Below are positions 1 through 64,000 of a stretch of DNA of 64,000 nucleotides, in pieces. The notes beneath the pieces are model-generated. The model was not told the origin of the DNA. It searched no databases and saw nothing but the letters and a program-made list of their open reading frames with translations. Each line of letters starts with the position of its first letter. Within the stretch, counting starts at the first letter, position 1. The DNA lies in assembly GCA_024734495.1 (NCBI GenBank), contig JALMQS010000099.1:103730320-103794319 (forward strand), in the 5' to 3' direction. This stretch comes from Forficula auricularia (taxonomy: Eukaryota; Arthropoda; Insecta; Dermaptera; Forficulidae). The position numbers were made by a program, and so were the translations under genes.

Positions 1-515
1 CGTCGCCAAAGCAACAGCGGGCCGCTACATCACACCCTTTCTTTCCTTTTTTTTTGGTGATTGCTTTACTGACTTAGTTAATCGGGGTGGGCTCTATCCA
101 CCTAGCTGGTGGGTCAAGAACTGCTTGCTTAGCAATCACGTCGGGGTCACCAGATTGTTAGGGCCTCGGTTGAGTGCGTTGTGGTGCGTGTCCGCGCCCC
201 CCACCAAGTTGGTGGGGTCCTAACAATGATTTGTGCAGGGCATTGTTTGTGCCCTGGTGGAAAGCCGGGTTGGGCGCCATCCGCTTTGTTAGCGGGGGAG
301 GGGCTACTAGTTGGCGGTTGGCCCCTCCTTCCAATCGAATGATCGATCGATCGGTTCGATGAGATGATGATTCGATTCTCAGCCGAGATCGAGTTGCTTC
401 ACTTATAGCATGACTGATATATTATCAGTCATGCAAAAGTGTCGCAACGATCTGACTGAGTCATCTAGCGGCCGTGTCTAAAGGCTCGTCGCCAAAGCAA
501 CAGCGGGCCGCTACA
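1..515. repeat. Repeat unit bounded by a 29-bp direct repeat
   Basis: The first 29 bases recur exactly at 487-515, so the window opens with one full unit of 486 bp and the start of another. The unit is GC-richer than its surroundings and holds short hairpins, including GCATGACTGAT at 408-418 facing its reverse complement at 424-434. No coding sequence is recognised; the short open frame at 174-362 has no family features. It could be a satellite unit or the GC-rich 5' part of a retroelement. Confidence 0.6.
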
Positions 516-660
516 CAATGGTTTCACAAATGAATTCCTGTGAAACCATTGTAATAGACTGATGAAGAGGGCAAAGCCCTCGAAACTATAGTCTCGTTAT
601 AAATAAATAAAATTTATAATTACAGCAGAAGACACACTCTTTTATTGTCTCCTTCAAATT
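515..660 (+). mobile_element. Terminal fragment of a hammerhead-bearing foldback family
   Basis: A 14-bp perfect inverted repeat (515-528 with 539-552) is followed by a hammerhead-like core. After it comes a tail that ends with GCAGAAGACACACTC and TTGTCTCCTTC. The same tail occurs near 22,590-22,800, 26,490-26,620 and 35,410-35,580, so this is one dispersed family. This copy has a single arm. Confidence 0.6.
559..593 (+). ncRNA. Hammerhead ribozyme-like motif, copy 1
   Basis: The core reads CTGATGA, then one extra A, then a perfect 6-bp stem II (GAGGGC/GCCCTC, loop AAA), then GAAAC-TATA-GTC. The predicted cleavage site follows the final C at 593. Stem III would be the AC/GT pair closed by TATA. 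Stem I from the flanks (AGA with TC) is short and imperfect. Activity is inferred, not shown. Confidence 0.6.
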
Positions 661-799
661 ACATTTTATACGGAACAAATTAGGCAGTGAACAACGAATG
701 CAAAACAGAAAAATAAAGAAACAAACAAATAAATAAAAACATTGCAAATTATAATAATAGAAAAGTGTATAAAAACAAGAATCTTTTTGAGATACATTA

Positions 800-1686
800 G
801 AGAGTCGATAATCCGGATTAATTGTAACCGGACCCTGTCCAGATTATCAAAATGTCCGAATTTTCGAAAAGAACCAGAATAAGTTGGTTTAAGTTCATAA
901 CAAAAAGAAAACTTGCTAAAACCGGTAACAATTCACTTTAGTGGTTAAATAATTGGAGCAGATAAATAAATCATTAATTAATATGAACTTATGATGTATT
1001 TTAATGAAAGAATATACATATCAGTGGCGGATGCTGTCCAAAAAGTACCCTTCATTTTGTTAAATTTTATTTTAATCTTCGCTTTAGAAATAGATTATTT
1101 CACAGATTTTCGACTCATCTTTATTTATCCCTTTTTTGTATTATTTCTATTTCAATAGTTCTTCAGCGAGAACAATGTTTATTCGATTAAACTCATCTGG
1201 ACTTGTCTTTGACATGCTTGAACTGGAAGATATATCTACGAAGCACGGAGTTCAAACCTTCTACCAGCACCCATTTCGGAAAAATCATTCATCTTAATTG
1301 CCCCTTTAAACTATCCAACGATTTTATTTCATTTCGAGAAACAAAATAAACTTTTCAAAACAAAAAATGTTTTTATAGAAATATTTTAAATAGCGGATAA
1401 TAATTTGAAAATTTTAAGATTCACCTGAAATTTTAAAGTCGAGCTTATATATTTATGAAAATACTCTAAATGTTTGAAATTTTAGAGATTCCCCCCATCC
1501 ACAACATCCATGGACCGCACGCCACTGATACATACATATGTAATGTACAATATGTAGATACGTCGCACTAACGCTTTTGTTTGACAAATATGTATGTATG
1601 TATGTACTCACTTCAAATTTTTTTCACCGGAATCGAATCCGGATTATCGACGGTCTGGATTTTTGAAGTCGGGATTATCGACGCTC
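800..1686. mobile_element. pogo/Tigger-like non-autonomous DNA transposon
   Basis: The ends are inverted copies that share GTCGATAATC after GAGA or GAGC, and TA flanks both sides (798-799 and 1687-1688), as expected for a TA target duplication. The interior has no transposase frame. It contains a short (TATG)n run near 1,590. The terminal sequence resembles pogo/Tigger-type ends; the assignment is by ends only. Confidence 0.55.
1090..1190 (+). repeat. Dispersed repeat, second copy at 6,175-6,260
   Basis: About 90 bases around CATCTTTATTTAT and GTTCTTCAGCGAGAACA recur in the same orientation near 6,175-6,260. No coding content is seen. It lies inside the pogo-like element. Confidence 0.55.
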
Positions 1687-2088
1687 TAATATAATAAAAA
1701 TAATCCATAACACCTCGGATTTAGTAGTTGACCATTTCTCTTGATTTTCTAAAGATATTTACGTTTTTGTTCGTATATTGTTTTATATTTTGTCCAGTTG
1801 TTGAAATTAGACTAAAGAATTTACATTTTTTTCGATCAAATTAATAAAAAACAAATTAAATTAATGATTAACATAGTAATTTTCTGCATTGTTTGTGTCA
1901 TGAATTTAATCCCAATGGCTTCTGAAAGGCTCAGTTATGATCCGTGTAACACATATTCGTTCAAAGCAAATATCAATATTCCTCCCCACTAGCCCCTCAC
2001 CTATTTGAAACACATTTCCATCAAAACAGTAATGGCTATTTCTCTCTGATGAACAACATCCATTTCTAAGAACTCTTAGGGCCGGTTG

Positions 2089-2274
2089 TCTGTCGCAAAG
2101 TAAATGTTTTTTACAGCTAACAAACGGTAGAGGGTAAATGGAGGGACTGGGATGGCCAATCAGATGACAGGCACTGAAAGTTCTGTCATCTGATTGGCCA
2201 TCCCAGTCCCTCCATTTACCATCTACCGTTTGTTAGCTGTAAAAAGCATTTACTTTGCGACATACAACCGGCCC
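2089..2274. mobile_element. PIF/Harbinger-like hairpin MITE, copy 1
   Basis: This 186-bp element is almost entirely an inverted repeat. It begins GGGCCGGTTGT and ends with the complement, and is flanked by TTA on both sides (2,086-2,088 and 2,275-2,277). GG termini with a TTA duplication fit PIF/Harbinger. Related copies lie at 30,316, 44,267 and 46,330. Confidence 0.75.
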
Positions 2275-2277
2275 TTA

Positions 2278-2460
2278 ATATATAAGATGGGAAATAACTA
2301 TGCTTGCTTTAGACAAGACAAAGCTTGCTTATAGCAATAGAATTAGGAGATTGTTTCTTATATGACAGGCTGATTCATCGTGAAAGATGGTCGATTTCCA
2401 TCTCAGGGACTGTGGAGTTTAAATCACAATAATTCATTTCTGACTTCTACTCTCACTCAT
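2278..2460. repeat. Dispersed repeat, inverted copy at 5,990-6,160
   Basis: Reading out from the MITE, this block matches the reverse complement of 5,990-6,160. Shared landmarks are CTTATAGCAATAGAATTAGG and CTCAGGGACTGTGGAGTTTAA. The two copies form a widely spaced inverted pair about 3.7 kb apart. No gene is seen in either. Confidence 0.6.
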
Positions 2461-2469
2461 ATAAAGCAG

Positions 2470-4940
2470 TATCCGTTTAGGGCGAAGGTCCCAAAATATA
2501 TTTTTAAAAAATCTAATGTTGAATTTGAAAAATTAAGAAAATAATGCCGTTAGATGAAATTTGCAAAAAAAAGCGAAGATTAAAATAAAATTTCAAAAAA
2601 TGCAGGGTACTTTTTTGCAGAGCATCCCCTGGTTGAAAATTCACCAATCGCCACTGCTATCTATCTATATATGTTAAGCATATGTTAAACTAATTTTCAT
2701 TATAGTGTTATTGGTTTATTTATTTTATATATTCTCAAAACCTTGAAATAGTGTAAATTTATTTTAAGTTTGAACTTAATTTAACATATACCTAATTAGT
2801 ATTTTTCCGTCTTCCTTTGATTATTTATATTAAAATGTTAAAATTAAATTTATTGAATAGGAATAGTATAGTATAAATACCATTATCAGACTGACCCACC
2901 GCTCCATATAGTGAATTAACATGGGAAACAGCATTTATGCAAATTAGTGTTTCCCTGATTATTTTAAAGCAAAAGGGCAAGGATTTTTTGGATTTACACT
3001 GTACCGTGAAGTCCACGCTCGACGAGAGTCTCATTAAACAAAATACAATTAACAAAAAAAAAAAAAAAACTTTTGTTTAATATCAGTCTAATATAAATAA
3101 ATAAAAATAAAAAATAAACCTGTAGAGGTATAGCTAAGACTTGCGATTCAGATGCCAAATTTCCAATTCCTTGCCCTAGTAGTTCCAAATAAATAGTAAT
3201 GAATTATAATGAGAGGTTTTTGCATTGTATATATTTTTGATTATTATTATTATTATTATTATTATTGGATTGTCTTTTAAATTTTATATATCTCTTTTAC
3301 TTTTATATCTTTGAATAAAATTCAAATTTATATATAGATTTTATTCTTCTGAGTCCAAGATATTATTTCTTTTTATTATTTATCTAACTCAAATTATATT
3401 ATAATCGACATTTATTTTTTCAAGTAATTTCCGATTTACAAAAATCTTATTAATGGACTTAGTAATGCCAAGATCTTGAACAATTTCATTATGACCATGC
3501 GCTAAAACGAGTCTCCATAAACGATATTGGATTTTTAATGGTTGAAAGAAAAATACAGTGTAGAAACTTTAAGATTAAAACATTATGACATTTCTGATTA
3601 CAAGACTCGTTATTTCGTTGAACCCAAGAGTTATTTTTTATTTATTTTTTTTATTTAAAATATTTCAAACCCGCTTTTCTTAAAACCAAAAAAGATATGT
3701 AAAGAGGTATAAGAATGAGGCTCATGGGTTTCATGCCCTCCCCAACTCTCGCCGTATTATATAAATACTTATCAGGGACACAATTATATAGGATGTAATA
3801 TATCGGACTTAGAAAATGTCTGTAACACGGGGAAAATTATTTTAAAGCATGAAGTTTTTCTGTCTGTTTGTCTGTATGTATATTTGTTTGACTGGATTCT
3901 GATACCAGAAATGAGCCACGGCAAGGTCGTTTACCTTGTTTTTATGAATATAGAATGAATGAATGGCTGAAATCAGATATCCACAATAATTGAAAAAAAT
4001 CAACTGTTGTGTTCACAACACGAATTTCACATTCTCACATATTTGAAATCATCGCGACGCTCCTAATTTACACCCTCTTACTTTATTTCACTCGGATTAA
4101 AATTTATACACGACTAATAACTCATGGCACCAATTAAAAAAAAATCGTTACTGCCTTTTTTGAGAAAGTCAAGAAAAAAAAAGGAAAAATCTTTCATCTA
4201 AATGTCCACTTCCACTGTTCCGATTTCACCCAAAAGTATGCTGTACTCTTTCTAGCATATTGAGCTTAAGTTTCGAATTTCGTAGCTCTGAGACTTATGG
4301 TTGCGAAACGCATGGGGGTACATACATACATGCATACGCACTGACCAATGAATTTTTTGCCTCTGGGGACCACAAAATCCGGTTTTATGTTCTAAATTCA
4401 GTTTCCAACTATTAAGGGCATTGATTCCTTCCACCTAGAAGTTACAAAATGGAATTAACTTTTTTCATTTCTAAGATACAAGCTCTCAAAGAGTCAAGAC
4501 CCCGCCAGGCGATCGCAATACTTCACATTACTATATTCTATAGAATATAAATATGAATGTAAAAACGGAATATTGTAGAGTTGTAGACATTTCGATTTGG
4601 TGCCTAAACAAAGAAGTGAATAGATTTTGGGCGTTGAAAATCATAAAATTCGAATCATTATATTATATATATGACGTAAAGAATAGCTATTGAGCTGAAA
4701 TCTGGCACACATTTTTTTAATGAACTGCACATCTGTATTAAGTTTCAATTTTCTTGCTCCAACCATTCGCTGGTAAATATATTTCCAAATAACTGAAATT
4801 TTACAAAAACGAACCGAGTTTTGAAAATGATATCATTTTTTTCCTTGAATTTATATTTTATAATTGTGTTATTCTTCGTTTATTGATCTATCATTTAGTA
4901 TTAATAAATACATAAGCAAATTATAGTCGAGCTAGTTCAT
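2470..4940. other. AT-rich stretch without a recognised gene
   Basis: No convincing coding sequence or complete element was found. It contains an (ATT)n microsatellite at about 3,241-3,266, A/T homopolymers near 3,053-3,070, and a fragment at about 4,120-4,200 that resembles the last 75 bases of the window (landmark CCAATTAAAAAAAAATCGTTA). Short open frames here have no family signature. Confidence 0.5.
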
Positions 4941-4946
4941 CAAGGC

Positions 4947-5140
4947 CATCCAGAGTGATCTTGAAGAGAAACGTTACCGATCGGCTGCTTTCCTCGATAT
5001 AACACAAACTTTTGACAAGTTGGTGTGGCAATAAGAATTCTTATATAAGGCCAAAACATTTTCCCTGACATCTATATTCGTGCCCTAAGGTCATATGTTA
5101 CCTGTAAGAGAGGTTCTTTCAGTTAAAACGTAATGACGTG
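4947..5140 (+). pseudogene. Relic of a jockey-type non-LTR reverse transcriptase
   Basis: One frame reads a stretch ending AFLDITQTFDKLVW and then stops. This matches the AFLD...AFDK block at the start of the catalytic palm in jockey-clade reverse transcriptases. The next block (DIYIRALRSYV) is in another frame, so at least one indel and a stop interrupt it. It is a dead fragment of under 70 codons with no ends visible. Confidence 0.7.
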
Positions 5141-5984
5141 TACTTACTCAGCAAACTTGATGCGAGTCAATCTGGAATCCACAGACTTTCAATTACATCC
5201 GAATTAAAAACAAAGTGAACAAACTAATTCATTTAATCTTTTAATTGTATGATATCTTAAGACTGTGGTTTCTTTCTTGCTTTCATCTTTCGCCAATGAT
5301 ACTTTCCTAAAATTTTCAAAACCCGGTTCTAAAAATATCTTCGACTAATATACTAACAGTTCCCTTAATTAATTAATTATGATCCCTTAATTCTTTCTAG
5401 GATTCCAAAAATATTGACTTAAATGCATTAAATTAACAAAATAATTCGAAGATATTATCACCGCCCGTGCGCAAAATTATATTTTCCGCCTATACAGACT
5501 ATAAATTAGATGGTTTAGTTATATACATTTGTGTACTGTTTTTTATTCAAAGGCGGTAAAAATGTTCCTTAATTTATGTGAATAACCCTTTACATTCACT
5601 CTGGATGCCACTGGCTCTATTTTATGCCAATTGTCCTTAGACTGCAAGTCATTTTGTCGCCCCATGATGCGACCGCTCGTATGCGGCGCACATATGTTCA
5701 CCAGGACATTGGAGAGATAATGCGGACCCGGAGGGGAAGTCTAAGGGCCCCAAGTTAAACAAGTATATTTAATCAAAGGCAACAAAATAATTATATATAT
5801 GAGTATATCTTATTTTAAAGCCATTAGATTTAACAGTTATCAAATAATCTCTATTATTTCGAAATTTAAAATTTTTCGTATTAAAAAAATCTTTTTTTTT
5901 TTTTTTATTAATAATTACTTTTTAATTTCGGATACTTTATTTTATTTAGATATTTAATATAAGATAGGATTCAGAAATTAATTC

Positions 5985-6265
5985 TTGTGACTTAAACTCC
6001 ACAGTCCCTGAGATGGAAATGGACCATCTTCCACAATGAATCAGCCTGTCTTATAAGAAAATCTTAAATTTCTCCTAATTCTATTGCTATAAGCAAGCTA
6101 TGACTTGTTTAAAGCACTCTTAGTTATATCCAATCTTATATATTGAGAGTTCTTAAAAATGTATTTTTCTAAAGATTCCCGAATCATCTTTATTTATTCC
6201 TTTTTTGTATTATTTCTATTTTAATCGTTCTTCAGCGAGAACACTTTTTATTCGACTAAAAATCG
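5985..6265. repeat. Second copies of the dispersed repeats at 2,278 and 1,090
   Basis: Bases 5,990-6,160 are the inverted partner of 2,278-2,460, and 6,175-6,260 is a direct partner of 1,090-1,190. Their order suggests a larger mobile element broken by later insertions, but its ends were not found. Confidence 0.5.
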
Positions 6266-6272
6266 TTCCCGG

Positions 6273-6455
6273 AGGAACCCCCCCCCTCTTGTAAGGGGTG
6301 ACCTAGGAATTGCATAATATTATATAGTTTTACATGAATACACATATGAACATATGAATTTTTAGATTTCAGCACGTTATTTTTCAATTTAAAGGGGGGG
6401 GGCCTAAAAAAAACGGGGCCCGGGGGGAACCCCCCCCCTCTTGTAAGGGGTGACC
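6273..6455 (+). repeat. Direct repeat of about 30 bp
   Basis: A block made of GGAACCCCCCCC then TCTTGTAAGGGGTGACC occurs at about 6,273-6,303 and again at about 6,425-6,455. The spacer is AT-rich. It may be a local tandem duplication or short terminal repeats of an unclassified element. Confidence 0.5.
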
Positions 6456-6695
6456 ATCACACCCATGGCGGCGCTGATATTGTTAATAAATAAATAAAAT
6501 AAAAAATAATTTGTTTTTTAATGCTCGTTGGAACCAGATACGTAGGTGATGGGGGGTTCGAGGGGTTCAAATCCCCCTTGTCATACATGTGATAGTTAAA
6601 TTTTTCTTATGTTTTTCTTTTCGAACCATATCCTATTACTACATAGATGTGTCTGAATTATTTATATTAAAAAAGCATTTTAATTCTGTTTTACC

Positions 6696-7287
6696 CGAGG
6701 GGTGAACCGCGACCTAATAACATGTACACCTACTTCCACTTCCATTTCAAAGAGGAAGACAATAGATGAAGGGGCATTATCTAATGCGGTGTTTTTTAAC
6801 CTTTTTCATGACGCGACCCCCTTAGTATGAAAAGAAATTATCCCTATCTCCTGCGCTGTTTGAGAGGCCCGGCTCGTGACTTTGTGTACAATTTTTCATT
6901 TTTTTTAATAGTAAAAAACACATAAAAACAGTAAAAAAGTATTGATTTATTATTTATTTTTATAATATAAATCGTAATATAAATCAATAAAAAAAATATA
7001 ATTATGTATACGGATCCACGATGGGAGAAATTAGTTAACGAAAAACATTAATGTGAATGTGACTCATATTTATTTTGTTGATTTGTGTTAACCTACAAAT
7101 TTCCTTTAATTAACATTTTCTTAATAAAAATTTATTTTTAAACTTTTTTTTTCTTTTTTACTGAAGCTTTATAGAGGTTCGCGATCCCCCAGGGGGTCAC
7201 GACCAACAGGTTGAAAAACACTTATCTAATGAATTGCAAAATAATTCCACATAATTCCAAAGACGGTGTAGAGCTAATTCCCCCTCG
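6696..7287. mobile_element. MITE with CGAGGGGTGAAC ends, copy 1 (interrupted)
   Basis: The left end CGAGGGGTGAACCG faces a weaker CCCCTCG right end. The interior matches 15,089-15,224 and 58,592-58,746, for example CAATAGATGAAGGGGCATTA. The copy is split by the hAT MITE at 6,787-7,223. Confidence 0.65.
6787..7223. mobile_element. hAT-type MITE nested in the CGAGGGGTGAAC MITE
   Basis: The ends (GTGTTTTTTAACC left, GGTTGAAAAACAC right) match the usual hAT terminal pattern. An exact 8-bp duplication ATCTAATG flanks it (6,779-6,786 and 7,224-7,231). Removing 437 bp plus one duplication restores the interrupted host MITE. There is no transposase. Confidence 0.85.
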
Positions 7288-8062
7288 GTTTTACATATAG
7301 TCCAGTCAAAGAATGAGTTGTAGAGTGCGTGACCAGGTAACTAAGCGATTACTTCAGAAACTTGTTCGAAAGAGGGCGGATGTTAACATACCAAAAAGTC
7401 CTGACACCTAGGTGGTGAGCGGGGGGGGGTAAAGACCCCTCTTTAACCCCGAGCTTGCGTCATTTTTTACCCCGAAGTTTTTTTGCTTATATCTCGAAAA
7501 CGGTGCATCGAAGGAAATTTCTTTCAGTAAAAAAATAAAGTTCATAAATAATCTAAAACTTTTATACTATATATTTTTCAAATTCCCAACCGTTTTTGAG
7601 CTATATCCTCCCGAAACAAGTTAAAATATATGAAAAAATCATTTTACCTCAACATAATTATCAAAACATTGCATCATATTGTCTAAGCCTATTCATGAAC
7701 GAAACATATGCATAGAAAAGAAGTTGTAGAGAATTAAATTCCCTTTTTGAAAATATATACATATGCTAATCAATCTCCAACCCGCCTAAAGGTACAGCTA
7801 TTTAAAAACTTTTATAACATTTTGCAATTTTCAGAAAATCTGTTTATATATAACATATTTTTGACCCACAACTTTGTTCGTTCAACTGATAATATATGTG
7901 GCCACACTTTTAAGCAAGTTATTAAATAAAGTAGATAAAAATAATGATAACAACAAATTTCACACTTTATTTTACAGATATTTTCGTTACATCCATACAA
8001 TAATTGTAAACTCCATTGTTCTCAATAAATTCTTAATGTTATACTCTCTACTTTATATGTAA

Positions 8063-9321
8063 TCAAATTTTCATCCTCTTTGAACTTGAGGGCCCAGGCA
8101 AGGGTTGTTCTTCCATGGCATTTTCGTCCTCAGTAGTGGGTAGCTCTTGCTGAATGGGCTCTACGTCGTCTTCATCGTCCTCATCGGCAACAGGCACGCT
8201 GTTCAGGCACTTCCCTTGGCAGTGGAGGCACGGTGCAAAACAGGTCAGCATTGCTTTTCGGCAGCCACATTTGTCAATTACACAATCCTTGGTGCAGCGG
8301 CAAAATATAGTTTTCAGAAGGACAGGTGCTGGTAGATCTTCCGTTGTAATTGGCACCAGGGTGTCTCCTACACGTTTCCACCCCCATTCTTGGGGGGGGG
8401 GGGGGCAGCTCATTCCCGAGCCACTGCTGCACTTGGTGGTAGGTACGCCGGGAATGCTGTTTAGCTGCATTCTCTGTTGGAGGTAGGGAGCTGATATCAG
8501 GCTTCATATTTGCCACTAACATCGTAAACGACTGAAAGCGGTAGTGGTTAAGGGAGGTTTGTCTTTTTGGTGCCTTATACCATTTCAGGAAGCACATCTT
8601 CTCAGCCTTTTCAAGTGGTCGTAAGTAGAGGAGGGGTTATAAAAGGCCATTGCTGCTTGTTTGATGATTTCTGACTCCAAGTACAATTTTAAGAAACCCA
8701 CTTTGCTTCTCCTGAAAGTAGCAGAAGTTGTGTCGCAACCGGTAAATGAATGAAGGAACAGGATGTGTTCAAATCCATGGTGCTGCATCTCTTGCATGGA
8801 CAGTGCCATTGTTTTGATTTTCCCTCGTCCGGGTTTCAGCACCAAGATATCTCGAGTTGGAAGAGTGGAAGCAATCAACAGGACAGCAAGGTTTACATTC
8901 TCACCAACGACAACAGGACAGCAAGGTTTACATTCTCACCAACGACAGCCACAGAATCGTGAGTGGATTGTTCAACAGCAGTCTTCACGATTAGGACGTC
9001 AGCATCATCGGTAGCCTGAAGAGTATGTATCCCTTTCTCCTGCAGCTTTGTCTCTAGTAATGAGATGAAGTTAGTTTTGTTGGTGGGATTGGATAAAAAG
9101 TTTTCCTGTTTAACAGGTATTGGTGTGTCCCATGTCAAATTGATGTCGGCTGACCTTCTCAGTCTGTAACGTCGCGTTTGTTCTTGTGATTTTGTGCTAT
9201 TGGCTGTGTTTACGTACCCATCAAACACCACAGTGCGAGTAGTTCCAGGATAATGGTAGTTGACATAGATGCAACAATGCATATTTTTGCCAAATAACGC
9301 TGTGTAGTAGAAATCCTCCAT
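8063..9321 (-). pseudogene. Broken PIN-like multicopy protein with Cys-rich C-terminus
   Basis: The minus strand encodes pieces of one protein in different frames. The first piece (9,321-8,893) has VVFDGY near residue 33, a QENFLSNPTNKTNF block and DADVLIV followed by VVGENVNLAVLL, a layout typical of PIN/FEN-like nuclease folds. The second (8,878-8,585) has FLHSFTGCDTTSA, a hallmark of a large uncharacterised multicopy protein family in insects. The last (8,470-8,063) has WKRVGDTLVPI and a cysteine-rich block (CRCTKDCVIDKCGCRKA) with an acidic tail. A 35-bp tandem duplication at 8,876-8,945 shifts the first frame, and a G/C homopolymer near 8,393-8,407 separates later frames. This matches only the C-terminal half of the family. 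Its function is unknown; it is either an element gene or cargo. Confidence 0.65.
8876..8945. repeat. 35-bp exact tandem duplication breaking the PIN-like gene
   Basis: Bases 8,876-8,910 are repeated exactly at 8,911-8,945. Since 35 is not a multiple of three, the duplication shifts the reading frame right after the VVGENVNLAVLL segment. The perfect identity suggests a recent event or an assembly artefact. Confidence 0.85.
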
Positions 9322-10019
9322 CCACTACAATGTTCATTTGAGACAGATGTAAAATAAAATGTGAAATTTCTTATTATCATTATTTTTGTCTACTTTATTT
9401 AATAACTTCCTTAAAAGTGTGGCCACATATATTATCAGTTAACGAACAAAGTTGTGGGTCAAAAATATGTTATATATAAACAGATTTTCTGAAAATTGCA
9501 AAATGTTATAAAAGTTTTTAAATACCTTTAGGCGGGATGGAGATTGATTAGCATATGTATATATATATACAAAAAGGGAATTTAATTATCTACAACTTCT
9601 TTTCTATGCATCTTCGTTCATGAATAGGTTTAGACAATATGATGCAATGTTTGATAATTATTTTGAGATAAAATGATTTTTTTCATATATTTCAACTAGT
9701 TTCGATGGTATAGCTCAAAAACGGTTGGGAATTTGAAAAAAATATATAATATAAAAGATTTAGATAATTTTATGAACTTTATTTTATTATTGAAAAAAAT
9801 TTCCCTCCGATGCACCGTATTCGAGATATAAGCGAAAAACCAAAAATGCCCCCCCCCCCCTTGCTCACCACCTAGGTATCAGGACTTTTGGTATGTTAAC
9901 TCCCTAAGCCCCCTGAACAAGTTTCTGAAGGAATCGCTTAGTTAGCTGCTCACGCACTCTACACCTCCTTTTGGATCATTCTTTGACTGGACTAATATAC
10001 TATAATACCTACATTAGAA

Positions 10020-10520
10020 ATAAAAATATAATACATTTTAAAAATTAAAATTTTATTTTCCTAGTCTTACTCACAGCAAAGCTCGAAGTAATAAAACTTT
10101 TATAATTTTTTCTAAAATCTGCCACCCTTATCAGAGTGTCGCCCGGGGCAAGTGCCTCCTCCCCCCACCCTCGCTACGCTACTGGCCTTGCCTTTGCGGC
10201 CCAACGGGAGATTTGCCCTGAGGGCCGAGCTGTAGAGGGCGTGCCGAAGACACGCCTGGAGCAGCTCGTATACTTTTTTTTTTTTTTTTTTAATGCAATC
10301 GAATGCAAGAAGGGGTGCACAAGTAAAGATGCAGCCCCTATGGATCTCGAAAGACCCTTGCATTACCGAAGAGAAGAGAAAGTTGATTAAGTGAGAGGGT
10401 GTAGACGTAGGTGTCTATGCACTCCGGTTTTGAAGGTTTGAAGATTATAGGTGCTGGGAAAGATAGAGGTTGGGAGAGAGTTCCAGTTCCTTCGGCGGGC
10501 CTTGAATCTAGTATTTAATA
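10020..10520. other. GC-rich retroelement-like fragment with long T run
   Basis: A GC-rich block at 10,130-10,270 ends in an uninterrupted T run at about 10,274-10,293, followed by a block that contains GCATTACCGAAGAG. GC-rich body plus homopolymer suggests a SINE or the 3' end of a LINE in minus orientation. No target duplication or coding domain was recognised. Confidence 0.35.
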
Positions 10521-10617
10521 AACTTCTATTGGATTTTTATGTAGAATTCAAAAATACTAAAATTTAACCCATGTTCTATTTGAAAAAATTGAGTATTAAC
10601 AACTTTTTGATTTTCAG

Positions 10618-10785
10618 AAATAAACAGGGAGGTAGGGAGGGAAGGCTAGCTCGAGAAAGTGTCTCCACATGACGTCACCAGCCCCTCCAGCCGCCATCTT
10701 CCGACTGGCGGCTGGAGGTGAAATGCCTGTCCTGACTGGAGACACCCCCACTCCTGCTTTTCTAGCCTAGCTGTTCCTCCTTAGC
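10618..10785. repeat. Foldback element
   Basis: AGGCTAGCTCGAGAAAGTG with GTCTCCA on the left faces TGGAGACACCCCCACTCC and GCTTTTCTAGCCTAGC on the right. The centre holds GCCGCC/GGCGGC self-complementary stretches. It has no coding content. Confidence 0.55.
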
Positions 10786-11300
10786 TCCTTGGAAATAAAC
10801 GATTATTATGGTCATCTTGGATGTAAAATTTGAATTTTTATGATTAAGTAAGATTCTTTAATGTCTAATTAAGAGTTCTGATTAAACAAATTAATTCTAC
10901 AAACAATAGTTTAATCTATATAATAAAAATGAATTTCTGTTTCTTTGTAAGCGCAGATCTCTTAAATGCCTGGACCGATTTGGCTAATTTTTTTTTAAAT
11001 GTTCGAAATAGTGCAATTCAGGTTAATAAGTAAAAAAAAAAAAATTGGAAAAATTGCCCGGAAAATTGGAAGATTCAGGTTAACCAACATAGCTTGCCAA
11101 ACAATAAAAGAACTAAACTAGCAAAAAAAAAACAATTGTTGGCAATTGAATTTGAATCTAACGAACGGTCAGAGATTTATGAAAGAGTCTTTAACCTTGA
11201 ATGTTTATACACAAATAATTGTTGAACAAAAGAATAATGTTACATACTCTAATAATTTCGATGTGAGGGAATTTTTTCCCATCTTTAGATTGTTCCAAGG

Positions 11301-11334
11301 CTGATGATGACATATTTGAAAATGTCGAAACGTT
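11301..11334 (+). ncRNA. Hammerhead ribozyme-like motif, copy 2
   Basis: The core is CTGATGA, one extra T, a 5-bp stem II (GACAT/ATGTC), then GAAACGTT. Stem I can form from CCAAGG upstream and CCTGG downstream, with one bulged A. It is a single copy, not in a foldback. An A-rich tract (AATAAAATAAAATAAAG) follows, as at the 3' side of other copies. Confidence 0.55.
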
Positions 11335-11483
11335 CCTGGTAACAATAAAATAAAATAAAGAAAATAAATGATAAAAATGTGTTTTTTTGTCAAAAAAGAA
11401 TAAAACCAACTGTATAAATTTGAATTAATAAATAAGGAGTGTTGCCCTCTAAGGGAATATTTTGTAAACTGGCCGGAGCTGGG

Positions 11484-11500
11484 NNNNNNNNNNNNNNNNN
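11484..11500. other. Assembly gap (17 N)
   Basis: Seventeen undetermined bases; the true gap length may differ. The gap lies at the edge of a tandem array, which may explain the break. Confidence 0.99.
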
Positions 11501-11504
11501 TAAA

Positions 11505-11985
11505 TATTAAAATAGATAAAAATATCTTGAGAATTACTATATTATTTTTCTATGAAAATCAACGATTCAGACCTACAGGAGGGTTGTATACCTACATTTC
11601 AGATTTTTCCGAGGGTGTCAAAGCTAAAATCTTTATATCAAAACAAATAACGTATTTGGGCTCTCTAAATACTCTTGTACTAGAATAGAACATAAAAATA
11701 TCTTGGGAATTAATATTTTATTTTTCTGTGAAAATTAAAGATTGAGACCACAGGGGGGATCCTTTGTATACATTTGAGATTTTTTCGACGGTGTCAAAGT
11801 AAAATTTTTCGCTTTATATCAATAAATAGCATATTTGGTCGCTCTAAGTACTCTTGTAGTAGAATCGATAAAAATATCTTGGGAATAAATATTTTATTTT
11901 TCTGTGATAAGCAAAGATTGAAACCACAGGGGGACCCTTTATATATATACATTTCAGATTTTTTCGAGGGTGTCAAAACAAATTG
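11505..11985 (+). repeat. Tandem array, about 185-bp unit, 2-3 copies
   Basis: Units share AAAAATATCTTG, TATTTTTCT, an ACCACAGG(n)G tract, ATTT(C/G)AGATTTTT and GGTGTCAAA. Repeat starts are near 11,515, 11,693 and 11,866. The units are clearly diverged. The array lies just upstream of the first ZP exon found and holds no gene. Confidence 0.7.
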
Positions 11986-12067
11986 CAACAATGGACATGT
12001 TGTTGTTTTTTGGCTTTTCGGGCCTTTCTAGCCATAAGGCAATTTACGATACTACTTAGTATTTTTT

Positions 12068-12180
12068 TTTTAATTTGTTTCTACCCAGGGGTCAGATTTT
12101 AGCCTGATGCCTCGAGTCGGATTCGAACCCGGGTCCACATGGTTAAAAGGCTGACACGCTAACCCCTAGCCTAACCCGAT
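12068..12180 (-). mobile_element. tRNA-like SINE fragment
   Basis: On the minus strand the sequence contains a good B box (GGTTCGAATCC) downstream of an A-box-like TTAGCGTGTCAG. That is the order of an RNA polymerase III promoter in tRNA-derived SINEs. No full cloverleaf can be drawn, so this is not a functional tRNA gene. Confidence 0.5.
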
Positions 12181-12378
12181 CCCATTGCACATGTTTGAAT
12201 AAAAAATTTGCTTTGTATAATTTTTAAAGCCATTTTTTGATAATTTCTTATCAAGGGATGCTTGTTTGAGGGCGTAGAGAGGTTCTCCATTTTTAATATT
12301 ACTTTTAATTATAATGTAAATTTTGAGCCGTGTTGAGTACCTACATAATTAACATATTTGTCCGTCTATTTGTTATAG

Positions 12379-12530
12379 GGTCGCCGAGTATACTACCACC
12401 GAATAATCGCCGAGAGGTCCGACGGTAAGGACCTGATCACAGCCAAGTGCATCCATGCCCCAGTTCACGGCAACTTCACGGGCATCCGGGAGCGGCGAAA
12501 TGTACTTCCCGCAGGTTTCCAGGAACCTGA
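12379..12530 (+). CDS. ZP gene, first exon found in the window
   Basis: The acceptor is TTGTTATAG and the donor is GTCAGT after CCTGA. The exon encodes VYYHRIIAERSDGKDLITAK, a KCIH cysteine, and RRNVLPAGFQEPE split across the donor. Its base composition is much GC-richer than the flanks. The preceding exon was not found. Confidence 0.85.
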
Positions 12531-15500
12531 GTCAGTATCTCACATCTAATTAACTAAACCTATAAACATGAGCTCAATAAGCAGATCCGCTTACAAACTT
12601 CAAAAATATTTCTATCCATTTAAGGTAGTTGTTTCATCATATGAGTTTTCTTAGAATTTTTATGAAATTTAGACAGATTTTTTTGCAACGAAATTTTCTC
12701 TGGAGAGAGACGGACTGGTAGAAATTTTAATTGAAAGTAATGGAAGGCAGCCCAGAGGCAGTGAGGAAAGAAAAAATTAACACATACAAAATAAGGTGCG
12801 TAATTTATTGGAATCCTTCCTCCTTTCCTTTCAAACCGACGTTTCGGAGGATTTTCCCTCCCTCTTCAGGGCTTCAAAGGGTCAATGAATGAAACAAATA
12901 AAATGTTTCCTTCTTCTCTCCACAGTAGTGTTCAAAAACTTTCTTCATTTGTAACAAAAGGCATAGAAAGACAAAAAAAAAATTTTTTCCTTCTTTTCTT
13001 AATTAGAAGAAGGAAAAATTTTTTGTCTTTCTATGCCTTTGTTACAAATGAAGAAAAGTTTTTGAACACTACTGTGGAGAGAAGAGAAACATTTTATTTG
13101 TTTCATTCATTGACCCTTTGAAACCCTGAAGAAGGAGGAAAAATCATCCGAAACGTCGGTTTGAAAGGAAAGGAGGAAGGATTCCAATAAATTACACCTT
13201 ATTTTATATGTGTTAATTTTTTCTTTCCTCACTACCTCTGATGCCTTCCATTACTTTTCAATTAAAATTATTCTTTAGACAGATTATCAGTTTTTTTTAA
13301 TGATATTGATGTGAGAAGGAGATACACAAGAAGGTGCATCCCCTAAAGGCCTGTATGGGATGGCCCCTCCATCATGAAAAGAACAGAGTAGAAGGAAAGA
13401 AGCCGGGATCACGAGCCAAATTTCAGAAAGATAAATACAATCCAATATCCAATTTACTAAGTTTTTAGGGGCTTCGAGTAGTGGTAAATTCTCCGTTCGA
13501 TAAATTAGGTTTTAAATTTATCTCCCACTTAATTTTATTTCCAGACCCTATACTTACAGAAAAAATGACTGGGTATAGCCGGGAATCGAACCCGAGATCT
13601 CCGGGCTGCCAGCCAGGCATGCTGACCATTACACCAGGGAGGCCGACTAGTTAAATACTTCTACATCGATTGGGGGCAAAACGAAATTTATGAACAAAAT
13701 AGTTCCGGAGATATTAAATTCCAAAAATAGAGTTTTTCAGACTCTTATACATTGTACTATACGGGATATAGGAAAACTTACATACATATTTAATTATAAT
13801 TAAGAAACTCTTCTTGCCATTGTTATAAAAAACTAAACGAACATTAAACAATAATTTTTAGTAAAGATAAGAGTAAATAGATATTTTATTTAATATGGAT
13901 TTACTATGAGTTAAGGATACTGGGTCACTTATTTCACATTAAAATTAAAAAATTAAAAGATGTTTCACCTTGCACCAACACCACAATCTCTACTGATTAT
14001 TAATAATTTTAGGACAAATTCTAAGATTTTAGTAGAATATTATTAAATTGTGATACCAGAGTGGATTCATCCCCTCAGAGCGAATCTGAGAACTAACATG
14101 CTTTCCGGGCAGTCAGCTCACGTCCTGAAAGCATGTTAGTTCTCAGGATTCGACTCCTGAGGGGATGAATCCCTCTGATATCGCAATTTAATAATATTTC
14201 TACTAAAATCTTAGAATTTGTCCTAAAAATTAAATTTTTTCTCTTTTAAAATAGATTTGTTAATCTGAACCCGAGCTGATTTTTTGAAAATTTTTAAAAG
14301 AAGATGCTCAAAACTTTAGTTTTTTATTAAACAATAACTAATACATTTTTTAAGAAAATTTTAATTCATAGTTACAACACAGTTTCTGAGATAATAATGA
14401 ATAAATAATTAAAAATGTATAATGAAAAATTTACACTAAAAACAAGTCTGGCAACAACGCATTTATTTAACCTAAAAAGTGGGTTAACTTTAGTAATTTT
14501 TTGACGTTTTTTCGCTTCAGCCATTATCGCAACAGCTTTAATCATTTATTAAGAACTTTTTGTTTTATAAATCTCCCTTTATAATGTACTTTATCTGAAA
14601 TTTCTATAATAAAATATATACAAGCTCGGACAGATGTTGCCAGATTTGTCAAACGAGCACGGGATTGGCTAGTAGTGGTACATAAACAGCAAAAAGTTTT
14701 GGACTTATGAATTATGAATCTTTATTGTCTGTTCTATATACTCTAGCATTAACTTTTTGCTAGTATTGTCGAGAAACAACTACCTTAAAAATAATAATTT
14801 GGAACGCGGATTTCTAAACAGATATAGCTATTTAATTTTTTTGCCATTCAATATTAAACTGAACATTACAATTAGCTGTTCATTCTGAGAGATATCAAAT
14901 TTAGTAGATTCGACATGGATCTGCAAGGTCGTTTTATTGTAAAATAATTTTGGTATAAGTTTGAATTAGTATTGAAATAAAATCCCGAAAAATTCTCCTA
15001 ATTTCAATAATTGAATATAACACGGTTTCACATAACAAGGCATTTTCTAGTAACCTATCTACCATGTTATAGGAAGGTTACCCGTAGTCGGGGGTGAATC
15101 GCGATTGGAATTATGTGGAATTATTTTGGAATTCATTAGATAACGGCCCTTCATCTATTGTCTTCTACTTGGAAATGAAAGTGGAAGTAGGTGTACACGA
15201 TATTGGGTCTCGGTTCACCCCTCGCCTGTAGTTAATATTCACTTTTATATCAGATTTTTTTAATGCCACTAGCGAAGATGGGCTCAGTGGAAATTTCAAT
15301 ACATGGTATACATTTTAGTAAAAATTTCACAATTTTATATTTAACTAGCATAGGAATAATAAATATTTTATTTAAATGCTAGGCAATTTTTGTTACTGGG
15401 ATTTAAACGTATATGAAAATTCTTTCATCGGCCTCCATACCTAAATATTCTATTCCCCTTAAATCAGCGGTGCCTAACCTACGGCCCGCGGGCCGGATCC

Positions 15501-18500
15501 GGCCCGCGAAGAGGCTCAATCCGGCCCGCGAGCGAGTTGACACTAAATAGTATGTATTTTTTGTAAAATATCTAAAAAAATTATAAATCATATTGATAAT
15601 TAAAATCAAAAATTTCTACATTTTTTATGTACCTACATCAATATTTTTAGTGTCACTGACAATCTTGTAAAAATATAGTTCAAATTGCGCCTCAGTGCGG
15701 TCTTGTTGTCGGATAATTTGACGTTTATTTAAATGCGAGGACAAATTAGACAAGTACAGAAATTTTATTTTAAAAATATTTAGTTATCGATAAATTAAAA
15801 TAATTATTATTTAATTTATTATTTTTTTATAGATTATTTGTGTGTATTATATAGTGACCTTCTCCGAGAAAAGGGACCTAGTGTGTGAAAATGAAGTTTT
15901 GAGAAAAACGCATTTAAAGATTCATAACGTATTATCACTTTGAACACACCTTCAGTTGGGAGATGCGATTTGGTATGGTTAGTTATGATTGGGTGCCGAC
16001 TTTGGTGACGTCATGCCTATGTGCTGACGTATTTTTTGTAAAAATAACTATAAGAAAGGAAAAGAATAAAGTGACGCTAATGTTTTTCTCATTTATGTCG
16101 ATTTTCCCAAGTTCGTTTTGTACGTTTTTATGGGGTAAATAAATTTTTAGAAATCTAACTCATTTCATCTTATTCTACACCCTTTTAGGTACCAGAATCC
16201 ACTCCCATTTTTGACACACTAGGTCCCTTTTCTCGGAAAAGGTCACATATATTAAAAAAATATATATTTATTATAAAAATTCTTCACCACCCTCCTAGCC
16301 TAATTTAAAGGGGACTGCCAGTGCAACCATTTATTTTGTTTAATTTAGTTCTAACCTAAGTTTTTAAATAAGTGTGCAACATCAGTATTTGACATTTGCA
16401 TGGAGTAAAAACTTAAGTCGATTGAAATATTTTTTAGTCTACTGTTAGGCCTTAACGTTGAGGACGTAGAATTTTTTTACCCCAAATAATGTCAACGGGA
16501 AATAAAAAACGTAAAATTGATTTTGAGTGCCGCGTTTTCCAAGAGAAATGGACAAACATGTACTTTTTTGTCGCTCAAGGGGAGAAGTGTTTGTGTCAAA
16601 TGCAAAGAAAGTGTTTCTGTGTTTAAGGAACATAATATTAGGCGACATTACGATACCAAACATAAACAGACATAACCAATTCGTCGGTGTGTGCCGCGAA
16701 CAAAAAATTGCTAAATTACGATTTTTTGAAAAAAAAATGAATCAGCACAAAAATATTCATAAATTCATTGAAAATGTTGCGTTTTTTTAATTAAAGGCGC
16801 CGCTAAGATATACAATTATAAAGAATCCGGCCCGCGAGATCCTATGTCATGTTGAATCCGGCCCGCGGACAAAAAAGGGTTGGGCACCACCACTGCCTTA
16901 AATTATTCAATAGAATATTTCATATACTTTTAAATCCCAGTAAATAAAATTGCCTAGCAGATAAATAAAATATTTATTATTCTTATGTTAGATAACAAAA
17001 TCTTAATTCGAACTTTTTCAGCATTTTTTCAATGGAAAAACATTTTCTTTATATAGAACAAAAATTTTCGCAGTACCTATGTATAAAGTATATAGATTTA
17101 TTTTAAGTTTCTTTTTTTTTTTTAATTGGTTTTAGAGGTTTTTTTTAAATTTTTCTTCGTTATATCATTATTTGGTGAATCGAACGAACTAAGAAGTGTT
17201 AAACAAATTTTTAAAGGAGTATGAATTGTGGGTAGCAAGCCCGAAGTCACCGTTAAAAAATAAAGCTGACAAAGAATGTATATTCATCTTGTATGAAAAA
17301 ATGTACATCTGTAATTATAATTGTATAGATAAAGAATTTCTTATAAAAAATGTTCATACAATCGAATCCCCATTTAATTTCTAAATCTTAATTCGAACTT
17401 TTTCAGCATTTTTTCAATGGAAAAACAGTTTCTTTATATAGAACAAAAATTTTCGCAGTACCTATGTATAAAGTATATAGATTTATTTTAAGTTTCTTTT
17501 TTACTTTATCCAATGCGAAGCATGGGAGAAAGTATTGAATCGCTCTCGCGGCAAGCGCGACTTCAAAGGGTCCTCAGGTAAAGACTACGGAACCCATGGA
17601 CTCAATTAAGGTCACAAATTGAAGTATTCAATGAGATTGAATTTTAGCACGTGACGGTTTTGCCAAAAATTACCTAAACAAACTAATTCGTCAAGTCGTT
17701 TATTCCTATGACTTCTAGAAACTGCAACTCTCTACCGCATCCATCTTTCCTGCAACATATAACCTTGCCTCTCATCCACAAGTCCCTTCTACTAGGACCC
17801 AATCCCTGAATTCTCCATTTTCATTTCATGATGCAAGGGTCCATCTCGGACTACAGTGGTTCCATCTTTCTGGTATAACATCTTCATGCATTAATATCAT
17901 TAAAAAGAAGTCATTCAGGGTGCCCTTTTGTATAAAATGTTTGCTTAGCTCTGGACTAGAGACATAACGGTTTCATCTCTTAAGGACGTTCCCTAATATA
18001 GCTCAGATGCAGTTTGCTCTTTCCCCTACTCTAACATGCGCAGAAAGGCACAAATATCCACTGCGTCGTTTCTTGGATCTGGCAACATTGCATTCTTACC
18101 GAAGCTAAAAGACAAAGAAAAAAAACACTTCATGAAACAGCTCAATGCGAAATTCAAGATGAGAACACTATAGTTAGGTTGAGAGAATTAGCTAAAAATC
18201 TCAAATGCACCAGCTACACAAGTTTTTTAGATAGGAAAAATTAAGTGATTTTAGTGCGACGTTGCCAAGTCGCTATCTCTCACTTCCCATACCACGAGAG
18301 AAAAAATGAAAACCATCTAAAGTACCTAACTTTTAACATTTTTCATACAAAACGAATACCGCTTGATACAATTATTTTAACAGGAAAATGTTTGTTATAT
18401 CTTCAGTTAATGATTCTCGGTTTTTCAAAATAATATAAAGAAAATTACGCTTGTTATTTAATGAAACAGTCGCTTTAACATCAATTGGGATTAAAAATGC

Positions 18501-21500
18501 AAATTTCAATGGTCAATATTTACAAATTTAGTGCCGTGAGGACTATTGAAAAAATTTCTACGTATAAAGGACACTTATAAATATGTGTATTCAAAGTTTT
18601 ACAAGGATTGCAAGAAAATCGATTTATTAGGGGACGTCCTTAAGGGTATTGCCAGCACAGCTAGAAGCTGGCCACTATATTATTAATTAATTTCTTCTTT
18701 AGATTTACAATCCGTTTTCTTTTGTTTAATTTTTTTCTGCTGTCATTATTCATTCTTTGAATGTCCGCTGCGGAAGTGATTGACTTCCTAGTCCTTCTTC
18801 CTTCGGTTAGCGTATCTAATACCCATGTTCAACTTGCAATGTGAAATTATTTGATCCAAATAATAGGGCTCTTCTTGTTTTAAAAGCAACTCTACTTGTT
18901 TATTTTTTCTAACTTTCATTCTATTCTTACTCTGAAAAGATGTCTCTTTTCTTTTTGTTTATTTATTTATTTATTTTTATTTTTTTCATACAACGGGATT
19001 TCGAAAACAAACACTTTTCATTCTATCTATTCTATAGGGATATTTCATTTGAAAATTAAATTTTTTTAAAACGTTATCCAAAAATAAAAATGTCTTGTTA
19101 ATTGAAAAAAGCGCTTTATTTGTGAATAGAATTGCAATGGAATTCTTTTCTGTCGATTAAATGCAACAACAACTTTATTGGAAATTTGTTTCACCTGCGC
19201 GAGACCACAATGGTATAGTGAAACGAACAAAATTGAATCTTTTTGTTTGTCTTCTTCGAATCCCGGGAATTTTTCTTTTAATTAAATTACCAGACAAGAC
19301 AGGGAATAGTTTTTTTTTGTTTTCTTCACCACTTCTAATTTAAATACAATTAATTTTTGATTAAGAAAAGGTAGAATAAAGAAAGATATACACGATTTTT
19401 CTAAGACCTATAGAAAAAACTTACATGAAACAATTTTGAGCGATTCAAATATTCTACAAAAAGCTTATACAGACTTGGACCAATTTTCACATTTTTCTAT
19501 TGAAAAAATGATTTGATCAATTCTTTGGAATAATTAATAGAGATTGTGGTGTTGGTGCAAGGTGAAACATCTTTAATAAAGATAAAAGTAAATAAATATT
19601 TTATTCAATATTCATTTACTATGAGTTAAGATTTCTAGGTCACTTGTTTCACATTAAAATTAAATAAGCTGATGTGTTCAGATGTGGCCATCCACTTGAC
19701 GTACCATACAACCTGACCCCTCACTTATATTTAATCAAATTATTTAAAATCATGTAGGGGGGTGGGTTAGTTTTTGCATTTTTAGACTCCTGGGACCCAC
19801 TGATTATGTATACAAAATTTGGTTGAGTTTGCTTAAACGACCTAGATTTTTAATTTTTAACCCCCCCCCCCCCCCCCGTTTTGGGCGGTTAGATTTTTCA
19901 TTTTTAGACTTCTGGGAGTCCACTGATTATGTATACAAAGTTGGTTGAGTTTGCTTAAACGACCTAGATTTTTAATTTTTAACCCCCCCCTCGACCCCCC
20001 CTTAATTTTGGGTCGATATGCACAAAAATCTAATCAGCTCTTAATCTCAATGGACCAAAACTACGTGTGAAATTTGGTTTCGATATTCACACTAGTTTTT
20101 GAGCTAGCTCGTCCACAAATTTGGTAACGCACAGACTAACTAACTAACTAACTAACAGACATTTTGACAAAAAAATTATTATCTCGAAAAATATAATTTT
20201 TTCGATGTTCACTTATTCGAGCTTTTTTGAAGAGCGAAATGCCCTGGTTTCGCTCAATTTTTTTAATCGAAATAGTTTCAGCCGTTTTTTAGATATTTTG
20301 AAAAAAGAAGGAAAAAACCACTTTTTTTCATGCACGATTACAATACTCGACCATACCCTGTATGGTAAAAGTAAAAATAAAAGAAGTAAACTTTTTCAAT
20401 ATATATATTTCGAACTGTAAGCTCATCTTCAGGAAAGTACAGAATTATAAAACAAGTGACCTAGAAATCTTAACTCATAGTAAATTGAATATTTCATATA
20501 ATATTTATTTACTTTTATCTTTATTAGGTAATTCTTTGCACTTGAATTTTTGAAAAAACATTTTTTATACTCCGATAACTTTTTAACGATTAATCGTAGA
20601 GCTTGGACTCTTATGTATTTTGTTTATTATCAAATTTACTTTAAAAAGCTCATTATAGAAAATTGAATATGTCAAAGGGTTAGTCAAAAATGGTGAAAAA
20701 TATATTACATTTCATCTTAGAACAATTATACCTTCAAAATCAATTGACCTATACAAAAACTTACATGAAACAATTTTCAGTGATTTGAATATTCTACAAA
20801 AAATCTTATTTATTTTATTCCGCTAGCAAATAGACGAGGTTTTTATGGGGATATTCATGAATTTTTTTTGGAGTAAATAAAAATTAATTTTTCAAAAATC
20901 TTCGCGGTTTGGGTTAAAGGGATGGTCCATTTAATATTCTAAAAATTTTCAGCAAAATCGGTGACATCGACCAATTTTCACTTTTTTCGATTCCAAAAAT
21001 TATGTCATCAATTCATTGGGCTTTAATTTTCTCACTATACATTTTTCATACTGCGATAACTTTTTAACAAAACAATTAATCTTAGAGCTTTGACTCTTAT
21101 GTACAATTTTGTTTATTATTAAATTTACTTTAACAAAGGTGATTATAGAAAGCTGAGTATTTCAAAGGGTTAGGCGAAAATGGTGAAAAATATGTTAGAT
21201 TTCATCTTTGAACAGTTATACCTTCTAAACCAATTGTTCTATAGAAAATCTTACATGAAATAACTTTTAGAGATTCAAATATTCTACAAAAAAGCTAAAA
21301 TATTTTATTCCACTAGGATCAATAGTTTAGGAGATAGAGGAGGTTTTTATGGATATATTCCAAGAATTTTTTTGGGGGTAAATAAAATTAATTTTTCAAA
21401 AATATTTGCTGTTTTGGTTAAAGAAATCATCCGTTTAATATTTTAAAAAATTTCAGCAAAATTGGTGACATCGACCAATTTTCACTTTTTTCTATTCAAA

Positions 21501-22376
21501 AAATTTATTTGATCAATTCATTGGGCTTGAATTTTTTGACAATACAAGTATACATTTTTCAAAATGTGATAACTCTTTAACGATTAGTCCTAGAGCTTTG
21601 ACTCTCATGTACAATTTTGTTTATTATTAAATTTACTTTAACAAAGGTCATTATAGCAAGTTGAATATTTCAAAGGGTTAGGCAAAAATGGTGAAATATA
21701 TGTTACATTTCATCTTAGAACAGTTATACCTTCAAAATCAATTGAGCCATAGAAAATCTTACATGAACCAATTTTTAGCGATTCAAATATTCTACAAAAA
21801 AAGTCTATATATTTTATTCTGCTAAGATTAATAGTTTAGGAGATAGACGCTGTTTTTTATGGGGATATTCAAGAATTTTTTTGGAGGGAACCTATAGAAA
21901 TTTTTACCTTGTTTCTCAAAACATTATACCTGTATATTCACGAAATTTTCAGAAACTAATTAATTAAATTTTTATTAAAAGATTATTCTCTTTTTGCAGA
22001 GACCTGGAGATTACGAAATCCTACACGACAAATGCACCGGAACCCATTCTAGGTGTTGCTGTTCGTCAGAATGGTGAAGTAGTTACTGGAGAACTGAATG
22101 TGAGCCCTGGAACGCCACTTCAAATGGAAATCTTCTTGGACAAGGGCAGTGCTCCTGTTTACGGACTTCTTGTTAGTTACATGCAGGTCTCCGACACGAA
22201 GAGCCAAGAAGAAACCATTATCTTCAATGGGTGATTAAATACTTGTATTTTATATAAAATACTAGCTGCAAGACCCTTCGGTGACCCTTTTGCTAGCCAG
22301 GAGACTACGCCCCCTGGACCCCCACCATTCCATCTCACTCCCACCCACCACATCACCCCAATGTACAGACAAAACC

Positions 22377-22419
<43 letters not shown>

Positions 22420-25400
22420 TAGATAATTTCATTTAAATTAGTAACCATGACGACCCCTGGACCCCCACCTCTCGAACCTCACTCCCCCCATCCCCGAAAC
22501 CCACCCAGCACCCCCACCCACACCACCACGCTAATGTACAGACAAAACCCTAATTTTATATATATAGATAATTTCATTTAAATTGAAGGAGACAATAAAA
22601 GAGTGTGTCTTCTGCTGGAATTATAAATTTTATTTATTTATATACAATCGTTATATACCTCTTTGTACAATAATAAAAGATGTGTCTTCTGCTGGAATTA
22701 TAAATTTTATTTATTTATAACGATCGTTATAAATATCGATATATCGATCCAGCAGAAGACACACTCTTTTTATTGTCTCCTTCAATATATAAAAATTCTG
22801 CTACTCTCGGCAAAAAACTTTCAATTCATTTAAATTGGTAACCATGACGACTGTTTTTGTTGGGGGACGGACATAGATACATAGATAGGTACATACAGAG
22901 GCAGGCACAAATGCGCTTTAGTAGTATAGGATATTAAATTTTTTTTTGAATATGATTAATAAATTCACACAATAAATAAATTAAAAATTCACTGTAATTT
23001 CTTTCATGTTAAAACATCCGAATGCTGGTTGAAATTTCTAAATTGCAATTTTTTACCCTATAAACAATTCAACCTACAAAGCATCAAATCTACAAATAGC
23101 AATTTAATTATTACATATTAGTGTCAATTGCGTTCATTCATAAAATGACCTCATTTTATTATGTACCACTTATTATATACCTCTTTGTACAATAATCTTT
23201 TTATATCCATGAAAGAATAATATACTATTATAACATTTTTTGTTAATTCAAAATGACTTTAATAAAATAGTCAGAGGTCAAAAGAGATTAAATAAAAAAA
23301 CACTTGTCATTTGATGACATTGGATTTCAGGTGTTCTATTGACCCGTATCTGTTTGAGAACTTCAATACCGTCGATGGAGATTTCCTCTCGGCCAAATTC
23401 CGCGCATTCAAGTTTCCTGAATCCACTTACGTGCAATTCCGAGGCACCGTTAATGTCTGCTTGGATAAATGCAAAGGGTGAGTACAATGATTTATTTATA
23501 TTTAATACTAACACATTCTATCGTTAAGTCCTACTAGTGAGCAGATATTTAAATCCAATTGAATTTTTGTACTTGACATAGTGGGTTTTACAATAGTTAG
23601 ATACCTAATACTCACTTTTTAATTAAAATTTTAGGAAATAATGAAATTTTCTCAAGACGTCGTTTGCAAATTTTTGGGACCGAGTAAATTTTTGGTAGTA
23701 AACGGTAATTACGTGGAAATTTATGGTAGCCTAAAAGTCCGATATAAAAACATGTATGCTACATTTCAACGCATTAGTTACATCTGTTCGAGCAGTCTCC
23801 AAATAACATTTTTTTATGAAATTTGAAACCCCAAAATCTAATCAATATTTGGTTTTGGAAGACCTATATTTTTTGAGTTACTTATCGTGAATTTCACAAC
23901 TTAGACAGGCATTTATACAGAAAAATGTACAGACACATTTTTAATTATAAGAAGAAAAAATGATAATTTCCACGGAAATTCAATTTCGTTTACCGAGTAA
24001 TTAAACCTTAATGATTCTATTTCAAAGAGAGGGATAAAAAAAGTTATTTTTTTCGAGATATTCAAACAAAAATATACTCTTTTAACACTTAATAAAATAT
24101 CCTATTTAAAAATGAGTTTAGTTAGTTGAAAATTAATATTTTATTTTTCCTATAAATTCTCAAATAAGTTGATAATGGTCCCCCCTTTGCATACATATTC
24201 CTTTTCAAGATAGGGTTAAAAAAGTTATTTTTTTCGAAATATTCAAACGTAAATATACTCTTTTAACTGTTAATAAAATATAGTATTTAAAATGAATTTA
24301 GTTGGTTGAAAATAATATTTTAATTATTCTAGAAATTCTCAAATTAGTTGATAAGGGTTCCCTCTTTTTCATACATATCCCTTTCAAGAGAGGGTTAAAG
24401 AAGTTATTTTTTCGAGATATTCAAACGAAAAATGCTCTTTTAACTGTTAATAAAATATACTATTTGAAATGAGTTTAGTTCGTTGAAAATTAATATTTAT
24501 TAATTAACAGGAATAGCAGGAATTGGATAAAAATAAAAAACAGAGTTTTTATTAAATGGGCCAGACGTTTCGTCGATTAATTTCGACTTCCTCAGTGGCT
24601 CATTCTATCACTCTTTGTCAAAAGACAATTCCACTGTCTGTTTAAAGAGTAGAAACATATTTTTTTTTTTTTGAGATAAATTTTGATTGTTCAAGTGTGT
24701 AAAAGTTCAAGATTCTTGAGCAATTGGGGCATGATCCAACAATGTATTATAGTTTAAATAAAAAGGATTAAAGGATGTTTCGTCGCGTAGTGGAATTGTC
24801 TTTTGACAAAGAGTGATAGAATGAGCCACTGAGGAAGTCGAAATTAATCGACGAAACGTCTGGCCCATTTAATAAAAACTCTGTTTTTATTTTTATCCAA
24901 TTCCTGCTATTCCTGTTAATTAATGCTTATTATGGATACGAGTGATCTACTGTTAATATTTTATTTTTCTAGAAATTCTCAAATAAGTTGATAAGGGTCC
25001 CCCCTTTGCATACATATCCCTTTCAAGAGAGGGTTAAAAAGTTATTTTTTTCGAGATATTCAAACGAAAATATATTCTTTTAACGCTTTATCAAATATAC
25101 TACATATTAAATCTTTTTTAAGTCCTAATAAAATAATCACTTTCATTAATTTACATGCTAAGATTTCAAATCGATTAAAAATTACATTTAAATAAAATCC
25201 TTTCTTTTTCCCTACAGTTTAGGAAACTTTAATATTTTTTTTTATTTTGTAGATGGAATGTAATAATGGTCAAGTTGGATTTGGCCGTCGAAGAAGAGAA
25301 GTAACACCCAACCAAGATGAAAACAAACTCTTTGAGGTCGCCATGTCTACTCTATTCCAAATCAAATTTTTACAAGATGACTCAGAAGAGAGTAAGAAAA

Positions 25401-28400
25401 AATAATATATTTTATTATATTAGCTTGAATTTAAGAGTTTTATCGAGAGAAGACTTAAGCTAGTTGTTTCGAGACAATACTAGCAAATAGTTAATGGTAG
25501 AGTTTATAGAACAGACAATAAGGATTCATAATTCATAAGCCCAAAACTTTTTGCTGTTTATGTACCACTACTAGCCAATCCCCGTGCTCGTTTGACAAAT
25601 CTATGGCAACACTGTCCGAGCTTTGTATATATTTTATCATAGAAATTTCAGATAAAGTACATTATAAAGGGAGATTTATAAAACAAAATGTTCGCAATAA
25701 GCTATTGAAAGCTGTTGCGAAAAAAAAGTCAAAAAAATTACTAAAGGAGACAATAAAAATAAATTTTAAGAAAAAAATAAAAACCGACTTCAAAAAATTA
25801 AATGCAACAAATAAAATACACTAAAAGGTATAAAATAATTATTATCTTATTTAGTTACAACTAAACGACGAAATATTAACATGAAATTACTTTTTGAAGT
25901 CGGTGCCAAGCAAACTATACTTATAAGCGAGCGTACCCGCCAAACGTACTAAGTAAGATCCGTCGAGTGCGATTCATAAAAGGTATATATTTGGCACCAA
26001 CTTCAAAAAGTAATTTCATGTTAATATTTCGTCGTTTAGTTGCTAACTAAATAAGTGTATTATTTATACTTTTAGTGTATTTTATTTGTTGCATAATTTT
26101 TGAAGTCGGTTTTTTTTTTTCTTAAAAATTTTTATTTCTCTTTTTAGTGATGTCATTAATAGTGATCATATCATCAGAACTTGACCAAATTAATATGACA
26201 CCATCCCTAAGACACCCCTATCCGGATAAAAAAGAACCACCGAAATCGATTCATATACAAGAGAGTTGGGTCTAAACAAACCTAATAAAAAAGGTCTAAT
26301 ACCTATGGAAAAAAATCGAGAAAAAATGGGACCAATCGGAAGCTAGACTGGACCCAATGCGAAAAAAATTTTTCAAAATCCGGTTGACAATTGGCGGAGA
26401 TATGAGGGTAACATAGGCACAAAAAAAAAAAAAAAAAAAAAAATTCAGTCGAATAGAGAACCTCCTCTTTTTTTTAGTCGGTTAAAAGAGTGTGTCTTCT
26501 GCTGGAATTATAAATTTTATTTATCTGTAGTTTCGAGGCGAGAATTTATAATTCCAGCAGAAGACACACTTTTTTATTGTCTCCTTCAATATATAAAAAT
26601 TCTGCTACTCTCGGCAAAAACTTTCATTTTAAAATTACTAAAGTTAACCAACTTTTTAGGATAAATAAATGCCTTGTTGCCAGCTTGTTTTAGTGTAAAT
26701 TTTGCATTATACATTTTTAATTATTTATTCATTATTATCTCACAAACTGTGTTGTAACTATGAATTAAAATTTTCTTAAAAAATGTATTAGTTATTGTTT
26801 AATGTTGGTTTAGTTTTTTATAACAATGGTAAGAAAGAGTTTCTTAATTATAATTAAATATGTATGTAAACTTTCCGATATTCCGTATAGTGCAATGTAT
26901 AAGAGTCTGAAAAACTCTATCTTTGGAATTTAATATCTCCGGAACTATATTGTTCATAAATTTCGTTTTGCCACCAATCAATGCAGAAGTATTTAAATAA
27001 TAATCTGTCTAAATTTCAAAAAAAATCCTAAGGAAATCCATATGGTGAAACACCTACCTTAAAGCAACTCAAGCTACATATTTCAGCATTCAGCAAATTT
27101 CGTAAGAATCTGTCAATTATTATTTAGATTCCAGCTGCTTTGATCACCAGCGATTTTGGTTATCAGTGACGTAAATGTGTTTACATTCGTTTACTGGTAA
27201 AAATCATGATTATAATGACATCTATTCATGATACATAATAATTAGAGACCGGATTTCATATTTTGTTTGCCGCCACATACGACCCAGGGGATCAATTATC
27301 TATCCGAATCATGCATCTATGATACTATAGGCTAAATTTTATACTGCATATTGTTGCATATTTGAATAATATTGCATATTTAAAGGAGTTTTTGTTAAAT
27401 ATTGCCTATTTCGCGCCAAATACAGATTTTTCAAAAGTAAATTTTCGGAGAAGAATGAAAATGATAGAAATATATATAGAAAATTCCTATAAATTTGCCT
27501 CCATCCGAGGATGTGTAACGCTCCTTTTCATCGAATTATTATTATTATTATCGTTTACGGTCACCTGAAGATAATTTAGAAAAATACTTGTAACCATAAA
27601 TTCTCATACACATACAGCCAAAGGTTTTTCTGTATCTTCAATCAGTATAACATTGATTAATATTCATTTTCGAAAGGACCTATGATAGCCAATGAAAATA
27701 ACGCATTTCATAGCAAGAAAAAATTCTGATTCGTGAACTTTGTCTTTTTATTACACCCTTGGGTGTGATCGGAAACAACATTAAGTACAGAATGACCTTC
27801 TTTTGAAAATAGGAAAATGGACCTAAGAGTAGAAGGAACAAAAATTTTTATTAGAACAAATTAAGAAAAATAAGTTTTGAATTTTTATAAAAACCTATAT
27901 ATATTTTTTCCCAAAAAATTAATTTAGATAACTATAAAAATCATATTAATTATAAAACATTATTTATTTATAAGTATTATTATCATCGTCAGATTATACA
28001 TATTTATTTTGGCTTAATGAATGCCTTAGAATATTTATACAATCTAATGGGGTGTTTAAAAATTTTGGAAAATCCAGGTATGTTAATTTGACATTTTCTT
28101 TGACCATTCAGCTATCAAACTGTTTTTGATAAATTAATTATTTCTTTGCTCCAAGCTGTAAAATTCATTTAAATTAATCAGTTCTCGACCACGATACACA
28201 TAGACCCGCTATATCAGCTCGCAGATAGTTTTCTGTCTTTGTCGCTCTTGTGACGTCACCAGAGATGAAAATTTACTTAGTCTGACGACCACTATATTAT
28301 TATCGTGTTTATCTTTCAAACGGCCAAGCCGTTTCTGAAATTTAGGTGTCGGTTGATTGGTAGAAATGTAGAGATATAGGTTATATTTAATCTTATTAAT

Positions 28401-29163
28401 TTATGTAAGACGAAAGTTAAATATTGGATTAATAGATTATTAAAATAAATTATAAATATTAATAGATTATTAAATTTTTAAAATAAAAGGAATCGAATCG
28501 TGAAACAAACCAGTAATACTTACCAATTTAACACTGTACAAAGCAGGTAGAAAGCTAACCCTGCTGACGTCACTGGGCAGTAGAAACGAAAAATGGTAGA
28601 GCTCCTGATATACCGGGTCTATGTGTATCGTGTTCTCGACTATTTATTTATTAAATTTTTTAAGTAATTTCTGATAATTATATAAAATTTTAGGTTGCCG
28701 GATTTCTGATTTTAAATTGGGACATTCCCGATGAAACCGGAAAAATGCCCATCCTGATGGCACTAGAACCACAAATTGAAAATATTTGAACTACATTATG
28801 GTTGAAATAAAATAATTAATTAATCATATGAATAATATATAAAAATATATGTATAAATTTAAATCTTCTCCTATTTAATGATAACTTTTGTTTTTCTTTA
28901 TTTTAGGTAAAATTCACATAATTGGAACACGAAAAAGAAATAATGAAACCATCACGAATATCTCTGGAAATCAGTTGAATCCCTCTCATGAACGAGAAAT
29001 TCATTTGGCCGAAGTGCAAGAAGAGATCATCGATTTAGAGTTGATGAGAAATGCAGCGGCCCCTCTGACCCCCTCGAACAGCGCGTTTCTTGCCCTTGTC
29101 GCCTCCACTGCCAGCGGACTCCTCATCGCCATCATCATTGCAGCCAATCTTGCCAGTTACTGA
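12379..29163 (+). CDS. ZP-domain transmembrane protein, 3' five exons
   Basis: Exons at 12,379-12,530, 22,000-22,230, 23,331-23,477, 25,253-25,391 and 28,907-29,163 encode the C-terminal part of a zona pellucida domain protein. Insect members are apical extracellular-matrix proteins that link epithelium to cuticle. Visible features are the conserved NVLPAGFQEPEDLEI region, GCSIDPYLFENF, the NVCLDKC cysteines, a furin-type GRRRREV site, and a hydrophobic segment (FLALVASTASGLLIAIII) about 20 residues before the stop. This is a type I membrane layout with a very short cytoplasmic tail. The signal peptide and first ZP half are missing and may lie outside the window. Introns are 9.5, 1.1, 1.8 and 3.5 kb and full of transposons. 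Joining exon 3 to exon 4 at GT-AG sites leaves the frame one base short. It resembles Piopio/NompA-class proteins, but the orthologue is not assigned. Confidence 0.85.
12838..12869 (-). ncRNA. Hammerhead ribozyme-like motif, copy 3
   Basis: On the minus strand: CTGAAGA (position 7 of the hammerhead core may be any base), extra G, stem II GGAGG/CCTCC, GAAACGTC. Flanks pair as stem I through GCC/GGT plus further A-T pairs. It is the mate of the copy at 13,126. Confidence 0.6.
13126..13157 (+). ncRNA. Hammerhead ribozyme-like motif, copy 4
   Basis: CTGAAGA, extra A, stem II GGAGG/CATCC with one mismatch, GAAACGTC. Stem I is strong: CCTTTGAAACC (13,115-13,125) pairs with GGTTTGAAAGG (13,158-13,168) over 11 positions with a single mismatch. 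Confidence 0.65.
13480..13650 (-). mobile_element. tRNA-derived SINE-like fragment
   Basis: On the minus strand, from about 13,647 down, there is a D-arm-like GGTGTAATGGTCAGCA, an anticodon-like stem-loop, and a TCGGGTTCGATTCCCGG T-arm. The expected acceptor strands (about GCCTCCC and CTATACC) do not pair, so it is not a working tRNA. It is best read as the head of a tRNA-derived SINE, with its tail running toward 13,480. Confidence 0.55.
13995..14235. repeat. Foldback family G, copy 1
   Basis: The arms of about 90 bp begin AGGACAAATTCTAAGATTTT and end with the complement. Inner landmarks are GGGATGAATC and GCATGTTAGTTCTCAG. A second copy lies at 35,198-35,385. No target duplication is obvious. 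Confidence 0.65.
15089..15224. mobile_element. MITE with CGAGGGGTGAAC ends, copy 2
   Basis: This 136-bp element starts CGGGGGTGAATCGCG and ends CGGTTCACCCCTCG. The interior is inverted relative to 58,592-58,746. It is intact but diverged. Confidence 0.7.
15854..16246. mobile_element. Inverted-repeat insertion nested in the hAT element
   Basis: GTGACCTTCTCCGAGAAAAG with GGACCTAGTGTGT at the left faces its near-perfect complement at the right. AT-rich sequence surrounds it, with a possible ATAT duplication. The superfamily is not assigned. Confidence 0.7.
16489..16790 (+). pseudogene. hAT transposase N-terminal fragment with BED-type zinc finger
   Basis: From an ATG at 16,489, one frame reads KKRKIDFECRVFQEKWTN and continues to about the first zinc-ligand cysteines. 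A +1 shift is then needed to read CKESVSVFKEHNIRRHYDTK, which supplies the H...H half of the finger. This is the start of the hAT transposases related to GTF2I-repeat/ZBED-type genes. Stops follow, and the catalytic domain is absent. It lies within the hAT ends and in the expected orientation. Confidence 0.75.
17000..17497 (+). repeat. Pair of about 112-bp direct repeats
   Basis: The block starting AAATCTTAATTCGAACTTTT and ending TTTATTTTAAGTTTC occurs at about 17,000-17,112 and 17,384-17,497 with almost no differences. The high identity suggests a recent duplication or long-terminal-repeat-like ends around 270 bp of unrelated sequence. Confidence 0.7.
17512..17690 (+). repeat. Fragment of the CTTTATCCAA-ended insertion family
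   Basis: ACTTTATCCAATGCGAAG opens a block that matches 36,707-36,866. Shared landmarks are TCGCGGCAAGCGCGACTTC, GGTCCTCAGGTAAAGACTAC and TAGCACGTGACGGTTTTGCC. The copy stops about 180 bp in. No coding content was recognised. Confidence 0.65.
17984..18639. mobile_element. TTAA-flanked element, second family
   Basis: GGACGTTCCCTAATA faces TATTAGGGGACGTCC, and TTAA borders both ends (17,980-17,983 and 18,640-18,643). The 656-bp interior has only short frames. TTAA plus GG termini again suggests Kolobok, but piggyBac-like relatives cannot be excluded. Confidence 0.65.
19590..20520. repeat. Inverted repeats flanking an unclassified element
   Basis: About 70 bp at 19,590-19,655 (landmark TTTACTATGAGTTAAGATTT) recur inverted at 20,445-20,517 and enclose the family V copy at 19,660-20,365. 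A diverged direct copy is at about 13,865-13,950. Confidence 0.6.
19660..20365 (+). mobile_element. Family V dispersed element, copy A
   Basis: The element runs from AAGCTGATGTG...GATGTGGCCATCCACTTGAC to ACCATACCCTGTATGG. It contains two internal repeats of TTTTTAGACTTCTGGG...CCACTGATTATGTATAC, long C runs and an (ACTA)n stretch. Copies: 43,855-44,450 (+), 48,575-49,293 (-), 62,376-63,118 (+). No coding region or target duplication is clear, so it stays unclassified. Confidence 0.65.
20560..21960 (+). repeat. Tandem array, about 495-500-bp unit, near three copies
   Basis: Landmarks recur about every 495-500 bases: GACTCTTATGTA near 20,608, 21,097 and 21,598; AAAGGGTTAG; TTATACCTTC; GACATCGACCAATTTTCAC. 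A related short fragment is at 19,385-19,520. The array fills the end of the 9.5-kb ZP intron and stops about 40 bp before the 22,000 exon. Confidence 0.75.
22000..22230 (+). CDS. ZP gene exon 2 (of those found)
   Basis: The acceptor is CTTTTTGCAG and the donor is GTGATT. It joins in frame to the previous exon and gives EPEDLEITKSYTTNAPEPIL, then VAVRQNGEVVTGELNVSPG and the YGLLVSYMQVSD segment. It ends in the first two bases of a glycine codon before the conserved cysteine. Confidence 0.9.
22263..22590. repeat. GC-rich tandem duplication with (TA)n
   Basis: CCCCTGGACCCCCACC and CAATGTACAGACAAAACC-type blocks occur twice about 180 bp apart, each followed by a TATATA tract (longest at about 22,387-22,414) and ATAATTTCATTTAAATT. 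The GC-rich C-runs in AT-rich surroundings look like the 5' part of a retroelement. A similar C-rich block is at 50,885-50,990. Confidence 0.5.
22583..22930. mobile_element. Foldback family F copy without an intact hammerhead
   Basis: GAAGGAGACAATAAAAGAG...GTCTTCTGCTGGAATTATA runs inward, a second partial copy follows near 22,672, and the inverted copy closes at about 22,795. It is followed by ATTCTGCTACTCTCGGCA, which also follows the copies at 26,590 and 35,555. The hammerhead 5' half is lost at the junction. Confidence 0.6.
23331..23477 (+). CDS. ZP gene exon 3 (of those found)
   Basis: The acceptor is GGATTTCAG and the donor is GTGAGT. The exon reads GCSIDPYLFENFNTVDGDFL, then FRAFKFPESTYVQFRGTVNV and CLDKCKG. 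The cysteines and SIDP/FENF motif are diagnostic for the ZP-C half. It ends with two bases of a codon. Confidence 0.92.
24564..24595 (-). ncRNA. Hammerhead ribozyme-like motif, copy 5
   Basis: CTGAGGA (G at the free position 7), extra A, stem II GTCGA/TCGAC, GAAACGTC. It has the same stem I as its mate at 24,829: AATGAGCCA with TGGCCCATT. Confidence 0.7.
24829..24860 (+). ncRNA. Hammerhead ribozyme-like motif, copy 6
   Basis: It is identical in core to the minus-strand mate. Stem I pairs AATGAGCCA (24,820-24,828) with TGGCCCATT (24,861-24,869), nine positions with one A-C mismatch; stem II is a perfect 5-bp GTCGA/TCGAC. This is one of the best-formed copies in the window. Confidence 0.72.
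25253..25391 (+). CDS. ZP gene exon 4 (of those found)
   Basis: The acceptor is TTTTGTAG and the donor is GTAAGA. In the only sensible frame it reads MECNNGQVGFGRRRREVTPN, then FEVAMSTLFQIKFLQDDSEE. It carries the last ZP cysteine and the furin-type cleavage site. That frame starts at the first base, but exon 3 leaves two bases over, so the joint is one base short of in-frame. Confidence 0.88.
25748..26487 (+). mobile_element. AACCGACTT family element, copy A
   Basis: It starts with a palindromic part of about 340 bp built from ACCGACTTCAAAAA, AAACGACGAAATATTAACAT and their complements. It continues through CCATCCCTAAGACACCCC to a long A run at about 26,420-26,441 and GAACCTCCTC...AGTCGGTTAAAA. 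Copies: 44,884-45,617 (+), 46,817-47,552 (-), 59,422-59,697 (+, partial). No transposase is seen. Confidence 0.7.
26487..26635. mobile_element. Short foldback family F copy
   Basis: AGAGTGTGTCTTCTGCTGG faces its complement about 60 bp away. Between them, GTAGTTTCGAGGC retains only the GAAAC side of a hammerhead (minus strand). Confidence 0.6.
27060..28185. other. Intron sequence without recognised features
   Basis: This AT-rich part of the last ZP intron holds only short, unsupported open frames. An (ATT)n run is at about 27,535-27,550. No mobile-element ends were recognised. Confidence 0.5.
28190..28632. mobile_element. DNA transposon remnant with 8-bp duplication TTCTCGAC
   Basis: The inverted ends CACGATACACATAGACCCG and complement enclose 443 bp. 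The duplication TTCTCGAC is exact on both sides (28,182-28,189 and 28,633-28,640). An 8-bp duplication fits hAT or P-type transposition, but the ends do not look like usual hAT. The interior has TGACGTCAC on both sides of the centre and no gene. Confidence 0.8.
28907..29163 (+). CDS. ZP gene terminal exon
   Basis: The acceptor is TTTATTTTAG. It completes a serine codon with the last base of exon 4 and continues KIHIIGTRKRNNETITNISG with a NETI/NISG pair of N-glycosylation sequons. It ends with the membrane segment FLALVASTASGLLIAIII, AANLASY and TGA. The upstream ATG at 28,888 lies in the intron and is not a start. Confidence 0.9.
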
Positions 29164-29465
29164 GGAAGTCATTCCTCCTAAACAAAACTCCCACTATCGG
29201 ATACCATTAATATAGAGTGAAAGAGTTGAATGAAAAACAAATTTCAAATCAGAAATTTTGAACGAAATTTGCTAATGCATCACGGCGGACCTGTTTGAGG
29301 TTATGTTTGGTAACCTATTTCATATCCAAACAAACTGTATTCAAATCTTTTTGCTCATAAAATAATTCTATTCTTGAGGCTGTGAATACATACCTTCTAA
29401 AAAAAATATCCCAAACATTTCGGATTTGTATTTGACAACCTCAAGTGAAAGCTCAACTAATAGTA

Positions 29466-29777
29466 CACTAGAGTCCCAAAAACTCGGCACTCGATAATCC
29501 AGCAGTCCGGATAACTCGGCCACACGCTGGCAGGGCAAAAAAAACATTTTCATGTAGTAAAGGCTCTACGCCTTCATAAAGTCCTTTGTATAAGGGTATT
29601 TGGGCAGTTTATTCTCTGTTGTATTCTCAAGTAAACAATACATACAAGTACAGTACTGTATTTTATGAGGAATTACTCGTACTTATTCTTTTTTAACGCC
29701 ATTCTCGATAACCCTGCATTTTCACAAACTTGGCCACCCTCCGGTCCACATTAGGCCTAGTTTTTGGGATTCTATTG
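29466..29777. mobile_element. pogo-like MITE with TA duplication
   Basis: CACTAGAGTCCCAAAAACTC and CCTAGTTTTTGGGATTCTAT are inverted copies, with TA on both outer sides. The 312-bp interior contains GATAATCC-type pogo sequence and no gene. It lies about 300 bp downstream of the ZP stop; the interval before it is presumed 3' UTR with no clear AATAAA. Confidence 0.7.
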
Positions 29778-30315
29778 TATCAGCATTTTGCAGTTTGATT
29801 CATATTCCTGCAATATTATAATATCCACTGTTAAAAATTGGATAGTTCGTATTTGTTTCTTATTTTGCAAAGATGATCAAGTACTTAGTTGACAAATATA
29901 GTCTCACTTCTTTATCATAAACATTGAATGCAGTTTTGTTGGATTTGAAACACCATTCGTAGCTTGAATCAGAGCCGCCATTACTTCAGCACAAAAGAAG
30001 TGTATATTTATAATTGTTATTATTTAAAAGTTACAAGAGAGTGATCTCTTCTTGTCGGATATTTGATTATATCATTAACCGAACTCGAAGCGCTGATACA
30101 AGGGTCATCTCTCTACATATTAACTGATAATTTTCAAAACCTAAGGATGTTCTAAAAAATAAGATCAAAAGTTCACTCTTGAGATCATTCAGTGTTAGCA
30201 AACTTGGTCTAGAACATGTTTTATAGACACCAAGAAATCTTCTAGCCTCTTAAAGACAAGAAGAGCTAGATAAGACATCTTCTAGAAGGAGTGTGCTATA
30301 TAGGTTATTATCTTA

Positions 30316-30526
30316 GGGCCAGTAGTGTGACGGTTTGTAAAGTCTTTGTTAAAGTTGACAAAGGGTAAACCTTAGAATTCACTTTGTGCACGGCGGGATA
30401 GTCAATGAGATGAAAGAGCGTGTCATCTGATTGGCTATCTCGCCGGGCACAAGGTGAATTCTAAGGGTTTTATTTACCCTTTGTCAGCTTTAACAAAAAC
30501 TTTACAAACCGACATAAAACTGGCCC
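30316..30526. mobile_element. PIF/Harbinger-like hairpin MITE, copy 2
   Basis: GGGCCAG...CGGTTTGTAAAGTC faces its complement; TTA flanks both ends (30,313-30,315 and 30,527-30,529). Inner landmarks are GACAAAGGGTAAA and CATCTGATTGGC. It is a subfamily distinct from the 2,089 copy. Confidence 0.75.
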
Positions 30527-30529
30527 TTA

Positions 30530-31630
30530 GTGTTTAACCTTTTACATTGAATCGTCTTTGTGTGGATAGTTTGAGATTGCTATAGATAAAAAAAAGATCA
30601 ATGATAATATCATTTTTTAAAGGGGGAAAAGTATCTAATAAAAGAATTAATTCCCCTCTCACTCTATATTAAATTTAATAAATTCATCATTGCCATGCAG
30701 GATCTACAAATACTTTATTTAATATTATACCTTTAAACACTTTCGAGTTATAAATTAGCTAATGAAAAAGTCTATTTGCCTATCAAATTTTGGAATCTAT
30801 TTAATTTTTTAGAAGGAAATTTTTTTTGGTGCCAAGAGTATAACGCACTTTGCGTTCACTGCCTAGTTTGTAAGCAACTCCGACAACACGAAAGAGAATG
30901 TGATAATTAATAGTTTTTCGGAAATTATTATAAATACTAGTAATATAGAACTACATTTAAGAATTTTAACTATTAATGACTTAAGATAATTATTAAATAA
31001 TAGAAAAAACAATATTATATACTCACCCTTAGAAGATGACTGCCACAAAAGTGAATTTGGTAGTTTCTAGGCTAGCCCTATTGGAAATTTCTAACTACTA
31101 GTTTTTCAGAAATAATGTAGTTATCAACTGAAAATTTCCTATAAGAAGGCGGCCTTAACTCAAGACGACCAAATTTCTTGTTGGGACATTTTTAACCTAA
31201 TGTGCGATATAGCTCTTATGTTTTTGCTTAAAAGAATACGATGATCTATTCGCTTAACATAAAATAGACACTAAGATCTCTGAAAATTCAAGCAAATTTT
31301 TTAAACGATCATATAGGATTTTTTTTTGTAATTTTAATATGCTAATATATACGAATATAATTATTAATGTATAAAGTGATAAGAAAGAATCGGTAAATTT
31401 ATACAGATGTGACTCGAATTACGAATGTTCAATAATCGAATTATGGTACGATATATGAAACAAAAACTATCCCACCATGTGAATGGAATTTTACTTCGAT
31501 TATAAAGGATTTACAATGCCTTGATTTCCGATATAAATCGTTTAACATCATAATAAACGAGTTAAAATTTTGGTCATCATTGAATTAAGATTCTAGCGGT
31601 GTTTCACATAATAAAATAAATCAGACGTTT
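30530..31630. other. AT-rich stretch without recognised gene
   Basis: No supported coding sequence or complete repeat was found in this interval. Confidence 0.5.
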
Positions 31631-31639
31631 TATTATATA

Positions 31640-31920
31640 TTAGCTAACGACCGGGCCTTAGGCCCAGCGTCACATAGGCCCTTGCAGGGACCGTCTCGTT
31701 CATACCAATTTCTTAAGTTAAATATAGTATATATAGTTCGGCAACCAACATTTGAATTTGCTGGTTATTTGACCTCAGCGCCACCAATCAGTGAGTAAGC
31801 GAACGTCGCGCTCCATCCTAATTAAAACTTTAAATCAGGGGCATCACGTGGTCGAGGGCCCAGCGTCACCTAGCCCGTGGCGGGGAGCGTCTCGTTTGAT
31901 GGTTAAAATTTATATAGATA
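31640..31920. repeat. GC-rich retroelement-like fragment with internal repeat
   Basis: GGCCCAGCGTCAC(A/C)TAG with GC(A)GGGA(C/G)CGTCTCGTT occurs twice (about 31,660-31,705 and 31,858-31,895). A similar GGCCGGGCCTTCGG...GCGTCTC block is at about 41,809-41,840. The GC contrast with the flanks suggests transposed DNA. Confidence 0.45.
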
Positions 31921-32649
31921 ATAGCTGACCCGACCACGCGTTAAAAAAATGATAAATGATTATATATTGCTTATCTGTCAAAATTGATTTGATCAAAAAT
32001 TTAAATATATTTAAAAAATAATAATGGTTTTGAAAATAAATTGAAAATGCAAATAATTATAGAATAGGTATTAAAATAGTAAATGAATTATATATTACTT
32101 GTCAAAATTGTTCCCTTAACCAAAAATATTATTGACAGTTGAAAGATTTCCAAAAAGCTATTATCGGCCATCTTGTTTGTTTGCTTTTACCCCCAGAGAG
32201 GCGCTGGCGTTGTTTCCTCGAAAAAATATTTTTTTACGTGCCACAGGTGTGATATCTATAAAAACACTATATATAAAAACACTCGTGTATTTGAATGGAA
32301 TGTTGTGTGAAAATTTCAAAGAAATCGGTGAAGAACTTTCCGAATTAAACAAAGAGTCTGTAATTTAAGAGATTGATTTTTAACTTGACTTATTATGTGA
32401 AACACACCTAAAATCATAAAATAATTATGAAAAATGACCCATTCAGCTAAAGTTTTTTTGTAGAGATTTTCACAATTCATCTATTCCTTTTTCTTTTGAA
32501 GTGAACTGAGTCATTGTTCAAAAATCTTTTAATAAAATATCTTTATTTTAAGGGATCAATGATTCTTTTTCATCTGTGGAAAATAACCTACCCAAGTGTT
32601 GATCTAAAATTGAAAAAAAAATGCTCTCTACATATATTTGTTTTACTAA

Positions 32650-33205
32650 TAGTACAAGATCGACTTAGGTCGACCCTTCACCTATCGAGGTTCCTGATGA
32701 AATTAATATTTTGATAATGTAATGTATTAATAAACAAAACTTGATAGGGTCGACATCCAATTTCCCTGCATAGCTATTTTTGATAAAAAATAAAATAAAA
32801 TAAAAATAAATATAAAAAAATAAAATAAATTAATTAATTAATTCGCAATAAAATTATCTACATTTTCATATATAACAATAAAGGAAACTCTATAACTACA
32901 AAATACTAATTCGAAGTTACCTGTTGATACACTGTCTACCTGGAGGGAAAAATCTGGCGACCCAACTTTTGCATTTTATATACATATTTTACTCTCGATT
33001 GGTAATATATTTATCCAGAAACTCAATAACTACATTTATGTAATAAAATTAAGAACTTTAATCTTTTTTATTAAAAATAGCTATGCAGCGAAATTGGATG
33101 TCGACCCTATCAAGTTTCGTTTATTAATACAGTATATTATCAAAATATTAATTAATTTCATTAGGAAACTCGATAGGTGAAGGTCGACCTAAGTCAGGAT
33201 CTTAG
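32650..33205. mobile_element. Foldback element with GGTCGAC ends, copy 1
   Basis: Left arm landmarks GACTTAGGTCGACC, TTCACCTATCGAG and TAGGGTCGACATCCAATTTC recur inverted at 33,070-33,205. The centre is AT-rich. A related left arm at 57,585-57,700 is followed by a reverse-transcriptase fragment. Confidence 0.7.
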
Positions 33206-33778
33206 ACTATAATTAGTTTTTAATTGGCTGTACTCATAAGCCGAGGTATATCTGTGTAGGTTGGACAATTCCTAGGAGATCCCCTCCATGGTGTAACCCC
33301 TAATTTTAGCAAATTATTATACTTGTCATAGAAATTTATTTAGAAACGTTTTAAGTGAAATTAGGCTTTGCATGTGGAGGGGGTGATTTTTATAATTTTT
33401 ATAATTATATGAAAAAGAAAAATGTTTTTCTAGGAGTTAAGGTTGCTCGGACATTAAGGCAATGTTGGATTAAAAATCTGAATTTTTAATATGCTATTAA
33501 TCGATAATAAATACGTATAAAATAATTTTTTTAAAAAGATCTGACCAAGGGGTTTCGTGGAATTAATTATTTAAAATCGGACATTTAAGAAGGGAATGTT
33601 GGCTGAAGGCATATATTTCAATTAATCTAGCCAAATCGTATGATGAGAAAAAACAAAAAACTTTATTTATATAGATAAATTATCGTAGGTAATGTTAAGA
33701 AAAAAACTTTTTGACCCAGGGTTTTGTAAATATTCAAATCTAAATGATCGAAAATATCAATTCGCTTCACTTAAAAAT

Positions 33779-34100
33779 AAATAAATCACGTGACTCGAGT
33801 CAAAATACATCTAATTAAATTATTTCATATATCCGATTAAAAATGATGTTAGCTAACATCTAAATTAAAATAATTAATTTATGTGTTAAAATTTTTAATT
33901 TTAGTCGAAAAAAAATTTAGATTTTTTTTTTATTAAATAAATCACGTGACTCGAGTCAAAAGACATTTAATTATTATATTTGTTAATGAAATTTTTTCAA
34001 ATATCCGATTAAAAATGATTTTAGCTAACATCTAAATTAAAATAATTAATTTGTGTGTTAAAATTTTTAATTTTAGTCGAAAAAAATTTAGATTTTATTT
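33779..34100 (+). repeat. Two direct repeats of about 160 bp
   Basis: AAATAAATCACGTGACTCGA opens units at about 33,778 and 33,945; both continue ATATCCGATTAAAAATGAT and TTAGCTAACATCTAAATTAA. They are almost identical. The following 34,110-35,190 is AT-rich with nothing recognised. Confidence 0.7.
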
Positions 34101-35197
34101 TGACTTGCGTGGTAGTGCCCGAGCAACCTTAAGCGATTGCTATAAAGCAATTCACATCAGTGGATTAAATGGAAGTTGCCAATTTATTTGGCATTTTATA
34201 AATAGATCTTATTATCATTATCTTCATATTTAGATTTAGTCTCTTTGATCTGCTTTACTAACTTTTTTGATTTTTGTATAAAACTTTTTTTCTTGTTTTT
34301 TTCTTAACTTTTATTTTTGAATATTTCTTCGAGATCTATACGAAATTTAATTCTTTCTCTTTATATCACATTAATACAGGGCCGCATTTACTATAAGTTT
34401 GCATTTTCGAAGTTTAAATAACTAAGAGGGAAATAAAAAATATGAATTAACTGAAATAAATTTTGAAGCCATTTTTTTATTTTACTTTGTGGTGAATAAA
34501 TTTGGAGCCTATATAATGTTTTTGCTTCTAGGGTCTCTAAAAGTGAATGTGGCCCTGCATAAATATAGATATATAAATAAAATTTGTTATCTTTATTAAG
34601 ATCATATATTCTCTATTGAAATTTTTTTATTTTTTTATTTTTTTCAATTTAGATTATATCTCAATGTTTTTGCTAATGAAGGCAAACTTGTTACTAACTA
34701 GTCGTTGTAATAAGCTATAATTTAGGCAAGCTAGCGCTTTAAAAGTAACAAAAATTAGTAAATAGTTAAATAAAACAAATGTATATTATAACAAAATAAA
34801 ACAAGCTTTTGTAAAATGTTTTTATTATTATTTTTATGAACTTTTTCATACTTGGTGTTTACATGTAAGTAAGTACATCATGATTATTAATATTTTTATA
34901 TTATACACATTTTTTAATCAATGAATTTATAGCTTTTGGATGTGCTTATGTATTTATATTTTTAAGCTATGAATACTATGTAGACATAATTATAACCTTG
35001 TGTCTACCTTTTGAGGAAAATTATTTTGATTGCTATAACATTATTAGTTTGAATGATAGATGAAATAAACTACTAAATCTAAGATATTGGAAGCGCACTC
35101 AACTTTACCGTGGGATAATCTCTATATTTTATACCATTTTTTGCAAAATAAATAGTTTTTATTTATTTATTTATTAAAAAGAAAGAATTTAATTTTT

Positions 35198-35385
35198 AAG
35201 ACAAATTCTAGGATTTTAGTAGAAATAGTTTTTATATTGCGAATCAGAGGGATTTATCCCCTCAGGAGTCGAACCTGAGAGCTAACATGCTTTGCGGGGT
35301 GAGTCCCCTCTGTATATCGCAATACAAAAAAATATTTCTACTACTACTAAAATCCTAGAATTTGTCCTAAAAATTAAATTCTTTC
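35198..35385. repeat. Foldback family G, copy 2
   Basis: AGACAAATTCTAGGATTTT faces AAAATCCTAGAATTTGTCC. The middle holds CCCCTCAGGAGTCGAACCTG and GCTAACATGCTTT, as in the 13,995 copy. Confidence 0.65.
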
Positions 35386-35405
35386 TTTTAATAAAATATA
35401 TAATT

Positions 35406-35600
35406 TTGAAGGAGACAATAAAAGATCAGAGTCTTCTGCTGGAATTACAAATTTTATTTATTTATGTAACGAGACTATAGTTTCGTTATAAATAAATAAA
35501 ATTTGTAATTCCAGCAAGAAGACACACTCTTTATAGTCTCCTTCAATATATAAAAATTCGTTACTCTCGGCACAAAAACTTTCAATTTAATATATAATTT
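35406..35600. mobile_element. Foldback family F copy with junction at the hammerhead palindrome
   Basis: The arms are inverted copies of the family tail (GAAGGAGACAATAAAAGA; GTAATTCCAGC). They meet at ACGAGACTATAGTTTCGTT (about 35,467-35,485). This is the GAAACTATAGTC half of a hammerhead folded on its own ACTATAGT palindrome; the CTGATGA half is absent from both arms. Confidence 0.65.
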
Positions 35601-36706
35601 TTTTGTTAATTTTAACCCGAGTCGATTTTTTGAATAACATTCCAACTATTTTCAAAAAAAAAGATCTTTTGTTTTATTTATTTCTATTTAATTTTCTCTC
35701 AAAGAAGACAAATAATTTGTATTTTTTAATTTATTAAAATTCATGTATGAAGGGGTTTTAAATAATAGTCCTTGATTTGATTTATTTTACCCGGATTTGA
35801 TTTCGCCTAAGGAAAAGGAAAATATCTGTAAAGCCTTCAATAATTTTGAGAAATGTATAAAGGGGGTTTTGATAAATGAATAATAAAATAAATAAGGCTG
35901 CTCTAATATCTTGTGTCACTACATACTTTGATTACAAGGAACCCAGTAGCTTTGCGGGAGCGCCTAGGAGACGAAGGTTATGCATTCAATAGTACGCTTG
36001 GAAAGGCAGGTTGCATTTGCAGGCGCTAATTTTCCCACAATAATTTAAAAGTGATGAAAATAAAATAAAAAATATTATTGCAAATATGAACATGGGAAGG
36101 AAGTGTAGTTCTATGCCCAAATTAGGTAAATAATAAATATATAAATTTTTTTTAGATTTAATATTTTATTATCTAGAATTTTTTTATTATTATTATTACT
36201 TACTTATTTACAATCAGCTTAAAAAATTACATAGCTTTAAGTAAAATTGATTACATAGAAATGGCCTTGAAGGGAAGGTCATCCAGTGATGACTTCCCTA
36301 ATTGAATTTATTTTTCCACTTAAAAGTTAACTTCTGAATCCAGTACATGAAATTTCTTTCTTCTTCTGATTGTTTCACTGTTGTCCAGGAGAACGATGGC
36401 CGATATATTCGTGTGATTTTCCAATTTTCTTTTGTGTTTAATGAATTGATTGCTTATGACCTCTCTAACTGATGGTAGATCAAGATCAATGTGTAATCTT
36501 TCATTTTCAATATACCAGGGGGCATTTGATATGCCTCTGAGAATTTTCGATTGGGGTCTTTGAATTTTACTCAAGTTAGATTCACTGGCTGTGCCCCAGA
36601 TTTGACAACCATACAACCATATTGGCTTGAATATTGACTTGTAAAATAAAACTTTTGTTTTTAAAGCAAGCTGTGAATTTTTCCCTAACAGACAATACAT
36701 TTTTAC

Positions 36707-37420
36707 TTTATCCAATGCGAAGTATTGTAATCGGTCTCGCGGCAAGCGCGACTTCCAAGGGTCCTCAGGTAAAGACTACGGAACCCATGGACTCAATTAA
36801 AGTCACAAATTGTAGTATTCAATTAGGTTGAATTTTAGCACGTGACGGTTTTGCCAAAAATTACATGGGGTCTCGTCGAGATGCCAAAAAGTGCAATTTT
36901 TTCATTTAGTGCGTGCGGACGGATGGATGTATGGATTGAGTTGTTTACCAAAAAAGAATTTAGTCTTTTTGATTTTAAGTCGATTCTTCCACGTTTTCAG
37001 TAGAGGTTGCCATTAATAGTCACAATATCAAAAATGGAATGCAATAAGGTTATTCCTCTAGTGTTAGATAAGAATCGATCGTTATTTTTTATCTTAAGTC
37101 GATTCCTCCATGTCTTCAGCAATGGTTACCAATAATAATCAAAGGGTCAAAAATCTAATGTAGAATTATTATTACTCAAGTAATAGATGAGAATCAATCG
37201 CTATTTTTGATTTAAAGTCGATTCCTCCATGTCTTCAGCAATGGTTACCAATAATAACCGAAATGTCAAAAATCCAATGTAGAATTGTTATTCCTCGACT
37301 GTTAAGTGAGAATCGATCATTATTTTTGAATTAAAGTCAGCATGAACTGCAAATTGCAAGAGATATCTGATTAATAATAAAGGAATAAACATATTAATAT
37401 TTCAAATGAATTTGGATAAA
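36707..37420. mobile_element. CTTTATCCAA-ended insertion carrying a tandem array
   Basis: ACTTTATCCAA at the left and TTGGATAAAGCTT at the right are inverted and bound the sequence that splits the reverse-transcriptase relic. The first 160 bp match 17,512-17,690. The rest is a tandem array of about 120-bp units (36,965-37,340). A transposase was not seen. Confidence 0.55.
36965..37340 (+). repeat. Tandem array, about 120-bp unit, about three copies
   Basis: Units begin TTTAAGTCGATTC(T/C)TCCA and continue TCAG(T/C)A(G/A)(A/T)GGTT(G/A)CCA. Starts are near 36,975, 37,092 and 37,213, with a fourth broken at 37,330. The same unit occurs in both arms of the large palindrome at 52,350-52,780. Confidence 0.75.
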
Positions 37421-37769
37421 GCTTAGCAACGATCCGTTGCAGTTTATTTTATATTTAATATTAAGTTCGTTTCTTTTTTGCCTATATGAATTTTCCATGT
37501 AAGTCTTGAATCGAGGTGCAGTCCAAGATACTTTACAGAGTTACTATATCATATGATTATCTAGAATATAAATTTAAAACCTACGCTCGCCAGTTAGAGT
37601 AACAGTAAATAAATGTTTTTTTTTTTTTTTTTTTTTACATTTTTGTCTTAATTTTAATGAAATAGCTTTTTAGTAATATTACATACCAGTGATTCCGCGA
37701 AATTTGACAACACCTCGACAAAATATCTCATGACAAAATACCCTTCCCCACGTGAATCTTATGAGTAAT

Positions 37770-38030
37770 GCAAATCGACTCCGGTTCGGTTAATATATAT
37801 TCAGTTCGGCTCGGTTGAGTTCGTATAGTTCCTTTTCGGGCTGGTTTTTAGACGGTTCGGTTGGCGTCATATATATTAACCGAACCTCCGAAAGTTTAGT
37901 CCGGGCGGGCTGTGTTTCGGGCTCCCATTTTTTTTTCTAATCAAACACACATTGAAAACCGAACCAGCCAATCGTCGGGCGGGGTGTGTTTGGGGCTCCC
38001 ATTTTTCCTAATCAAACACGACAGACAGCA
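37770..38030. repeat. GC-rich repeat cluster
   Basis: GGTTCGGTTAATATATAT (37,781) faces ATATATATTAACCGAACC (37,869), and GGCTCCCATTTTT...CTAATCAAACAC occurs twice (37,920 and 37,994). The ends were not defined. Confidence 0.5.
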
Positions 38031-38139
38031 GCACTTTTAAACGGCTAATTAGCCGCCAAAATATGAAAGTCTGCTTGTATTATTCAAAACTATGATTATA
38101 AGCTTTCAAATAATCTCTTTTGTATTCTCCCTTATACTG

Positions 38140-38245
38140 GGGAATATTTTGTCAGAAGTATTATGTCGGGGGATATTTTGTCTGAAGGATATTTTATCGG
38201 GGGATATTTTGCCGGGGGATGTTTTATCAGGAATATTTTGTCTGG
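38140..38245 (+). repeat. Minisatellite, about 20-bp unit
   Basis: About five imperfect units of the form GGGGATATTTTGTC with variable tails. The array happens to be open in one frame, but the repetitive low-complexity product is not taken as a protein. Confidence 0.6.
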
Positions 38246-38479
38246 AGCTGAAATGTTGCGGTACCATACCAGTATTGTAATCTTACAACATATTTTTTAC
38301 TAATACGTATCTAATTAATATAAGAAATAAGTAAATTTAGAATTTATTTTTGTATTTTTGCAATGCGAGTATTAATGTGATTTTACCAATATAATATAGT
38401 ATTTTTTTTTACTATGCACAATCTTGTAAATTTCATATTTGTATTGTAAACATATACATTAATTAAGTAGTTTCCAACC

Positions 38480-39110
38480 AGGGGGGGGGGCGATAATTTT
38501 TTTAATGAAAATTGAATTTTCATACTATAAATATATACAAATAAATAAAACTTCATATCATAACAAACACTAAAAATTCTGTCAATTAATATTTCTCTTT
38601 TTCAATTTTTTATACATACATTTAATTTTTATATTATTATATCTATTAAAAAAATAAAAACTGGCGAGGCACGGATTTTTTTTTCAAGGAGGCGTAGTAG
38701 TATAAAGGTTTGAAACCGCCGCATTAATTGAATCTTCTCACCTTTATATAATTACGAGTATTCATTTAGTCCAAGTGCAATAGTCAAAAGGCCCTTCCTA
38801 GAATAATAGAAATTAACTTCTACAAGTATAAAACAAGTCTGGACTTGTATTTGGTCTAAAACAGTTCTGCACTTGTATTTAGAATTCTTGCCTTAGTTGC
38901 TATAAAGGAGGAGAGATCATTCTATCGCGCACTTTTTAGTAATTCTCCTCGATTAAATACTTCAATTTAAAATTTATTTCATTTGATCTAATACTAGAGG
39001 AACAACCATTTTACGATGCAGTTTAAAGTTTTGGGTAAGAATTACCCTAGAGAATTGGCTATTTTCATTGCCTAAATATGTTTCAAATTATTTACCAATT
39101 TGGCCACTAT
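38480..39110. other. AT-rich interval with a possible hAT-like remnant
   Basis: GTTTCCAACCAGGGGGGG at about 38,470 and GGTTTGAAACCGCCGCA at about 38,708 resemble decayed hAT ends, but no duplication was found. The rest shows no gene. Confidence 0.3.
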
Positions 39111-39119
39111 AGAATTAGT

Positions 39120-39185
39120 AGATGGCAGCACTTGATGGCAACGCCTGTATTTAGACAACCATATTAGACGAAAAATTGCATTTTC
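39120..39185. repeat. Dispersed repeat, inverted copy at 54,165-54,230
   Basis: AGATGGCAGCAC(n)TGATGGCAACG...CCTGTATTTAGACAACCA here is the reverse complement of 54,165-54,220. A short conserved block of unknown origin. Confidence 0.6.
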
Positions 39186-39484
39186 AAGGTTTGATTAAAG
39201 ACGTCAGCTGGCAGCCAGTTACGATCGTTTATGTATCAGCTTGCTATAAAAACAAAACAAATTTTCTAAATCCAATCGGGTAATTAAGACATAAGAAATA
39301 ACAGATCAAATATTTATAATTAAAAAGACTGATTATAAAAGCCAAACCTTCGAAATTCTAGTCTATATTTAATGCTAATTGAATTATTTTTTGATCATAC
39401 TATGTATAAACATTTCTGCAAGCATTCTCTATCTACAAATCTACATATATATTTATGTTTGTATTGAGAACTTTAGAGCATTAA

Positions 39485-40184
39485 TGTAGTTGTTCCGCCA
39501 AATGGGTTTCCTTAGGATTTTTTGAAATTTAGACAGATTATTATTTAAATACTTCTGCATCGATTGGTGTCAAAACGAAATTTATGAACAATATAGTTCC
39601 GGAGATATTAAATTTCAAAAATAGAGTTTTTCAGACTTATACATTGCTCTATACGGGATATCGGAAAATTTACATACATATTTAATTATAATTACGAAAC
39701 CCTTCCTACCATTTTTATAAAAAACTAAACCAACATTAAACAATAAGTAATTCATATTTTAAGACAATTTTGATTCATAGTTACAACACAGTTTCTGGGA
39801 TAATAATGAATAAATAAAAAAATTTACACTAAAAACAATTTGGCAACACCGCATTTATTTAATCAGCGAAAGATGTATAAAGCGCGCTAGATTTTTTTCA
39901 AAATTATAATTTTCATAAGGTGTTACGTTGGTGTTGATTACATTTGTTAAAAAATAACAAAACGATTTTTATAGAAATTTTTTAACTTTTATTATATCTG
40001 TCATTTTAATATAAAAATACTCAATCTCTTATAATGGTGCCAGATTTGTCAAATGAGCACGGGATTGGCTAGAATCTGTACATAAACAGCAAAAAGTTTT
40101 GGGCTTATAAATTATGAATCCTTATTGTCTGTTCTATATAGAATAGCATTAACTTTTTGCTAGTATTGTCGCTAAACATCTACC
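39485..40184 (+). mobile_element. TTAA-flanked (Kolobok-like) element, copy 3
   Basis: A 700-bp relative of the element at 12,624 with decayed ends (TTAA-TGTAGTTGTTCC left, ACATCTACCT right). Shared interior: TAGTTCCGGAGATATTAAAT, TTTTTCAGACT, AACAGCAAAAAGTTTTGG. It shows what the uninterrupted element looks like. Confidence 0.65.
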
Positions 40185-40498
40185 TGAAATAATTTTTTTA
40201 ATATCTTTATAATATAGAGCTATTCTTTGATGTATTATTTTAGAAAAGATTTTTGATTTACTTCATCATACTGAATATGGGGATTTACCCTAATTTGATT
40301 AAAAATTAAAATAGAAGCTAGAAAATACAATGGCTTCTCCATCTTGATAAATAAATTATTATTTTTTATTCGATAGAGATTTTCTTTAGGAGACGGACTG
40401 GTATAAATATGCAATTGGATGTTGATGAAAGCAGTCCACGGTGGTTGTAAAAAATAAGACTATAGAGGCTTTATTATTTTACATTTATTTGTTAAACC

Positions 40499-40531
40499 GA
40501 CGTTTCGGAGATTTATTCTCTCCTTCTTCAG
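40499..40531 (-). ncRNA. Hammerhead ribozyme-like motif, copy 7
   Basis: CTGAAGA, extra A, stem II GGAGA/TCTCC, GAAACGTC on the minus strand. The base next to the core differs from its mate (A instead of C), so the first stem I pair would be lost. Confidence 0.6.
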
Positions 40532-41127
40532 TGTCTATATAATTGAGGGGAAGACGAACATTAATTAGTATTGGGATTTTTCACAAGTCATTCATAATAT
40601 AAAAACAATATAAACAAAACAAAAATAATAATCATAAATATATTAATGACGTTTCGAACTATGTTTTTTAAAAGAAAAAAAAAGAAAAAAAAAGAACTTT
40701 GTATATATTTTGTAAAAATTTTGGGTCTGATAATGACCATATTTATAAATTTGTAAATAATTGTAATATAAATTAAAAAAAAAACCAACAACTATACCGA
40801 TATGCGCAACGATATTCTGCGCATCCAATGATTGGTGGGGACATGTTATACATTCATTCATTTATATATATCTCATTAACATATTGATCATCAATTGCTT
40901 TTTACTTTATTTTCTATTCGAGATGAAAAACAAATTTTATAATGTTTTTTTGGCATTGTCAAAGGAGACAGAAAGTAATTATGTTTTGAACTACTTTCAT
41001 TGACTTTTTGTTGTAAGTAGATTTATGATTATTATTTTTGTTTTGTGTATATTGTTTTTATATTATGAATGACTTGTGAAAATCCCAATACTAATTAATG
41101 TTCGTCTTCCCCTCAATTATATAGACC

Positions 41128-41160
41128 CTGAAGAAGGAGAGAATAAATCTCCGAAACGTC
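41128..41160 (+). ncRNA. Hammerhead ribozyme-like motif, copy 8
   Basis: CTGAAGA, extra A, stem II GGAGA/TCTCC, GAAACGTC. Stem I: TAGACC upstream pairs with GGTTTA downstream, six pairs including one G-U. Confidence 0.65.
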
Positions 41161-41269
41161 GGTTTAACAAATAAATGTAAAATAATAAAACCTCTATAGT
41201 CTTATTTTTTTACAACCACCGTGGACTGCTTTCATCAACATCCAATTGCATTATTTTTTATAATTAAGT

Positions 41270-42390
41270 TTAGTTATTCGAATAAAACAAAGTAACATCT
41301 ACAAAAAATGCTAATTTATTTACATACTTTTAATTATTTTACAGAATATATATAAATTCTTATTTGACACAATACTTATTAATTATGAGTCGGAAAAGAA
41401 ATAAATTGAAAACAAAAGCAAACGCAATTATTTTGTCGATGTTTTATATAATAATAAATCCAGATTTTATTATTACCCTTATTTGCTAAATCAAAGTTGG
41501 AAACGAATGAAATAAAAATATTAAAAACAATAATAATAATGCGAGGGGAGGCGCTGGAATATTTAATAATAATAATAATAATAATTTTTAAAAAGTAGAA
41601 AATAAGTTTTCCTTCAGTACCCTAAAAATCCCATAATCACTTGATTAAAAATTTTACCTTGAAAATTAATTTTGTTTTTAGTAATGTGATTATTGAATTT
41701 TCAGATAGGTTTTGAAGAAAAACTTATTTCCTAATTTTTAAGGCATTTTGAATAATTTTTTTTTTTTTTTTTTTTTTTTGTAAAAGTCTTTTTTTTAATT
41801 TATTCTACGGCCGGGCCTTCGGGGGCGTCTCTTTTCGGCCTGGTGTCATATTACCCCGCCTCAAAAATTATAATTATAAAATTTCAAAACTCAAAATATA
41901 TTATAACACCGTAACTTTTTTTTACATTTAATCAAAAAATATCTTCAACTAAATTTGATTTTAATTTTCACTTTTAAGTAAATTTTAAATTTCAAATAAT
42001 AATATTTAAATAACAATGTGTTTAAAAAGCAGAGAATATGGTATGAAGACATGACAGTCTCTCCCTATTTAATTACAGATTCTATTTATTTTTGAAGAAA
42101 CATTGTAAATTTGAATAATAAGATTTGTTTTTAAATAAAAAAAATTTTTTTAATGATTTGAAAATGATTAGCTATAATTTAAAAAAAATATATTGAAAAT
42201 GATTAGCTATAATTTTAAAAAATGCATCAATCATATTGGCAAATTATTCAAGCGGTAGCGCTGCCATCTATATGTAACTAGGTCAAGCTTGACGTACAGC
42301 CTTACGAAACACACTATTTTATTAATATATATATAGATTCAATTTATTTAAAAAAAATTTGTGTACATTTTTTATTTATTTATTATTTTG
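41270..42390. other. AT-rich interval downstream of LRR gene 1
   Basis: It contains an (AAT)n microsatellite at about 41,559-41,586, a T run at about 41,757-41,779, and a GC-rich GGCCGGGCCTTCGG fragment at 41,809. No gene is seen. Confidence 0.5.
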
Positions 42391-42394
42391 AAAG

Positions 42395-42400
42395 TTTATT
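42395..42400 (-). terminator. Polyadenylation signal for LRR gene 1
   Basis: AATAAA on the minus strand, 46 bases beyond the TAA stop; the position fits a short 3' UTR. Confidence 0.55.
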
Positions 42401-42445
42401 TCAAAAGTTAGTGATTCTTTAACATGCTTTAATAATCTTGATGAG

Positions 42446-43714
42446 TTATGCCAAATCTTCAATTTTAGACTCGGAGAGACAGTTCAGGTTAACCAGGGAT
42501 TCAATCCACGGTTTTCCAGCCAAAGACTCAGGCATGGAACATTCGCCTTCGGAAGAGATTCCTCTGTTTTGTGCCCATCTTGCGGTTTGATACATTTCAC
42601 AATTACATTTGAGTGGATTGCCACTAAGTATAAGTCTGGTCAGTTTGGTATTTGAAGCCAGAGCTTTATGACTAAATGAAGTCAATTGATTATTTGATAA
42701 ATCAAGAAGGTATAATTTCTTAACGCCACTGAGAGCTCCTTCTTTAATATCCGTGAGTTTGTTTCCAGCCAAAGTAAGATTACCCAATTTGGGTAGTTCG
42801 TCAAATAAATCACTCTCGAGACGCTTCATATTAACATTCCCTAAATTAAGAGCTTCCAATTTTGGTAAATTTTGAAAATTCTCTTTTGATAATGCGAGTA
42901 TCGGATTATTTGCTAAAGATAATCTTCGGATCCAGTTTAAACCAACAAATCCATTTTCTGGTAAGGATTTCAGACCCGTATTTTCTAAATTGATCTCAAA
43001 ACAATATTCGAGACCTGAAAAGGTGTCAGCTTTTAACTTTTTCAAATCATTTCCTGATAGATTTAAAGTGAAAATTGGGAGATTTGGAGTGAAGTCTACT
43101 TTAGTAATTCCACAATTAGCTGCGTATAAGAACTTTAATTTTGGTGTGGATTCTAAATCTTTTCCGTTGATTTCTTCGATAGGATTACCGTCTAATATGA
43201 GTCTTGACAATATGGGTAAGCCTTGAAGAGCAGATAATGGATTTTTCAATTTGTTTCCTTCTAAATCAAGCGAAATCAATTCTTTAAAATTAGAAAAGAT
43301 TTCTTTTGGCAATTCTTCAAGTTGATTATAACTCAGATCGATTCTTTTCAATTTATTTTGTCCATTAAGAAAGTTTACATTGGAAAGACCGTTATGTGCA
43401 GCTGAGAATACTTCTAATTTCACTGATGATAAAAAATTATCGGGCAATTCATTGATATGATTGTAATCCAAACTAAGTGTTTTCAGATTGGTTGCTTCTT
43501 TCAGAGCATCTGGCTTAATTGTTTTGATTCTATTTACGCCAATGTCAATTTCACGGATATTTTTATCAAATGAAGGCATTTTACCGTCAGAAATATTTCG
43601 GCATATTGCAATATTTTCTAAAGTACAATCGCATCCTGGAGGACAATCACTATGAGCTTGATGCACCAGGCCAATGGTCAGACAAAGGGCCAGGAAAAAA
43701 CGCCAAGCAAACAT
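42446..43714 (-). CDS. Secreted leucine-rich-repeat protein, paralogue 1 (422 aa)
   Basis: A signal peptide (residues 1-22, ending HQAHS) is followed by an LRRNT cap with cysteines at 24, 28, 30 and 38, then about 14 leucine-rich repeats of 21-24 residues. The LRRCT cap has cysteines at 370, 372, 392 and 412 and begins NPLKCNC. The tail ends KIEDLA with no membrane segment, so the product should be secreted. Capped LRR solenoids bind proteins or glycans; the ligand here is unknown. The start is fixed by the signal peptide and by a splice acceptor (TTTTTTCAG then G) one base before ATG, joining the noncoding exon at 47,643-47,749. The coding region is a single exon. The paralogue at 56,206-57,483 has the same repeat register, including a cysteine in repeat 7 and TFSHKALA-like repeat 13. 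It is not a Toll receptor, as no membrane or TIR part follows. Confidence 0.93.
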   Translation of the reverse strand: MFAWRFFLALCLTIGLVHQAHSDCPPGCDCTLENIAICRNISDGKMPSFDKNIREIDIGVNRIKTIKPDALKEATNLKTLSLDYNHINELPDNFLSSVKLEVFSAAHNGLSNVNFLNGQNKLKRIDLSYNQLEELPKEIFSNFKELISLDLEGNKLKNPLSALQGLPILSRLILDGNPIEEINGKDLESTPKLKFLYAANCGITKVDFTPNLPIFTLNLSGNDLKKLKADTFSGLEYCFEINLENTGLKSLPENGFVGLNWIRRLSLANNPILALSKENFQNLPKLEALNLGNVNMKRLESDLFDELPKLGNLTLAGNKLTDIKEGALSGVKKLYLLDLSNNQLTSFSHKALASNTKLTRLILSGNPLKCNCEMYQTARWAQNRGISSEGECSMPESLAGKPWIESLVNLNCLSESKIEDLA

Positions 43715-43854
43715 CCTGAAAAAAAAAAATAATTAGAATTTTGTTTATAATATAATTGTAAAAAATGTATGTAGGTATAGTGAAAAATATATTAAATGAA
43801 TTAAAGTAAAAAAAAAAAAAAAAAAAAAACAATTAAGAAAGTAAATAAATTGAC

Positions 43855-44450
43855 GCGTTCTGATGTGGCCACCACTTGACTTTATCATACACTTCTGGTT
43901 TAGTTTGGTAGAAGGCCTAGATTTTTTTTTACCCTACAACCCCCCCCTTTTTTTGGGAGGGGCGATTAGTTTTTGCATTTTTAGTTTTCTGGTAGTCCAC
44001 TGATTAAATATACAAAATTTGGTTAAGTTTGCTCAAATGGCCTAGATTTTTATTAAAAAAATGTCATTAAAAGTTCATTTTGTAGTATGTTTCATTTTTT
44101 TGTTTTTGGTTAGTTTGAAAATATTATAATTTTAAATTTTAACTCCCCTTCCCCCCTTAATTTTGGGTCGATATGCAACAAAATCTAATCAGCTCTTAAT
44201 CTCAATACACCAAAACTACGTGTGAAATTTGGTTTTGATAAACTAACTAACAGAATAACAGACTTAGGGCCAGTTGTATGTCGATGGTAAAGTCTTTGTA
44301 AAAGTTGACAAAGGGTAAAACTTTATAATTCCCCTTGTGCCCGGCGGGATGGCCAATCAGAAGAAAGTGCGTGTCATCATTACCAACCGACATACAACTG
44401 ACCCTACAGACTAACAGACATTTTGACAAAACAGTTATTTATTATTACAT
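43855..44450 (+). mobile_element. Family V dispersed element, copy B, interrupted
   Basis: TCTGATGTGGCCACCACTTG opens the copy. The C-run block and TTTGGGTCGATATGCA follow, and it is split at 44,267-44,404 by a Harbinger-like MITE before AACAGACATTTTGACAAAAC. The 3' part is missing. Confidence 0.6.
44267..44404. mobile_element. PIF/Harbinger-like MITE, copy 3, shortened
   Basis: GGGCCAGTTGTATGTCG faces CGACATACAACTGACCC inside family V copy B. TTA precedes it; the right duplication is decayed to TA. The right arm lacks the inner half present in the 30,316 copy. Confidence 0.65.
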
Positions 44451-44479
44451 TATTATTTATTATATTTGATTAGCGAGAG

Positions 44480-46055
44480 AGATTTATATCAAGATTTAAC
44501 AAAATAAATAATAAATGAATACTTTTTTACTGTTTTTACTGTATTAATAAATCCAAAAACTCCGGGCCTGAGAGGCCCTTCTTTTTTTGACTTTGTGTAT
44601 GTAAAATTATTACAAGAAAAAATTAGGTATATACAATTTTTTTTAGAAAATTACTTTAAAAATACTTTACTAAATGAAAGAATAATAAAACCTTGGAATT
44701 TATGAGACGCCTTTTCTGAAAGTTATTGAAAGGAGGTGTGACCGGACAGGTCTGCGTTCTAGGGTAAATTTTAAAACCCAGTATTGTTCATGACAAATAC
44801 AATTGATTAAAACTAAGAACTTTAAACGATTAATTAAAAACCCACTTCAGAGTTCAGGGAGCGTAGCTTTCTGGACAGTAAAATAATTTTTAAGAAAAAA
44901 ATAAAAACCGACATCAAAAAATTAAATGCAACAAATAAAATACACTAAAAGGTATAAAACAATTATTATCTTATTTAGTTACAACTAAACGACGAAATAT
45001 TAACACGAAATTACTTTTTGAAGTTGGTGCCAAACATATACCTTTTATGAATCGCACTCGACGGATCTTAGTACTTTTGGCGGTCAAGCTCGCTTATAGT
45101 TATAGTTTGTTTGGTACGGACTTCAAAAAGTAATTTCATGTTAATATTTCGTCGTTTAGTTGTAACTAAATAAGATAATAATTATTTTATACCTTTTAGT
45201 GTATTTTATTTGTTGCATTTAATTTTTTGAAGTCGGTTTTTATTTTTTTCTTAAAAATTATTTTTATTGTTCTCTTTTTAGTGATGTCATTAATAGTGAT
45301 CATATATCATCAGAACTTGACCAAATTAATATGACACCATCCCTAAGACACCCCCTTTCGGATAAAAAAATAACCATCGAAATCGGTTCATAAACAAAGA
45401 GGTTAGGTCTAAACAAACCTAATAAAAAAGGTCTAATACCTATGAAAAAAAATGAAAAAAAAATGGGACCAACCGGAAGCTAGACTGGACCCAATGCAAA
45501 AAATATTTTCAAAATCGGTTGACAATTGGCGGAGATATGAGGTAACATAGGCACAAAAAAAAAAAAAAAAAATTCAATCGAATAGAGAACCTCCTCCTTT
45601 TTTGAAGTCGGTTAAAAATGGACTCCGAAGGCGGGCTTCCCCGCTGGTTATTAATATACAAATACAAACGTCGGAAAGTGGAGGAGTTATATATTGTATT
45701 TGATTAGTGAGAGAAATTTATATCAAAATTTAACAAAATAAATAATAAATGAATAGTTTTTTACTGTTTTTACTGTATTAATAAGCCCAAAAACTCAGGC
45801 CCTTTTTATGACTTTGTGTATGTAAAATAATTCCAAGAAAAAATTAGGTATATAAAATTCATTTTTAGAAAGATCCTTTAAAAACATTTTCCTAAATGAA
45901 AGAATATTAAATCCTTGGAATTTACGAGACGTCTTTTCTGTAAGCTATTGAAAGGAGGTGTGACCGGACAGACCCGGGTTTGCGTTATATGGTAAATTTT
46001 AAAATCCATTAATAATTCATGACAAATATAATTTATTAAAATTAGGAACTTTAAA
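44480..46055 (+). repeat. Direct repeats of about 370 bp (44,480-44,860 and 45,690-46,055)
   Basis: Both copies share ATTTGATTAG(C/T)GAGAGA, TTTTTACTGTTTTTACTGTA, AAAGGAGGTGTGACCGGACA and TAAATTTTAAAA. The AACCGACTT element B lies between them. They may be long terminal repeats of a dead element or a local duplication made by the insertions. Confidence 0.65.
44884..45617 (+). mobile_element. AACCGACTT family element, copy B
   Basis: A full-length copy, with the palindromic first part, the CCATCCCTAAGACACCCCC block, an A run at about 45,555-45,572 and GAAGTCGGTTAAAAATGG at the end. It is in opposite orientation to copy C at 46,817-47,552. Confidence 0.7.
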
Positions 46056-46151
46056 TTATTATTTTAATGAATTGGCTAAGGGGCCAGTTATGTGGGGAGG
46101 GGGGGGAGTTGAAATAAAAGCCAACTTCTATTTAATACTTTATTTTGGGCA

Positions 46152-46204
46152 GACGTAATAGATATTTTACAACGTTTCGACGCTACACCGCTGCTCTTCA
46201 TCAG
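46152..46204 (-). ncRNA. Hammerhead ribozyme-like motif, copy 9 (degenerate)
   Basis: CTGATGA, extra A, a weak stem II (GAGC.../...GCGTC), then GAAACGTT on the minus strand. If ACGT pairs with the ACGT 15 bases on, cleavage would follow GTC at 46,152. Stem I is only GCA/TGC. Confidence 0.4.
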
Positions 46205-46329
46205 TGCACGTTAACCAAGTCACAAAAACACGCAAAATTTATCTCCAGTAGACGTTTTACATTTGGAATCATTACACTGGTAAACAAACTATTTCAACTG
46301 AACAATTTCAATTACTTAGTACTTACTTA

Positions 46330-46478
46330 GGACCGGTTGTATGTCGCAAAGTAAATGCTTTTTACTACTAACAAACTGTAGATGGTAAATGGAGCCACTG
46401 GGATGGCCAATCAGATGTCAGGCACTTCTACCGTTTGTTAGTAGTAAAAGCATTTACTTTGCGACATACAACCGGCCC
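46330..46478. mobile_element. PIF/Harbinger-like hairpin MITE, copy 4
   Basis: GGACCGGTTGTATGTCGC faces its complement; TTA precedes it and TAA follows. Its sequence is closest to the 2,089 copy (ACCATCTACCGTTTGTTAG). Confidence 0.75.
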
Positions 46479-46592
46479 TAAGTAATTGAAATTGTTCAGT
46501 TGAAATAGCTTGTCTACCAGTGTAATGATTCAAAATGTAAAATGTCTGCTGGAGATAAATTGTATGTGTTTTTGTGACTTGGTTGATGTGCA

Positions 46593-46646
46593 CTGATGAA
46601 GAGCAGCGGTGTATCGCTCGAAACATTGTGAAATATCGCTTACGTC
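46593..46646 (+). ncRNA. Hammerhead ribozyme-like motif, copy 10 (degenerate)
   Basis: CTGATGA, extra A, stem II GAGC/GCTC with a large loop, GAAACATT. The mate has GAAACGTT. A distal GTC closes the motif only with a long stem III loop. Confidence 0.4.
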
Positions 46647-46816
46647 TGCCCAAAATAAAGTATTAAATAGAAGTTGGCTTTTATTTCAACTTTTTCGCCC
46701 CCATAACTGGCCCCTTAGCCAATTCATTAAAATAAAATTTAGTCAAAGGCGGGCTACGCCACTGGTTATTAATACAAAATACAAACCTCGGAAAGTGGAC
46801 GAGTTTTATTTATTTT

Positions 46817-47552
46817 TAACCGACTTCAAAAAAGGAGGAGGTTCTCTATTCGACTGAATTTTTTTTTTTTTTTTTTTTTTGTGCCTATATTACCTCACAT
46901 CTCCGGCAATTGTGAACCGATTTTGAAAAAAAAATTTGCATTGGGTTCAGTCTAGCTTCCGATTGGTCCCATTTTTTTTCATAAGTATTAGACATTTTTT
47001 GTTAGCTTTGTTCATGCCTAACTTCTTTGTTTATGAACCAATTTCAATGATTCTTTTTTTATTCGAAAGGGGGTGTCTTAGGGACGGTGTCATATTAATT
47101 TGGTCAAGTTCTGATGATATGATCACTATTAATAACATCACTAAAAAGAGAAAAATAAAAATAATTTTTAAGAAAAAAATAAAACCGACTTCAAAAAATT
47201 AAATGCAACAAATAAAATACACTAAATGGTATAAAATAATTATTAACTTATTTAGTTACAACTAAACTACGAAATATTAACATGAAATTACTTTTTGTAG
47301 TCGGTGCCAAACAAACTATACCTACCTATAAGCGAGCGAGCCCACCAAACGTACTAAGTAAGATACGTCGAGTGCGATTCATAAAAAGTATATGTTTGAC
47401 ACCGACTTCAAAAAGTAATTTCATGTTAATATTTCGTAGTTTAGTTGTAACTAAATAAGTTATTAATTATTTTATACCTTTTAGTGTATTTTATTTGTTA
47501 CATTTAATTTTTTTGAAGTCGGTTTTATTTTTTTCTTAAAAATTATTTTTTG
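46817..47552 (-). mobile_element. AACCGACTT family element, copy C
   Basis: A full copy on the minus strand (TTTAACCGACTTC at 46,817; T run at 46,859-46,880). It ends about 90 bp short of the 5' splice donor of LRR gene 1. With copy B it makes a 2.7-kb inverted-repeat arrangement inside the first intron. Confidence 0.7.
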
Positions 47553-47642
47553 GCTTATAACCATATTTCCAGATCTCCTTTCTTATAAATAATTTAATTA
47601 TAATTTTAAAATGTGAAATAATAAAAAATATTCTATCCTTAC

Positions 47643-47749
47643 CTCAAGTGTTTATTAGAATGCAGAAAGAATCGATTGGTGACCTCGCAAGATAACCCGG
47701 CTATTTTATCAGTTGGTAACAGTCTCCTTCATACGACTCACACTGAACT
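47643..47749 (-). other. Noncoding first exon of LRR gene 1
   Basis: It runs from a predicted start at 47,749 to a CTTGAG/GTAAGG donor (intron starts 47,642). It contains one short upstream frame (ATG to TGA, 7 codons). Joining it to the acceptor at 43,716 gives a 107-nt 5' leader plus one base before ATG and an intron of 3,927 bp. Confidence 0.65.
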
Positions 47750-47781
47750 GAAAGGCTGACTTCAGCGATTCAGCTTATATA
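47749..47781 (-). promoter_or_regulatory. TATA/initiator core promoter of LRR gene 1
   Basis: TATATAAG (47,781-47,774) lies 32 bases before the A of a TTTCAGTTCAGTG initiator; TCAGT is the arthropod initiator consensus. The spacing, the donor about 107 bases downstream and the matching acceptor before the ATG make this a credible promoter. Confidence 0.7.
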
Positions 47782-47989
47782 TTAGACAACTTGGCGATCT
47801 TCTGATACAGATCTCTTCTAGGAAATCAGTCCGGAATTTCCATATTTAATTCTTCTTAATACTAATTAGTAGATATTTATTTTATTTTTGATTATATTAG
47901 AGAATCAAAATGTTTTATAAAAAAAGTAAGTATTATTCAATACATTCTCTATTAGTTCATTAGATTAATCTTATACTTTTCGGAAATGT

Positions 47990-48250
47990 ATATATATATA
48001 AAATAAAGATTTTGTCTGTACATTGCTCCAAATCACGCCAAATTTTGATTGCACACATTTTAAAAAGAGTTATGAACGAAAACGCCCTCAACAAAATCCC
48101 TGTCTGTCTGTATGTATGTATGTATGTATGTTTCCGCGAAAAGTTGCTCACTATTCGCGTAAAAACGGCTGAATGGATTATTAGGAAATTTCATATTTGC
48201 ATCAGATGTCTTGTAACTTACCTTTATAGCTATATAACGTTTTGATATTT
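47990..48250. other. Retroelement-like fragment with (TATG)n
   Basis: Contains a CTGTCTGTATGTATGTATGT run (about 48,104-48,131) followed by AAAACGGCTGAATGG, a combination common in degenerate non-autonomous repeats. No domain was found. Confidence 0.35.
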
Positions 48251-48477
48251 TGACCCCAAAAGGAGTTTTGGGGGAGCCTACGAATGAAAATTATCAAATA
48301 ACTCATAAACTATTAACACAATGGCAAATTTCATTATAAGCAAAGTTGTAGGGGTTGTGATTTCTGACAACTTTTGCTTAAAAAAATTCCGCCGACCGAA
48401 ATGGAGATCATTTTTACGAAAATCTTGAATTTTAGTCCACATTCAAAATTTAAAATTATCACTTATTACTTACTTTA

Positions 48478-48574
48478 CCCCAGGTAACCACAATATCCTA
48501 AGAATATTCTAAGGATATTCTAAGGACATTTAAATCTTCTTAGAATATTCTGAGGATATTGTGTGTTACCTGGG
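48478..48574. mobile_element. 97-bp hairpin MITE
   Basis: CCCAGGTAACCACAATATCC faces GGATATTGTGTGTTACCTGGG, with AGAATATTCT pairs inward. It directly abuts family V copy C. The duplication is unclear. Confidence 0.7.
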
Positions 48575-49293
48575 ACCATACAGGTTATGGTCAAGTATTG
48601 TAATTGTGCACGAAAAAAGTGGTTTTTTTTCTTCTTTTTTTCGAAATATCTCAAAAACGGCTGAAACTATTTTGATTAAAAAAAATTGAGCGAAACCATG
48701 GCATTTCGCTCTACAAAAAAGCTCTAATAAGTGAACATCAAAAAAATTATTTTTTTGAGATAATAATTGTTTTGTCAAAATGTCTGTTTGTTAGTCTGTC
48801 TGATTGGTTGTTAGTTAGTTAGTCTGTGCGTTACCAAATTTTGTGGACGAGCTAGCTCAAAAACTAGTGTAAATATCGAAACCAAATTTCCCACGTAGTT
48901 TTGGTCCATTGAGATTAAGAGCTGATTAGATTTTGGTGCATATCGACCCAAAATTAAGGGGGGGGGGTCGAGAGGGGTTAAAAATTAAAAATCTAGGCCA
49001 TTTGAGGATACTTAACCAAATTTTGCATACATAATTAGTGGGACCCAGAAGTCCTAAAATGCAAAAACTAACCGCCCAAAATGGGAGGGGGTCAAAAATG
49101 AAAATATAGGCTCTTGTACCAAACTCAACCAAATTTTGTATATATAATCAGTGGGCCCCCAGGAGTCTAAAAATGCAAAAAAAAAACCTCTCCCCTACAT
49201 GATTATAAATAATTTTATTAAATATTAAATATAAGTGAGGGGCCAGGTTGTATCGTAAAGTCAAGTGGATGGCCACATCAGAACAAGCCAGCT
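48575..49293 (-). mobile_element. Family V dispersed element, copy C
   Basis: A minus-strand copy from CCATACAGGTTATGGTCAAG to GGATGGCCACATCAGAACA. It holds the same internal repeats and G runs as copy A and a GTTAGTTAGTTAG stretch. Confidence 0.65.
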
Positions 49294-49439
49294 TATTTTT
49301 CTAAAACTTTTCGGTAGATTTCTTATTTTAGAGAAACAAAAATATCAGGCCAAATTGTTAGGTCTTTTTCAGGAACTACATCTAATATACATAAATCTTA
49401 ATGTTTTAAGTAAGTTTATAAATTTATTTTGTGCCGCAT

Positions 49440-49495
49440 TCATTACAGTGCTGGGTCGCATGCGGCCCGCGGGTTGGACATCCCTGGCTTAGAGC
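49440..49495. mobile_element. hAT right-end fragment
   Basis: GCATGCGGCCCGCGGGTTGG followed by ACATCCCTGGCTTAGAG matches the right-hand end type of the hAT at 15,465. No left end was found. Confidence 0.45.
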
Positions 49496-50085
49496 TTAGA
49501 GAGATACTTGTATTTTGTATGCCAATTTTTGTGTATATAAGCTCTGAATTATACCAAGTTTTCGCTCAAATCGATTTTTAAATGTGGTAAAAGAATATAC
49601 ACAAATAAATCTGTTTCAAAACAAGGGTAACAAAAAGCGGTAGATAGGGCCGCCGCGTGCAACTTTTACCCCGCACACGGGCTCTTCATATCGCCACGAT
49701 AATTTTTATACTTTTGATGTGCTAATGCTAAGGTGTCATGAAACATCCGATATAATGAAAATTAATAAATAAATAAAAAGATAAAATTTAGCAACTAAAT
49801 AAACATTTGAAACAAATTTTGTATAATGGAAAATGGGACAAATTTTTTTTCCACACAGGCACTTCTTATCCACGTGCCGGTTCTGACGGTAGCGGTGACA
49901 TGTATTCAAGATATAAAAGCATGAGGTCTGTAAAATTAGAATTATTTTTTATTTTTATTTTTATTATTTTGAATTAATGATTAATGATAAAAAAAACTGC
50001 ACTATTATGGCAAAGTAAAAAATTTATTTTCTTAAAATATTATAATTATCAATTAATTGATTTTTTTATTATTTTTAAAACTCAT

Positions 50086-50088
<3 letters not shown>

Positions 50089-50119
<31 letters not shown>
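50089..50119. repeat. (AT)n microsatellite
   Basis: About 30 bases of uninterrupted TA repeats. Confidence 0.95.
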
Positions 50120-50120
<1 letters not shown>

Positions 50121-50628
50121 TCGTGTTTTTCGAATGATTACATTTTCAGAATTATTCTTTATTAGAAGAAACGAGAGGTCAACTTTTGTTTGTTTAGCTT
50201 TGAAACTCTTATCACATAAATAATATATATATAATATCATCGCCGAGTTTAATATAAAATCGTAGCATACAGTAGTTAGTAGATTAACTAAACCAGTAAA
50301 CAATTCCTATTTACATTAATTTATAAAAATTTATCAAAATATTTTCCATTCACGCTGAATTCTAATTAAAATTAAATAAAAAATAAATTTGATGTACTAT
50401 ACAGATATGCTGGTAAGAATTAACTTAAAAATTAGCAAAAATAAAATATTTACATGAACACGATTAAAGTTATATTCTCAAAACTGTGTGACGTATTCTT
50501 TAAGAGTTTCGAGATTGCAACTATTTATAAAACGATTTTTATTAAATGTTTTATTTTTGATCATTCAGGTGAATTTCTTTACATAAAAAGAAACAAAGAG
50601 TCTGTCCTCTGCTTGATAATTAATAATA

Positions 50629-53425
50629 GATATTGTATATCTACTCTTATTAAACGAGCAAAATCCTTTATATATGTAAGTTCGAAACACCCACACACGG
50701 AGACGAGTCGGAGGGGATGACAAGGACAAGCGAGCGCCATAATAGATTGACACCTCAAGCAATAGAGAGACTGTTTAAAACGCTCAAGTCAAATACAATT
50801 GTTAATACACAATTTAATTATTATATAGTACCTGGCCACCGAGCGATGCTCGGTAAATTTTTGCTTCAGTTAATAGCTATATATTAATCCCCGGAACCCC
50901 CCCCTCGCCCCCCGGACCCCCCACCTCATGCACCCCCTCATCTACCCCTACACCCCCGCCCACGCACCCAGTTTTTGCATTTCTAGCCTTCAGTGGCCCA
51001 CAGATTATGTATATATAGTTATATAAATAAATACGATATCATTATTTTTTTTAATTAAATAACAATTTTTGAGTTCATCAATTAAATTGTCAAATTAATA
51101 TTTGTGAGATTTAAAACTCGATTTTTAATCAATTAAATTTTTTTTTTTTTTTTATAAATTTTATTAAACCAATTATTTTACATTAATTAATGTATACCTT
51201 GTATTTTAGCTTCGATTTCGGAGATTGCTTCTCCACCATCGAGTGTCCTTATTCATCTTTAGTCCTTGTTTTTAATAAGAGGAAAAATCTAATTAGATAA
51301 AAAAACCTCTTTTCCGATAATTATTTAAATTCCATTATTCCCCAATCAAATCGATTGTGTAATCTTCCTTCTCTCTCCTCTCTCTCTCAATCAATTAAAT
51401 TGCTCAGCTTTTAATATATAATAATAATTATAATGATCTTATTGTGGGATATAAAATTAAAAAACCAATTATTTATTAAAAGGAAATTGAATAAAAATTT
51501 AAATAAACATTTTTATCAAGACACCAACCTGTGAATAATTGTTTCAATTAACAAAAAACCCATCAAAAACAACTTAGCCGAAGATGAGACCGTGACAGAT
51601 CGAATGTCCAACACAAAACCCTCCTAACCCGTGAATTTCATCCAAATCGTAAGAGCCTTTTTCAAGAACCCTATTGGATATATATAAATATATATATACA
51701 AACTTTGCTCGTTTAATATAAAATAAGATTATATAAAATCACTTATAGATAAATATCATTGTTAAAACTAAGTAAAGGACCTGAAATTTCGAGTTTCACA
51801 TTTCAGGTAATTAATAGAAAACTTATTGTAAATAACTGTATATATTAATAAACATTTCACATTTCAGTGGAACACGATTTTTATCTACCTCGCACCCATC
51901 CCACTTATAACTCGAAATTTCAAGTCCTTTACTTATAGCCCAAGAGCCCACGACGGCCAGACCTTCGTTATTTTATAAAAGCTGAAAGTTTTTCTCTGCA
52001 TGTCCACTATACAGGTAAGAACGACCAGCGACTATAGAGTTTGGGTTGTGGTTACTTTGGCAGGTAACAGGTAATAAAGGTGTATAAAATGGTACTTTAA
52101 ATTCGTTAAAGTATAAAGCTCAATTTTTTTATATTTTCTTCGGGATAACTTTAGAAATCTCGTCATCCATTGCCGGACACTTATGACAGTTGCTACCCCC
52201 TGCCAGACACCCCTAAACTTTAATAAATTATAATTATACTTTCGTTATAATATAAAAGATAAATTTTATATATGTTACTTGGCGACCTATAAAAAAATGT
52301 TACCTCAATAGCCGGACAGTTTTAATGGTTTTTACATAGATTTTTGACATTTCGGTTATTATTGATAACCATTGGTGAAGACATGGAGGAATCGACTTAA
52401 AATCAAAAATAACCATCGATTCTTATCTAATACTAGAGGAATAACCTTATTGCATTCCATTTTTGTTGTTTTGACTATTAATGGCAACCTCTACTGAAAA
52501 CGTGGAAGAATCGACTTAAAATCAAAAAGACTAAACTCTTTTATGGCAAACCACTCAAGCTTGAGTTGTTTAACAAAAAAATTTAGTCTTTTTGATTTTA
52601 AGTCGATTCTTCCACGTTTTCAGTAGAGGTTGCCATTAATAGTCAAAACAACAAAAATGGAATGCAATAAGGTTATTCCTCTAGTATTAGATAAGAATCG
52701 ATGGTTATTTTTGATTTTAAGTCGATTCCTCCATGTCTTCACCAATGGTTATCAATAATAACCGAAATGTCAAAAATCTATGTAAAAACCATTAAAACTG
52801 TCCGGCTATTGAGGTAACATTTTTTTATAGGTCGCCAAGTAACATATATAAAATTTATCTTTTATATTATAACGAAAGTATAATTATAATTTATTGAAGT
52901 TTAGGGGTGTCTGGCAGGGGTAGCAACTGTCATAAGTGTCCGGCAATGGATGACGAGATTTCTAAAGTTATCCCGAAGAAAATATAAAAAATTGAGCTTT
53001 ATACTTTAACGAATTTAAAGTACTATTTTATACACCTTTATTACCTGTTACCTGCCAAAGTAACCACAACCCAAACTCTATAGTCGCTGGTCGTTCTTAC
53101 CTGTTTAGGGGACATGCACAGAAAAACTTTCAGCTTTTATAAACTAACGAAGGTCTGGCCGTCGTGGGCTCTTGATCTATTAGTTTTAACAATGATATTT
53201 ATCTATAAGTGATTTTATATAATATATAATAATTAAATTGTATATTAACAATTGTATTTGACTTGAGCGTTTTAAACAGTCTCTCTATTGCTTGACGTGT
53301 CAATCTATTATGGCGCTCGCTTGTCCTTGTCTTCCCTCCCACTCGTCTTCATGTGTGGGTGTTTCGAACTTACATATATAAAAAATTTTGCTCGTTTAAT
53401 AAGAGTAGATATACAATAAACAGTA
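50629..53425. repeat. 2.8-kb outer inverted repeat
   Basis: Bases 50,629-50,822 (landmarks GAAACACCCACACA, GCGAGCGCCATAATAGATTG, AACGCTCAAGTCAAATACAA) recur inverted at about 53,225-53,425. The left side carries an extra block of about 0.9 kb (50,830-51,715, with C-rich sequence at 50,890-50,980) that has no right partner. Inside lies the large palindrome. Confidence 0.75.
51945..53175. repeat. About 1.2-kb near-perfect palindrome
   Basis: The arms of about 615 bp mirror around CTCAAGC/TTGAG at 52,560/52,561. Successive landmarks match with only scattered differences: CCACGACGGCCAGACCTTCG, CAGCGACTATAGAGTTTGGG, ATTGCCGGACACTTATGAC, CAATAGCCGGACAG. The inner part contains two of the about 120-bp units found at 36,965-37,340. 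No reading frame of note. Confidence 0.85.
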
Positions 53426-53429
53426 GAAA

Positions 53430-54036
53430 TGTAATTTGAAAAAAAAATACTTAAAATAATGTATGTTTCTTTTTTTTTAACTTGAAAATCTTATGTACCT
53501 AATTAACATTATAATTATATACAATTTTGTAAAAATATGTATTTTATGTATCACTGACCAAATGTTCTAACGGACAAGGTCAATTTTAAATAAATAAAAA
53601 AAAAAGGAAAATTTAAATATCTATTGAGTAGTCTTTTAGATTAATACTTTGATGATCACTTTCTATTAAAAAATCTTTTAACATTTCTTTTGTATTTTTT
53701 TAATAAATTTTAAAAAAAACTTGAAGATATTTTAAATAGACCTCTAAGTTTTTAAAGTGAAATGGTTAAATAATGGATATCATCGCTTTTCTAGTCTATT
53801 AAGCCTAGCAAAGACTTTCTTTAGATATAGTTTAAAATTATTTTTGAGAAATTCGCTAAAGAAAAATCTAGAAAAAAAAACACTTAATAATTATTATATT
53901 ATAATATATACCTAGTATTATAAATTGTTGAAACATAAAAATAAGATTAATAAATTACATGTAAGTAATTAAAATTACGTATTATATTTATAATACCTAT
54001 TAATTAATTTCCAAAGACATTTTTGTTATCCGGGGG

Positions 54037-54068
<32 letters not shown>

Positions 54069-55170
54069 TGGGGCCTTTTATTGTCTTAATCCGCCACTGC
54101 ATACTATATATAAATTATAAATAAGTGGAAGGCTCATCTGATCATTCGCAGTGCTATCGTCTGTTGTGGTTGTCTAAATACAGGCGTTGCCATCAGGTGC
54201 TGCCATCTATTAAACTCAAGGCGGCAAAATTTATAGTTATAGAGACAATTCTTTCGCTTTAAACCTAGGTACTAAAGATTGCGTTTCATGAAAAAATGAA
54301 TTTGAAAATATACATTTTTAATATCAAATAGATTATATATATATATTTTCTTTTTTTTTTAACAAAATGTTTTTATGATTAAAAATAGGTGAAAATCCGT
54401 TTCAGGATAATTAAGCCATTTCAAGTATTTTTGTAAAAAATGTTTTTATTTTCAAATTTAAATTTACATAATTATTTTTACAATAATTTCGGGATCGAGC
54501 AACACTCCCTTTGCATATCCATATTTACAATAATGTCTTATATTATCTTAATCACTTTTAGATTTTATTTTGGGAAAAATTTTGTAAAAACCCACGACTT
54601 TCTTTTTTTGTAACTCTATATAATTATACATATATATATAAAAAAATGTCTTTTATAAAAAAATTATTTAAGGGCCATAATAATTTTAGAATGGTTTAGG
54701 TCGTGCATAACACAAAAAGGGTTGGGAAACACTGCTCTAGAAAATGTCTTATTCAAGTCTTATTGTCTTTAAGATAAGTTATCTTTGTGTCTAGACTTCT
54801 CCTGACTAAACATATATTTTTCTTGGTTTCGAACCCCTCTCCTAGTTTTAAGAAAAATAGGATAAGCGTATACTCCCCCCACCCTAAGACATAAATATTA
54901 AATTTCTTAACATTGATTTTTTTTTCTATTAGATTAGAATTCTCAATCAAAATGTAAAAATTAATTAAACAATTATAAAATTTTATTTTATCTTAAATAT
55001 TAACTTAAAACTAAAAATGATTCATTATCAACCCGTTAGGTATGATAAATACAATATGATATAAAGCTAGGTAAGTGTTTTTTGACCCCTAGCCCCTTTG
55101 CCAGAAAAAATAAACAAAATTTGAAATCTCCATCCCCTAAATGAGCTTACCTAATACTTGAATGTACCCT
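53430..55170. other. AT-rich interval with small repeat fragments
   Basis: Includes a T run at 54,042-54,064 followed by GCCTGGGGCC...ATCCGCCACTGCA (a hAT-like end on the minus strand), the inverted partner of 39,120-39,185 at 54,165-54,230, and a GGGTTGGGAAACACTGCTC hAT-like end at 54,719. No gene is seen. Confidence 0.45.
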
Positions 55171-55270
55171 TACTTCATAAAGAGAAACAAAGAGGTCTTC
55201 TGCTTGATGCAAATAAACATATACACATATTAAATATATATATATGTATATATATTATTTATTTGTTTGG

Positions 55271-55305
55271 GACTATAGTTTCAAAGGCTTGGCTTTCATC
55301 ATCAG
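55271..55305 (-). ncRNA. Hammerhead ribozyme-like motif, copy 11
   Basis: CTGATGA, extra T, stem II with AAAG/CTTT pairs, GAAAC-TATA-GTC on the minus strand. The core is intact, but stem II is weaker than in its mate. Confidence 0.55.
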
Positions 55306-55445
55306 TCTTTTTTTAATTAAAAATATTATTTTTCATGGGGTCAGTATCGCGTGGATATTGAAAATGTTTGTTCTTACTTAGCCAACAAGTACGTTTTCAT
55401 GCGATACTGACACCATGAAAAATAATATTTATAATTAAAAAAAGA

Positions 55446-55480
55446 CTGATGATGAAGGCCAAGCCTTCGACACTATAGTC
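55446..55480 (+). ncRNA. Hammerhead ribozyme-like motif, copy 12 (core mutated)
   Basis: CTGATGA, extra T, perfect stem II GAAGGC/GCCTTC (loop CAA), but GACAC in place of GAAAC, changing invariant A14. It should be inactive. Confidence 0.5.
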
Positions 55481-55512
55481 TCAAACAAATAAATAATATA
55501 TATATTTTGCAG

Positions 55513-55919
55513 TAAAAACCCTTTTTTAGTAAGAACGGGTTCTTACTAGTTAAAACGCGTTTCACTGAATAGCCTTGTGGCAACCAGAATTGAATGATAT
55601 TTGTTGAGTTTGGTCCAGAATCTTCATTTTTGAGCCTTCGCCTCATTTTGGGTGTTTATTTTCAAAAATTTTTAAGCGAAAATGTCAAAAATTACATCGT
55701 CATTAGAAGCAAAGTTCTAGAGGATGTAATTTTTAACATTTTCGTTTAATTTTTTTTGAAAATAAACACCCAAAATAATGCAGAAGTTCAAAAATGAAAA
55801 TTCTAGACCTTTAAATCAAACTCAACCAATCAGTAAATTCTGGTTGCCACAAAGGTATTCAGTGAAACGCGTTTTAACTAGTAAGAACAGTTCTTACTAA
55901 AAACGGGTTTTAACTGCAA
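55513..55919. mobile_element. Palindromic insertion with CAGT ends
   Basis: CAGTAAAAACCC...AGTAAGAAC faces GTTCTTACTAAAAACGGG...TTTTAACTG. Arms of about 180 bp share AAAACGCGTTTCACTGAAT and AAATAAACACCCAAAAT. It splits foldback 5. No coding region. Confidence 0.7.
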
Positions 55920-56205
55920 CATATACATATATATTGTTGATATATACACCATTTGTGTGTATTTTTATTTGCATTAAGCAGCGGACAACCTAATTGTTTC
56001 TCTTTATGATTCAACAACTCTGCAACTCTCGGCAAAATAAAAACTTTTTAATTGTACCCTTACTTATTTAGATCTTAGAGAGTCATCTTAAGAATTATTT
56101 TTTATGTTTTAGCCATCATAGAACATGTTTTTTTAGAATTTCCATATAGCTAATTCACTTGTAGTACAGTATAGTGGTTACAATACAATTCCATAAAGAT
56201 GTTTT

Positions 56206-57483
56206 TCAGCTGCACTCGAGCATGTCCATGGAATCGATCCAGGGCTGTCCCACAATGGGTGGTGGATGAGTACATTCGCCTTCTGTTACTTGGATATTTG
56301 ACCGTGCCCACTCGATGGTCACCTCTAAATCGCAGGAGCATTTCAGAGGATTCCTTAAGAGAACCAACCGACGAAGTTTAGCATTATGAGCCAACGCTTT
56401 ATGACTGAACGTGGTTAAATTGTTATCCGATAAATCCAGGTAATCTAATTTCTCCAATGCGGTTAGAGCACCATCGCTGATATTAACAATATGATTCCCT
56501 TCCAGGAAAAGTCGATTCAAGCTTTTCAATTTGTTGAAAAGTCCAGCCTGAATAAATTTCAACTCTGCATTGCTCAAATCAAGTTCATGGAGTTTGGGTA
56601 ATCCGTTCCAGTTGCTATTCTCCAAAGTTTTAAATGGATTGTTATTAATCAAAAGCGAGGTCAGGTTTCTCAATCCATGGAATCCACTTTTAGGTAGAGA
56701 AGTCAGACCAGTGTTATTTAGACTAAGATCCTTTAATCCTGTTAAACCTGCGAAGGTATTTTCATTTAAAACTTTCAAAGGATTTTTTGAAATATCCAAT
56801 GTAACGAGCTGAAGAGTTTTGCTGAAATCCACCTCAGATATATTACAATTTGAAACATAAAATTTTCTTAAATTCGGTAAAGATGCGATTACATCCATAT
56901 CCAAACTATTAAGAGGATTATCATTTAATAAAACTTGATACAATTTAGGTAATCCTTGAAAAGCAGGCCATGGATTTGTAATTCGGTTTCCTTCCAAATA
57001 CAGCATATATAAATTAGTGAATGCTGAAAAAATTTCTTCAGGTAATTCTTCAATCCGATTGAAACTTAAATCAAGTCGGAAGAGATTTGTTTGATTACGA
57101 AGAAAGGAGATATCGGTAAGTTTATTATGCGATATGGATAAACTTTCTAAGAGACATTTTGATAATAATTCTTCCGGGATTTCGGTTAACTCATTTTTAT
57201 CTAATTTAAATACTTTGAGTTTTTCGAGATTTTTAAAAGATTCTAATTTTATCCATTTCAAATGATTGTTCGAGAGATCAATATCTATAGTTTCAGCCTC
57301 AAAGATAGGTAACTTATCTTCATGAATATGTTTGCAGAGTACTTGGATAGGAATCGGTTGTTTCTCTCCGATTGCTTCTTGATTACTCGGCTCAGGACAA
57401 GTGCAGGATTCAGGACATGCGTTGACATTTATGAAAAGTGAAGAGATGAGCAGGATCGGGCCCAAAACAAACAACCGCTTCAT
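56206..57483 (-). CDS. Secreted leucine-rich-repeat protein, paralogue 2 (425 aa)
   Basis: A signal peptide (residues 1-22, ending NVNA) is followed by an LRRNT cap with cysteines at 23, 27, 29 and 50, about 14 leucine-rich repeats, and an LRRCT cap beginning NPLKCSC with cysteines at 382, 384, 404 and 424. The protein stops one residue after the last cysteine, so there is no anchor and it should be secreted. Cap spacing (C-x-C-19-C-19-C) and repeat register equal those of paralogue 1; the N-cap has a 12-residue longer gap. The start is supported by the signal peptide and a TTTTGCAG acceptor one base before ATG, which joins the noncoding exon at 63,539-63,637. The coding sequence is intronless. 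The pair is clearly a tandem duplication. Binding partner and process are unknown; no canonical AATAAA is seen in the first 110 bases downstream. Confidence 0.93.
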   Translation of the reverse strand: MKRLFVLGPILLISSLFINVNACPESCTCPEPSNQEAIGEKQPIPIQVLCKHIHEDKLPIFEAETIDIDLSNNHLKWIKLESFKNLEKLKVFKLDKNELTEIPEELLSKCLLESLSISHNKLTDISFLRNQTNLFRLDLSFNRIEELPEEIFSAFTNLYMLYLEGNRITNPWPAFQGLPKLYQVLLNDNPLNSLDMDVIASLPNLRKFYVSNCNISEVDFSKTLQLVTLDISKNPLKVLNENTFAGLTGLKDLSLNNTGLTSLPKSGFHGLRNLTSLLINNNPFKTLENSNWNGLPKLHELDLSNAELKFIQAGLFNKLKSLNRLFLEGNHIVNISDGALTALEKLDYLDLSDNNLTTFSHKALAHNAKLRRLVLLRNPLKCSCDLEVTIEWARSNIQVTEGECTHPPPIVGQPWIDSMDMLECS

Positions 57484-57570
57484 CCTGCAAAATGAGAATT
57501 TAAAAAGTTAATAAAATTATAATGTATTTAGGTAATAGGTTTTTAAATATTAAAAGTCATAATAGTCTAA

Positions 57571-58375
57571 GATCCCGAGTAAGGTCGACCTTCACCTATC
57601 GAGTTTCCTAATGAAATTAGTATTTTGATAATATAATGTATTAATAAACAAAACTTGATAGGGTCGACATCCAATTTCCCTGCATAGCTATTTTTAATAA
57701 AAAAATAAATGTTGTTAATTTTCCCTAAACATTAAACAAGAATAAAACCAAGGTCCTAGTATGTACAAAAAAAGAACAAACGAGACAGGAATGCATCAAA
57801 ATTAACCAAGAAAACCTAGAAGGAGTTAAGGAATTCCGCTACCTAGGAAGTAAAATGACATGGGATGGGAGGAGCAAAAACGAAATTAAATCAAGAATTG
57901 CCCAAGCAAAAATGGGGTTTAATTCAAAACAAAAACTACTATGCTCCTCCTCAATCAGCTTAGAAAACAGGAAGTTGCTATTGAAGACATATGTATGGAG
58001 CATAGCCATGTACGCGTGTGAAACCTGGACAATTGGAAAAGCGGAGAGAAAGAGATTGGAGGCTTTCGAAATGTGGTGCTACAGAAGAATGATGAATATC
58101 AAATGGATGGATAAAATTACAAATGAAGAAGTTCTTGGAAGAATCGGAGAAAGAAGAACCTTGTGGAAGAGTCTGAAGAAGAGAAGAGGTCAGATGATGG
58201 GGCACACACTGAGACATGGGGGACTGCTTAGGAATATCTTGGAGGGGAAGGTGGGAAAGAAAAGGGGAAGGGGAAGACCCATATTAGAATATTTCAACCA
58301 AATAATTGGGGATATGGGATGCCAGACATAATATTATCAAAATATTAAATTCATTAGGAAAGTCGGGATCTTGTA
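57571..58375 (+). mobile_element. GGTCGAC foldback relative carrying a reverse-transcriptase fragment
   Basis: The left 130 bp match the left arm at 32,650-32,780 (AAGGTCGACC, TTCACCTATCGAG, TAGGGTCGACATCCAATTTC). The right end (TATCAAAATATTAAATTCAT, then TTAGGAAAGTCGGGATCTTG) matches the right arm end at 33,140-33,205. Between them, in place of an AT-rich loop, is a LINE fragment. Confidence 0.6.
57741..58331 (+). pseudogene. Non-LTR reverse transcriptase C-terminal fragment
   Basis: Open from before 57,741, it reads NKTKVLVCTKKEQTRQECIK, then FRYLGSKMTWDGRSKNEIKS, YACETWTIGKAERKRLEAFE and MWCYRRMMNIKWMDKITNEE, ending RGRGRP and a stop. This is the thumb/C-terminal part of endonuclease-type LINE polymerases (the group with TW.L...R.LE.FE and W.D...N.EVL). 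Catalytic palm and endonuclease are missing. The frame is uninterrupted for about 195 codons, suggesting a fairly recent insertion. Confidence 0.8.
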
Positions 58376-58591
58376 CTATAAGGGCTTTCTACATTGGCGT
58401 AGTTAGGGAGTTTTCCTAAATGGGGCAGTCGGCCAGCTGATTAGCCACCATAGCCATTTCAATTTCGGTATCGAGATCAACTAACTTTTTAGTAGAAATG
58501 ACAAATTTTGGAAGTAACGAAATAATTTAATGTGAAATACATAATTTTGTTAAGGGAGAATGGTGGAGGTTCTTGGTGAAATATATTTAAA

Positions 58592-58746
58592 CGAGGGGTG
58601 AAGCGTGAACTAATATCGTGTACACCTAATTCCACTTCCACTTTCATTTCCAAGTAGAAGACAATAGATGAAGGGGCATTATCTAATGAATTCCAAAATA
58701 ATTCCAAAGGCGTGTACACCTAATTCCAATCACGGTTCACCCCTCG
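58592..58746. mobile_element. MITE with CGAGGGGTGAAC ends, copy 3
   Basis: CGAGGGGTGAAGCGTGA faces CACGGTTCACCCCTCG; 155 bp. It is the most complete copy of the family. Confidence 0.75.
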
Positions 58747-58749
58747 TAT

Positions 58750-59020
58750 TTAAATAAAGTAAAGAAAATTTAAAAAATTTAAAAATATAAAATTCTAGGT
58801 AGGTATGTTTCATAAAAATAAAAGACAAGATCCTTGTTGTTTTCGCTGTGAATTCCTGAAGATGGGCCCATACCCCGATATATATATATGGTATACATAG
58901 TATAATATAGTATAGTATAGTATACATAGAGTCATGATAACAAGCGTCTTGTCTTTTATTTTTTGAAACCTACCTAGAATTTTATATTTTAAAATTTTCT
59001 TTACTTTATTGAAATATATA
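58750..59020. repeat. Foldback with a decayed hammerhead-like loop
   Basis: AATATAAAATTCTAGGTAGG with ATAAAAGACAAGA faces its complement at 58,950-59,015. The loop has CTGAAGA, GGG/CCC and then GATAT, so the GAAAC element is absent. A TATAG tandem run lies at 58,895-58,925. Confidence 0.5.
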
Positions 59021-59421
59021 TAAGTGATGCAGTGAAACAATATCTTCAATACTGTCGTTTTTTTAAGAGGGGCAATGAGTTTTGTTGCCCCCCCCTAACT
59101 ACGCCCATTATTTTAATCGAAGCCGGTGCCTCCACATTATCCGAGACCAGTGTTATCCTTATCCCAGTTCTGGTTATTATATTTTTTTCAACTCTAAAAT
59201 GAGAATCGTAAAATAATCTTTAAATAATAAAATAAATGAAAACTTGTAATTTTTTTTTTATTTTATCGTTCAATGATACTGTAGTTCAAGGGTAGGCGAA
59301 CCACGTTTGTTAGGATCCCTAATAAATGAAAATAACACACAGATATGAAATTTCAATAGATTTGAATAAATATCTTATGAGAATTAAATAAAAAATCATA
59401 ATTTTTATAAAAAAATAAATA

Positions 59422-59697
59422 AAACCGACTTCAAAATTATATAAACAAAACAAATAAACATAAACAAAGAATTAAACAGGTTCATAAACAAAGAAGTTAT
59501 GGGTGAACATTCTTAACAAAAAAGATACAATACCAATTAAATTTAGTTTTTTTACCAATCGGAAACTATACTGAACACAATGCAAAAAATCATCAAAATC
59601 GGTTCACAATTGGCGAAGAAATCGAGTAACATGGACACACACAAAAAATTCAGTCGAATTGAGAGCCTCCTCCTTTTTTGAGGTCGGTTAAAAATAT
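59422..59697 (+). mobile_element. AACCGACTT family element, copy D (partial)
   Basis: ACCGACTTCAAAATTATA opens and GAGGTCGGTTAAAAATA closes a 276-bp copy that lacks the palindromic first part but keeps ATCGGTTCACAATTGGCG and TTCAGTCGAATTGAGAGCC. Confidence 0.65.
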
Positions 59698-59849
59698 ATT
59701 ATCTTATCGTTTTATAAAACAAATTAAATTTTTAGGAGTGAAAAATTATTTTTTGTGATTTTTCGCGTAAACTCCTTCGTATACAAATGATAAAATAAAT
59801 TAATTAATGTTCAAAACATTTTTATTCAAATTTAAAATGTCAAATAAAT

Positions 59850-59881
59850 GACTAGTTTTCGCCAAAAGTTTGGCTCATCAG
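59850..59881 (-). ncRNA. Hammerhead ribozyme-like motif, copy 13
   Basis: CTGATGA directly joined to stem II (GCCA/TGGC), then GAAAAC with one extra A, then TAGTC, on the minus strand. The extra A in the conserved segment probably disables it. Confidence 0.5.
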
Positions 59882-59918
59882 ATATTTTTAAATTGAATCT
59901 TTTGTAATTAAAAAATAT

Positions 59919-59948
59919 CTGATGAGCCAAACTATGGCGAAACTAGTC
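59919..59948 (+). ncRNA. Hammerhead ribozyme-like motif, copy 14 (canonical core)
   Basis: CTGATGA-GCCA-loop-TGGC-GAAAC-TA-GTC. G follows A9 directly and pairs with the C before GAAA, as in textbook hammerheads, with no extra base. Stem III is AC/GT around TA. Stem I from ATAT and ATTT is weak. It has the best core in the window. Confidence 0.68.
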
Positions 59949-60337
59949 ATTTGATCTTTTAAATTTGAATAAAAATGTTTTGAACATTAATTAATTTATT
60001 TTATCATTTGTACACGAAGGAGTTTACGCGAAAAATCTGCTACTGACAAACTCCAACGCGCTGTTAATGAGATATCGACCTGGGCTAAACGGTGGCGAAT
60101 CAAGTTTAATGAAGTCAAATCGCAGCATATCAATTTTACGAATAGACAGGAGTCCCCACTACCAATTACCCTAAATCATCAGCTAATACCATATGCTAAT
60201 ACTGCAAAATATCTTGGTATGACTCTCGATGCTAAGCTCCGCTGGAAGGAGCATATCCTGACAAAAGTCAAACAATTAAAAATAATTAAAAGAAAGTTAT
60301 ACTGGATGATAGGACGGAGATCCAAACTGTCCATATA

Positions 60338-60850
60338 CAGGGTGGGACAAATGGATCGGGTGGTTTTAAAATACTTGTCAAACTGTCAATTTTAAAGGTA
60401 TTGGATTGAAATAAAGTGCAAAACGTGTAGTTACAATGGAAGTTTATTAACAAAAAATTAGTAAAGTTAGTTTTTAAAACAACTGCACATACGGCTAGGA
60501 TATCAATGCAAGCTGTACGCGCTCTGTTCCCTGGCCGTTTGATTTCCCGTAATGGAGATCTCCATTGGCCCCCTCGCTCACCGGACCTCACGGTATGTGA
60601 CTTCTTCTTATGGGGCTATTTAAAAGCAAGGGTGTACATGAACAAACCCCGGACCATTCAGGAGTTGAAGGCAGCAATTGACAACGAAATCACATTAATT
60701 CCTGGTGATGTGCTTGAGCGGGCAATGCGGAACGTTAAGGACCGACTCCAAGAATGCGTCGCTCTTTTGCACTTTATTTCAATCCTATACCTTTAAAATT
60801 GACAGTTTGACAAGTATTTTAAAACCACCCGATCCATTTGCGCCACCCTG
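60338..60850 (+). mobile_element. mariner-type element inside the jockey copy
   Basis: The inverted ends of about 85 bp start CAGGGTGG and share AAATGGATCGGGTGGTTTTA and TTGTCAAACTGTCAATTTTA. TA flanks both ends (60,336-60,337 and 60,851-60,852). The 513-bp length, against a usual autonomous size of about 1.3 kb, shows an internal deletion. Confidence 0.88.
60506..60796 (+). pseudogene. mariner-like transposase C-terminal fragment
   Basis: Contains FPGRLISRNGDLHWPPRSPD, LTVCDFFLWGYLKARVYMNK and a final AIDNEITLIPGDVLERAMRN-type helix. The SPDL...DFFLWG block holds the last catalytic-site region of mariner/SETMAR-type DDE/D enzymes. The N-terminal DNA-binding and first catalytic residues are deleted. 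Confidence 0.8.
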
Positions 60851-61396
60851 TATAACAAAATTATTGTGTATAGACGAATCATAAGACTAGTCTGGATCTA
60901 TGGTATACAGCTCTGGGGCTGTAGCAAAGAATCAAATATCAGGATGATTCAAACTTTTCAAAACAATACTCTGCGAGATATCGTCGATGCCTGCTGGTAC
61001 ATCAGGAACGGAGACACCAGGAAGGATCTCCACATTACTACTGTACAAGAGGAAATAACTAAAGCAGCCAGGAATCATAAATTGCGACTGGCAAATCACT
61101 ATAATCCCGAAGCTGTTCGACTACTCAGCACCGTCGGACAGCTGAGAAGATTGAAAAGGACCAAGCCAACTGACTTGTCCCAATAAGAAACTTTAAAATG
61201 ACCCCAGTGAATTGCGGATAGTGTTAGACATTTGCAATGTCATCAATGAGATGACATGCTTCCTGAATGTTATATACTTACTTTATTATAGTAAAATCAT
61301 AAAACGGTCATCTGACTGGATTGATAATGTAAAATTTAAATAAAAAAAAAATTGTATACGAAGGAATTTACCCGAAAAATTACAAAAAATAATGGA

Positions 61397-61640
61397 CTAC
61401 GGTGCAAAAAAATCGAGCCACCAATAAAAACTTTATTAAATAATAAATCATTTTTTATTTTTTTTACATGTAACCATACATTTACAGAAAAACGGTTTAT
61501 TGAAAGTATACTTGCCACTTGTCGTTGACTTAGCCCTTGATTAATTAGGCACACAATTTGAATTGCTTGAGCTTGAGAAATATCCATTTTGTATAAATAT
61601 TTTATCTTTCTATCAATGATGCTTAATTCAAAATGATTCA
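61397..61640 (-). pseudogene. Tc1-like transposase N-terminal fragment
   Basis: On the minus strand, ISQAQAIQIVCLINQGLSQR then QVASILSINRFSVNVW forms the first helix-turn-helix of a Tc1-like transposase. On the plus strand at 61,399, CGGTGCAAAAAAATCGAGCC resembles a Tc1-type inverted end next to TA. The catalytic domain is missing. Confidence 0.65.
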
Positions 61641-62132
61641 TTTTTTTGATATTTCAAATGGAATTTGATCATTTATTAAAACCTTATTTAAATTTAAAGT
61701 GATATTGAGAAAGTAGGATAATTTGTAATTGTAAGTGTATATTGTATTAGTGTATATTATCTTCATTTTTAAGCCAGAAATTCAGAAGCAAGAAAACTCA
61801 AAATCTAATCAATTCTTCGTTTTAGAAATACAAAATGTTGACATCGGAATAAACTTTCTACGACTTTCGGATCTTGAGCTATCATGGTTGTTGAAATGCA
61901 GACAAACATACAAATGTACAGACAGAAAACATGGTTGAACGTTATTTTTCTCCACTTTTAATACATTTTTAAACACAAGTTAAAAAATGTACTAAAGATA
62001 ATATAATTTGTGAAAAATGTTTTGAGTAAATTTAATTATTTTGATTAGTAATGTCCATCGATTAAATTATTAAAGTTGTTATCGGAAAATAAAGACTATA
62101 TTTTTTATGCAGATAATTTCTATTTTATTGCC

Positions 62133-62163
62133 AACGTTTAATCAACTTTGTTGACTTCTTCAG
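62133..62163 (-). ncRNA. Hammerhead ribozyme-like motif, copy 15 (decayed)
   Basis: CTGAAGA and stem II TCAAC/GTTGA are kept, but GAAACGTC reads TTAAACGTT. It is presumably dead. Confidence 0.4.
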
Positions 62164-62315
62164 TGCTCAAATAATTATCTTCCTTGGATATTTGTCATTT
62201 TTATAATTATTCTTGCTTAGTAAACATAACAAGGCAAGTGATTAACATCAATCAGATTAGAATTCTAAGAAAGAATAATAATGACAAATATGCAGGGAAG
62301 AAAACTATTTGAGCC

Positions 62316-62346
62316 CTGAAGAAGTCAACAAAGTTGATGAAACGTC
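62316..62346 (+). ncRNA. Hammerhead ribozyme-like motif, copy 16
   Basis: CTGAAGA, extra A, 6-bp stem II GTCAAC/GTTGAT (one G-U), loop AAA, GAAACGTC. Stem I: GCC with GGC, then an internal loop and TTT with AAA. Confidence 0.62.
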
Positions 62347-62375
62347 GGCAATAAAATATAAATTAGCTGCATAAT

Positions 62376-63118
62376 AAGCTGACGTGCTCTGATGTGGCCA
62401 TCCACTTAACTTGACCATACAACCTGGCCCCTAACTTATATTTAATATTTAATAAAATTATTTATAATCATGAATTTTTAGATTACTGTGGGCCCACTGA
62501 TTATTTATTTATTTATTATAACATTGTATCTATAGGGCCATCTAGCCCCTTTACTGTACAATTTTAGACCTAAATATTTACAAAAAAAATATAATTAAAA
62601 TAATACAAGAAAAAACAAAAAAAAATCATAAATGTATACAAAATTTGGTTGAATTTGGTACAAGAGCGTAGATTTTCATTTTTTGACCCCCCTCCCCCTC
62701 CCTCATTTTGGGCGGCTAGTTTTTGCATTTTTAGACTTCTGGGGTCCCACTGATTATGTATCCAAAATTTGGTTGAGTTTGCTCAAATGGCCTGGATTTT
62801 TAATTTTCAACCCCCCTCCCCCCTTTAATTTTGGGTCTATATGCACCAATTTCTAATCAGCTCTTAAGCTCAATGAACCAAAACTACGTGTGAAATTTGG
62901 TTTCGATATTCCCACTAGTTTAACAGACATTTTGACAAAACAATTGTTATGTCGAAAAATATAATTTTTTCTATGTTCCTTATACCGAAATGTCATGGTT
63001 TTGCTCAATTTTTTTAATCAAAACACTTCCTAACGTTTTTGAGATATTTCGAAAAAAAGAAGGAAAAAAAACCACTTTTTTCATGCACGATTACAATATT
63101 TAACCATACCCTGTATGG
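62376..63118 (+). mobile_element. Family V dispersed element, copy D
   Basis: It opens AAGCTGACGTGCTCTGATG directly after foldback 7 and ends CCATACCCTGTATGG before foldback 8. An insertion of about 140 bp at 62,500-62,640 (ending in A runs) interrupts its first internal repeat. Confidence 0.65.
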
Positions 63119-63254
63119 CAAAGTAAAAAATATAGTCCTTATTAAGATTGGAGTAATTTTTGGAGACGGACTGATAAGTGAATTAAGTGGATATTGATGA
63201 GGCAGTCCAAAAAAAGAAGAAGATAATTTACACTATCTTTTTATTCATAAAACC

Positions 63255-63286
63255 GACGTTTCGGAGGCTATTCCCTCCTTCTTCAG
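63255..63286 (-). ncRNA. Hammerhead ribozyme-like motif, copy 17
   Basis: CTGAAGA, extra A or G, stem II GGAGG/CCTCC, GAAACGTC on the minus strand. Stem I AACC/GGTT plus a G-U. Confidence 0.62.
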
Positions 63287-63308
63287 GGTTCACTGACTTT
63301 TCAAAACC

Positions 63309-63339
63309 CTGAAGAAGGAGGAATAGCCTCCGAAACGTC
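63309..63339 (+). ncRNA. Hammerhead ribozyme-like motif, copy 18
   Basis: CTGAAGA, extra A, stem II GGAGG/CCTCC (loop AATAG), GAAACGTC. Stem I AAAACC (63,303-63,308) pairs perfectly with GGTTTT (63,340-63,345). All three stems and the core can be drawn. Confidence 0.7.
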
Positions 63340-63538
63340 GGTTTTATGAATAAAAAGATAGTGTAAATTATCTTCTTCTTTTTTGGACTGCCTCATCAAT
63401 ATCCACTTAATAGTCCTTATTTTCCGATAACTTTAATAAGTAAATTTAATAAGTGCTGAAAAAACGATAATGTATAAAGATATTATAATTTGTGAATAAA
63501 TAAATTAAGGACAAAAACAATAATATTGTCTAACTCAC

Positions 63539-63637
63539 TTTGATGGTTCTTGTAATGGTCCAGGGTGTTGTCTCTTGGAGCAGGAGTTTTGTGTCTGGTT
63601 GGCTGGTCGAGAAGCTAAGACTGGCTGGATGCGTACT
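63539..63637 (-). other. Noncoding first exon of LRR gene 2
   Basis: From the predicted start at 63,637 to a CATCAAA/GTGAGT donor (intron starts 63,538). It has no ATG. Joined to the acceptor at 57,485, it gives a 99-nt leader plus one base and an intron of 6,054 bp. It is GC-richer than the surrounding DNA. Confidence 0.62.
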
Positions 63638-63665
63638 GTTTCTCCCTCGAGCGGACGCTTCTATA
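63637..63665 (-). promoter_or_regulatory. TATA/initiator core promoter of LRR gene 2
   Basis: TATAGAAG (63,665-63,658) precedes AAACAGTACG by 28 bases. The initiator is one base off TCAGT. The spacing and the following exon/donor mirror those of LRR gene 1. Confidence 0.58.
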
Positions 63666-63849
63666 TTGTCAAGGACGATTCAATAGGGATAGCCATCAGC
63701 TCAGGCTATTCAGGACAAATTAAATAAATCTTCTCATTAGAGTATCAACCTTTGAATGTATCTGGTTGGGAACTACAAACGCGACTGTTTTGATACCAAC
63801 TGGTTGAAAAACTAATCTCTAAGTCCAAAATGATAACCAAATAAAGCAA

Positions 63850-64000
63850 AGTGCCTGGAGCGCTGAGCGATGCTCGGTAACTTTTTGCCTCTAAATAACT
63901 TAATAACTCACGATACTTGATAAGTACACCAATTAAAAAAAAATCGTTAGTGCGGTTTTTGAGAAAATAAAAAAAAAAAAAAAACGAAAAATCTTTCATA
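63850..64000. other. Fragments of dispersed repeats at the window edge
   Basis: GAGCGATGCTCGGTAA at about 63,865 also occurs at 50,838, and the final 75 bases resemble 4,120-4,200 in the same orientation. Low-complexity A/T runs make the small open frame here unconvincing. Confidence 0.4.

Follow-up and report, generated by a model that had tools for sequence, protein, structure and literature searches.

Short foldback elements with minimal hammerhead-like cores as probable remnants of Penelope-like elements in Forficula auricularia

Hammerhead-like cores and foldback elements of the window

The window, a stretch of 64,000 nucleotides of the Forficula auricularia genome (contig JALMQS010000099.1), contains 18 hammerhead-like cores, as the first-pass annotation had proposed. 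Fifteen of them match the pattern CTGANGA-N(8-30)-GAAAC (run over the window as CTGANGAN{8,30}GAAAC) exactly, compared with a mean of 0.48 and a maximum of 3 matches in 100 dinucleotide shuffles, and the other three (55446, 59850 and 62133) have an altered GAAAC box and are decayed yet recognisable. A stricter test demanded the core, a stem II of at least 3 bp, GTH within 6 nt and at least 3 contiguous bp of stem I; it kept 9 of the 18 cores at zero mismatches versus 0, 0 and 0 in three shuffles, and again 9 when one mismatch was permitted, with a single match over 10 shuffles taken together. The low ends given earlier for the minus-strand cores were correct within ten bases, except that the core placed at 46152 truly lies at 46174-46204. 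Sixteen cores form facing pairs in the inverted arms of eight palindromes, also as described before, and two are solo:

523..657, + strand: solo end of a Penelope-like element (PLE), core 559-586; sequence of PLE family B
11301..11331, + strand: solo hammerhead core; stems I and II paired, stem III palindrome ACGT
12680..13273: E2 foldback; tail 12680-12722, left only; palindrome 12723-13269; cores 12841-12869 (-) and 13126-13154 (+); 12-bp target duplication TTTAGACAGATT at 12668-12679 and 13274-13285
24499..24924: E3 foldback; arms 24499-24635 and 24789-24924; cores 24567-24595 (-) and 24829-24857 (+)
40370..41249: E4 foldback (40 kb); tail 40370-40408; arms 40409-40639 and 41021-41251; cores 40502-40531 (-) and 41128-41157 (+); 12-bp target duplication ATTATTTTTTAT at 40358-40369 and 41250-41261, overlapped by the palindrome by 2 nt
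44880..47549: E5 foldback (46 kb), a large nested palindrome within which the core pair sits; cores 46174-46204 (-) and 46593-46624 (+)
55174..55504: E6 foldback (55 kb); arms 55247-55350 and 55401-55504, with the left end extending further; cores 55278-55305 (-) and 55446 (+, degenerate)
59757..60037: E7 foldback; cores 59850 (-, degenerate) and 59919-59943 (+); stem III ACTAGT
62105..62374: E8 foldback; cores 62133 (-, degenerate) and 62316-62343 (+)
63144..63409: E9 foldback (63 kb); tail 63144-63181; palindrome 63182-63411; cores 63258-63286 (-) and 63309-63336 (+); 12-bp target duplication ATAGTCCTTATT at 63132-63143 and 63410-63421, overlapped by the palindrome by 2 nt

The arms contain a minimal type I hammerhead-like core and usually AATAAA, and they continue unbroken across the predicted cleavage site. 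Among the eight foldbacks of the window, only E2, E4 and E9 combine a clear duplication with the tail motif; in E3 neither of the two was found. The arms of E2, E4 and E9 also carry a G-poor stem-loop, GGACTG...CAGTCC. One arm of each has a tail of 38-43 nt, and the other, tail-less arm ends inside the loop of this structure and not at the predicted cleavage site.

The earlier suggestion that stem II stays paired while its sequence changes between families was confirmed with 13 hand-picked family representatives, in which 51 of 52 stem II cells are paired (shuffled maximum 45 in 20,000 shuffles). There are 11 different stem II sequences among them, and 12 representatives pair at all four tested positions and the remaining one at three. 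Pairing is weaker in stem I, with 41 of 52 cells paired (shuffled maximum 37, same representatives and number of shuffles) and two to four of the four positions paired per representative. The conserved core and paired stems I and II are those of a type I hammerhead; a regular helix III was not found, its place being mostly taken by the palindromes ACGT, ACTAGT or ACTATAGT. Since helix III is a mere palindrome, the core corresponds to a “minimal” hammerhead, of which two copies may pair with each other, and the zero-loop form of stem III suggests that any cleavage would need two cores side by side. In this respect the cores agree with the minimal hammerheads reported for PLEs.

The covariance check proposed together with these cores did not support them: Rfam reported no hammerhead family at gathering score or at E ≤ 10 over the whole window, and its hammerhead models gave no match to two single cores searched separately. 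One tRNA scored above the gathering score. The window also encodes a leucine-rich-repeat protein, 84% identical to its best relative. Below the gathering scores, many microRNA-precursor models matched the palindromes as hairpins, with E-values down to, for example, 1.6e-27. In a folding run the 63-kb element folds as one long hairpin, which in this model would mask the sense core behind the antisense arm. Constraint on the core was not seen in inserted copies of the 63-kb family, where core positions (2.56%) and positions elsewhere (2.58%) vary alike. Genome-wide, two minimal-hammerhead patterns have 49,015 exact matches (19,810 and 29,205), and the reversed-pattern controls have 0.

Penelope-like elements in the same genome

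The first-pass annotation had pointed to Penelope-like terminal repeats and had stated that no such polymerase is present. The latter fails at genome scale, because GIY-YIG/RT frames and the same hammerheads occur within the same genome. The 1.06-Gb genome yielded 3423 first-look GIY-YIG candidates; all of the 150 that were scored lie above the family cut-off, several of them in open frames of 825-864 aa. A hammerhead core follows downstream on the same strand in 15 of the 20 best-scoring GIY-YIG loci, and none was found there in the other five (L045, L046, L049, L050 and L063). At locus L065 (family A), PLEs are arranged head to tail with three cores 2909 bp apart and two whole frames of 858 aa, and the one frame that was scanned contains RVT_1 (1.6e-16) and GIY-YIG (8e-6). 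The named relatives of these PLEs come from insects, a springtail, flatworms, vertebrates, rotifers and Hydra.

The Penelope connection itself was borne out, as E6, the solo end at 559 and E4 match PLE ends and are through these related to an RT and GIY-YIG protein. The solo end (523..657) is 96% identical over 135 nt to locus L060 (family B), where the match sits downstream of the GIY-YIG frame, and E6 (55174-55364) is ~85% identical over 198 aligned columns to the inter-frame region of L065. At locus L081, arms of the E4 family lie on both sides of a 5'-truncated PLE frame, which shares 33% identity with family C over 360 aligned positions, GIY-YIG region included; the frames of L081 and L068 had no Pfam match at E ≤ 1. 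A parent PLE of E2, E3, E5, E7, E8, E9 or the 11301 core was not found among 22 PLE loci.

The anatomy of further genomic copies agrees with that of PLE derivatives. Of the adjacent cores at most 1 kb apart, 40 of 45 pairs are divergent (-+), that is, inverted and facing outward like terminal repeats, whereas 2 are convergent (+-) and 3 direct (++), among the matches listed (first 100 places in each of two listings, contigs C1-C4). The 63-kb loci set, picked with a tail-bearing query, comprises 17 pairs, of which 13 have one tail motif at 79-90 nt from the core and 4 have none; one tailed pair (L017) has a second tail motif 243 nt away, outside the element. Outside this set there are 18 pairs, 15 after repeat removal, 12 with a one-sided tail and 3 with no tail. 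A tail of ~30-40 nt is thus an optional feature of one terminus. AATAAA lies at most 45 nt past the core in 68 of 83 cases. Short target duplications are present as well: of the 29 parsed copies in the 63-kb family, 23 have flanking duplications of at least 10 bp, versus 10 of 812 cross-pairings of flanks, and in this family, the one measured, their length varies from 7 to 15 bp and is mostly 11-14 bp. For E3 there were 1699 first-look candidates genome-wide, and the 40 scored differ in arm length.

It is therefore very probable that several PLE families left the eight foldbacks and the two solo cores behind as short remnants, with direct parent evidence for three (E6, E4 and the 559 solo) and shared anatomy for the rest. 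E2 and E9 appear linked to PLEs by the tail, stem-loop and core type common with E4, and E3, E5, E7, E8 and the 11301 core may be linked by the core and, where present, the palindrome.

Origin of the palindromes and alternative element classes

Each foldback arm is very probably a PLE end (pseudo-LTR, pLTR). A PLE enzyme would cut the two DNA strands ~12 nt apart, and reverse transcription primed by each cut end would begin at one of two internal start sites, just past the hammerhead. We infer an internal start because the arm stops sit in the stem-loop. The two cDNAs would then be joined head to head to give the palindrome. The pLTR would recur at both ends of a tandem transcript, with the start sites at the pLTR; priming at the first pLTR would give only a short, pLTR-sized product and so a swarm of small copies. 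The hammerhead would travel as part of the PLE end. Movement through self-cleaved RNA, as first suggested, was not borne out: the arms are unbroken at the cleavage site, and the hammerhead of an anole PLE is described as dispensable for insertion in vitro (excerpts of PMC11167929).

In the 63-kb family, 45 distinct centre sequences were counted among 83 junctions. This diversity, together with a count of 12 copies of the window's exact centre within 3 mismatches, the window's own included, does not agree with the proposed foldback lineage copied as one unit, and self-copying of the whole palindrome of the 63-kb element was tested and rejected as the principal mechanism. Because centres differ so often between copies, the palindrome was probably built as the copies inserted. 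Some of the distinct junctions may differ by later point mutations. Some junctions of the family do recur, the commonest 11 times among 99, so that some of these palindromes may have been copied as units. The arms differ by 3.8% within an element versus 4.7% between elements, and none of 5000 permutations was as low; they therefore probably stem from the same or a closely related template, or were homogenised, and a single-template scheme for both arms may apply.

Whether most insertions of the 63-kb family each record a single event of double priming by a Penelope enzyme seems to us evenly balanced. Each DNA end would then prime a separate cDNA at either of two neighbouring internal sites. 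The cDNA without a tail would tend to run off at a nearly constant position just upstream of the hammerhead, the one with the tail would stop short, and end joining would make the palindrome anew. Palindrome centres are prone to deletion, and the centre differences could instead be later damage to the unstable hairpin centres of palindromes inherited from a palindromic source, with which the resemblance of the arms of one element and the recurring junctions would also agree. We consider such inheritance unlikely. Of 30 copies, 21 were parsed, and in 20 of these the arm with the tail reaches less far towards the centre; likewise in 20 of 21 the tail-less arm begins 17-27 nt upstream of the core. 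Symmetric damage would not account for this one-sided shortening. Moreover, E4-type copies with a 98-100% identical query arm have spacers of 405, 567, 596, 737 and 1561 nt (15 loci, a pair being present in 5).

Besides double priming, other element classes have to be considered. Retrozyme-like elements would form non-autonomous RNA circles by hammerhead self-cleavage and ligation and be reverse transcribed with PLE help. Covarying hammerhead stems and one array of five direct ~118-nt hammerhead units (L040) point in this direction, PLEs have been proposed to mobilise animal retrozymes (PMC7761336, in part), and a religated circle would likewise leave the arms unbroken at the cleavage site. 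However, published retrozymes are direct tandem repeats, of which the L040 array is the one case seen here against the predominance of divergent pairs among the matches listed, and in E2, E4 and E9 the arm without a tail terminates within the stem-loop; this class is therefore improbable. A foldback (terminal-inverted-repeat) DNA transposon lineage with a chance hammerhead sequence, moved as a palindromic unit by a transposase, would have the long inverted arms, small unit size, many copies and flanking duplications that we observed, and putative Tc1/mariner-like frames occur in the window close to E7 and at locus L073. Symmetric ends and a duplication of fixed length were not found in the E2/E4/E9 group, though: the ends are asymmetric with one-sided tails, and the duplication length varies. 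Together with the diverse centres and the location of related arms at the ends of PLE frames, this renders such a lineage very improbable. Fortuitous sequence conservation of a repeat would fit the lack of an Rfam hammerhead match and the variability of the E9 core, but is practically dismissed by the almost full pairing of so many different stem II sequences.

Relation to known systems

The published Penelope of Adineta vaga has an inverted pLTR, an optional 31-bp tail at one pLTR and, where present, duplications of 8-10 bp (PMC3846280, in part). The elements described here resemble it in their outward-facing terminal repeats, one of them inverted, with a tail of ~31 bp optional on one, and in palindromic junctions, short target duplications and GIY-YIG and RT proteins in the same genome. 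In contrast to what that source describes, the elements here have lost most of their sequence and consist of two facing PLE ends with little between them; their copy number is high and the duplications are mostly 11-14 bp (one family). In an anole PLE, two internal start sites are described as lying next to each other in an AC-rich stem-loop, and both strands as being extended (PMC11167929, in part). Minimal PLE hammerheads, likened here by their description in parts of PMC7761336 and PMC6155905, share the type I core without normal helix III, the position in PLE ends and the dispersal in thousands; here three palindromic forms of stem III occur side by side. Metazoan non-LTR retrozymes (PMC7229834, in part) are likewise non-coding, hammerhead-bearing and likely dependent on the enzymes of other elements. 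Unlike their direct tandem repeats of 150-450 bp, the elements here mostly form inverted pairs, and their ends do not coincide with cleavage sites. An account of pLTR-only Penelope foldbacks was not found in the open-licence literature, covered mostly by listing.

One genome thus holds tens of thousands of minimal-hammerhead pattern matches, of a kind to which the Rfam hammerhead models gave no match in the window. PLE integration is described as poorly known (PMC11167929, in part), and the junctions make it countable: on which arm the tail sits, where the two cDNAs stopped and how they were joined. If our reading is true, double priming would account for the inverted pLTR as well as for the tail on one side, and palindromic copies, possibly thousands per such genome, would record these integration steps.

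Hammerhead-like cores and foldback anatomy

The eighteen hammerhead-like cores of the first-pass annotation are all present in the window, and 15 of them match CTGANGA-N(8-30)-GAAAC exactly, compared with 0.48 on average, and at most 3, across 100 dinucleotide shuffles. The other three (55446, 59850 and 62133) are decayed copies, each opposite a better core. A strict structural filter with zero mismatches retained 9 of the 18 cores and none in 3 shuffles. The proposed placement of sixteen cores in eight foldbacks was also recovered, as eight palindromes containing 16 cores. The proposed covariance check turned out negative: the Rfam hammerhead families give no match to the window's cores, likely because these are without an ordinary helix III, which is mostly one of the self-complementary sequences ACGT, ACTAGT and ACTATAGT. 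A weak RAGATH-17 RNA match at 567-620 (19.5 bits against a gathering score of 102.3, E 1), which covers stem II in the core at 559 as well as downstream sequence, is probably due to chance. Genome-wide, exact matches to CTGANGAN{8,30}GAAACGTCGG number 19,810 and those to CTGATGAN{8,26}GAAACTATAGTC 29,205, which are counts of motifs, not elements; each reversed pattern gave 0.

Stem pairing was compared in 13 hand-picked representatives, drawn from the window and other loci in its genome, comprising 11 different stem II sequences since a few have a stem in common; the stem of foldback E7 was read one base earlier than the others. As a null, the 3' strands were re-dealt among the representatives in 20,000 trials. 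Stem II, described earlier as varying between families yet staying paired, has standard pairs in 51 of 52 cells (re-dealt mean 31.2, maximum 45), and stem I in 41 of 52 (mean 22.9, maximum 37), its outer two pairs being weak. Thus, pairing was kept during family divergence. Within the 63-kb element (E9; 30 copies including the window's own), variation is 2.56% at core positions versus 2.58% elsewhere, and therefore single inserted copies do not look constrained.

Among the matches listed (two listings, first 100 places each, contigs C1-C4), adjacent cores less than 1 kb apart form 40 divergent, 2 convergent and 3 direct pairs. A perfect 12-bp duplication flanks each of E2, E4 (the 40-kb element) and E9; the other five window foldbacks have no convincing flanking duplication. 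Thirty E9-family copies were cut out, the window's own included, and the ends were parsed in all except L021; duplications of 10 bp or more flank 23 of these 29, compared with 10 of 812 pairings of left and right flanks from different copies. In E2, E4 and E9 the left end runs 38-43 nt past the stop point of the opposite arm, and the arm without this tail stops within the 29-31-nt loop, containing zero or one G, of a GGACTG...CAGTCC stem (GGCTG in E2). In the E9-family loci set the tail motif lies 79-90 nt from one core in 13 of 17 pairs and is absent in 4; locus L017 has a second motif 243 nt from the core, outside the element. Because this set was chosen with a tail-bearing query, only the count outside it is independent: there, 18 pairs reduce to 15 without repeats, with the motif on one side only in 12 and on neither in 3.

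Other features of the window are as follows.
13579-13636, (-): tRNA-like match beside E2, covering positions 8-63 of 71 at 31.1 bits, over the Rfam gathering score
42446-43714, (-): single-frame leucine-rich-repeat protein, closest relative 84% identical
44151-48963: nested inverted repeats surrounding the 46-kb hammerhead pair
52197-52920: palindrome, 346-nt arms 99% complementary, 32-nt spacer, more inverted arms outside, none of the listed cores
56206-57483, (-): single-frame leucine-rich-repeat protein
60431-60793, within 59991-61183: open frame which we take to resemble a Tc1/mariner transposase tail, between fragments of what is presumably a LINE-like frame

Penelope-like enzymes in the same genome

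The earlier statement that no Penelope-like polymerase is present does not hold for the genome, where GIY-YIG frames of Penelope-like elements (PLEs) occur. A GIY-YIG family search of the 1.06-Gb genome gave 3423 first-look candidates; all 150 that were scored exceeded the cut-off, several of them in open frames of 825-864 aa. The suggested genome-wide PLE search found, at locus L065, a head-to-tail series of PLEs in which three cores are spaced at 2909 bp and two 858-aa frames are whole, each frame being followed by a core ~200 nt past its end; the one frame scanned contains both RVT_1 and GIY-YIG. Among the 20 best-scoring GIY-YIG loci cut out, 15 have a same-strand downstream core and five (L045, L046, L049, L050 and L063) have none.

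The solo core region 523-657 shares 96% identity with the end of PLE family B (L060); between 55174-55364 and the interframe region of family A the identity is 85%. At L081, E4-type arms flank both sides of a 5'-truncated frame. This frame is without a Pfam match but is 33% identical to family C over 360 positions, GIY-YIG region included. The window elements other than 523-657 and the 55-kb and 40-kb foldbacks have no parent among 22 PLE loci.

Centres of the palindromes and a proposed mechanism

Centres were parsed in 21 of 30 E9-related copies. In 20 of them the start of the tail-less arm is 17-27 nt upstream of the core, and in the remaining one 8 nt; the tail-bearing arm extends to 0-13 nt. 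The tail-less arm exceeds the other in length in 20 of 21; selection by query similarity could bias centre lengths, but hardly the asymmetry. A genome-wide pattern for E9-class junctions found 199. Of 99 analyzed among the 100 matches listed, 83 have TTCAG then GGG, in 45 distinct sequences, a count that point mutations may inflate; the commonest class occurs 11 times, and recurring junctions may mark hot spots or have been copied from one another. The exact centre of the window's E9 copy occurs 12 times at no more than 3 mismatches, itself included. E4-type copies, 98-100% identical in the one arm that served as query, have spacers from 405 to 1561 nt (5 of 15 loci showing a pair). Arm asymmetry, diverse junctions and varied spacers fit better with palindromes made at insertion than with palindromes copied as units. 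Of the foldback lineage proposed earlier, the inverted-arm core pairs stand, while copying as a palindromic unit is not supported as the main route, given 45 distinct junctions among 83.

In published work, Penelope copies with inverted pseudo-LTRs (pLTRs), a tail on one pLTR and 8-10-bp duplications are described (PMC3846280). An anole PLE cleaves and extends both strands; its two internal start sites for reverse transcription are adjacent within an AC-rich stem-loop and delimit the tail (PMC11167929). To the sequences, asymmetry, duplications, diverse junctions and enzymes observed directly in this genome we add a putative mechanism: both DNA ends would prime on PLE RNA, one per start site, and the two cDNAs would then be joined head to head. 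With start sites at the pLTR, immediately past the hammerhead, priming at the first of two pLTRs would give a short product, and this would account for the swarm of foldbacks. Arms differ by 3.8% within one element versus 4.7% between elements; therefore, both arms probably derive from the same or a sister RNA.

Role of the ribozyme

The foldback arms continue unbroken through the predicted cleavage site, so that a linear self-cleaved RNA could not be the template, although a religated circle could. In a folding run the 63-kb element folds whole into one long hairpin, which would bury its own sense core. At L040 594-1096 (G000:C4:1022593-1023095), five direct head-to-tail E2-type hammerhead units with a period of ~118 nt end in E2 end sequence; the array resembles that of a retrozyme, and dimer cleavage would be possible in this arrangement. 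On these grounds the hammerhead is regarded here as belonging to the PLE end and conserved there; it would act, if at all, before or after the foldback-making step. In PMC11167929, the hammerhead of the anole PLE is dispensable for insertion in vitro.

In conclusion, the first-pass annotation correctly picked out a feature that is real, abundant and of a known type: Penelope ends bearing minimal hammerheads, here in a minimal palindromic form. The part worth following is the reading in which each palindrome arises at insertion.
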